Virus record (IMG/VR): IMGVR_UViG_3300042395_000305
Coordinates: 1-34,326 of that record
Length of the DNA stretch: 34,326 bases
Reading direction: 5' to 3' (one strand)
Origin: a virus
Under the pieces are notes generated by a model that saw only the letters and a list, made by a program, of their open reading frames with translations, did no database searches and was not told where the DNA came from. Below are positions 1 to 34,326 of this stretch, in pieces. Each line of letters opens with the position of its first letter. The stretch's first letter is position 1. The position numbers and the translations under genes were made by a program.

Positions 1-107
1 CGACGATCGGGGACCGGAGCCGGACGCCGTCGCGGAGCGAGGAGCCACGAGACGAACGCGGCATGCTCCTCGCGGGTCTCGTCGGGGAATCGGTCCCAGG
101 GGTTCAC
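1..107 (-). CDS. Partial minus-strand gene, possibly a small terminase or HTH protein
   Basis: The reverse strand opens with GTG at 107 and stays open for 35 codons to the window edge, so only the N-terminus is visible. It begins V-N-P-W-D-R-F-P-D-E-T-R-E-E-H-A-A-F-V-S-W-L and turns Arg/Pro-rich after residue 24. The pattern Pro-Trp-(Asp/Glu)-Arg-x-Pro-x-Glu-Thr followed by an Ala-Phe helix resembles the start of phage small terminase-like or helix-turn-helix proteins. This is recalled similarity over about 20 residues, so the function is tentative. No Shine-Dalgarno is visible. A TAGGAT box lies 6 bases upstream of the GTG, so the mRNA is probably leaderless. It is the only convincing gene on this strand and is divergent from the next one. 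Confidence 0.55.
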   Translation of the reverse strand, partial: MNPWDRFPDETREEHAAFVSWLLAPRRRPAPVPDR

Positions 108-113
108 CCCGAG

Positions 114-142
114 ATCCTAGCACGGACTGGGGTCCGAAAAAA
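114..142 (-). promoter_or_regulatory. Leftward leaderless promoter
   Basis: On the minus strand TAGGAT (119-114) lies exactly 6 bases before the GTG start at 107, the same geometry as other units here. A T-run (142-137) sits 17 bases further upstream in the -35 position but is not a good TTGACA match. It lies back to back with the rightward promoter at 148-176. Confidence 0.5.
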
Positions 143-147
143 CTTGC

Positions 148-176
148 TTGACTTTTGCAATGTCGGACGTTACATT
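148..176 (+). promoter_or_regulatory. Sigma70-like promoter of a leaderless gene
   Basis: TTGACT (148-153), a 17-base spacer and TACATT (171-176) are followed by AGGGAC and then ATG at 183. Transcription starting about 7 bases after the -10 box would begin at or next to the ATG. There is no Shine-Dalgarno. A near copy of the whole 38-base block occurs at 15105-15142. Confidence 0.8.
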
Positions 177-182
177 AGGGAC

Positions 183-419
183 ATGAAAAACGACGTCGCC
201 ACGGCCATCCGAACCAGCGCAACGAAGGGCGAGAACTTCGCCTTCTATCCTTCGACCACGAAGGAATTCAATCGCCTAACGAAGGCACTCGGCCGCCGCG
301 CCGATGAGTCCTTCGAGATCTCGGGGGAGGGCTTCCGCGGCCCCGAATCCCGGGGTTTCGTGGACTTTTTCGGGGAATCTCCTGACGGCGTCTGGGGGGT
401 CTCCGTGATCCGCCCCTAG
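183..419 (+). CDS. Hypothetical 78-aa protein, leaderless
   Basis: I do not recognise this protein. The start ATG at 183 is chosen because a promoter -10 box ends 6 bases before it; the earlier in-frame ATG at 63 lies upstream of the promoter and over the divergent gene. The N-terminal half has alternating basic and polar residues with a possible helix (residues 25-40, K-E-F-N-R-L-T-K-A-L-G-R-R). The C-terminus is Phe/Gly-rich and probably beta (F-V-D-F-F-G-E-S). No signal peptide, membrane segment or cysteine is visible. It forms a one-gene transcription unit closed by the terminator at 443-474. Its promoter closely matches that of the gene at 15140, so the two may be co-regulated. Confidence 0.7.
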   Translation: MKNDVATAIRTSATKGENFAFYPSTTKEFNRLTKALGRRADESFEISGEGFRGPESRGFVDFFGESPDGVWGVSVIRP

Positions 420-442
420 AGGGGCGGGCCCCCGGGCCGGGG

Positions 443-474
443 AGGACCTCGCTTTTGCGGGGTCCTTTTCTTTT
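443..474 (+). terminator. Rho-independent terminator
   Basis: AGGACCTCGC (443-452), a TTTT loop (453-456) and GCGGGGTCCT (457-466) form a 10-bp stem with one G-U pair. The T-rich tract TTTCTTTT (467-474) follows. It lies 24 bases after the stop of the 78-aa gene and is the clearest intrinsic terminator in the window. Confidence 0.88.
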
Positions 475-498
475 GTGGCACGGGACTTGCCTCCCATC

Positions 499-534
499 GT
501 ACCGTAATCCTGTCCGGATCCGCCGCTACGGTAC
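499..534. repeat. Inverted repeat in the control region
   Basis: GTACCGTA (499-506) and TACGGTAC (527-534) are perfect inverted copies separated by 20 bases. The spacer contains CGGATCCG. Arm length and spacing fit a protein-binding site better than a terminator, since no T-tract follows. Confidence 0.55.
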
Positions 535-664
535 AGCGTCACAACGTTGTTACAATCGGTCAATACGGAAGCTAAGTGCTCGGAACCACTGCCGAAAAAG
601 TTTTCCGAATGTAATTCCGTTAATTGCAATTCTGTCATGCCCCGATCGCTTAAAGGCACACTGA

Positions 665-701
665 ACAATGATCATCGCGAGATTACAATGTCGATCGCGA
701 G
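665..701. repeat. Tandem direct repeat (iteron-like)
   Basis: Two 17-base units, 665-681 and 685-701, share ACAATG at the left and ATCGCGAG at the right. They differ only in the three middle bases and repeat with a 20-base period, about two helical turns. Each unit contains a GATC. Such spacing is typical of protein-binding arrays. Only two copies are present. Confidence 0.6.
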
Positions 702-851
702 TAGACTTTCCTTCGAGTTTTCAGATCTGCAAACTCCTACTGACTTTCGGTCATTATCAATAGTCTAGTCCGAGAATACACGCGTAATTCCGGACTGATC
801 ACGGACCCCATAATTATCCTAGCAAGATCCGGGGTAATTGTTACCGCGGAC

Positions 852-887
852 GTTACAGTGTAACTATTGACCGATCATGTATGGTCA
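852..887. promoter_or_regulatory. Pair of adjacent operator-like dyads
   Basis: GTTAC-AGT-GTAAC (852-864) is a perfect 5-bp dyad. TGACC-N3-CATG-N3-GGTCA (868-887) follows three bases later. A related TGAC-N5-GTCA occurs at 741-753. The 11-mer CGGACGTTACA at the left of the first dyad also occurs at 164-174, overlapping the first rightward promoter, which hints at a shared regulator. Confidence 0.45.
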
Positions 888-1130
888 CTCCGCAAGGTCT
901 CGGGATCGTTCGGCTTTCCGGCGCTATTATCAACAAGCTCCGAAAAGTGCCGTTTCGAGGGCGACCCATTGCGGGGGAAAAAACTGTGCAAGTTGTGGGA
1001 CACATACCTACAGTTTGGCAACGGACAGAACCAAAGAATTACATCACGCGCGAGCGCGCGCGAGACAGAATCGTGTTGACCGACCCCCGGGGTTGACACC
1101 CACGACCCGAGGACGCACCTTCGGGGTCCC

Positions 1131-3353
1131 TTGCTGCTCGCCCGATTCGCCAGCGTCACCGCGACCACCCTCGAGCCCTGGGAGACCTCGTGGGACGGCC
1201 TCAGGGACGCACTTACGGGCCCCCCGGTCCGTGCATGGTCCAAGGGCGAGGTCCCCTTGTGGGGCCCCTTCGAGGGTTCCTCGCGGCGCCTCGCGGACGT
1301 ACGCGCGGTGCACGTCGCCGTGATCGACGTGGACGCCGCGCCGGCACGGGCCCTCGGCGAGGCGATCGAACGCCTCCGCGGCCTCGGGGTCGCCGCGGTC
1401 GTGCATACGTCCTACGGGGCCGCCGGCGCGGCCCCCGGGGGGACGAAGTTCCGGGCCGTGGTTCGCCTCGCCGAACCGGTCCCGCCGGCTCGGTGGGGCG
1501 ACGCATGGCGCCGGATCGTCGCCGCGGTCGCCCCCGCCCATGCGGATCCGGCATGTAAGGACGCAAGTCACATCTACTACCTCCCCTCGTGTCCGCCCCC
1601 CGAGGCCTGCCCCGACGGATGGTCCCCGTTCGCATGGTCCCAGGAAGGACCCGGGCTGGATCCTTGGACCCTTCCTGACCCCGGTGGTGGCGGGGCCCCG
1701 ACCCGCGCGGCGACCCTCGAGGACCTCACGACCCTTGCGCGGGTCTGGTCCCGCTCGGGACGGTCGCAGACGGCGCACCTCGGGCGAGCGCTCGCGGCCG
1801 TCGCGAAAGGTGACCCGTACGCCGCGGAGGGCGAGAGGGACACGACCACCTTTGATCTCGTCCGTCGGCTCGTTGAAGCGGCCCCCGAAGTGCGTCCCGA
1901 GACATGGGCACCGTTGTTCGCGCCGTCCCTCGCCGTCATGGGGCGCGGGGCACCGACCGTCGAAGCCATCACGGCGAAGGCCGTCGCCGCGCGACGGTGG
2001 CTTGACACACGCGCGAGCGCGGAGGACGGCCTCCCTTGGATCGTCGTCTCCTCGGTGGGCGCATCCTATTGGGTCCGCGACCAGGGCGGATGGTGCGGCC
2101 CCTATGGGCAGGACGCCGTCGACGTCGCCCTTCGGAGGCACCTTGCCTACGCCGAGAGCATCGGCGCGGTGACCCTGACGGACGAGAAGGGGAAGTTCCG
2201 AACCCGCAATGAGTTGGCCTCGCGGTACGCCCTCCCCGTGGACGTGCATACGATCGAGCTCGGGCGCGAGCGCACGGAGGTGACCGTCCGCGACGGCCGG
2301 GTCCGTCTCGCGGAGGCCCAAGCGACCGTCCAGGGTGATCCGCAGTGGTCCACGCTGGTGGCGGAGTACCTCGATCGCCTTGTCCCCGAACCCCGACAGC
2401 GCGCCGACGTCGACGTCTGGCTAGCAACGTTGCCGGACCTTCGCGAGCCCTTGGTTGCACTGGTCCTGACGGGGCCGCGAGGCGCTGGTAAGTCGCTCTT
2501 CGCGACGGCCGCGAGTACCCTATGGGGCTCCAACGGTCCCACGCGGGCCGGTAGCGTCCTCGGGGACTACAACGGCGGGATCCTCCGATGTCCCTTGGTC
2601 TTCGCGGACGAAGCGCTTCCGACCCTCCGATCGGGCGAGAACGCAACGGCCGTCCTGAGGGAATTGATCCAGGCGAGGCAGCACACGATCCGCCGGAAGT
2701 ACTTACCGGACGTCGAAGCCATCGGCAGTATTCGTCTCGTCGTCGCGGCGAACTCGGCGCGCGTCCTTTCCTTCGATGCCAATATGACGCCCGAGGACGT
2801 TCACGCACTCGCCGAAAGGTTCTATCACCTCGAGGTCTCCCGCAGTGCGGCGAAGTGGCTAGAAGAGGATCCCTCGAGGGGCCCCGCGATCGTCGACGCC
2901 TTCGCCGGGCATGTCGCGTTCCTCGCGCGGTACCTCGTACGGGAGAAGCGGGGACGCTTCTGGCTCGTGACCGAACGCAGCGAGGCCCTCGCGGAGACCC
3001 TCGCGATCCGCGGCGGGGTCCGCTCGGAGCTCTGCCGATGGGTCTGCACCTGGCTGACGCAACCGGAACGCGCACGAAAAACCCCGCGATCGTGCTACGT
3101 CGCCGACGGCCGGATCCGCATCTATCTTCGGCACGTGCACGAGGCGTGGGACCAGTATCTCCCGGGGGCTCAACGTCCGACGGTGCAACATCTTACGGAC
3201 GCCGTCAGGGTCCTCGCGGCGGACGGCCGGCCGAACCTCCGCGGCGAATGGGAGATCGACCCGAAGCGCATCGGCGCGTGGGTCCGTGAAGTAGGCTGGG
3301 ACACCGACGTCACGGCCGCGGCCGCAGAGTACGAAAGGCGACTAGGACAATGA
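1131..3353 (+). CDS. Primase-helicase (AEP-like primase fused to P-loop helicase)
   Basis: This 740-aa protein probably primes and unwinds phage DNA. The N-terminal ~170 residues look like an archaeo-eukaryotic-type primase: V-I-D-V-D (64-68) fits the DxD metal-binding motif, H-T-S-Y-G (92-96) followed by a basic beta segment fits motif II, and D-A-S-H-I-Y-Y-L-P-S (144-153) matches the conserved D-x-S-x-x-(F/Y)-Y-L-P block. The C-terminal half is an SF3/D5-type ATPase with Walker A GPRGAGKS (448-455), Walker B V-F-A-D-E (490-494) and a V-A-A-N-S sensor near 540. An in-frame stop at 1077 limits the ORF; TTG at 1131 is the first usable start, and no clear Shine-Dalgarno or -10 box decides it. 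The stop overlaps the next ATG. Confidence 0.85.
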   Translation: MLLARFASVTATTLEPWETSWDGLRDALTGPPVRAWSKGEVPLWGPFEGSSRRLADVRAVHVAVIDVDAAPARALGEAIERLRGLGVAAVVHTSYGAAGAAPGGTKFRAVVRLAEPVPPARWGDAWRRIVAAVAPAHADPACKDASHIYYLPSCPPPEACPDGWSPFAWSQEGPGLDPWTLPDPGGGGAPTRAATLEDLTTLARVWSRSGRSQTAHLGRALAAVAKGDPYAAEGERDTTTFDLVRRLVEAAPEVRPETWAPLFAPSLAVMGRGAPTVEAITAKAVAARRWLDTRASAEDGLPWIVVSSVGASYWVRDQGGWCGPYGQDAVDVALRRHLAYAESIGAVTLTDEKGKFRTRNELASRYALPVDVHTIELGRERTEVTVRDGRVRLAEAQATVQGDPQWSTLVAEYLDRLVPEPRQRADVDVWLATLPDLREPLVALVLTGPRGAGKSLFATAASTLWGSNGPTRAGSVLGDYNGGILRCPLVFADEALPTLRSGENATAVLRELIQARQHTIRRKYLPDVEAIGSIRLVVAANSARVLSFDANMTPEDVHALAERFYHLEVSRSAAKWLEEDPSRGPAIVDAFAGHVAFLARYLVREKRGRFWLVTERSEALAETLAIRGGVRSELCRWVCTWLTQPERARKTPRSCYVADGRIRIYLRHVHEAWDQYLPGAQRPTVQHLTDAVRVLAADGRPNLRGEWEIDPKRIGAWVREVGWDTDVTAAAAEYERRLGQ

Positions 3354-4507
3354 ATCAGGGCCCTCGTTGCACGTGCCGCGGAAAGATCTCCGCCTCCGCC
3401 CTCGAGACGGCCCGCGGGTGCCTTCGTAAGTGGGCGTGGACGGCGATCGCAGGACTCCCGCGGACGTCGACCCCCGCGGCCGAAGAAGGGACCCGGATCC
3501 ACGCCGTACTCGAAGAGTACCTCACGACCGGCCGCACCGATCTGCACTCCCGGGAAGGGCGGATCCTGACGCCCGCCCTCGCGTATCTCCCGCGCTACGG
3601 GGAAGCCTCGCCCGAAGTACATTGGACGACCCTGGACGGACAGTTTCACGGGTTCATCGACGCGGAGGCCCCCGGCCGTCTCTGGGATCTCAAGACCACG
3701 GGGAACCTCCTGTACGCGAAGACCCCCGAGACCCTTCGGACGGACGTCCAGGCCCTACTCTACGCCCATTCGCACCTCGAGCGCCACGACGTCCCCGAGG
3801 TCCGCGCGACGTGGGTCTACACACGGAGGACCCCTGAGCGGCCCAGCGCACTCCCCGTTGACACGACGTTCCGCCGTGACGATGTTGCGGCGGCTGTCGA
3901 GTCGATCCGCACTGACGCGGAACGGCTCGTTCAGCTCCGACGGGACAAGACGGATCCGATGGGACTCGCGCCGAACCCCGAGGAATGCAGTCGTTACGGT
4001 GGATGTCCCTATCAGGACCACTGTACCGATCTCACACCAGAACGAAGAAGGATGGCATTTATGGGAATCCAAGACCAATTGCAGAAACTTCGCGGCGTGA
4101 ACCCTCCGGCCCCCGCGGCCGCGAACCTGACGATCCCCCCGGGACAGGGCCCCGAGGGGTTCGTCTGGATCCCGAAGGCCGATGGCTCCGGCTGGGGGAT
4201 CCAACCCCAGGGCGCACTTCCGGAGGCCCCGGCGGGGCACCTTTGGGAGCACAAAACGGATCCCGGGACGGGGCCCTACGTGATCGCCGTTCCGCTTCCG
4301 CCCCCCGCACCGCCGCCGGCCGATGAGGCCCCCGCGGCGAAGCGCGGACCCGGCCGCCCGCGGAAGGTCACCGCCACCGAAGGGGCCGCGCCGGCGACGG
4401 GGACATCGGACGGGCCGTCCACGGCGGACGGTTGGGAACTCGTGTTCAACGGTCTCCGCATGGTGATCGACGGGGCGGAGATTCTCGTGGTTCGGGTGAC
4501 GTCGTGA
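3350..4507 (+). CDS. PD-(D/E)XK nuclease with Fe-S cysteines and an AT-hook
   Basis: This 385-aa protein resembles the RecB/Cas4-type nuclease family used in phage DNA processing. Core motifs are E-G-T-R-I-H (46-51), G-F-I-D (101-104) and W-D-L-K-T-T (112-117), giving His51, Asp104, Asp113 and Lys115 as likely active-site residues. One N-terminal cysteine (C24 in R-G-C-L-R-K-W) and three C-terminal cysteines spaced C-x5-C-x5-C (213, 219, 225) match the 4Fe-4S arrangement of Cas4/AddB proteins. After residue 250 there is a Pro/Ala-rich tail carrying an AT-hook-like K-R-G-P-G-R-P-R-K (331-339), which would bind the DNA minor groove. The ATG overlaps the upstream stop by 4 bases. Confidence 0.85.
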   Translation: MNQGPRCTCRGKISASALETARGCLRKWAWTAIAGLPRTSTPAAEEGTRIHAVLEEYLTTGRTDLHSREGRILTPALAYLPRYGEASPEVHWTTLDGQFHGFIDAEAPGRLWDLKTTGNLLYAKTPETLRTDVQALLYAHSHLERHDVPEVRATWVYTRRTPERPSALPVDTTFRRDDVAAAVESIRTDAERLVQLRRDKTDPMGLAPNPEECSRYGGCPYQDHCTDLTPERRRMAFMGIQDQLQKLRGVNPPAPAAANLTIPPGQGPEGFVWIPKADGSGWGIQPQGALPEAPAGHLWEHKTDPGTGPYVIAVPLPPPAPPPADEAPAAKRGPGRPRKVTATEGAAPATGTSDGPSTADGWELVFNGLRMVIDGAEILVVRVTS

Positions 4508-4716
4508 CCGGGCCTCGCGATCGGGCCCTCGGACGCGCCGCGACGGTCCTCCGCGCGGAGCTCGGACTCCCCGCCCGGGGGCGTCTGCCGAAGCGCTCGA
4601 AATGGTCTTACGTCGCAAAAGAGGCGTACGAGGAAGCTCTTTGGAAGATCCACGACGGCAAGCGCCCGGCGATCGCCGCACTCAAGAAGATCCTTCGAGC
4701 CGAGGGTGTCCTGTGA
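4504..4716 (+). CDS. Hypothetical 70-aa basic protein
   Basis: I do not recognise this protein. GTG at 4504 overlaps the upstream stop (GTGA), the usual junction in this operon, so it is preferred to the longer in-frame ORF beginning inside the nuclease gene. The product is rich in Arg, Lys and Ala, with a predicted helical second half (K-E-A-Y-E-E-A-L-W-K-I-H). A small basic helical protein between a nuclease and a helicase could bind nucleic acid, but that is inference only. Confidence 0.65.
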   Translation: MTGPRDRALGRAATVLRAELGLPARGRLPKRSKWSYVAKEAYEEALWKIHDGKRPAIAALKKILRAEGVL

Positions 4717-4958
4717 ACGCGCGGGAGGTCCTCGCGGTGATCGCGGCGGGCCTCGCCGGCGCGGCGCTCGCGTTCGTGGTCCCCGCGACGGCGATCGTCG
4801 TGGTCGCCGTCGCCTCCGCGTCGTTCCTATGCGGGACGCTCGCCGGGCGCGCCTACGCCCATCGCGAGGTACTTCGGGCCCTCGAGGTCCTCCCGCCGGC
4901 GCAACGCATGGTCGCGCGAGTTCTCGCGGAGATCCCCAGAAGGGACGACGATCTATGA
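4713..4958 (+). CDS. Small two-helix membrane protein
   Basis: This 81-aa product starts at a GTG that overlaps the previous stop by 4 bases. It has two apolar stretches, roughly residues 5-22 and 23-42, rich in Ala, Val and Leu with a short Pro-Ala-Thr turn between them. The C-terminal half is hydrophilic and basic (R-E-V-L-R-A-L-E, then E-I-P-R-R-D-D-D-L). The likely topology is a hairpin in the inner membrane with a cytoplasmic tail. Its place among replication enzymes suggests membrane tethering of the replication complex, superinfection exclusion or another early membrane function. The sequence does not decide between these. Confidence 0.7.
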   Translation: MNAREVLAVIAAGLAGAALAFVVPATAIVVVAVASASFLCGTLAGRAYAHREVLRALEVLPPAQRMVARVLAEIPRRDDDL

Positions 4959-6673
4959 TCGGAGCGTCGGCCGCGCGCGCATGGCAGTCACCGCCGCAGT
5001 GGGATCGCGACCTCTCGAGGATCCTCGCGATCCCACGACGGGAACCGATGCTCCCCGAGGACGAGGCGCACCTAGCGGCGGAGCTCACGGAGATCCTGCG
5101 CACCCCGTCGGGGGAGCAGCGTCTCCGCGGCGTCCAGGCACGCGCCCTGATCGAGATCGCGGAGCACGGAGGGGCCTTCGTCCCCGTCCGAGTCGCCGGC
5201 GGGAAGACGTTGATCTCTCTGCTCGCTCCGAGGGTCCTCCCCGAACGCGCGGCGCGTCCGCTGCTCCTAGTGCCGGCGGCCCTCGAAGAGAAGACCCGCC
5301 GCGCTCATCGTGCGCTCTCCGTGCATTGGCAGATCCCGGGCTTCTATCGGATCCTCACGTATCAGCGACTCGGACAAAGGGACGGCGCGAAGATCCTCGG
5401 ACAATTCGCGCCGACCATGATCGTCGCCGACGAGGCGCACTATCTCAAGAACACCCGGGCCGGGGTCACGAAGGTCGTGGGCGCGTGGATGCGACACGCC
5501 CCTTCGACGGCGTTCGTTGCCCTGACGGGGACCGTCAGCAAACGATCGATCCTGGACTTCGCCCACGTCGCACAGTGGGCACTCCGCTTGGGTACGCCGG
5601 TCCCCGTGGACTTCCACGCAGTGCGGTCGTGGGCGAACGTCCTCGATGAACGCCGGCGGAAGGACGACGAGGACGAACCGGAGGTCGGCGCACTCGAGGC
5701 CCTCATGGATCCCGCGGAGCTCGAGGCGAAAGACGTCAACGCGGCAAGGTCCGCGTTCCGCCGGCGCTTCGTCTCCTGCCCCGGGATCGTCACCGCGGCG
5801 GAGCCGCCCGTGGACTTACCGGTCATTGTGGAGGCCCTCTCACCGGAGGTCCCCGCGGAGATCCGTCACGCACAGCAACGGATCCGCGATACATGGGAGA
5901 CCCCGGACGGAGAGATCTTCGAGGAGGCCGTCGCCCTCTGGCGACACAATAGGGAACTAGCCCGGGGCTTCTGCTACGTCTGGGACCCGCCCCCGCCCCT
6001 CGAGTGGAAGATCGCCCGACGGGCCTACCGCAAAGCGGTACAAGAGATCCTCCGGGAGAACCGCCGGGGACTCCATGTTCCCTCCGCCGTGGTCGATGCG
6101 ATCCGCGAGGGGCACTATCCGCACGCGGTCGGGGCCCTCGCGGAGTGGGAACGGATCCGGGACAGTTTCGTTCCCAGGACCCGGGCCGTATGGCTCTCCG
6201 ATTACGCCGTCCGGGCCGTCGCGGATCACCTCGCGCGCGAACCCGCGCCGGCCCTCGTCTGGGTGGAGCATAGGGAGCTCGGGGAGGCCCTCGCGACGGC
6301 GACGGGCGCGCCGTTCTACTCCCGGGAGGCCCGCGATCGCCGCGGAAGGTCGATCATGGATCACCATCGTGGGCACGCGATCGCATCGATCCATAGCGTG
6401 AAGGAGGGTTTCGACCTACAACGGCAATTCTCGCGGCTCGTCTACGTCGCCGCACCGACGACGGCCGTCGCCGTGGAGCAGACGATCGGCCGCGTCCGTC
6501 GCGAAGGGCAACCCGCCGACGAGATCCGCGCGCGTTGGTTCCTCGCGTGTCCCGAGGACTGGATCGCCCTTGACGGGGCGCTGAAGGATGCGCAGTTTAC
6601 GGCCTCGACACTAGGGCAGGATCAAGCGATCTTGTCCGCAGATTTCGCCTTTCCGCTACCGTCACAGTCATAG
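4955..6673 (+). CDS. SF2 DNA helicase (SNF2/DEAD-like)
   Basis: This 572-aa ATP-dependent helicase or translocase is probably used in replication or recombination. Visible motifs in order are a Q-motif-like R-G-V-Q (58-61), Walker A A-G-G-K-T (81-85, a shortened GxGKT), Walker B D-E-A-H (159-162), motif III L-T-G-T (190-193) and motif VI Q-T-I-G-R-V-R-R-E-G-Q (509-519). A charged Asp/Glu insertion lies at 237-243. The ATG at 4955 overlaps the upstream stop by 4 bases; a much longer in-frame extension from 4706 is rejected because it would read through the membrane-protein gene. Thirteen bases separate it from the next gene. Confidence 0.87.
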   Translation: MIGASAARAWQSPPQWDRDLSRILAIPRREPMLPEDEAHLAAELTEILRTPSGEQRLRGVQARALIEIAEHGGAFVPVRVAGGKTLISLLAPRVLPERAARPLLLVPAALEEKTRRAHRALSVHWQIPGFYRILTYQRLGQRDGAKILGQFAPTMIVADEAHYLKNTRAGVTKVVGAWMRHAPSTAFVALTGTVSKRSILDFAHVAQWALRLGTPVPVDFHAVRSWANVLDERRRKDDEDEPEVGALEALMDPAELEAKDVNAARSAFRRRFVSCPGIVTAAEPPVDLPVIVEALSPEVPAEIRHAQQRIRDTWETPDGEIFEEAVALWRHNRELARGFCYVWDPPPPLEWKIARRAYRKAVQEILRENRRGLHVPSAVVDAIREGHYPHAVGALAEWERIRDSFVPRTRAVWLSDYAVRAVADHLAREPAPALVWVEHRELGEALATATGAPFYSREARDRRGRSIMDHHRGHAIASIHSVKEGFDLQRQFSRLVYVAAPTTAVAVEQTIGRVRREGQPADEIRARWFLACPEDWIALDGALKDAQFTASTLGQDQAILSADFAFPLPSQS

Positions 6674-6686
6674 AAAGAAGGATGTC

Positions 6687-7274
6687 ATGGGAATGTTCAG
6701 TGAGTTCGCCAACGTCAAGCCTTCCGAAAAAGGGACCTACCTCATGGTCCCGGGCCTCTACCGTCTCGAGGTCGTCCGCTGCAAGTGGCGTGAAGACCCC
6801 CGCGCCGGTAGCGCGTTCATCGCCTCGCTTCTGGTGCTCGAGTCGCCGGACGAGGTGACCCACCCCCTGGGGTCAACGGTGGACTACTACCAAGGGGTGT
6901 CGAGGGCCCCCTACCCCGAGAGCGCACGATCGGACATCGTGGCCTTCTTGGCCGCGACGGGACTCCCGATCGACGGCGCGGCCGCGGCCTCGAGTCTCGA
7001 GCTTGCCGTTGGCGCGCAGAATCCGCTAGCCGGCCGAAAGGTCCGCGTCCAGGCGACGTCGCACGCGACGAAGAAAGACCCCGCGAAGACGTACCTTCGT
7101 CTCCGCTGGTATTCCGATGACGCGGCCCCCGCCGCCGTGCCGGTCGCGGTCCCCGCGCCGGTCGCGGCCCCGGTCGCGGTCCCCCCGGGCTATCATCGGT
7201 TCGCCGACGGGAAGATCCGACCGATCCCCGAGGGCTTCCGCGTTGCCCTCGACGGTTCGCTGATTCCAGTGTGA
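6687..7274 (+). CDS. Probable ssDNA-binding or replication accessory protein
   Basis: This 195-aa protein begins at an ATG preceded by a purine-rich Shine-Dalgarno (GAAGGA, 6677-6682). It has a compact N-terminal domain of about 145 residues in which beta-type segments alternate with basic residues (for example G-L-Y-R-L-E-V-V-R-C-K-W near 23-34). A tail of V-P-V-A-V-P-A-P-V repeats follows. Its position beside helicase and polymerase genes and its OB-like look resemble phage DUF669 or SSB-type proteins, but no decisive motif is visible. The tail DNA carries repeated CCGGTCGCGG units (about 7139-7180). Its stop overlaps the methyltransferase GTG. Confidence 0.55.
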   Translation: MGMFSEFANVKPSEKGTYLMVPGLYRLEVVRCKWREDPRAGSAFIASLLVLESPDEVTHPLGSTVDYYQGVSRAPYPESARSDIVAFLAATGLPIDGAAAASSLELAVGAQNPLAGRKVRVQATSHATKKDPAKTYLRLRWYSDDAAPAAVPVAVPAPVAAPVAVPPGYHRFADGKIRPIPEGFRVALDGSLIPV

Positions 7275-8134
7275 GAACTCTCGATCTCTTCGCCGGCGCC
7301 GGCGGTGGACTGTACGGGGGTGCGATCCTCGGATGGTCCTCCGCTTGCGCCGTCGAGATCGACCCGTATTGTCGGAAGGTCCTCCGTGCGAAGTTCCCCG
7401 AGGTTGAGATCCACGACGACGTGCGCACCTTCGACGGGCGGCCGTGGCGTGGACGCGTCGACGTCATCACCGGAGGGTTCCCCTGTCAGGATGTCTCTCT
7501 CGCAGGTAGAGGCGGAGGACTCGACGGCGCAAGATCGGGGTTGTGGCGCGAGTTCGCACGCATCATCGGCGAAGCTGAACCGGCGTTCGCGCTCATTGAG
7601 AACTCCCCCGCCCTCCGCGGACGGGGTCTCGATCGAGTCCTTCGGGACCTTGCCGCTCTCGGGTTCGATGCGGAATGGACTTGTCTCTCCGCGTCCGCCG
7701 TTGGCGCTCCGCACCGACGGAATCGAATCTGGATCCTTGCTGCCCACCCCGACCGCCTCGACGTACGGCACGCGCAACAACGGCAAGAGGGGCGACGGCT
7801 CGACGTTTCGCACGGCGGGCGCTCCGTCGCTCTCGACCATGGCGAGGCGGGACATGTGGCCCACCCCGACGGTCAAGGGGAACTACAACCGAGCGGGCCT
7901 CACGGAGCGGAGCGGCAACGGCCTCGCGACGGAGGTATGGATCCAGACTGGGACCCGTGGGCCGCTGAACCCGACTTGGATCGAGTGGCTCATGGGATGG
8001 CCCATGGGGGCGACCGACTGCGCGCCCTTGGAAACGGCCAGGTTCCGCTCGTGGCTGCTACAGCAGCGTGCGGCCTTGCTGCGCGTTTTGGGCTCGATTG
8101 GAGGCCCGTCTATGCTTCTCTTCCTCGACTGTGA
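7271..8134 (+). CDS. DNA cytosine-C5 methyltransferase
   Basis: This 287-aa enzyme transfers a methyl group from S-adenosylmethionine to cytosine C5. All core motifs are present in order: motif I L-D-L-F-A-G-A-G-G (4-12), motif IV G-G-F-P-C-Q-D-V-S with the catalytic Cys, motif VI I-E-N-S, motif VIII G-A-P-H-R-R-N-R, and a C-terminal motif IX/X R-L-R-A-L-G-N-G-Q-V-P. The target-recognition part is short. ENS replaces the more common ENV, as in other phage enzymes. The GTG start overlaps the upstream stop by 4 bases. The last 23 bases overlap the polymerase gene, and most of the gene is overlain by an open, protein-like second frame (see findings). Confidence 0.92.
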   Translation: MRTLDLFAGAGGGLYGGAILGWSSACAVEIDPYCRKVLRAKFPEVEIHDDVRTFDGRPWRGRVDVITGGFPCQDVSLAGRGGGLDGARSGLWREFARIIGEAEPAFALIENSPALRGRGLDRVLRDLAALGFDAEWTCLSASAVGAPHRRNRIWILAAHPDRLDVRHAQQRQEGRRLDVSHGGRSVALDHGEAGHVAHPDGQGELQPSGPHGAERQRPRDGGMDPDWDPWAAEPDLDRVAHGMAHGGDRLRALGNGQVPLVAATAACGLAARFGLDWRPVYASLPRL

Positions 8135-9899
8135 AACGCACCTTATCGGCCCCCGGAAGCTCGCCCCTCCGATCGTCTGTACCGCGTACGCCAGACAAGA
8201 GGGCCCCGGGTCCGTTAGCCTCGGGGCCTCCGCGTTGGCGTCCGCGGTCCTCGATCCCAATGTCATGATCGTCGGGCATAACATCGCCTTCGATATGGGT
8301 TGCCTCCTCGAGGCCCGCCCTGATCTCGTCTTCGAGATCTTCGACGCGTACGCCACGGGTCGCGTTCGTGACACGATGATCCGCCAGCAACTTCTCGATA
8401 TTGGCTACGGGGTCGGCGTGAAGCGGTCCTATGCACTGGACGCGTGCTACAAAAGGGCCACGGGGAGGGACCTCGATAAGGGCCCCGATACGTGGCGCCT
8501 ACGGTACGCTGAGCTCGACGGGGTCCCCTTGGATCAGTGGCCCGCGGAGGCCCTTGCCTATCCCGCGGCGGACGTCGAAGCGACGCGGGCCGTGTACCTA
8601 GAACAAGAGAACTATCCTTACTTCCTCGCGGACCAGGATCGGCAAACGGCCTCCGCTTTCGCGCGGCACCTCGTGGCGGCATGGGGGCTCGAGCCGCACG
8701 CGCCGTCCGTCGATCGGTGGGAGAAGGATACCCGTGCGCGGTTCGCCGAGCTCGCCCGGACCCTTGTCGATGCGGGCCTCATGCGTCGCGACGAATCGCG
8801 AGACACGAAGGCCGCGTCCGCGCGCCTCGAGTCCGTCTTTGCCGCGGAGGGCCTCGAGGTCCCGCGGACGCCGTCCGGCGCGGTGAGCCTCTCCGAAGAT
8901 GCCTGTCTCCGGTGTCACGATCCCGTGATGCGCGCGTACGGACAGATCGGCGCGGTTAAGGCCCGCCTTTCCAAGGATCTCCCGATCCTCCGGCGAACGG
9001 TTTGCCATACGCGTTTCGGCCTCGCGGCCTCCGGGCGCGCGACCTCGAGCGATCCGAATATCCAGAACCTCGGACGTGAAGGGGGCGTCCGCGAGTGCTT
9101 CCGCGCGCCGGCGGGGTACGTGTACGTGATCTGCGACTACTCTACACTGGAGCTCCGGACGCTCGCCGAAGTGCAGTGCGAATGGTTCGGCTCGAGTCCC
9201 CTCGCCGATGCGATCAACGGTGGCCTCGACGTCCACCTTGATCTCGCCGCGACGCTCCTCGGGGTCTCATACCAGGACGCAAAGGATCGCCTCGCGGCAG
9301 GGGACAAAGAGATTAAGCACCACAGGCAGATCGCGAAGGGCGCGAACTTTGGCTTTCCCGGGGGCCTCGGTGCAGGCGCGATGGTCGGTTACGTCCGAGC
9401 ATCGACGGGGATCACCCTGTCGCTGGACGCCGCGAGGGACCTCCGGGACGCGTGGCTCCGTCGGTGGACCATGGGGCCGTACTTCGAAAGGATCCGTTCG
9501 ACCACGGAGGCGCGGCAACCCCTCGAGCAACTTCGTTCCGGGCGCCTCCGCGGCGGCTGTGGCTTCACCGACGGGGCGAATACGATGTTTCAGGGTCTCG
9601 CGGCGGACATCGCGCACGACGCACTAAGGTCCGTCGTTCGCCGCTGCTACGAGGACCGCGCCGGCGATGTCCTCGGGGGGTGCCGCGTGGTCAACTTCGT
9701 CCACGACGAGATCGACATGATCGCCCCCGAAGCGACGGCGCACGAAGCGGCGGAGGCCCTCCGCGAGGAGATGATCGCGGCCGGCGCGCGATGGTGCAAG
9801 CACGTCAAGATCGAGGCCGTCCCGGCCCTCGCGCGCGCCTTGTCGAAGGGCGCAGAACCGAAGCACGACGATCGAGGAAGGTTGATCCCCTGTGACTAG
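8112..9899 (+). CDS. Family A DNA polymerase with 3'-5' exonuclease domain
   Basis: This 595-aa replicative polymerase has exonuclease motifs F-L-D-C-E-T (4-9, D6/E8), G-H-N-I-A-F-D (55-61) and Y-P-A-A-D (150-154). Polymerase motif A is D-Y-S-T-L-E-L-R (342-349), motif B is R-Q-I-A-K-G-A-N-F-G-F (405-415) and motif C is V-H-D-E-I-D (530-535). There is no 5'-3' exonuclease domain, as is usual for phage enzymes. The frame is open back to 7305, but the protein clearly begins at ATG 8112 because the exonuclease motif I is at residues 4-9. It overlaps the end of the methyltransferase gene by 23 bases. Confidence 0.94.
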   Translation: MLLFLDCETHLIGPRKLAPPIVCTAYARQEGPGSVSLGASALASAVLDPNVMIVGHNIAFDMGCLLEARPDLVFEIFDAYATGRVRDTMIRQQLLDIGYGVGVKRSYALDACYKRATGRDLDKGPDTWRLRYAELDGVPLDQWPAEALAYPAADVEATRAVYLEQENYPYFLADQDRQTASAFARHLVAAWGLEPHAPSVDRWEKDTRARFAELARTLVDAGLMRRDESRDTKAASARLESVFAAEGLEVPRTPSGAVSLSEDACLRCHDPVMRAYGQIGAVKARLSKDLPILRRTVCHTRFGLAASGRATSSDPNIQNLGREGGVRECFRAPAGYVYVICDYSTLELRTLAEVQCEWFGSSPLADAINGGLDVHLDLAATLLGVSYQDAKDRLAAGDKEIKHHRQIAKGANFGFPGGLGAGAMVGYVRASTGITLSLDAARDLRDAWLRRWTMGPYFERIRSTTEARQPLEQLRSGRLRGGCGFTDGANTMFQGLAADIAHDALRSVVRRCYEDRAGDVLGGCRVVNFVHDEIDMIAPEATAHEAAEALREEMIAAGARWCKHVKIEAVPALARALSKGAEPKHDDRGRLIPCD

Positions 9900-10080
9900 A
9901 TCTTGGTGCGAACTCGAAGACGGAACTCTAACGCTAGCCTCGAGGTACCCGACTCCGTGGGACGCGAGCGCCGCGTGGGTCTGGCGTACGGGCCTCCCGT
10001 TCCTGCTCGGGGGGATCCGCCCAACGAGGAACCCCAGGGCGATTATGCAGATCCGGATCTGTTTCGAGGGGGCCCCGTGA
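9892..10080 (+). CDS. Hypothetical 62-aa protein
   Basis: I do not recognise this product. The GTG start overlaps the polymerase end by 8 bases and the stop overlaps the next GTG by 4, so the gene fits the chained operon. It is Trp/Arg-rich with a short apolar patch (L-P-F-L-L-G-G-I, about 35-42). A competing reading extends the downstream resolvase N-terminus through this DNA in another frame from 9903. Codon third positions slightly favour the reading given here, but it is not settled. Confidence 0.5.
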   Translation: MTRSWCELEDGTLTLASRYPTPWDASAAWVWRTGLPFLLGGIRPTRNPRAIMQIRICFEGAP

Positions 10081-10532
10081 TCGATCTCGTGACGATCGAC
10101 CCCGGAGCGAAGACCGGGATCGCAGAATGGTCCGTGGTCTGGACGGCCTCCGCGTACGATCCCCCCGTCGGTGCGCTAGTCGCCGTCGGGACCGTCGCGA
10201 TCGAGACCTCCGATTGGGTACCCCCGCGCCGCGCCCGAAGGGTCGTCTGGGAGCGCCCTGTCCTTCGAACGGCGGGGCGCGTCCGGGCGACGCCGGATGA
10301 TCTCGTGACCCTGGCGTACCGTGCGGGCCTCGCCGTCGCGCTGTACCGGACCGCGGGGACATCCGTGGACGCGGTGACCCCGGCGCAGTGGAAGGGCTCC
10401 GTGCCCAAGGCGATCCACCATCGCCGGATCCTCGGGGCCCTCACGGCGACGGAACGGACGATCGCCGGGGACTGCGGCCCCGATGCGCTCGACGCGATCG
10501 GGATCGGCTTGCGATTGCTCGGCCGTCTCTGA
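10077..10532 (+). CDS. RuvC-like Holliday-junction resolvase
   Basis: This 151-aa protein has an RNase H fold signature: I-D-P-G-A-K-T-G (7-14) supplies the first catalytic Asp8, V-W-E-R-P (57-61) the Glu59, and G-P-D-A-L-D-A-I (134-141) the last two acidic residues Asp136 and Asp139. The order D...E...DxxD is that of RuvC-type resolvases, which cut four-way junctions before packaging. The GTG start overlaps the upstream stop. An alternative start at 9903 would add 58 residues of low-complexity Arg/Pro sequence ahead of a fold that normally begins right at this strand, so the short form is preferred. It is the last gene of the replication operon. Confidence 0.82.
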   Translation: MIDLVTIDPGAKTGIAEWSVVWTASAYDPPVGALVAVGTVAIETSDWVPPRRARRVVWERPVLRTAGRVRATPDDLVTLAYRAGLAVALYRTAGTSVDAVTPAQWKGSVPKAIHHRRILGALTATERTIAGDCGPDALDAIGIGLRLLGRL

Positions 10533-10543
10533 TTAGCTACCCT
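10515..10543 (+). promoter_or_regulatory. Promoter of the fibre gene unit
   Basis: TTGCTC (10515-10520), a 17-base spacer and TACCCT (10538-10543) lie 8 bases before the ATG at 10552. There is no Shine-Dalgarno. The -35 box lies within the end of the resolvase gene. Confidence 0.65.
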
Positions 10544-10551
10544 TCCGGATC

Positions 10552-12000
10552 ATGCAGATCGCACAGCCCGGCGGAGCCGGAACGGCACCGGTCAACGGCA
10601 CCCTCGAGGAAGCGTGGGCCTCCGTCCCCGTCGTTCTCACGGCGCCGGCCGCGGACTCGTACCTATGGACGATGTTGGACGCGACGGACGGAAGTCCCCC
10701 GGCACTGACTACGCCAACGGCGCAAGTCTCGGGGTTCACCCCGACGGTCGGCCGCCGGGCGTACCGCGTCCGTCTGACGTCGGTGACCTCGGGTGTCACG
10801 ACGATCACGACCCGCGTGGTTCACGTCTCGCGGACGGCGACCGGTGTCGAGATCCCAGGAGTCGACCGGATCGCGTACCAAGAGCGATCCGACGAGCGCG
10901 GCCTAGCTCGCGGCCTCGGCGCGGTATGGGATCGCAACTGGGCTAAGATCGATGCGTCCTTCGCGCTCAGTGACGGGACGCTCGACACCGAAGGGGCCGT
11001 CACCGTCGGCGCAACGAACGCCACGAGCGTTTCCGTCGGTCGTGCGGCAGCCCCGACGACGGTCGCGGGGGGCGCCACGACGATCGGGACCCCGACCCTC
11101 ACGATCGCGGACGCGGTCGGCGGGAACTCGGTCGCGGTCTGCACCGTAGGAGCGGCCGCGCGCGTCCGAGTGCAGGACTTCTGCACGAGTTTCGCCCTCG
11201 ACTGGCAAGCGAGCGCCGTGGGAATCGGAGCAGATACGACCATCGCATCCCAAGCGGGCGCTTCGGGCTCGCGTAACGGAGCGCTCAGGTTGCGCGCGCC
11301 GGCGGGGAATACGGCCCTCGGCGGGGGCGTGATCGTGGATCCGGGGTCCACCGTCTCGAACGTCGGGGATCCCCTCGCGTTGGAGTACAACGGCACGCGC
11401 GTATGGCAAGTCCGGCAGAACTCCGCCGGCGGAGTCCTTATGCAATGCCAGAATTTCGGGGATACGATCGTCATGGGGGGCCCTAACGGGGCCTCCGCTA
11501 ATTCGGTGAGCATCATTCCTAACGCAGCACTTACGGTGACTGCGACCGCGGGTTATCTGCTCCTCTCGACGTCGGGGGCCGTCCCGCTCTACGTTCAGCA
11601 ACCGAACGGGATCTCCATCTTCTCGGGGTCCGCGACGGTCGCTTTCAAGGACGTGAACGCGCGAGCGACGATCACCTCCGCGACCACGACCACGGTCCTA
11701 TCGTGGACGGCGGATACTAACCGCGTCTACACGGTGGAAGGGATCTTCACGCTCGCGAACGACACGGACAACCAGGGCGCCTGCTACAGGTTCCTCGCCG
11801 CCTTTAAGAACGTGGCCGGGACGGTGACGCAGATCGGCACCACGATCCTGACCGTGATCGGCGAAGACGCTGGACAGACGGGCTTGGACGTCGTGATCGA
11901 CTTCAGCGGAACCGCGATTCGGTTCCGCGTCGTGACGAACTCCACTGATACTGTGGTCGCGGAACTCGTGGCAAACATCTTTCAGGCGGTGCTGACGTGA
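10552..12000 (+). CDS. Fibre-like virion protein
   Basis: This 482-aa protein has an Ig/PKD-like N-terminal region (about 20-95, with alternating Thr/Val strands and Y-L-W-T) and then a linker W-D-R-N-W-A-K-I-D near 126-134. A long stretch rich in Gly, Ala, Thr, Ser and Val follows, including T-T-V-A-G-G-A-T-T-I-G-T-P-T, as in beta-helical tail fibres or spikes. The last ~100 residues form a more compact domain (W-T-A-D-T-N-R-V-Y-T-V-E-G). There is no signal peptide and no catalytic motif. A role in receptor binding or as a decoration fibre is inferred from composition. Unusually, it lies between replication and modification genes rather than after the baseplate. Confidence 0.65.
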   Translation: MQIAQPGGAGTAPVNGTLEEAWASVPVVLTAPAADSYLWTMLDATDGSPPALTTPTAQVSGFTPTVGRRAYRVRLTSVTSGVTTITTRVVHVSRTATGVEIPGVDRIAYQERSDERGLARGLGAVWDRNWAKIDASFALSDGTLDTEGAVTVGATNATSVSVGRAAAPTTVAGGATTIGTPTLTIADAVGGNSVAVCTVGAAARVRVQDFCTSFALDWQASAVGIGADTTIASQAGASGSRNGALRLRAPAGNTALGGGVIVDPGSTVSNVGDPLALEYNGTRVWQVRQNSAGGVLMQCQNFGDTIVMGGPNGASANSVSIIPNAALTVTATAGYLLLSTSGAVPLYVQQPNGISIFSGSATVAFKDVNARATITSATTTTVLSWTADTNRVYTVEGIFTLANDTDNQGACYRFLAAFKNVAGTVTQIGTTILTVIGEDAGQTGLDVVIDFSGTAIRFRVVTNSTDTVVAELVANIFQAVLT

Positions 12001-12401
12001 AGGTGACGATCATCCAGTGGCAGGAAGGGTCCGAAGGCTTCGAGGAGTTCGGACCGTACTCGGTTCTCCTCCCCGAGGACTCCGAAGACTTCGAGGCAGC
12101 AGCCCCGTACGGTTACAGCCGCGGAGTCGGAGAGGCCGACATGGACCGGATGGTCCTGATTGATCGCGGCCCGCGGGGGATCGACGAACCGAAAGAGCAC
12201 CCGATCACCGTGTGGTCGATCGGGGAGCAGCGCGCGAAGCTGGGCCCCGGGAGCGCGGCGAAGGAGTCCGCACGGGCGGCCGCGGACGCAGCGGCGGCGG
12301 CTCGACCTGGAGCCACCGGAGCCAAGGCCCTAGCCGCGGACGCGGAGCGCGCGAAGTTGCGCGCCATCGTAGAGTCCCTCGCGGCGGAGAAGGGTCCGTG
12401 A
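11997..12401 (+). CDS. Hypothetical 134-aa protein downstream of the fibre
   Basis: The GTG overlaps the fibre stop by 4 bases. The N-terminal ~75 residues are acidic (L-P-E-D-S-E-D-F-E) and the C-terminal 50 are an Ala-rich helix (A-A-D-A-A-A-A-A-R). The family is not recognised. Its position immediately after a fibre-like gene would suit a fibre assembly protein or a small virion partner, but this is only positional inference. Confidence 0.6.
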   Translation: MKVTIIQWQEGSEGFEEFGPYSVLLPEDSEDFEAAAPYGYSRGVGEADMDRMVLIDRGPRGIDEPKEHPITVWSIGEQRAKLGPGSAAKESARAAADAAAAARPGATGAKALAADAERAKLRAIVESLAAEKGP

Positions 12402-12922
12402 CCTCCCCCCGCCTCGAGGAAGAGACCCCGCCCGGCGGACTCCTTCGGCTCGTCCGCGAGCTCCCCCCGGAGGATGGCCTCGAGATCCTCGCCCGGGCCG
12501 TGGAACGCGCGGCGGTCCACGCGGACCGTGCGGCGCACCATTCCGAGGGCGCGCGCCTCGCCGTCGCGGCGCTCGAAGGGCGGATCCTCCAACATCGTGC
12601 GGATACGCACACGGAGATCGATCACCTGACCGTCAGGGTCCTGCGGGAGCTCGCCCTCGTCCGGCAAGAGATCGGCCGCGCGCCCACGGTGATCGACCCC
12701 CGGGAATCGCGTCCGGGGGACCACACTTCGGCGCAGCTCGCTGTGATGGAAAGCGGTACCGGGATCCTCGGGGTCCTCGGGGCGCTCTCCGCGGAGGTCT
12801 CCAGACTCAGGGCGGACTTCCGGGCCGAGATCCGCCGCGAGGCCGTCACGTCGCGACGTACGGTCGCCGCGGTCGCCGCGGCCGCGCCGGTGATCGTCGA
12901 GCTCGCGAAGGGCCTCTTGTGA
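12398..12922 (+). CDS. Coiled-coil protein with an apolar C-terminus
   Basis: This 174-aa product starts at GTG overlapping the previous stop. Most of it is predicted helix with heptad-like Leu/Val spacing (L-A-R-A-V-E-R-A-A-V-H, then T-V-R-V-L-R-E-L-A-L-V). It ends with R-R-T-V-A-A-V-A-A-A-A-P-V-I-V-E-L-A-K-G-L-L, an apolar stretch that could be a membrane anchor or oligomerisation helix. The family is unknown. Such an arrangement could also suit a lysis or membrane-associated protein. Confidence 0.6.
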   Translation: MTSPRLEEETPPGGLLRLVRELPPEDGLEILARAVERAAVHADRAAHHSEGARLAVAALEGRILQHRADTHTEIDHLTVRVLRELALVRQEIGRAPTVIDPRESRPGDHTSAQLAVMESGTGILGVLGALSAEVSRLRADFRAEIRREAVTSRRTVAAVAAAAPVIVELAKGLL

Positions 12923-13245
12923 CCCTTCGCGACGGCCTCTCGCCGTGGGGCGAACTCTGGGGCGGGCCCTTGGGACGGCGCACGGCGTCCAGTGCGTCCC
13001 TCGGACGCCGCGGCCCTCTGACGATCGCCGTTGCGGGAGTCGCCTCGTGGCGCCTTGAGGTTGCCTACGGTCCGGGGGCCTTCGTGGTCGCCGCGACGGA
13101 CGCGGGCCCCGTTGCGCCCTTCTCGGGGGCCGTCGGCCTCGCGGGCGGGACACTGTCCCCGCCCCCCGGAGGATGGCCAACGGGCGTCGTCCGTTTCCGT
13201 CTCTCGGGGTTCGACTCGTCGGGGGCCGAAGTCCTCGAGGCTTGA
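12919..13245 (+). CDS. Hypothetical 108-aa Gly-rich beta protein
   Basis: The GTG overlaps the previous stop by 4 bases. The product is rich in Gly, Ala, Pro and Val, with alternating patterns such as W-R-L-E-V-A-Y-G-P-G-A-F-V-V-A-A suggesting a small beta domain. There are no cysteines, signal or membrane helix. It is the last gene of the fibre unit, and a new promoter begins at its stop codon. A structural accessory role is possible but not shown. Confidence 0.58.
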   Translation: MTLRDGLSPWGELWGGPLGRRTASSASLGRRGPLTIAVAGVASWRLEVAYGPGAFVVAATDAGPVAPFSGAVGLAGGTLSPPPGGWPTGVVRFRLSGFDSSGAEVLEA

Positions 13246-13269
13246 CCGGATCGGCGGACGCCTTAGGTT
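13242..13269 (+). promoter_or_regulatory. Leaderless promoter
   Basis: TTGACC (13242-13247), a 16-base spacer and TAGGTT (13264-13269) are followed by CCGGCG and ATG at 13276. The 6-base gap after the -10 box and the lack of a Shine-Dalgarno imply a leaderless mRNA. The -35 box overlaps the upstream stop codon. Confidence 0.78.
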
Positions 13270-13275
13270 CCGGCG

Positions 13276-13458
13276 ATGGACAGAACGAAGGCCCTTCGAG
13301 AGTTACAGAAGGCGATCCGTCAACGGATCTTGACACTGCGGGACGTCCGCGAGAGCCGCGCGAAACCCGCGGAGTACGAGAATGCGAAGATCCGCGAGCG
13401 GCACGCGTTCCGCGCGCTCGAGGTCGCGATCGCTGCGGAGGAAGGGGTCCACGTATGA
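13276..13458 (+). CDS. Hypothetical 60-aa helical protein, leaderless
   Basis: This highly charged, almost entirely helical product (A-L-R-E-L-Q-K-A-I-R-Q-R, then R-E-R-H-A-F-R-A-L-E-V-A-I) has no cysteine or membrane segment. ATG at 13276 lies 6 bases after a TAGGTT box. It is the first gene of the unit that also carries the Dam-type methyltransferase, and its stop overlaps the next ATG. The function is not recognised; it could be a small coiled-coil regulator or an inhibitor of a host protein. Confidence 0.65.
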   Translation: MDRTKALRELQKAIRQRILTLRDVRESRAKPAEYENAKIRERHAFRALEVAIAAEEGVHV

Positions 13459-13997
13459 TCCCCGCGACCCTCGCCGCGGAGCTCGCGCCCGAGACGGACG
13501 CCGCGTTGTCCCTTTCGCAGTGGTCCGCGTCCTTCGAGATCCGGACCTCGGACGATCTTGATCTCGCCGGTCGCGTCGTCGCGGACCTCGGCGCAGAAGC
13601 GAAAGCGCTCGACGCGCGGCGGACGAAGATCACGAAGCCGCTCCTCGAGGCGAAGCGCGAAGTTGACGCACTGTTTCGTCCGGCGTTGGACGCCCTCGAA
13701 GGTGCCGTCACGACGATCAAGGGCCGGATCTCGGAGTACGTCGCGCGCCGAGACGAAGAGACCAGGGCGGCGGTCCACGAGGGGGCGATCGTCCCCGCGA
13801 TGATCGAGGGCGTCGCCGGCGTCGCCGTGACCCGGAGGGTGGAATTCGAGATCCAGGATCCGGACGCGGTCCCCCGAGAGTTCTGCTCTCCGGACATCGA
13901 CAAGATCCGCGCGGCCCTCGAACGCGGCGAGGACGTCCCCGGCGTTCGCTTGGTCGCCGTCGTGGGCGTCCGACGAAAGGGGGCGCGCCGTGGGTAA
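13455..13997 (+). CDS. Conserved-type phage coiled-coil protein
   Basis: This 180-aa protein has a central helical segment with the pattern A-L-D-A-R-R-T-K-I-T-K-P-L-L-E-A-K (residues about 51-67) and A-L-F-R-P-A-L-D-A-L-E (about 72-82). This resembles phage proteins often found with recombination genes and sometimes compared with Gam or DUF1351-type proteins. The C-terminal ~50 residues are a small alpha/beta domain (R-R-V-E-F-E-I-Q-D-P-D-A-V-P, then V-P-G-V-R-L-V). The biochemical role is unknown; protection of DNA ends or partnership with a recombinase is a guess from family context. ATG overlaps the upstream stop. Confidence 0.65.
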   Translation: MIPATLAAELAPETDAALSLSQWSASFEIRTSDDLDLAGRVVADLGAEAKALDARRTKITKPLLEAKREVDALFRPALDALEGAVTTIKGRISEYVARRDEETRAAVHEGAIVPAMIEGVAGVAVTRRVEFEIQDPDAVPREFCSPDIDKIRAALERGEDVPGVRLVAVVGVRRKGARRG

Positions 13998-14658
13998 GAA
14001 CCTCGAAGCGAAACCGAAGACATCGGAATGGTACACCCCTCCGTGGCTCGTCGCCGCCGCGGCGCACCTGCTCGGGATCAAGGTCTTCGACCTCGATCCG
14101 TGCGCGGGGCAGCATACGTCGCACGCGAAGCGGGGACTTTCGGAGGGGGGTCTTGAAACCTCCTGGGGCGGCAACGTCTGGCTGAACCCTCCTTCGCCGT
14201 CGCGGCCCTGGTGGGACAAACTGATGGACGAGCCAGGGGTCGATCGTGCGGCCTATGTGGCCTACAACGTCGATCAGATCGCACAGTCGGTCCGCTGGCG
14301 TACGCCGATGGCAACCTTTCCGATCCTGTGGATCGGCGGACGCGTCCAGTGGTGGACCTCAAGAACGGCGGAGATCGTCCGCCTCACGGAGGCCTGGGAC
14401 CGCCAGGCCCCCGAAGGCCGTTCCGCGACGTCGGCGGAGCTCGCGCGGGAAACCCTTCGTTTGTCGGAACTTCCGATGATCGGCGCGATCCCACAGTCGC
14501 CCCTGTTCGGCGGGGGTTGTCCACAGCATGAGTCGGCCGTGGTCCTTTGCGTCTCCCCGGACGAGCTCGGCCCCCGTATCGCGACCCTTCGAGCGGTCGC
14601 CCTTGCCGCGGGGATGCCCGAATCGACGGCCCTCTTTGTGTCGCGGGGGTCCCTGTGA
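13990..14658 (+). CDS. Dam-type N6-adenine DNA methyltransferase
   Basis: This 222-aa protein matches the phage Dam methylase family. It has an N-terminal S-E-W-Y-T-P-P (12-18), an SAM-binding motif F-D-L-D-P-C-A-G (33-40), and a catalytic-type N-P-P-S-P-S-R-P-W-W-D (66-76). The usual motif is NPPY or DPPY; here Ser replaces the aromatic residue that stacks on the flipped adenine, so activity or specificity may differ. The GTG start overlaps the upstream gene by 8 bases. GATC, the classical Dam target, is very frequent in this DNA, but specificity cannot be read from sequence alone. Confidence 0.83.
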   Translation: MGKNLEAKPKTSEWYTPPWLVAAAAHLLGIKVFDLDPCAGQHTSHAKRGLSEGGLETSWGGNVWLNPPSPSRPWWDKLMDEPGVDRAAYVAYNVDQIAQSVRWRTPMATFPILWIGGRVQWWTSRTAEIVRLTEAWDRQAPEGRSATSAELARETLRLSELPMIGAIPQSPLFGGGCPQHESAVVLCVSPDELGPRIATLRAVALAAGMPESTALFVSRGSL

Positions 14659-15101
14659 TCACGACGTGCGACCGCTGCGGGCAACCGGCGTTCACCAGGG
14701 AATCGGGGGCGCCGTGCATCCGGCACTTCGAGTCCAAGTGGGGCTCTTACGGTGACGGATGTCACGGGACCATGTACGCAACCAAGGACCTCGAAGGCGT
14801 GATCGCGGTGACGATCCCGATCCTCGAGATCCACGTAATCTCCGAGATCGCGGGGGCGACTCGCAACGTCAAGGTTCGCGCCCCTGCCTCGGGGGTAGGG
14901 ATCCTAACGAACGCGCTGGACATCCTCGAGGAGCAAGAGGGCGTCCCGATCTTCCCGTGGGGGCCCGCTTCGAGTCGGCTGGTGGTTCTTTTCGGACTCC
15001 GTATCGTCGCGGAGATCTACTGGTCGGATACCCGGGCGACCCCCGCGGGCCCGGTCACGGAAGAGTTCCGATGGCGCTTCTACGCGGGGTCCTTCGGATG
15101 A
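14655..15101 (+). CDS. Hypothetical protein with an N-terminal zinc-finger-like motif
   Basis: This 148-aa product starts at GTG overlapping the Dam stop. The first 40 residues contain C-D-R-C-G (5-9), then C-I-R-H (21-24) and a further Cys at about 36, a C-x2-C...C-x2-H arrangement that could bind zinc. The remaining ~105 residues look like an alpha/beta domain with alternating strands (V-I-A-V-T-I-P-I-L-E-I-H-V). Its function is unknown. The association with a DNA methyltransferase may be operonic only. Confidence 0.62.
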   Translation: MITTCDRCGQPAFTRESGAPCIRHFESKWGSYGDGCHGTMYATKDLEGVIAVTIPILEIHVISEIAGATRNVKVRAPASGVGILTNALDILEEQEGVPIFPWGPASSRLVVLFGLRIVAEIYWSDTRATPAGPVTEEFRWRFYAGSFG

Positions 15102-15104
15102 CCC

Positions 15105-15133
15105 TTGACTCTTGAAACGTCTGGCATTACATT
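15105..15133 (+). promoter_or_regulatory. Leaderless promoter, near copy of the one at 148-176
   Basis: TTGACT (15105-15110), a 17-base spacer and TACATT (15128-15133) are followed by AGTCAC and ATG at 15140. Boxes, spacer length and distance to the ATG are identical to the promoter at 148-176. Spacer positions TTG, AA and GTC are also conserved. Confidence 0.82.
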
Positions 15134-15139
15134 AGTCAC

Positions 15140-15388
15140 ATGGAACTCACCACAGATCAAAAGTGCATGCTCGACCGGATCAGGGCCGCGGGTACCGCTG
15201 GTTTAGTTGGGGTTACGCGTGTAAGCGCAGCGAGCCTCGTCCGAAAGGGACTCGTTAAGATGGAAGTTGTAGAGAAGAACGTCCGCGCCGACAAGTTATT
15301 CAACGCCGCCGACGGGCGCAGTCTGGTCTACACGATCCAAGGGCGCTTCCGCTTTTATACTGTCGTCCGCTACACTATCGCATCATGA
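15140..15388 (+). CDS. Small winged-helix-like protein, leaderless
   Basis: This 82-aa product has an N-terminal helical region (T-T-D-Q-K-C-M-L-D-R-I-R-A-A-G) followed by A-A-S-L-V-R-K-G-L-V (30-39) and then beta-type segments (V-Y-T-I-Q-G-R-F). This is the order seen in small winged-helix DNA-binding proteins, where a Leu-Val-x-Lys-Gly-Leu helix end precedes the wing. It is therefore a candidate transcription factor, with moderate uncertainty. The gene is less GC-rich than its neighbours (codons such as TTA, GTA, ACA). Its stop overlaps the ATG of the Mom-like gene, so both are probably expressed together from the promoter at 15105. Confidence 0.65.
   Translation: MELTTDQKCMLDRIRAAGTAGLVGVTRVSAASLVRKGLVKMEVVEKNVRADKLFNAADGRSLVYTIQGRFRFYTVVRYTIAS
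15371..15376 (+). promoter_or_regulatory. Possible internal -10 box before the Mom-like gene
   Basis: TACACT ends 8 bases before the ATG at 15385, the geometry of other leaderless starts here. No good -35 box is visible, and the site is inside the upstream coding region. TATACT at 15356-15361 is an alternative -10 box. Confidence 0.35.
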
Positions 15389-15942
15389 ACTGGGGTCTCT
15401 CGCTGGATCGGTCGCATTACCTCGGGGCCAAGGGGGCGCGGGCCCGCTTGGTGTTCGAGGCCCCCGGCTGTACAATGACTTTCTCCGGCCCGTCGTCACG
15501 TCGGCTTCCCGCGGACTGGTTCGAGCTTTCCCGATGGTGCATCACCAGCGGCGTTGGATCTCAGCATTGGGCCTCCGCCGTCGAATGGCTCCGCTCGAAC
15601 GCGCCAACGTGCACGACGGTAGTGAGCTACTCCGATCCGTCCGTCGGTCACGATGGCGCCCTGTATCGGGCCTGCAATTGGTGGTGGGCACCGACGTGGC
15701 ACGTGCTACGGCCCCCTCCCACGGGCGCGGGGACCCGCGGAGGGAAGCGCCAAGCGGCGAAACACCGATGGGTGTACCTACTGCGTCCAGACGATCGGCG
15801 CGGTGCGCTCCTAGCATTGCGCGACGCGACGCTAGCCCGACGCTACCCGTGGGCAGGGTACCAAGAGCCTACATGGCGGAGAGGCGTACCCGTGAGGTCA
15901 CGCGCCGACGCTTTCCGGATGTTCCGCGGGGTTAATCCGTGA
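15385..15942 (+). CDS. Mom-like DNA hypermodification protein (GNAT-type fold)
   Basis: This 185-aa protein resembles phage Mom-type proteins. In phage Mu, Mom converts adenine to N6-methylcarbamoyl-adenine and protects DNA from restriction. The diagnostic region is W-F-E-L-S-R-W-C (45-52), then V-V-S-Y-S-D-P-S-V-G-H-D-G-A-L-Y-R-A (79-96) ending in C-N-W-W-W, followed by a Pro-rich L-R-P-P-P-T-G segment and a basic K-R-Q-A-A-K-H-R-W-V-Y-L patch. Similarity is recognised by motif, not by alignment. It lies immediately before the terminase gene, about 730 bases after the Dam-type gene. In Mu, mom expression depends on Dam methylation of nearby GATC sites, which makes the pairing notable. Confidence 0.7.
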   Translation: MNWGLSLDRSHYLGAKGARARLVFEAPGCTMTFSGPSSRRLPADWFELSRWCITSGVGSQHWASAVEWLRSNAPTCTTVVSYSDPSVGHDGALYRACNWWWAPTWHVLRPPPTGAGTRGGKRQAAKHRWVYLLRPDDRRGALLALRDATLARRYPWAGYQEPTWRRGVPVRSRADAFRMFRGVNP

Positions 15943-17351
15943 CCCCCGAGGACCTCACGCGAGCGGCCGCGGCTTCGAGCCTCTATCGGTTCGCGCGCCT
16001 CGCGTGGAGGCACACGGAGATCCCCGGCGGGACGCCGTTCGCGGGGTCGTGGCACCTCGAGGAACTCTGTCGAGCGATCGAATCGTTCCACCGTCGCGAG
16101 CCTCGGGACCTCGTGATCAACGTCCCCCCGGCGACCGGAAAGAGCCTGTTCTCCGGGGTCTTCTACCCCGCGTGGATCTGGTCCAAGGATCCGTCGCATC
16201 GGTTCATCTACGTCTCGTATGACGCCGCGCTACTGAATAGGGACTCCGGGACCCTCGCGGGCCTCCTTCGATCGGAATGGTACCGCCGTCACTGGGGTGA
16301 CGTCCTCGCCCCCGGACCGACCGCGGTCGGGAACCTCGTGACCGTCGCCGGCGGGGGACGGTTGAATACGTCGATCCGAGGCAAAGGGACCGGATGGCAC
16401 TGTCACACTCTGGTCGTCGACGATCCGAATAAGGCGCAGGATGCCTTTGCTAGTCCGGCGAACCTTGAGTTCGCCTGGACCGCGATCAACACGACGTTCA
16501 GCAACCGGACCACGGATCCCGCGACATTCGGCCGCTTGATCATAGGCCAACGTCTCTCGTCGGACGACGTCACCGCGCGCGCCGTGGACGCCGGATGGTC
16601 GCGCCTGTCACTGCCGATGCGGTACGTCCACGATTCGGAGGCCGCGGCGTGCGATCGCCGTACCGCGGAGGGCGAGCCGCTGTTCCCCTCGCGGTTCCCG
16701 GAACCGGTTCTCGCGGAGCTCGAATCTACGTTGCGCCTCCTAGGGACATGGGAAGCGCAGTATCAGCAACGGCCCGTCCGGACCGAGGGAACCTCGTTCG
16801 ACCCCGCGTGGATCGACGTCGTCCCGAAGGACTCGATCCCCTACGCCGACGGGTCCGCGATCCAGTCGTGGGATCTGACCTTCAAGGGCAACGAAGCCTC
16901 GGACTGGATCGCGGGCCAGTGGTGGATCCGCTCGAGGGACGACCACTTTTTCATGGCGGCCCCGCCCGTGTTCCGTCGTGCCTCGTTCACGGAGACGGTC
17001 GCGACGATCGCGGAACACTCCTCGGCGTGGCCCGCCTCGAGGGTCCTCATTGAGGACAAGGCCAACGGCCCCGCATGCGAGGACGTCCTACGGGACGCCG
17101 TCGGCGGGATCGAACTCGTGAACCCCGAAGGCTCGAAGGAGGCGCGATTCGTCGGGACGACGCCGCTATGGCGATCCGGAAGAGTCCACGTGATCGACGG
17201 GCCTCACGTCGAGCGCATGCGCCGGGAGTGGCCACGCTTCCCGCGGATCGCGAGGGACGACGACATCGACGCCGCGAGCCAAGCGCTTCGCTACTTGTCG
17301 CGCGGCGCTGGTTACACGGCCCGTCTCATGGCACTCTTGGGCCGTGGCTAA
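15939..17351 (+). CDS. terL: Terminase large subunit
   Basis: This 470-aa packaging motor has an ATPase domain with Walker A P-P-A-T-G-K-S (63-69) and Walker B L-V-V-D-D-P (158-163). The RNase H-like nuclease domain has S-W-D-L-T-F (310-315), I-E-D-K-A-N-G (371-377) and D-D-D-I-D-A-A (440-446), giving Asp312, Asp373 and a C-terminal Asp cluster. The length is normal for the family. GTG at 15939 overlaps the Mom-like stop by 4 bases, and the end overlaps the portal start by 8. It opens the packaging and head block. No small terminase is found directly upstream; the partial gene at the left edge is the only candidate seen. Confidence 0.95.
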   Translation: MTPEDLTRAAAASSLYRFARLAWRHTEIPGGTPFAGSWHLEELCRAIESFHRREPRDLVINVPPATGKSLFSGVFYPAWIWSKDPSHRFIYVSYDAALLNRDSGTLAGLLRSEWYRRHWGDVLAPGPTAVGNLVTVAGGGRLNTSIRGKGTGWHCHTLVVDDPNKAQDAFASPANLEFAWTAINTTFSNRTTDPATFGRLIIGQRLSSDDVTARAVDAGWSRLSLPMRYVHDSEAAACDRRTAEGEPLFPSRFPEPVLAELESTLRLLGTWEAQYQQRPVRTEGTSFDPAWIDVVPKDSIPYADGSAIQSWDLTFKGNEASDWIAGQWWIRSRDDHFFMAAPPVFRRASFTETVATIAEHSSAWPASRVLIEDKANGPACEDVLRDAVGGIELVNPEGSKEARFVGTTPLWRSGRVHVIDGPHVERMRREWPRFPRIARDDDIDAASQALRYLSRGAGYTARLMALLGRG

Positions 17352-18720
17352 TACTCGCGCGGACGCATGGGAGAACCTCGCAACGGGCCTCGGGGGCGCG
17401 ACGGACGCCGCGTCCTCGATGACGTGGACCGGAGGATCGATCCTCGGGGAGCACGTCCTCGAATCGATCTATAACGGCGGGGGCATCGCCAGGGCGATCG
17501 TCGATTCGTTCCCCGATCACGCCCTTCGGCGCGGGTTCGGAACGGACCCCGCGACCGCGGCGGGCCTCGCCAAGGTCCGCGCCCTCGGGGCGCTCGCTCG
17601 GGCGGGGAAACTCGCGAGGCTCCACGGCGGGGCCGTGATCGTCGTGGGCACCGATGACGTTCATGTCCCCGCCTCGGAACCGATGGCGCCCGGCCCTCGG
17701 GAAGTCCGTTGGCTTCGCGTCTACGACTGCAGGTACGTCCATCGTGTCGGCGCTTGGCGCGATCTCGAGGACTGCGAGCGCTTCCGCATCCTCCGCGGAG
17801 TTCGCGGGCGCGGGGGGTTCACCGTCCACCGATCGAGGGTCCTCGTCGTCCGGGGGATCGAAACCACGGACGATGAACGCGACCGGCGCAACGGATGGGA
17901 CGTCCCCGTCCTCGAAACTTGCTGGGGCTCCCTCCGGGACTACGCCGCGGCCTGTGCTTCCGTCGGTGCACTCGTGCAACGGGCCTCCGAAGGGGTCCTC
18001 ACGATGAAGCACTTGCTGGACGCACTGTCGACCGATTCCCGTCTCGTCGCGGCGCGCGCCGCGGCCCTCCGGATGGGTCGATCCGCGGCGGGGATCACCC
18101 TGCTTGAGGAAGGTGAAACGTATCAGTACGTCTCGCCTTCGTTCGCCGGGCTCCCGGAGATCCTCGATCGGGCCATGACTCGCGTCTCGGCGGAGTCTCG
18201 GATCCCCGTGCAGATCCTCTTCGGAGACTCGCCCGGCGGACTCAATGCCACGGGCGAGGCCTCGCGCGGGACATGGGACGAAGAAGTCACCGCGTGGCGA
18301 CGCGATACGCTGGACGAGCCGCTGGCGCGCCTTCTCTCGATCGGCTGGCCCGAAGCCGTGAACGAGTGGCCCCCGATGCGGGAACCGACGGCGAAGGAAC
18401 TCGCCGAACTCCGGAAGCTCGAGGCGGACACGGACGCCGTTCGGGTCAATGCGGGCCTCGCGACCCCGGAAGAGATCCGGACCGGCGTCGCCGAACCGCC
18501 GACGACGTTCGACGATCCGATCGACGTCGCGACGGACGAAGCCGAACCGGCGATCTCCGCCCCGTCGGTGCTCGCCGTGAGAATGTCCGAGCTCGGCGCC
18601 GATCGGTGCCCTCACGGAAGGTCGAACCGTTGCCCATTGTGCGGTGTCGAGCGTGAATGGGCCGTCGAGCGGGACGCGTCCGGCGCGATCGCCTACCGCG
18701 GGACTTGGCGCGCGTCGTGA
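17344..18720 (+). CDS. Portal protein (DUF1073 family) with a C-terminal zinc ribbon
   Basis: This 458-aa protein forms the dodecameric DNA channel at the head vertex. Family features are the N-terminal I-A-R-A-I-V-D-S-F-P-D-H-A segment (about 48-60), a central R-I-P-V-Q-I-L-F-G-D-S-P-G-G-L-N-A-T-G-E block typical of DUF1073 portals, and a following acidic-helical stem with W-D-E-E-V. The last 50 residues carry C-P-H-G...C-P-L-C-G, a zinc-ribbon-like knuckle. The GTG start overlaps the terminase gene by 8 bases, which is consistent with the usual terL-portal order. Confidence 0.9.
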   Translation: MANTRADAWENLATGLGGATDAASSMTWTGGSILGEHVLESIYNGGGIARAIVDSFPDHALRRGFGTDPATAAGLAKVRALGALARAGKLARLHGGAVIVVGTDDVHVPASEPMAPGPREVRWLRVYDCRYVHRVGAWRDLEDCERFRILRGVRGRGGFTVHRSRVLVVRGIETTDDERDRRNGWDVPVLETCWGSLRDYAAACASVGALVQRASEGVLTMKHLLDALSTDSRLVAARAAALRMGRSAAGITLLEEGETYQYVSPSFAGLPEILDRAMTRVSAESRIPVQILFGDSPGGLNATGEASRGTWDEEVTAWRRDTLDEPLARLLSIGWPEAVNEWPPMREPTAKELAELRKLEADTDAVRVNAGLATPEEIRTGVAEPPTTFDDPIDVATDEAEPAISAPSVLAVRMSELGADRCPHGRSNRCPLCGVEREWAVERDASGAIAYRGTWRAS

Positions 18721-19451
18721 CCGAGCGTCGCGTCGCGGGCCTCCCGCGCCTGTTGCGGGTCTATCGTGCCTTGGTCGCTTCATGGCCCTGGCAGGATCTC
18801 GCCGATGCGTACGAATCACGGGCGGACGCCTCGGAATGGATCCGCGCGAAGGTCGCCGCGTTCCGGGCGCAAGTCGAGACCTCCGTCACCTCTCGGGGTC
18901 TCGTGACGGAGATCGATCGATCGGCCGTCGCGACCGAGCAAGGGGCCGCGTTCGACGTCGGTCGCGCCCTTCGGGAATTGGGCCTCCCGAGGCTCCCGAC
19001 GGTGGACCTTTCGGATCTCGTGACGCGGCGGAGGGTCGCGGCGTTCCGTCGGGAGAACCTGAAACTCATTCGAACCCTCGCACGGTCCGAGGTCGCCTCA
19101 CTGCGGGATCTCCTCGTGGACGCGGAGCGCCGCGGCGCGCGCGTCGAGACGGTCCGCCGTGAGATCCAGGATCGCCTCGGGGTCGCACGAAGGCACGCCG
19201 ATCTCTTGGCCCGTGATCAGACTCTCAAGCTCTCGGGGCAAGTCACGAAGGCCCGACAGACGCAGTCGGGGATCCGACGCTACAAGTGGTCCACGTCGCG
19301 GGACGAGCGCGTCCGCCCTCGACACGCGGAGCTCGACGGACAGATCTTCGAGTGGTCCGGGGACGGTCCGATCACGGACGCGAAGGGCAACAGGCACCAT
19401 CCGGGCGGCGACTTTCAGTGTCGCTGCGTCGCGATCCCCGTACTAGACTAG
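18717..19451 (+). CDS. Mu F-like minor head protein
   Basis: This 244-aa protein has the C-terminal signature of the phage Mu gpF/SPP1 gp7 head morphogenesis family. It has a basic helical region followed by R-Y-K-W-S-T-S-R-D-E-R-V-R-P-R-H (208-223), then H-P-G-G-D-F-Q-C-R-C (about 229-238) near the end. The N-terminus is helical. It probably binds the portal and helps head assembly or DNA ejection. GTG overlaps the portal stop by 4 bases. Only 4 bases separate its stop from the next ATG, and they fall within a -10-like box. Confidence 0.88.
   Translation: MTERRVAGLPRLLRVYRALVASWPWQDLADAYESRADASEWIRAKVAAFRAQVETSVTSRGLVTEIDRSAVATEQGAAFDVGRALRELGLPRLPTVDLSDLVTRRRVAAFRRENLKLIRTLARSEVASLRDLLVDAERRGARVETVRREIQDRLGVARRHADLLARDQTLKLSGQVTKARQTQSGIRRYKWSTSRDERVRPRHAELDGQIFEWSGDGPITDAKGNRHHPGGDFQCRCVAIPVLD
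19444..19449 (+). promoter_or_regulatory. Candidate leaderless -10 box before the head protease gene
   Basis: TAGACT ends exactly 6 bases before the ATG at 19456 and overlaps the stop codon of the upstream gene. No convincing -35 hexamer lies 16-18 bases upstream. AGGG is too close to the ATG for a normal Shine-Dalgarno. Confidence 0.45.
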
Positions 19452-19455
19452 GGCG

Positions 19456-20586
19456 ATGGAAGAGATCACGAGGGTCGATCGCCTCGAGCGCACCGACCAG
19501 TGGACTACGACGACGGGCGGGGGCGTCCGCCTCGAGGCGCGATCGACTCGTACGGGGGTCCTCGTCTATCGCCTCGCGGACGGCACGGAGCGCCGCGAAT
19601 ATCGCCCCCCGGAGGAAGTCCACGCGCCGGAGTCTCTCGCGACGTGGGCGGACGTCCCCGTCACCGTGGCGCACCCCGAGGACGGATCCTTGGTCACCGC
19701 GTCGACGTGGTCCGCCGAGGCCGTCGGTCATGTCTCCGGGGCAGGCGCAGTGGACCCCGAGGATCCGCGGTTCGTCCGCGTCGCAGTGGTCGTCTCGGAC
19801 GCGGACGCCGTCGGCGGGGTCCTCGCGAAGGAGATCGGCCGCGAGGTCTCGGCGGGATACCTCGCGGACTACGATCCGACCCCCGGGACGACCCCCGAGG
19901 GTGAGCCGTACGACGGGATCCAGCGGAGAATCCGCTACAATCATCTTGCCCTGTTGCGTGCGGGACAGGGCCGCGCGGGGCCCGACGTGCGGATCTTGCT
20001 CGACGCCGCGGATCCTGCCACGATCCCAGACATGACCATGATCAAGATCGACGGCCTCGAAGTCGTCCAGGGATCCGCCGAGCACGTCCGCGCGCTCGAA
20101 GCTCGCGCGGAACGTGAACGCCAGCGCGCGGATTCCCTCGAGGCGAACGCGAAGCGTGACGCGCACGTCCGCGCCTCGATGATCGCCACGCTGCGTACGA
20201 TGACCGGCGATCCGCGGCGTCTCGACGCGGCGGACCCCGCGGCCGCGGCGACGTCCACCGAGGACGTCATGGCCTCGATCCTCAAGATGGCGGCCCCTGA
20301 GTTCGACACCGCCGGCAAGAGCTCGGACTACCTCCTCGGGGCCGTCGCGATGCTCGTCGCGACGGGCGGCGCGAAGGCCCCCTCGCCTCCGGCCCCCGCG
20401 GCGGACGCGAAACCGCCCGCACCGACGCCGGACCCCGCGCGAAGCCCGTCTCAGGCGGACGTCGCGCGAGACTCGATCGAGGCACTTCGCCACGGTCCCG
20501 CACCTCGGACGGACTCCGAGGACGATCCGATCGCGGCCGCTCTTGCTGAGCGCAAGGCCCGCGCGAACAAGAAAGGGGGCGCGTGA
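19456..20586 (+). CDS. Prohead protease with scaffold region (DUF2213 family)
   Basis: This 376-aa protein is a head maturation protease fused to a scaffold-like tail. The protease domain spans about residues 1-185, with P-V-T-V-A-H-P-E (68-75), R-E-V-S-A-G-Y (129-135) and Y-N-H-L-A (161-165). His73, Ser132 and His163 are the likely catalytic triad. After residue 205 comes a charged coiled coil (E-A-R-A-E-R-E-R-Q-R-A), then a Pro/Ala-rich linker (340s) and a basic end. In-frame ATG codons at 20032 and 20038, at the domain border, could start a separate scaffold product, but neither has a visible ribosome site. The stop overlaps the next GTG. Confidence 0.87.
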   Translation: MEEITRVDRLERTDQWTTTTGGGVRLEARSTRTGVLVYRLADGTERREYRPPEEVHAPESLATWADVPVTVAHPEDGSLVTASTWSAEAVGHVSGAGAVDPEDPRFVRVAVVVSDADAVGGVLAKEIGREVSAGYLADYDPTPGTTPEGEPYDGIQRRIRYNHLALLRAGQGRAGPDVRILLDAADPATIPDMTMIKIDGLEVVQGSAEHVRALEARAERERQRADSLEANAKRDAHVRASMIATLRTMTGDPRRLDAADPAAAATSTEDVMASILKMAAPEFDTAGKSSDYLLGAVAMLVATGGAKAPSPPAPAADAKPPAPTPDPARSPSQADVARDSIEALRHGPAPRTDSEDDPIAAALAERKARANKKGGA

Positions 20587-21062
20587 TGCCCGGACAAACT
20601 GTGATCCCGTCCTCGATGGCCGTCGCCGCCGCAGGAATGCTCGAAGGCCCGATCGAATCGGCGATCACCCGCGTGATCGCGACCGCCGCGGGCGTCAACA
20701 CCGGCCGCGCGGTGCGCCGTGGAAGCGTCGCCGGGAGAACCTGCGAACTCTTCGCCGCGGACGCGGACTCGGCCCTCATCGACGGGATCGTGATCCGTCA
20801 GCCGATGCGCGAGCGTTCGACGCCGGACTTTCCGCAGAACACGGAGGTCACGCTCCTTCGGCGCGGCGCGATCTGGCTCACGTGCCCCGTCGCGATCGCT
20901 CCGGCGGACAACGCTACCTTGTCGTGGATCGTGACCGGCGGTAACGCGGGCCTCCTGACGAACGTCGTGGACGCCAACGATCGAGCGATCGGCGTTCGAT
21001 GCATCGTCGGCGCGGGGATCGGCGGGCTCGGCCTCTTCTACGTCAACCTCGGAGGAACCTGA
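20583..21062 (+). CDS. Head decoration / structural cement protein
   Basis: This 159-aa protein lies between protease and major capsid genes, where small cement proteins of the DUF2190 type normally sit. The sequence is Ala/Gly/Val-rich with repeated short strands (E-V-T-L-L-R-R-G-A-I-W-L-T-C-P-V) and a T-G-G-N-A-G-L-L-T turn, consistent with a compact beta-fold. GTG at 20583 overlaps the upstream stop and follows a purine-rich AAAGGGGG. An adjacent in-frame ATG at 20586 is equally possible and would shorten the protein by one residue. Confidence 0.75.
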   Translation: MMPGQTVIPSSMAVAAAGMLEGPIESAITRVIATAAGVNTGRAVRRGSVAGRTCELFAADADSALIDGIVIRQPMRERSTPDFPQNTEVTLLRRGAIWLTCPVAIAPADNATLSWIVTGGNAGLLTNVVDANDRAIGVRCIVGAGIGGLGLFYVNLGGT

Positions 21063-21064
21063 TC

Positions 21065-22063
21065 ATGAGCCTCGATCCGAAGATCTACACCCTGCCCCGG
21101 GCGGTCCGTGATCGCCTCGTGGCGCAGATCTACCAGACGGCGTTCCCTCGCGCGGACGCGCAAGAGAGCGTCCTTTTCTCGCGCCAGCTCGAGCAGGTGC
21201 AAGCCGAGCTCGTTCGCGACGAGTTCCCGCAGTACGTGAACCGCCGCGCGGTCCCCGTCGCCGGGGGCGTCGCTCGAGGCGCTCGCACGTACACGTGGCG
21301 TCGCATGACTCCGGTCGGCGCGGCGAAGATGCTCAGCAACTACGCGACGGACTTCCCCAACGTTTCCGTGGTCGGGACGGAGTACACGACTCCGATCCGC
21401 GACGGTGGCGGCATGTGGCTCTCCTCGCTTCAGGACATGGAGGCCGGCGACATGGCCGGCGTCTCCCTGGACGCGGAGAACGCGCGCACGGCGCTCGAGT
21501 CGATCGAGCAGCTCCGCGAGCGTACGCAGCTCCGCGGGGACGCCACGTTGGGGATCCCCGGGTTCTTGAACGACTCGAGCGTCCCCCTCGTGACCACGGG
21601 CTACACGGGGAACTGGGACGCTGGCGCGACCACGGGCGCGCAGATCATCCAGGACGTTCGCCGCTTCCAGGCGGTCATCCAAGAGCAGTCGCAAGAGCGG
21701 CACCCCCCGCCCTACGTGATGATGATCAGCCCGGCGATCGCGACGCAGATGCGCACGAAGAACGCGAGCATCTACGAGTCCATGTCAGTGATGGACTACC
21801 TCCGCGAGCGCGACGGGATCGAGTTCGTCATCACTCCGGAGTGCGCCCTCGCGGACGCCGGTTCGGACGGCCCCCGGATGGTCCTCTACCGACGCGATCC
21901 GTCGGTCGTCCGACAGATCGCCCCCGTGGACTATGAGGAGCTCGCGCCGCAACTCCAGGGCTTCTCCATGGAGCACTACTTCCGGGCGCGCTTCGGAGGG
22001 TCGGTGTGGCAACGGCCCCTTGCCGGGCTGTACATCGACGGGATCCTCGACGGCGCGAACTGA
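21065..22063 (+). CDS. Major capsid protein (DUF2184 family)
   Basis: This 332-aa HK97-fold capsid protein is recognised by order and motifs: an N-terminal helical arm (about 1-50), then a block with R-T-Y-T-W-R-R-M-T-P-V-G-A-A (74-87) and a central G-I-P-G-F-L-N (163-169). A spine helix region follows, and the C-terminus has Y-F-R-A-R-F-G-G-S-V-W-Q-R-P (303-316). ATG at 21065 is preceded by a strong Shine-Dalgarno GGAGGA (21051-21056) 8 bases upstream, fitting high expression. In-frame codons back to 20999 lie inside the cement gene and are rejected. It is followed by a strong hairpin. Confidence 0.92.
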   Translation: MSLDPKIYTLPRAVRDRLVAQIYQTAFPRADAQESVLFSRQLEQVQAELVRDEFPQYVNRRAVPVAGGVARGARTYTWRRMTPVGAAKMLSNYATDFPNVSVVGTEYTTPIRDGGGMWLSSLQDMEAGDMAGVSLDAENARTALESIEQLRERTQLRGDATLGIPGFLNDSSVPLVTTGYTGNWDAGATTGAQIIQDVRRFQAVIQEQSQERHPPPYVMMISPAIATQMRTKNASIYESMSVMDYLRERDGIEFVITPECALADAGSDGPRMVLYRRDPSVVRQIAPVDYEELAPQLQGFSMEHYFRARFGGSVWQRPLAGLYIDGILDGAN

Positions 22064-22085
22064 TCCAGCGCGCACGGACGCACTT

Positions 22086-22118
22086 GAAGGCCTCGCGGAT
22101 CGCCTCCGCGGGGCCTTC
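22086..22118 (+). terminator. Strong hairpin after the major capsid gene
   Basis: GAAGGCCTCGCGGA (22086-22099) and TCCGCGGGGCCTTC (22105-22118) form a 14-bp stem with one G-U pair and a 5-base loop. No T-tract follows; the next promoter's -10 box begins 5 bases later. It may be a partial terminator or an RNA-stabilising 3' end for capsid mRNA. Confidence 0.7.
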
Positions 22119-22122
22119 GTGC

Positions 22123-22128
22123 TACGGT
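22123..22128 (+). promoter_or_regulatory. Candidate leaderless -10 box for the neck/tail unit
   Basis: TACGGT ends 6 bases before ATG 22135. There is no Shine-Dalgarno. The -35 position falls inside the hairpin and shows no good match, so activity is less certain. Confidence 0.5.
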
Positions 22129-22134
22129 GACGGG

Positions 22135-22449
22135 ATGACTACCGACACGAAGAAGGCCGTTTACGCCGTGAACACCTCCGCTCGACTGATCTATATCGAG
22201 GGCTTCCGCATCCCCCCGCTGGCGCACGTCGAGATCAAGACGTTCACGCCGGCCCTCGCGAAGAAGTGCGAGGGTACGGGGATCGAGTTCGGCGCGGACC
22301 CCGCGGCGATCTTGGCACGCGCGAAGCGCGGCCTCTCCGACGACGATCGCGCGGCGCTCGAATCCGGCGAAGTGAAACTCTTGCCCGCCGGGGTCTCCGC
22401 GGCGATGACCTCGACTCCGCCGGCTCCCGTGGACCTCGTGCCCCGATGA
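22135..22449 (+). CDS. Hypothetical 104-aa head-neck region protein
   Basis: ATG at 22135 is chosen because of the -10 box 6 bases upstream and because an earlier in-frame start at 22006 would overlap the capsid gene. The N-terminal half is beta-like (A-V-Y-A-V-N-T-S-A-R-L-I-Y-I-E-G) and the rest is helical with a Pro-rich end. I do not recognise the family. Small proteins in this slot between capsid and DUF4054 genes are often head or neck accessories. The stop overlaps the next ATG. Confidence 0.65.
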   Translation: MTTDTKKAVYAVNTSARLIYIEGFRIPPLAHVEIKTFTPALAKKCEGTGIEFGADPAAILARAKRGLSDDDRAALESGEVKLLPAGVSAAMTSTPPAPVDLVPR

Positions 22450-22724
22450 TCTCCCGAGAGCGCTTCCTCGAGACCTACCCGGAGTTCCTCGCGGCACCCC
22501 CCGCGATGATCGATCGGGCGCTCGCGGACGCGCTCGAGCACGTCGACGCCGATACGTTCGGGACGCGCCTTGACGTCGCGCATGGCCTCGCGACGGCGCA
22601 CCTGCTCGCGTTGTCGCCGTACGCGCAAGAGGCGCGGATCGCCGGCGACGATGCGCGGACAACGTACTCCGTCCAGCTCGATCGGATGCGCGGCGTCGCC
22701 GCGATCGGGATGCGATCATGGTGA
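22446..22724 (+). CDS. Head-tail adaptor (DUF4054-like)
   Basis: This 92-aa helical protein starts with F-L-E-T-Y-P-E-F (7-14) and has A-P-P-A-M-I-D-R-A-L, then F-G-T-R-L-D-V-A-H-G-L-A-T-A-H-L-L-A-L-S. This is the pattern of the DUF4054 connector family, in which the Y-P-E-F segment and A-x-A-H-x-L helix are conserved. It is expected to bind the portal and form the first connector ring. ATG overlaps the upstream stop by 4 bases and its end overlaps the next gene by 7. Confidence 0.8.
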   Translation: MISRERFLETYPEFLAAPPAMIDRALADALEHVDADTFGTRLDVAHGLATAHLLALSPYAQEARIAGDDARTTYSVQLDRMRGVAAIGMRSW

Positions 22725-23164
22725 CCAGGGACGTCGATCGGGGATACCGGAAGGTCATGCAGGCCCTCTCCGCGAGGTCGCGTCACGTGGTCACCGTGGG
22801 GATCCATTCCGAAGAGGGGGCCGCGGGGAAAGCCCAGGGCCCTACGATCGCGGAGGTCGCGGAGATTAATGAGTTCGGCCTAGGCGTTCCAGCGCGTCCG
22901 GTGATCTCAGTGTACGCCGACCAACGCGGGACGGAACTCGTCGCCCTCATGAGGGACCGCGCGGCCGCGGGCCTCAAGCAGGGCGTTCCGATCGCGCAGT
23001 CGCTGGACGTCGTCGCGCAAGTCGCGGCCGGAGAGATCCAAGAAAGGTACGCCGCCGGGGTACCCCCGCCGAACTCCCCGGCGACGATCGCCCGGAAAGG
23101 GTCCTCCGTCCCGAGGATCAACACCGGACAGGAGCGCGCGGCGATCCGGGGGCGCGTCCGGTGA
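22718..23164 (+). CDS. Neck / tail completion protein (HK97 gp10-like)
   Basis: This 148-aa protein has a V-T-V-G-I-H-S-E-E-G (24-33) strand-turn and then T-I-A-E-V-A-E-I-N-E-F-G (43-54), followed by P-A-R-P-V-I. This is the typical core of virion morphogenesis proteins of the HK97 gp10 type. The C-terminal half has a helical region and P-P-N-S-P-A-T-I-A-R-K-G-S, also commonly conserved (the N-S-x-x-T-x-x-x-K-G motif). It probably forms the stopper or neck ring. The stop overlaps the next GTG. Confidence 0.82.
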   Translation: MVTRDVDRGYRKVMQALSARSRHVVTVGIHSEEGAAGKAQGPTIAEVAEINEFGLGVPARPVISVYADQRGTELVALMRDRAAAGLKQGVPIAQSLDVVAQVAAGEIQERYAAGVPPPNSPATIARKGSSVPRINTGQERAAIRGRVR

Positions 23165-23694
23165 CGGCGTCCCCGCTCTCACGGTTCGTCTCCGCCCTCG
23201 GGGCCCTCGTGGACGTCCCCGTCTATCGCGACGGGACTCCGCGGACCTTCGGGACGCCGTCCGCGTGGATCGAGGTCTCCCTGTTGGCCTCCGCGCCGAT
23301 CGCGGTACGCCCAGCGGTGCGCTACGTCGAGCTCCCCGAGGACGAAGCGGCCCACGGTGACCCGCCGGGCCTCTCACCGGACCTCGAGGAACGCGTCACG
23401 GAGGCCGTGGAACTCTCCGCGCGGGTCCGTTGCCTCTCCCCGACGGTGTCCGACGTCCCGCTGATCCTGCTCGCGGAGCTCTCCGCGCGCCTAGGCTCGC
23501 CGATGGGGTCCGAGGTCCTCGAGGCGAACGGCCTAGGACTCCGAAGGGTCCTCGCGGGGCCGTCCGCCCTCCCGTGGAATTTCGACGGCCGAGATCGTTC
23601 CGTGGCCTTCCTCGACGTCGGGCTACACGCTACGATGTCCCTCGTTACTCGAACCGTGGACCCGATCGATCGTGTCTACCTCCGGAGAACCTGA
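23161..23694 (+). CDS. Probable tail terminator (neck) protein
   Basis: This 177-aa protein occupies the slot between the neck protein and the sheath, where contractile-tail phages encode the tail terminator (LIC_12616-like family). It has an amphipathic N-terminus, a central acidic loop (E-L-P-E-D-E-A-A-H-G-D-P-P), and a C-terminal region with W-N-F-D-G-R-D-R-S-V-A-F-L-D-V-G-L-H-A-T, similar to the final strands of this family. GTG overlaps the upstream stop. Assignment rests mainly on order and size. Confidence 0.68.
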   Translation: MTASPLSRFVSALGALVDVPVYRDGTPRTFGTPSAWIEVSLLASAPIAVRPAVRYVELPEDEAAHGDPPGLSPDLEERVTEAVELSARVRCLSPTVSDVPLILLAELSARLGSPMGSEVLEANGLGLRRVLAGPSALPWNFDGRDRSVAFLDVGLHATMSLVTRTVDPIDRVYLRRT

Positions 23695-23697
23695 ACC

Positions 23698-25092
23698 ATG
23701 TCCGACCTCGACGCCGTTTTCCGCGTGGACATTACCCGCGAGACAAGCTTCCCGTCCCAAGCGGGTTTCGGAACGCCGATGTTCCTGGCGTTCCATACCT
23801 TGTGGCCCGAACGCCTCCGCGTGTTCGACGTCGCATCGGTGATCTCGGAGCTCGATGCCCTCTCGGTCCCGGTGCATCACCCGGTGTACCGGGCCTGTTC
23901 CAAGGTCGCGGCCCTCCGACGGAAGCCCCAACGGATCGTGATCGGCCGGCGCGCGCTCGCCCCGACGATGATCGTCCGTCTCTCCCCGTTGGTCGCGACC
24001 GAAGGCCACGTCTACCGCTTCGTCGTGACCGACAAGAACGGACTCGCGACGGTGATCACGCGGACCGTTCCCGCGGCCTCGTCTACGACGGCGGAGGCCA
24101 CGGCGATCGCCGCGCTGATCGATCCGTTGCTGGACATTACCGCAACGGCGTCCCTCGGAGTGATCACCGTCACCGGGATCGTCGGGACGTTCTTCGAACT
24201 GTCGGAACTGCCCCCGCCGGCGGAGCTCCGCGTCGAGGAGACCACGGCAGATCCGGGCCTCGCTACGGACCTCGCGGCGATCGGGCAAGCGGCCGAACAG
24301 GGGTCCTCGGCGCTCGAGTTCTACGGGGTCGCGCTGGACATCGCCGGAGAGGCCGCGGCGAAGGCCCTGTTCGCTTGGTGCCAGGCGAACGGTCGCGTCT
24401 GTGTCGTCCGATCGACGAATTCCGAGGTCGCGGACGGCGCGATCACGACGGACCTCGCCTCGGATCTGATCACGCTCGCGCATGACTGCGGCTTCGTCGT
24501 CTACGCCCAACAGGGAACGGCGACATTCCGAGACCTCTTGGCTCTCGCGGTGATCCTGTCCTACGACCCGGGGACGTACACCGCGGCTTACAAGACCCTC
24601 GAGGGGGACTCCGCCGATCGGCTGACGTCGGCGCAAGTCACGGCCCTCAGGGCCAAGCGTGCGAGCTATTACACGTCGGCACGGTCGACTCCGTACCTCT
24701 ACGACGGACGCACCCCCAACGGCGAGTTCATCGATCTTCGGATCGCCTCCGATCTGATCGCCGCGAGGATCCAAGAGCGGCTTTTCGGCGTCCAGAAGAA
24801 CGCTCCGAAGATCCCGTTCACCGGGCTAGGGATCGGCGTCCTAGCCGCGGCCGTCGAGGGGGTCCTCCTCGAGAACACCGCGACGGAGACGGACCCCGCG
24901 CGGGCCCTCGCGGGGGCAGAGTACGACGACCAGGGCAACCTTCTCTCCGAGGGCCCGATCGTCACTGCGCCGGCGCTCTCCGCGACGAGTCCCACGGACC
25001 GCGCGAACCGTGACCTTCGGGGGCTGACGTTCTCCGCGCGCTTCGCCGGCGCGATCCACACGGCGCGAATCGAAGGGAAGATCGGCGTATGA
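23698..25092 (+). CDS. Tail sheath protein (DUF3383-like)
   Basis: This 464-aa protein is the contractile sheath. Recognisable features are an N-terminal V-D-I-T-R-E-T segment, a first domain with a core around R-K-P-Q-R-I-V-I-G-R-R, and a C-terminal region with Y-D-G-R-T-P-N-G-E-F-I-D-L-R (337-350) and a final F-S-A-R-F-A-G-A-I-H-T-A-R-I-E-G-K-I strand pair as in DUF3383 sheath proteins. ATG at 23698 follows a GGAGA Shine-Dalgarno (23684-23688) after a 3-base gap from the upstream stop. Its presence defines the phage as a myovirus. Confidence 0.88.
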   Translation: MSDLDAVFRVDITRETSFPSQAGFGTPMFLAFHTLWPERLRVFDVASVISELDALSVPVHHPVYRACSKVAALRRKPQRIVIGRRALAPTMIVRLSPLVATEGHVYRFVVTDKNGLATVITRTVPAASSTTAEATAIAALIDPLLDITATASLGVITVTGIVGTFFELSELPPPAELRVEETTADPGLATDLAAIGQAAEQGSSALEFYGVALDIAGEAAAKALFAWCQANGRVCVVRSTNSEVADGAITTDLASDLITLAHDCGFVVYAQQGTATFRDLLALAVILSYDPGTYTAAYKTLEGDSADRLTSAQVTALRAKRASYYTSARSTPYLYDGRTPNGEFIDLRIASDLIAARIQERLFGVQKNAPKIPFTGLGIGVLAAAVEGVLLENTATETDPARALAGAEYDDQGNLLSEGPIVTAPALSATSPTDRANRDLRGLTFSARFAGAIHTARIEGKIGV

Positions 25093-25499
25093 CCACCGCG
25101 AAAACGTACGACCTACGACAGTCGACTTTTTTCTTCGGGGGCCTGTGCACCGAAGCGGGCAAGGGCGGCTTCGTCACGATCACACCGGCCGGTGAGAGGA
25201 TCACGAAGGACGTCGACGTCAAGGGGGGCGTCGTGGTGCACAGCAACGCCCCCGCGAATCAGCGGAGCTACCGGATCGAACTGACCCTGATGCAAGGGGC
25301 CCTGTTCTCCGTGATCCTCTCCGCGATCGCGAAGGTCCCCGGGGTCGTTCAGCTCCCGTGTTCGGTGATCACCCCAACGGAGAAATTCGTCGGACGGGCG
25401 ACGCTCGCGCTCGAGCCGACCCGGACCGCGACCGCCGAGACCACCGATCGCGTGTGGACCTTCGAAGCGGTCGGTGAGATTCAGGACACCGCGCTATGA
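25089..25499 (+). CDS. Tail tube protein (DUF3277-like)
   Basis: This 136-aa protein directly follows the sheath gene, the normal order for sheath-tube pairs. It is beta-rich with few helices (V-V-V-H-S-N-A-P-A-N-Q-R-S-Y-R-I-E-L-T-L, residues about 47-66), a size typical for contractile tail tubes, and a C-terminal W-T-F-E-A-V-G-E-I that fits the last strand. It should polymerise into the inner tube through which DNA passes. The ATG overlaps the sheath stop by 4 bases. Confidence 0.82.
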   Translation: MTTAKTYDLRQSTFFFGGLCTEAGKGGFVTITPAGERITKDVDVKGGVVVHSNAPANQRSYRIELTLMQGALFSVILSAIAKVPGVVQLPCSVITPTEKFVGRATLALEPTRTATAETTDRVWTFEAVGEIQDTAL

Positions 25500-25849
25500 G
25501 GACGACGGCAACGGCGACGCTACCCGGTGGGGCGAGCGTCCGAATGAAGCAACTGGGCGCGCGCGACGCGGCCGATCTCTTTCGTCGGCTCGTCTCCGCG
25601 AACGCCCCCGCGGGGGCCGGCGGGGGCGTCGCCCTCGGGGCGCTCCCCGAAGAGACGTTCCTGAAGATCTTCGATCTCGCGGTCGCGGCATCGGAGGTCG
25701 AACTCGTCGCGAAGACCGACGAAGGGGCCCCCGTCGCGTCCGCGTGGCGTCCACTGACACAGGGCGACCTCGTGAGCTTCAAGGACTCCGCGGCCCTCAT
25801 GGAGCTCCTGATCCGGATCAACGTCCTGGATTTTCTCGCCGGGGAGTAG
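25496..25849 (+). CDS. Tail assembly chaperone, short form
   Basis: This 117-aa protein lies between the tube and tape-measure genes, the place of lambda G-like chaperones. It has a beta N-terminus (T-A-T-L-P-G-G-A-S-V-R-M), a Gly/Ala-rich bend (A-G-A-G-G-G-V-A-L-G) and a helical C-terminus (A-A-L-M-E-L-L-I-R-I-N-V-L-D-F-L). It ends at TAG 25847-25849, just after a T-run where a -1 shift could continue translation into the next frame. The ATG overlaps the tube stop by 4 bases. Confidence 0.8.
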   Translation: MRTTATATLPGGASVRMKQLGARDAADLFRRLVSANAPAGAGGGVALGALPEETFLKIFDLAVAASEVELVAKTDEGAPVASAWRPLTQGDLVSFKDSAALMELLIRINVLDFLAGE

Positions 25850-26052
25850 AGATCGTCCATCGCGCCGCGCACCTTCCGACGCCGAAGGGCGCGTCCCGGA
25901 TCTCTCTCCCCGAGGCGATCGACTGGTGGATCTGGCGTCCGGTCTGGGACCGCCGCGCGACACTGACGGAGGTCGAGAGAGACTGGTCCCTCTCGGACGT
26001 GCTAGACTACGCAGAGATCGCCCTCGCATTCGACCGTCATGGCCCTTCGTGA
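25831..26052 (+). CDS. Tail chaperone extension, probably made by -1 frameshift
   Basis: This conserved-looking segment of about 72 residues (I-D-W-W-I-W-R-P-V-W-D-R-R, then V-E-R-D-W-S-L-S-D-V-L-D) lies in the -1 frame relative to the chaperone gene and resembles the tail-chaperone partner (DUF6889-type) of myoviruses. There is no ATG, GTG or TTG in this frame between 25780 and the conserved part. The most likely expression route is a -1 slip on TTT within GAT-TTT-CTC (T-run 25831-25834), where tRNA-Phe can re-pair perfectly. That would give a fusion of about 185 aa. A non-canonical ATC start at 25852 after GGGGAG is the alternative. It overlaps the tape measure start. Confidence 0.72.
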   Translation, partial: FSRRGVEIVHRAAHLPTPKGASRISLPEAIDWWIWRPVWDRRATLTEVERDWSLSDVLDYAEIALAFDRHGPS

Positions 26053-27658
26053 ACTCCTCGCAGTCTTCGACGTCCAGATCCCTACGGCCAAGATCGCCGC
26101 GGGCGGGAAGGCCGTCGACAAGCTTGCGGATCAGCTGAAGGGGTACGCGAAGTTCTACAGCTCCGCCGAGATCGTCCAGGGGGCCCGTTCCTTCGTGGAC
26201 GGCCTCGTTCAACAGGCGACGCAACTTCAGGACACGTCGGATCAACTGGGCCTCTCTACGCGCGAGCTCCAACAGTGGGGCCTCGCGGCGAACCTCTCGG
26301 GGTCCAGCGGCGAAGATCTCTCGCGCGGCCTCGTGAAGCTGCAACAGAACGCGGAGGCCGGCGCCGATGTGTTCCGTACGCTCGGGGTCGCGACGGAGGA
26401 CGCTTCGGGCAACGCGAAGCCCACGGCGCAGCTCTTTCGGGAGGTCGGCCTCGCGATCGGCAAGATCAAGGATCCGTCGGAGCGCACGAAGCGCGCGCTC
26501 GAAGCCCTCGGCAAGCCCGGAGTGAAACTCGCTCCGATGTTCGCCGGCGGGGCGGAGGGACTAGACTCCCTGCTCGGGGAGCTCGAACGGCTCGGCGGTG
26601 GACTCACGGAGGACGCGATCCGATCGATCAATGACTACGACGACGCCATGGTGCGATGGAACGTTCGCACGCTCGCCGTGAAGGGCGCGCTGGCGCGGGA
26701 ACTCTTCCCCGCGCTCGAGATGGTCGCGACGAAGATCGGCGAAACCGTCTCCGCGTTCACGAAGGGCGAGCGCGGCGCGGACCGCCTGAAGATCGTCCTC
26801 GGGATCCTCGGTACAGCGGGCGCGATCGCGGGACTGCAGATGCTCGCGCCGTGGCTCCCATTGGTCGCGCTACTGACGGCGGCCTACCTGGTCGTCGATG
26901 ATCTCGTCGTCGCCCTCAAGGGCGGAGACGCCGTATCGAAGGACTTGCTGGATACGCTGTTCGGCAAGGGGACCGGGGCCAGTGTCTTCGCCGCGATCCG
27001 CGCGGACCTCGAACAACTACAGGAGCGCATGAGGGACAAGGGCCCGGCGGAGGCCTTCGGAGAGGCGTTCTCCGAGATGGGCGCCTCGATCGTTACGCTC
27101 TTCGCCGATGAGATCCCCCAGGGGGTCCGCGACGCTTACGACGCCGCGGCGAACGGGATCGCGACCTCGGGACAGAAGTCGATCATCACCTTTGTCGAGT
27201 CCGTGAAGTCCGCGATCCTAGGGTTGCCGGTGTACTTCGCAACCGCGGCGATCGACGCGGGGAAACGCTTCCTGGACACGCTCCGGAATTCGACCTCGGA
27301 AGGGGTCGTAGGGATCGCCGGGGACATCGGGAAAGCCTTCTCCGAGGCCCTCGCCGGCGCGATCAAGGTGCCATCGTTGGACTTCCTCGGCGGGCCTCGA
27401 GGCGATCTCTCGGGACAGTCCGTCAACGCGGACGGATCACCCACCGTCGCGGCCCCCGGGGTCTTCGGGACGGCCGCGCGGGCCCTCGCCGGACCCGCGT
27501 CCGCCCTGTTCGCGTCCACGGGGACGACGGGCCCGACGATCAACCAGACGATCAACCAGACGATCAACACCGAAGGGCCGTTCGCTCGGGGCGACATCCG
27601 CGCGGGGATCGATGACGCCAACGAGGCCGCACTCTCGCAACTCGAGGCGACCGCGTGA
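26039..27658 (+). CDS. Tape measure protein
   Basis: This 539-aa protein sets tail length and sits inside the tube. It is largely helical, with an N-terminal segment (D-K-L-A-D-Q-L-K-G-Y-A-K-F), a Q-D-T-S-D-Q-L-G-L-S-T-R-E-L-Q-Q-W block (63-79) typical of tail tape measures, and an apolar double stretch at about 255-295 (I-A-G-L-Q-M-L-A-P-W-L-P-L-V-A-L-L). The C-terminus contains a T-I-N-Q repeat. By the family rule of about 1.5 angstrom per residue, the length implies a fairly short tail of about 80 nm. ATG overlaps the end of the chaperone extension by 14 bases. Confidence 0.85.
   Translation: MALRELLAVFDVQIPTAKIAAGGKAVDKLADQLKGYAKFYSSAEIVQGARSFVDGLVQQATQLQDTSDQLGLSTRELQQWGLAANLSGSSGEDLSRGLVKLQQNAEAGADVFRTLGVATEDASGNAKPTAQLFREVGLAIGKIKDPSERTKRALEALGKPGVKLAPMFAGGAEGLDSLLGELERLGGGLTEDAIRSINDYDDAMVRWNVRTLAVKGALARELFPALEMVATKIGETVSAFTKGERGADRLKIVLGILGTAGAIAGLQMLAPWLPLVALLTAAYLVVDDLVVALKGGDAVSKDLLDTLFGKGTGASVFAAIRADLEQLQERMRDKGPAEAFGEAFSEMGASIVTLFADEIPQGVRDAYDAAANGIATSGQKSIITFVESVKSAILGLPVYFATAAIDAGKRFLDTLRNSTSEGVVGIAGDIGKAFSEALAGAIKVPSLDFLGGPRGDLSGQSVNADGSPTVAAPGVFGTAARALAGPASALFASTGTTGPTINQTINQTINTEGPFARGDIRAGIDDANEAALSQLEATA
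27536..27571 (+). repeat. 12-bp tandem repeat in the tape measure gene
   Basis: ACGATCAACCAG is repeated head to tail (27536-27547, 27548-27559) with a third, imperfect copy to 27571. It encodes T-I-N-Q-T-I-N-Q-T-I-N. Each unit contains a GATC. Copy number could vary by slippage. Confidence 0.8.
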
Positions 27659-28329
27659 GTACCCTTGTAATCCTCCCCGACGCGGAGCTCGATGACGTCG
27701 GCTTCGACGCCACGCTGATGGAAGACTCCGTCCTTCCGGCGGCCGTATCGGCGAACCCCGTCGAACGCGGCGCGCCCGTGACCGACGACATTCGAGTCGA
27801 TCCGATCCAGATCTCCGCGGAGGTCCTCGTCACGGAGACCCCCTCCGATTCCAATTTCTACGGCGACGGTCAACGCGGGATCGTCTCGATCCCGGTGAAG
27901 GGCCGCGGCACCTTGCAAGTGCTCGCGCCGCGCGTCTCCGGCGCGCCGCAACGATCGCTTGTGACGGAGATGCATGAGCGGCTCGATCGCCTCCGAAGGG
28001 AGCGCACGACGTGCACGGTGATCACGTCGACTCTCGAGTTTCCCTCGATGGTCCTCGCCAGCGTCCAGCTCAACAGGCCCCCGAACTCGGGAGGGAAGGG
28101 GATCTTCCGGCTCTCGTTCGTCGAGATCAAGACCGCGACAACGTCGGTGATCTCCGCGCCGCGGCCGGCGGAACCGCGAGCGCAGTCCAAGAAAGTCCAG
28201 GGCAAGGCCCCGGCGAGCGACCCGAAGAAGGACGGGACACCAGTGCCAGCGCAAGAGGCCTTGATCTCGGACGCGAAGGCCGCGGCGAATAAGGCGATCG
28301 CCGCCGGGAAGGCCTTCCTAGGACTATGA
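27655..28329 (+). CDS. Dit-like tail / baseplate hub protein
   Basis: This 224-aa protein resembles Dit-like proteins of small contractile-tail phages. The N-terminal domain contains T-L-M-E-D-S-V-L-P-A-A-V-S-A-N-P-V-E-R-G-A (20-40) followed by an I-S-A-E-V-L-V-T-E-T strand, the usual S-x-x-V-x-x-x-P-V-E-x-G block. The C-terminus (about 170-224) is a Lys/Ala/Pro-rich tail. It probably links tube end and baseplate. GTG overlaps the tape-measure stop by 4 bases. Confidence 0.8.
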   Translation: MSTLVILPDAELDDVGFDATLMEDSVLPAAVSANPVERGAPVTDDIRVDPIQISAEVLVTETPSDSNFYGDGQRGIVSIPVKGRGTLQVLAPRVSGAPQRSLVTEMHERLDRLRRERTTCTVITSTLEFPSMVLASVQLNRPPNSGGKGIFRLSFVEIKTATTSVISAPRPAEPRAQSKKVQGKAPASDPKKDGTPVPAQEALISDAKAAANKAIAAGKAFLGL

Positions 28330-28658
28330 TCCGTTTCGCGCTCCCCGCGGATTCTCCGTTGCTGTCGACTGTGGTCCGCCTCGAGGGGCGAGACTTTCGG
28401 ATCGAACTGGACTACCTAGGCAAGGCCGATCGCTTCGCGGTGTCGGTGTTCGACGCGGTGACGAACGTCCCGATCATCCGAGGGCAAAAGGCCCTCGTCG
28501 GATCTTCGATCGCCGTGGATACCGCGAACGCACTGCGTCTACGCGAAGGGGTACTCACGTTCTCCGGACCGACGGACGGACGCCCGCGACTGCGGGACCT
28601 CGGACGATCGGTGTCGCTCGTCTATGCGACCTTCGCGGAGATCGAGGCGTCCCCGTGA
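28326..28658 (+). CDS. Baseplate plug protein (Pam3 gp18-like)
   Basis: This 110-aa beta-rich protein has R-D-F-R-I-E-L-D-Y-L-G-K-A-D-R-F-A-V-S-V-F-D-A (23-45), followed by a P-I-I-R-G-Q-K-A-L-V-G-S segment. This is the layout of small baseplate plug proteins such as cyanophage Pam3 gp18 and the DUF6983 group. Its position between the Dit-like and hub genes agrees. ATG overlaps the upstream stop by 4 bases. Confidence 0.7.
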   Translation: MIRFALPADSPLLSTVVRLEGRDFRIELDYLGKADRFAVSVFDAVTNVPIIRGQKALVGSSIAVDTANALRLREGVLTFSGPTDGRPRLRDLGRSVSLVYATFAEIEASP

Positions 28659-29467
28659 TCCGGCAATTCCTGCGACGGTACGCCGTGATGATCAACCAGA
28701 CTTTGATCGAGGATCTTCGGTGCGCGTTCGTCGTGGAACGATCCCTTACGCCGGCCGCGAACAAGGCCGCGGTACGCGTCTGGGGGCTCGCCCCCGGCCG
28801 CCGAAGGATCCTCGAGGGTCTCACGGGCGCGCCGATCCAGATCGATGCGGGCTACCGCGAAGGGGTCTCGACGATCTTCCTCGGAAGGGTCCGCGACATC
28901 CGATCGAAGCCGACGGAGGACGGCCTCGGTTGGGTCACCGAAGCGAGCGCCGGTGACGGAGAGGCCGAAACCAGGAAGGCCCGCGCGGCCGTTGCGTTCG
29001 CCCCCGGGACGGCCGCGGACGCGGGCCTCCGTGCGATCGTCAAGGCCCTTGGCGTGGATCCCGGGAACGTCGACGCGGCCGCGGCCCTCGTGGCCTCGAA
29101 GAAGTTGTTCCCCGCCGGGGGCGTGATCTTCGGCCCCGCTCGTCGGGAGATGACCGCAGTCTGTCGATCGTTGGGCCTAGAGTGGAGCGTCCAGGATGGC
29201 GCGCTTCAGATCCTCGAGATCGGCAAGGCCCTCGAGGGAACGGCCGTGGAGCTCACTCCGGAGACCGGACTGATCGGCGCGCCGAGCGCCAACGCGAAGC
29301 GAGAGGCCTCGATCCGTTGCCTGTTGCAGCCGGACGTTTTCCCCGGGCGTCTCGTGGTCGTGGACTCCGAAACGCTTCGGGGGCAGTATCGGATCACGAA
29401 GACCGTGCACAAGGGCGACTCGCACGGCGCGGAGTGGGAGATCGACCTCACAGGGGAGCCCTACTGA
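28655..29467 (+). CDS. Baseplate hub protein (gp27-like)
   Basis: This 270-aa protein sits between the plug and spike genes. It has an N-terminal beta domain (about 20-90, with V-R-V-W-G-L-A-P-G-R-R), a helical middle (A-A-D-A-G-L-R-A-I-V-K-A-L-G), and a C-terminal domain with L-T-P-E-T-G-L-I-G-A-P near 205-215 and a final W-E-I-D-L-T-G-E. The L-x-P-x-x-G-L-(I/L)-G-x-P block is common in phage hub proteins. It should form the central trimer that carries the spike. GTG overlaps the previous stop. Confidence 0.78.
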   Translation: MIRQFLRRYAVMINQTLIEDLRCAFVVERSLTPAANKAAVRVWGLAPGRRRILEGLTGAPIQIDAGYREGVSTIFLGRVRDIRSKPTEDGLGWVTEASAGDGEAETRKARAAVAFAPGTAADAGLRAIVKALGVDPGNVDAAAALVASKKLFPAGGVIFGPARREMTAVCRSLGLEWSVQDGALQILEIGKALEGTAVELTPETGLIGAPSANAKREASIRCLLQPDVFPGRLVVVDSETLRGQYRITKTVHKGDSHGAEWEIDLTGEPY

Positions 29468-29468
29468 C

Positions 29469-30098
29469 ATGGCCACGGACTTCGCCGACGTCATCGAGCG
29501 CGCGATCGAGTCCCGGATCCGGGACATATTCACGGCCTCCGTCGGTGAGGTCGTGAGCTACGACCCCGCGGCGCGAAAGGCGGACGTCCGCCCCGGCGTC
29601 ACGCGCTGGTCGCCTCGCGAGGACGGGACGATCGATCGTGACCTCGAGGTCCCGATTCTCCCGGCGGTCCCCGTCCTCTTGCTGAGGACGCAAGGGGCGC
29701 GGATCGTTGTCGACATCGAACCGGGCACGAAGGGCCTTCTGTTGTTCTTCGACGTGCCGATCCATGGGTGGATGCAGTCCGGCGACGTCACCGGATCCGA
29801 GGATCTAAGGATGCACCATCCGACCAGCGCGGTGTTCATCCCGGGCCTCTATCCGGACACGGAAAGCCTGGACGTCGCGACGGAACCGGACACGATGATC
29901 CTTGACGCCGATACGATCAAGCTCGGCGCGACGGCGTCGTTTCATGTCGCGATCGCGGAGGCCGTCCGCGGGGAGCTCGACAAGATCGCCGCGGCCCTCA
30001 ACAGTGCCAACGCCCCGAACGGCGGGGGTCCGGTGACCTACGGGTCCGCGTACGTCCCCGCGGACGTGAACTCGACAAGGGTGAAGGTGGTCCCATGA
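29469..30098 (+). CDS. Baseplate spike protein (Gp138/gpV-like)
   Basis: This 209-aa protein shows the N-terminal OB-like domain of membrane-piercing spikes: V-V-S-Y-D-P-A-A-R-K-A-D-V-R-P (29-43), I-P-x-V-P-V type L-P-A-V-P-V-L-L-L-R (61-70), and E-P-G-T-K-G-L-L-L-F-F (79-89). A beta-helical part follows with short repeats (T-M-I-L-D-A-D-T-I-K-L-G), ending in a small tail. It is expected to be the trimeric needle. ATG at 29469 starts one base after the hub stop, and its end overlaps the next gene by 4. Confidence 0.84.
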   Translation: MATDFADVIERAIESRIRDIFTASVGEVVSYDPAARKADVRPGVTRWSPREDGTIDRDLEVPILPAVPVLLLRTQGARIVVDIEPGTKGLLLFFDVPIHGWMQSGDVTGSEDLRMHHPTSAVFIPGLYPDTESLDVATEPDTMILDADTIKLGATASFHVAIAEAVRGELDKIAAALNSANAPNGGGPVTYGSAYVPADVNSTRVKVVP

Positions 30099-30538
30099 CG
30101 ATCGAATGGAGCTACACGATCGAACCGCCGAGCTCGATCGCGGACGCGTCCGGCGTCGCCGATGTCGATCTACTGCCGATCAAGGATCTGGCATTGGCCC
30201 CCGATGGCGATCTCGAGGTCCCCCCGAGGATCATCGGCGGAGTCGAGGCGATCGCGCAACGTCTTCGGATCCGCCTCTCACGATGGCGCGGGGAGAACTT
30301 CCTCGATCTCGACGACGGGATCCCCTACGCGGAGCGCATCGTCGGGCGACGCGGGTCCGCGGCCGTCGCACGTGCGATCCTCCGTCGCGTGATCCTCGAG
30401 ACGCCCGGCGTCCGTGAGATCCTCGAGTTCTCCGCGGCGCTCGTCGGGCGCGAACTTCGCGTCACCTTCCGCGTGTCGACGCGCGGCGGACCGGACATCG
30501 TGGTACGCTCGGGGTTCAACGCGGAGGCCGTCACGTGA
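30095..30538 (+). CDS. Baseplate wedge protein (gp25/gpW-like)
   Basis: This 147-aa protein has the gp25-type core: G-V-E-A-I-A-Q-R-L-R-I-R-L (49-61) followed by W-R-G-E-N-F-L-D-L-D-D-G-I-P-Y (64-78), then I-L-R-R-V-I-L-E-T-P-G-V (95-106). The W-x-G-E-x-x-x-D-x-x-x-G-(I/V)-P-Y motif and E-T-P-G-V turn are characteristic. It joins wedges to the sheath base. Order spike, gp25-like, gpJ-like is standard for contractile baseplates. Confidence 0.88.
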   Translation: MTIEWSYTIEPPSSIADASGVADVDLLPIKDLALAPDGDLEVPPRIIGGVEAIAQRLRIRLSRWRGENFLDLDDGIPYAERIVGRRGSAAVARAILRRVILETPGVREILEFSAALVGRELRVTFRVSTRGGPDIVVRSGFNAEAVT

Positions 30539-31686
30539 CGTACATCGATCCTACCGGGCTGCAGATCCCGACACTCGAAGAGATCCGCGACGCGATCGGC
30601 GCGGAGCAACGCGCGGCGATCGATCCGCTCCTCGCGAACGACACCGATAGCGTTCTCGGGACGATGAACGCGATCGTCGCGTCCCATGCAAGGGAGGCAT
30701 GGGAGACCCTACAGGACGCCGCTTGGGAGAACGATCCTCGAGACGCCGAAGGGGCGGGCCTCGAACGGATCTCACGGATCACGGGGACCCTTCGCCGCGC
30801 GGCGACGCGATCGACGGTCACCGTCGACTGTACCCTTGCGGGCGGGACGTCCCTCGCGGCCCTGTCGTCTCAGGTCCGCGTGACCGGATCGGACCCGGCG
30901 GTCCTCTTTCGTCTCGTCTCGTCGTTCACCGCGCCCGTCGGTCCTTCGGCGACGTACCCGCTGATCTTCGAGGCCGTCGCCGAAGGGCCTGTCCCGGCGA
31001 ACCCTACGACGCTCACGACGATCGCGACCCCGACGGCCGGATGGTCCGCGGCGTCGAACCCCGGCGCCGCGACACTGGGCCGGGCGGAGGCGACGGACGA
31101 AGAACTCCGACAACTGCGGTTGGCCGACCTGTTTCGGCCCGCGGCCGTGATCCCGAAAGCGACGGAACAGCGGTTTCTCGAGGTCCCCGGGGTCCTCTCC
31201 GTGCGATTCCGGGAGAACCTCCTAGACGTCAAGGACCCCGCGACGGGCCTCCCGGGCCGGACGTGGCAGATCATCTATTGGGACGGCCCGGGGGCGAGCG
31301 CGGACCCTGACGATCTCGCCGCGGCGCTCGTGGACTCGCGCCAAGGTGGCATCGCCGGAGGGGCGATCCGCGCCCTGGAGGTCCCCTTCGAGGTCGAGAT
31401 CTTCGGATGGTCCGCCGCGGGGTACTCCGCCGCGGCCCTCAAAGCGGCGATCCTCGCCGATGTCCAGGCGACGCAGCGGCCCGGGCGGGACGTCTATTAT
31501 TCCCGGTTCGCGGCGATCTGCGCGGCGAACGGGGTCCCCGAGATCCAAGAGATCCGCCTCCGGAAGACCCTCTCACCGGCCGCCCCGTGGGCCGTGGCGA
31601 ATATTCCGATCGACGCGGTATCGGTCGCGACGTTGCTGGACGCGACGATCACATTGAACGTGATCGCCGGCCCGGCCCCGGTGTGA
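30535..31686 (+). CDS. Baseplate wedge protein (gpJ/gp6-like)
   Basis: This 383-aa protein matches baseplate J-like proteins: N-terminal helical region with T-Y-I-D-P-T-G-L-Q-I-P-T-L-E-E-I (2-17), a middle beta region with A-G-W-S-A-A-S-N-P-G-A-A-T-L-G-R-A-E-A-T-D-E-E-L split across about 163-186, and a C-terminal region of repeated alpha/beta units. The N-P-x-x-x-x-G-R-x-x-E-(T/S)-D-x-E-L-R motif is diagnostic. GTG overlaps the upstream stop. No fibre gene follows immediately; a new leaderless start begins 13 bases later. Confidence 0.9.
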   Translation: MTYIDPTGLQIPTLEEIRDAIGAEQRAAIDPLLANDTDSVLGTMNAIVASHAREAWETLQDAAWENDPRDAEGAGLERISRITGTLRRAATRSTVTVDCTLAGGTSLAALSSQVRVTGSDPAVLFRLVSSFTAPVGPSATYPLIFEAVAEGPVPANPTTLTTIATPTAGWSAASNPGAATLGRAEATDEELRQLRLADLFRPAAVIPKATEQRFLEVPGVLSVRFRENLLDVKDPATGLPGRTWQIIYWDGPGASADPDDLAAALVDSRQGGIAGGAIRALEVPFEVEIFGWSAAGYSAAALKAAILADVQATQRPGRDVYYSRFAAICAANGVPEIQEIRLRKTLSPAAPWAVANIPIDAVSVATLLDATITLNVIAGPAPV

Positions 31687-31692
31687 TACCCT
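31687..31692 (+). promoter_or_regulatory. Candidate leaderless -10 box of the lysis-region unit
   Basis: TACCCT ends 7 bases before ATG 31700 and overlaps the preceding stop codon region. No Shine-Dalgarno is seen, and no good -35 hexamer is at the expected distance. Confidence 0.45.
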
Positions 31693-31699
31693 CGGGGCC

Positions 31700-32254
31700 A
31701 TGGTTTCCGATCTCACTCTCGCGATCCTGGTCGCCGTCGCCCTCGGGAACGTCGCGATCCTCATCCTTCGACGGCTCGGGTACGAGCGCGCGGCGGACGT
31801 CCTCGGGAAGATCCTCCCGCTCGCACTCACCGCGTCCAGTGCGTCCTCGTGGCGCGAGGCCGTCCAGCGGCTCGCCCTCTCCGTTCTGGAGCTCCCCGAG
31901 AAGGAAGCCCGGGAGGAAGCCTCGAGGGCCCTCAAGAGTGCGACGGCGAAACCGTCCGTGCCCCCGGGCCCGACGTTGCCGCTGCTCCTCGTCCTCGGAC
32001 TCTCGGGGTGCGCCGGCGCGGCCGGTCTCTCGAGGGGCCTCGAGGACGTCCGCGACGGCCTGGACGCCGCGCGACCGGCGATCCTTCAACTGGAGTCCGC
32101 GGTAAAGGAGTGCTCCCGATCCTTGCCCCCGGCGGAGGGCGCGGCCGTCCGCGAACGGCTCGAGGCTACGATGGTCCTCTTGGACCTCGCGTGGGCGAAA
32201 GTCGGCGCACTGCTCTGTCTCGTCGTAGAGGACAAGACGGGGTGCGACCGATGA
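31700..32254 (+). CDS. Membrane protein with an internal lipoprotein signal, lysis candidate
   Basis: This 184-aa ORF begins with an apolar N-terminal helix (7-23, L-A-I-L-V-A-V-A-L-G-N-V-A-I-L-I-L) and a charged helical stretch to about residue 85. A second apolar segment L-P-L-L-L-V-L-G-L-S-G-C follows at 93-104, with a perfect lipobox L-S-G-C (101-104). The remaining part is helical and ends in another apolar patch (about 158-175). An in-frame GTG at 31958 (residue 87) could start a separate 98-aa lipoprotein resembling an outer-membrane spanin, while the full product resembles a holin or inner-membrane spanin subunit. No family is recognised with confidence. The stop overlaps the next ATG. 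Confidence 0.65.
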   Translation: MVSDLTLAILVAVALGNVAILILRRLGYERAADVLGKILPLALTASSASSWREAVQRLALSVLELPEKEAREEASRALKSATAKPSVPPGPTLPLLLVLGLSGCAGAAGLSRGLEDVRDGLDAARPAILQLESAVKECSRSLPPAEGAAVRERLEATMVLLDLAWAKVGALLCLVVEDKTGCDR

Positions 32255-32379
32255 ACACCCTCGCTTCGCTCGGGGAGAACTGGGAGATCGTCCTCGCGGC
32301 GATCTCGATCGGCCTCGTCGCCGCTGGCGTCCGTGTCCGCGGCCGTAGAAACAAGCCTCTCCGGGGTCCGGACCCGTGA
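32251..32379 (+). CDS. Small single-helix membrane protein, holin candidate
   Basis: This 42-aa product consists of a short N-terminus, one apolar helix (about 11-27, W-E-I-V-L-A-A-I-S-I-G-L-V-A-A-G-V) and a strongly basic tail (R-V-R-G-R-R-N-K-P). The size and charge pattern fit a small holin or other membrane peptide. The place beside a lipoprotein and upstream of a peptidoglycan hydrolase supports lysis. ATG overlaps the upstream stop by 4 bases and the stop overlaps the next GTG. Confidence 0.65.
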   Translation: MNTLASLGENWEIVLAAISIGLVAAGVRVRGRRNKPLRGPDP

Positions 32380-32699
32380 TCCGGATCGGGGACCGCGCGC
32401 CGAAGTACGCACGCTTCGAACTCAGGACCTCGAGCGCCGCGGCCCCGACGGCGACGCGTCTCGTCGCTCGTGTCCGGCGCTCGGACGGGACGATCGCGGA
32501 GTGGGAACTTACATCGGTGATCGCGGTCGCGGGGTCCGTCTCGGGCCTCCGCGTGTTCGCCCCCGACGGAACTGATTTCCCCGTCGGTGGGCGCTACGAT
32601 CTGCGGCTCTTCGCACTGGACGCCGGGGGCGTCTGGATCGACGATCACGAGGGCTCTTTCGAAGTTGACGCGACGTCAACAGGATGGATCGGGACATGA
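32376..32699 (+). CDS. Hypothetical 107-aa beta protein (baseplate or fibre accessory)
   Basis: GTG overlaps the previous stop. The product has alternating strands (T-R-L-V-A-R-V-R-R-S-D-G-T, then G-G-R-Y-D-L-R-L-F-A-L-D-A-G-G-V-W) as in small Ig-like or BppU-type N-terminal domains. There is no signal or membrane segment. Position before another virion-like gene suggests a structural role, but no family motif proves it. Confidence 0.55.
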   Translation: MIRIGDRAPKYARFELRTSSAAAPTATRLVARVRRSDGTIAEWELTSVIAVAGSVSGLRVFAPDGTDFPVGGRYDLRLFALDAGGVWIDDHEGSFEVDATSTGWIGT

Positions 32700-33328
32700 C
32701 CGTAGTTCTCGCCACGACTCGCGCCAACGCCGCGCTGGACAACATCCTCGCGAACGCGAACAACGGACGCCTGCAATTGCGCGCCGGGACCGACAACGGG
32801 CCCGACGCCGCGGCCTCGGGGACCCTCGTGTCGGAGCACACGATGTCCGCGACGGCGTTCGCCGCGGCCGCGTCGAAGGTCGCGACGGCGAACGCCGTCG
32901 GGTCCGCCGTCGCCGCATCGGGCGGAACGCCGTCGCACGCGAGGTTGACGCAGTCCGACGGAACGACCGGCGTACTCCACCTCTCCTGCGGCGGATCGTT
33001 CAGCTACACGAACTCGGGGAACGTCCTCACCACGAACGCCGCGCACGGCTGGTCCGCGAGCACTGCGGTTCGCGTCTTCGCCGAACCGGGGGGCGTCCTT
33101 ACGACGGGCCTTTCCCAGGATACGACGTACTACGTCCGCGCCCCTTCGGGCTCGACGTTGGAACTGTCCTTGACCCCGGGCGGGGCGGCCGTCGTCCTCA
33201 CCGGGACGGGGACCGCAGTGCAGCGGATCTGCCTCGCGTCCACGGACGTCGCGATCGGGTCGAACTCGGGCGATATCCTCGCGGGGACCACTGTGCAGAT
33301 CGCGAACGTGAGGCTCCGCTTCCCGTGA
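32696..33328 (+). CDS. Virion-type Ala/Gly/Thr-rich protein
   Basis: This 210-aa product starts at ATG 32696, which overlaps the upstream stop; an in-frame ATG at 32684 is possible but gives a larger overlap. The N-terminus T-R-A-N-A-A-L-D-N-I-L-A-N-A-N-N-G-R-L-Q-L recalls small phage structural proteins that begin with a R-x-A-A-L-D-x-(I/L)-L-x-x-x-N-x-G block. The rest is rich in Ala, Gly, Ser and Thr and beta-like, including Y-T-N-S-G-N-V-L-T-T (about 106-115). A tail or decoration protein is likely. Confidence 0.62.
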   Translation: MTVVLATTRANAALDNILANANNGRLQLRAGTDNGPDAAASGTLVSEHTMSATAFAAAASKVATANAVGSAVAASGGTPSHARLTQSDGTTGVLHLSCGGSFSYTNSGNVLTTNAAHGWSASTAVRVFAEPGGVLTTGLSQDTTYYVRAPSGSTLELSLTPGGAAVVLTGTGTAVQRICLASTDVAIGSNSGDILAGTTVQIANVRLRFP

Positions 33329-33909
33329 CGATCTACCGATCGAAGATCGCCGCGGCCTTCGTCCGCGATGGTCTCTGGCTCCCGTTCCCCGGCCGGCGAG
33401 AGATCGTCGCGGTCCCCGTCCACGACCAAGAGACGGGGACCTCCGGGCAATGGAGCGCCCGCGATGCGCTCGAGGTCGCGCGCGCCCTGGGGGGCGCTCT
33501 CCCGACGTTCGACGATGTGACGGCCCTTGACCGGATCGGGTTTCGGATCGATCCGGTGACCCTCCCCGATGCGAAACTCCGACGCGATGATCCGCGCCTC
33601 GAGGGCGAGACCTCGAAGGCGTACGAGATCCGCATCCGCCGGAACATGGCCTCCCTCGAGTGGCTCCGCTGGCACGATGCGCTTTGCTGGCGCGCGCTCG
33701 CGGGATGGGACCGAACGAAACCCGTGGCGAACTTCGGCAAGCTTTGGATCGGACCGACACCGAAGGGGGCGGGGAAGATCCGCGGATGGCGCGATCGCAA
33801 CGGCACGTGGATCCAACAAGGGTTGAGGCCGCAACACAATGACGCGCACTTGGACTACGCGACGAAAGTCGTCGTGGTCCGAGAGCGGCCTGTGATGGTG
33901 GCAGCATGA
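33325..33909 (+). CDS. Hypothetical 194-aa protein upstream of the endolysin
   Basis: GTG overlaps the previous stop by 4 bases. It has a central Arg-rich helical region (Y-E-I-R-I-R-R-N-M-A-S-L-E-W-L) and a C-terminal part N-F-G-K-L-W-I, then G-W-R-D-R-N-G-T-W-I-Q followed by H-N-D-A-H-L-D-Y-A-T. His and Asp residues in H-N-D-A-H-L-D (173-179) could be functional. Comparable proteins sit next to lysozyme-type genes in other phages, so a role in wall degradation or virion entry is possible, but the family function is not known to me. Confidence 0.6.
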   Translation: MTIYRSKIAAAFVRDGLWLPFPGRREIVAVPVHDQETGTSGQWSARDALEVARALGGALPTFDDVTALDRIGFRIDPVTLPDAKLRRDDPRLEGETSKAYEIRIRRNMASLEWLRWHDALCWRALAGWDRTKPVANFGKLWIGPTPKGAGKIRGWRDRNGTWIQQGLRPQHNDAHLDYATKVVVVRERPVMVAA

Positions 33910-34326
33910 TCACCGATCCTCTGTTCGTCCCCGCGAGACGGACCGCGATCACCGGCGCGGAGCTCGCAACGGAGATCCATCGGATCGATCCGTCGCTCGG
34001 ATGGTCCTCGGTTATCGTCCTCGTCTCGCAGTGGTCGATCGAGACGGCGGACGGACAAGCGTGCTGGAACTACAACATCGGGAACAAGAAGCGCCGCAAG
34101 GGTCGGCCGTTTACGATGCTGCGCGGGACGTGGGAGATCCTTCCGGTCGCGCCGCAGATCACCGACGGCGTCCGCGAGATCCGACCGCACCCCGACGGCT
34201 TCCGCTGCGTGTTCGATCCGCCGCACCCGCAGACGCACTTCATGGCGTTAGCGACGCTCGCGGACGGCGTCGCGGACTACCTCGAGGGGATGCGCCGGCG
34301 CTTCGCCGGGGCGTGGCCTTCGGTCC
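33906..34326 (+). CDS. Peptidoglycan hydrolase / endolysin, truncated by the window edge
   Basis: ATG at 33906 overlaps the upstream stop, and 140 codons are open to the last base, so the C-terminus is missing. The core L-V-S-Q-W-S-I-E-T-A-D-G-Q (41-53) with Glu49, then W-N-Y-N-I-G-N-K-K (56-64), matches the E...(W/N)-N-x-G-N pattern of lysozyme-like, FlgJ-type glucosaminidase or transglycosylase domains. H-F-M-A-L-A-T-L-A-D-G-V-A-D-Y-L (115-130) fits the later helix with an A-x-G-x-x-x-Y/F motif. It should cut host wall glycan at lysis or be a virion lysin; there is no signal peptide. Confidence 0.78.
   Translation, partial: MITDPLFVPARRTAITGAELATEIHRIDPSLGWSSVIVLVSQWSIETADGQACWNYNIGNKKRRKGRPFTMLRGTWEILPVAPQITDGVREIRPHPDGFRCVFDPPHPQTHFMALATLADGVADYLEGMRRRFAGAWPSV

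Follow-up and report, generated by a model that had tools for sequence, protein, structure and literature searches.

Boxes placed 6-8 nt before the start codon are known from certain bacteria and from a small number of the phages that infect them. The link between TANNNT at 6-7 bp and leaderless expression has been tested experimentally in Deinococcus radiodurans (PMC12340547), and leaderless transcript starts with TANNNT have been mapped in Mycobacterium tuberculosis (Cortes 2013, PMC3898074). The groups rich in leaderless genes are Deinococcus-Thermus (39%), Aquificae (26%), Actinobacteria (19%), deltaproteobacteria (16%) and Acidobacteria (13%) (PMC3160421). Experimental data on leaderless transcription in phages exist for only a few of them, among them Thermus phage phiYS40, whose middle and late mRNAs are mostly leaderless (PMC3594737).

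The DNA analysed here (34,326 bases of an IMG/VR virus record, hereafter the window) belongs to an uncultured contractile-tailed phage. All recognised genes lie on the plus strand, those for a primase-like protein, nuclease, helicase, C5 methyltransferase, PolA and Dam-like and Mom-like modification proteins coming first, followed by TerL, portal, head morphogenesis, protease, major capsid protein (MCP), sheath, tape measure and baseplate genes. The same virus is present at 99.9% identity in two further records, one of which (R1) extends the sequence by 7.3 kb to the right. No match to cultured phages was found at the DNA level, and the best protein matches are TerL (34%, Aeromonas phage 56) and sheath and MCP (<30%). 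Three relatives were used for comparison: R3 (IMGVR 3300013133_000059), the right half of which is collinear with the window at 66-69% DNA identity; the distant R4 (3300015263_001819; TerL 32% identical); and G005 (sheath and TerL 36-38% identical). An Rfam search gave no match, and the genome could not be shown to close into a circle.

All nine TANNNT boxes of the original prediction are present at the distances claimed, as are the four -35 boxes with their 16-17-nt spacers. Of 48 gene starts, 10 have a box at 6-8 nt, as against 1 of 365 in-frame ATG/GTG codons inside genes (Fisher p = 1.8e-9); the refuting condition named in the original prediction, an equal frequency before internal codons, therefore does not hold. 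TANNNT-(6-8 nt)-ATG occurs nine times on the plus strand of the window (once on the minus strand), compared with 2.8 expected from other distances and a mean of 1.6 (maximum 5) in 100 dinucleotide shuffles. Because the choice of starts may have been biased, a second test took starts by their distance to the upstream gene, blind to the box, and counted TANNNT at 5-9 nt. For the window plus the 7.3-kb extension, boxes were found at 8/14 non-overlapping starts (gap of at least 1 nt) vs 1/28 overlapping ones, for R3 at 4/11 vs 0/18, and for both pooled at 12/25 vs 1/46 (p = 4e-6). Enrichment over background of a TANNNT whose first T lies ~12 bp upstream of the start is the mark of leaderless genes. 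The single boxed overlapping start in the window, 15385, is the one that had been named as the exception to a placement at unit borders. The claim that the third base is always C or G has to be dropped as uninformative, because 77% of all TANNNT in the genome are TAS, which reflects genome composition (nine of nine, p = 0.10); furthermore, TAA and TAT versions of the box are also used in relatives.

Most genes of the phage are SD-led and translationally overlapping. The boxed starts were said to lack a Shine-Dalgarno sequence, which is true on average (duplex energy of -3.1 kcal/mol for boxed starts vs -6.9 kcal/mol, p = 2e-4) but not for 22135 and 31700, where G-rich upstream sequence gives -6.0 and -5.3 kcal/mol. 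Taken together with the box and blind-start results, this points to two modes: within units, genes are SD-led and overlap, whereas the boxed starts lie at unit borders. The unit-border genes 6687, 23698 and 29469 possess an SD and no box. A scan with sigma-70 and terminator consensus sequences detected the 15105 promoter only, with terminators at chance level; such scans therefore miss the leaderless box class.

The reading that we prefer, with a probability of about 85%, is that promoters for the primary sigma factor of the host give leaderless mRNAs, and that they fall into an operator-controlled class (class I) and an extended -10 class used mostly for virion genes (class II). The boxes would be -10 elements of the sigma-A type; the first transcribed base would be the A or G of the start codon or lie within a base or two of it; and the mRNAs of boxed units would be translated without SD, with the genes inside these units SD-led and overlapping. 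Class I comprises 183, 15140 and the copies beyond the window, with a TTGACT -35 and a palindrome that would bind a regulator, and class II 107 (minus strand), 22135, 31700 and, beyond the window, 36658, with TGN-TANNNT, no -35 and mostly virion genes downstream.

The 183 and 15140 promoters share TTGACT, a 17-nt spacer and TACATT within the common sequence TTGACTNTTGNAANGTCNGNCNTTACATTAG, which includes the palindrome TGTAAYGTCNGACRTTACA over spacer and -10. In the window and its extension, this palindrome has four copies with 0-2 mismatches, each within a TTGACT promoter; shuffled sequence gave 0-2 matches even if up to 5 mismatches were allowed. At 183, the -35 TTGACT (148..153, +) is followed by the putative operator TGCAATGTCGGACGTTACA (156..174, +; 1 mismatch to TGTAAYGTCNGACRTTACA), which covers the spacer and the -10 TACATT (171..176, +), 6 nt before the ATG. 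The gene (183..419, +; 78 aa, function not assigned) is predicted to be leaderless and monocistronic, has a rival in-frame ATG at 63 and is followed by a hairpin with a T-tract (441..475, +), likely an intrinsic terminator. A weaker palindrome copy with 3 mismatches (839..857, +) lies in a non-coding, AT-richer stretch. The 15140 promoter consists of the -35 TTGACT (15105..15110, +), the putative operator TGAAACGTCTGGCATTACA (15113..15131, +; 2 mismatches) and the -10 TACATT (15128..15133, +), 6 nt before the ATG of an 82-aa gene. Two further class I copies lie beyond the window. One of them, at 39746, has the same promoter, but the expected position of the start codon holds no ATG, and its ATG follows a hairpin leader and an SD; class I is therefore not leaderless by necessity. 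Repetition of a palindrome over promoter elements is the hallmark of operator-controlled early promoters, and we infer that the palindrome is an operator which should bind a repressor or another regulator. A reading frame for an Xre-type HTH protein near two palindrome copies beyond the window encodes a candidate for this regulator. Among viral contigs, the class I promoter family was found only in the two further records of the same virus. R3 carries a different inverted repeat, CCTTGACNCGGTCAAGG, over the -35 of three promoters.

For the anatomy of the boxes, 25 sites from three phages were pooled, some of them chosen partly by ORF length. The bases directly before the hexamer, which had not been used in the selection, read G T G C/A, with TG at 15/25 sites vs 5.5% expected (p = 3e-13), which is the pattern of an extended -10. 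In the window, TGN directly before the -10 is present as a sequence feature at 107 (minus strand), 22135 and 31700. The first of these, TGC TAGGAT (114..122, -), stands 6 nt before GTG 107, the start of a leftward gene that continues beyond the window; this promoter and that of 183 are divergent. The sequence of its box, TGCTAGGAT, recurs unchanged as the conserved box of the R3 gene 7087. The second, TGC TACGGT (22120..22128, +), lies 6 nt before ATG 22135 (R3: TGC TAGGAT, 6 nt) and abuts a 14-bp hairpin without T-tract (22086..22118, +) located after the major capsid gene. This hairpin is kept in R3 as a 17-bp stem of altered sequence (folding at -33 kcal/mol in the window and -41 kcal/mol in R3, z -3.5 and -5.5) and probably ends the capsid transcript just ahead of the start of the next one; the TGN of 22135 sits directly behind this terminator-like hairpin. 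In the third, TGA TACCCT (31684..31692, +), 7 nt before ATG 31700 (R3: TGA TACGCT, 6 nt), TGA is the stop codon of the baseplate-wedge gene. Two boxes share the TGA with which the gene before them ends; in TGA-TANNNT, the TG comes from this stop codon, and a class II TGN can thus be the stop codon of the preceding gene.

Four sites fit neither class cleanly. ATG 10552 (482-aa gene, no family) has a -35-like TTGCTC (10515..10520, +) and the -10 TACCCT (10538..10543, +) at 8 nt; ATG 13276 (60-aa gene) has the -35 TTGACC (13242..13247, +) and the -10 TAGGTT (13264..13269, +) at 6 nt; and ATG 19456 (head maturation protease) has the -10 TAGACT (19444..19449, +) at 6 nt. The Mom-like gene has the -10-like TACACT (15371..15376, +) 8 nt before its ATG at 15385; this box lies within the gene 15140-15388, and a degenerate palindrome (15356-15374) underlies this promoter; being inside a coding region, the 15385 box could be a chance match.

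A possible, if doubtful, alternative is that class II promoters are read by a phage-modified polymerase (with a sigma-remodelling factor like gp39 of phage P23-45 or with a phage activator), the two classes then constituting a true early-to-late switch. The class split does track function in the window, R3 and R4, small non-structural genes having operator and -35, and virion genes an extended -10 and no -35; furthermore, P23-45 gp39 inhibits -10/-35 promoters but has less effect on middle and late promoters of the extended -10 type (PMC7403470). However, there are few sites per class, 13276 and 10552 blur the split, and genes for gp39-like, sigma or RNA polymerase proteins were not recognised among that part of the proteins which was scanned. 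Because no gp39-like gene was recognised, the switch is a hypothesis only. Its fullest form, a two-class programme in a leaderless-rich host with operator-controlled -35/-10 leaderless promoters for small early genes, compact stop-fused or hairpin-preceded extended -10 leaderless promoters for virion genes and a phage factor that prevents recognition of the -35, must be regarded as rather unlikely.

It is less probable that the promoters are real while some of the boxed starts are not leaderless, RNA beginning slightly downstream or, from another promoter, further upstream, with translation by coupling or a weak SD. The leadered class I copy at 39746, the G-rich sequence upstream of 22135 and 31700, and the ATGA overlap of 15385 with the 15140 gene, which makes coupling conceivable especially there, speak for it. 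On the other side, SDs at boxed starts are weak, and three phages keep the spacing sharply at 6-7 nt, which counts against leadered mRNAs because spacing matters only if the start codon is at the RNA end. The preferred reading, leaderless mRNAs from host-sigma promoters, thus stands for unit borders on the strength of position, the exclusion of overlapping genes from the boxed set, weak SDs, the unselected extended -10 and the relatives. The "complete leaderless switchboard" of the original prediction is too strong, because most genes are SD-led and overlapping, some border genes are unboxed and one early-promoter copy is leadered.

Conservation provides evidence from other genomes. R3 keeps the boxes at three orthologous starts although the surrounding sequence differs: 22135 (window TGCTACGGT, R3 TGCTAGGAT), 31700 (TGATACCCT and TGATACGCT, with an indel that moves the spacing from 7 to 6 nt) and, beyond the window, 36658 (TGATACACT and TGATAGGCT). 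At 19456, an exact TANNNT is absent from R3, although it is the closest relative; the orthologous protease gene of R4 has TGCTAACCT at 7 nt, and boxes precede the portal, tape measure and baseplate genes of R4 as well. A further R3 box at 23615 was set aside, since it is followed by an in-frame SD-led ATG and since a sister copy offers no start codon that could be used at this place. A uniform distance test, applied to the window, relatives and other phages, gave a peak at 5-8 nt for the window (9 observed vs 2.8 expected), R3 (5 vs 0.2), R4 (12 vs 3.2), phiYS40 (14 vs 7.3, first 50 kb) and a Microbacterium phage (4 vs 0.5). It was absent from Aeromonas phage 56, G005 and Manatee Spring phage, and also from the first 50 kb of Thermus phage P23-45, which had been expected to serve as a positive control. 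As the peak is missing in G005 in spite of its related sheath and TerL, the architecture does not simply follow virion genes. That the whole set consists of chance matches to a loose pattern, picked by eye, is refuted and extremely improbable, given the internal-codon comparison, the blind-start test, independent relatives and the unselected extended -10, even though the third-base rule is mere composition and about 1.5-3 of the nine boxes are expected by chance, which means that not all of them need be real and that those at 15385, 13276 and 10552 could be chance.

Some relatives have the signature and others lack it although they carry homologous genes, which suggests that promoter placement follows the translation habits of the host. 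As a clue to the host, the signature does no more than restrict the candidates to leaderless-rich lineages, and no host can be assigned. A scan of GTDB genomes with the MCP found no relatives; alignment of TerL gave only matches of 26-30% identity, in Lactobacillus, Brevundimonas and a spirochaete MAG, which are uninformative on the host; and the plasmid stretches compared, from Granulicella, Deinococcus, Streptomyces and Gemmatirosa, are too short for the presence or absence of the extended box to be judged. Such a signature, read from sequence only, can then serve to settle where genes start, to mark the limits of transcription units and to reduce the range of possible hosts for uncultured phages, and the fusion of stop codon and extended -10 and the palindromic early promoters yield direct, testable predictions.

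Among the known systems, repressor-operator promoters of temperate phages resemble class I in the repeated palindrome over spacer and -10 of several promoters and in the Xre-type HTH frame near two copies; here, in contrast, the regulator is only putative and no integrase was recognised in the genes scanned. P23-45 likewise has an extended -10 class for middle and late genes next to a -10/-35 class (PMC7403470), but it possesses gp39, of which no homologue was recognised here, and lacks the leaderless peak in its first 50 kb. phiYS40, judged by its first 50 kb, agrees with this phage in distance peak and in TG excess, although it has 32% GC and the evidence is experimental there and computational here; no close kinship to it is seen, because it is not among the best protein hits listed. 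The leaderless TANNNT genes of Deinococcus-Thermus and Actinobacteria share with this phage the hexamer, the 6-7 nt to the start and the lack of SD (Zheng 2011, PMC3160421; PMC3898074; PMC12340547), and TACACT, the commonest variant of D. radiodurans, is found here at 15371. In contrast to these bacteria, the boxes described here are those of a phage and stand at unit borders only, and 60% of them carry the extended -10 TG, compared with only 7% of TANNNT promoters in M. tuberculosis.

DNA methyltransferase matches were found in two frames of one DNA stretch between the nuclease-helicase region and the structural genes of this contractile-tailed phage: frame 7271 is a C5 methylase by Pfam (window 7271-8134; E 4e-36). 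The +1 frame, which leads into PolA, carries a match to phrog_1008 (window 7305-8108; E 6e-18). This double match suggests either an old frameshift or an origin by overprinting. A tail assembly chaperone frameshift is probable at 25496-26052. Here the -1 frame holds an ORF that terminates at 26052 and lacks a separate start close to the gene upstream; R3 (IMGVR 3300013133_000059, a relative collinear over the right half of the window) keeps this ORF ahead of its tape measure gene. The window shows no clear slippery heptamer for the frameshift.

Furthermore, an unlisted gene of 70 aa with a GTG start (4504-4716) lies between the nuclease and helicase genes and overlaps both, filling the apparent gap ahead of the helicase start (4706).

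At the left end, window 1-107 holds the start of a leftward gene (107, minus strand), and another leftward (minus) ORF terminates close to the right-hand limit of the extension provided by R1 (L043), a record of the same virus. No overlap between the left end of the window and the right end of this extension was found; a circular genome is possible, in which case a gap would separate the two ends. The stretch 480-1130 is non-coding and AT-richer. It contains TTACA/TGTAA elements and, at 839, one copy of the palindrome (the putative operator), and may be a control region or an origin. Where the primase gene starts (1131, TTG) is uncertain. Beyond the window, several genes in R1 share a leader form consisting of a hairpin and GAAAGGAACACGAACC-ATG, and R3 has a comparable set of leaders with CGAAAGGAAGCCACCC. 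A low-complexity ORF with GDGYGDG repeats is located near the end of R1.

In window 15140-15942, an 82-aa gene and a Mom-like modification gene overlap via ATGA. This resembles the com-mom arrangement of phage Mu; the 82-aa protein does not resemble the zinc finger protein Com.
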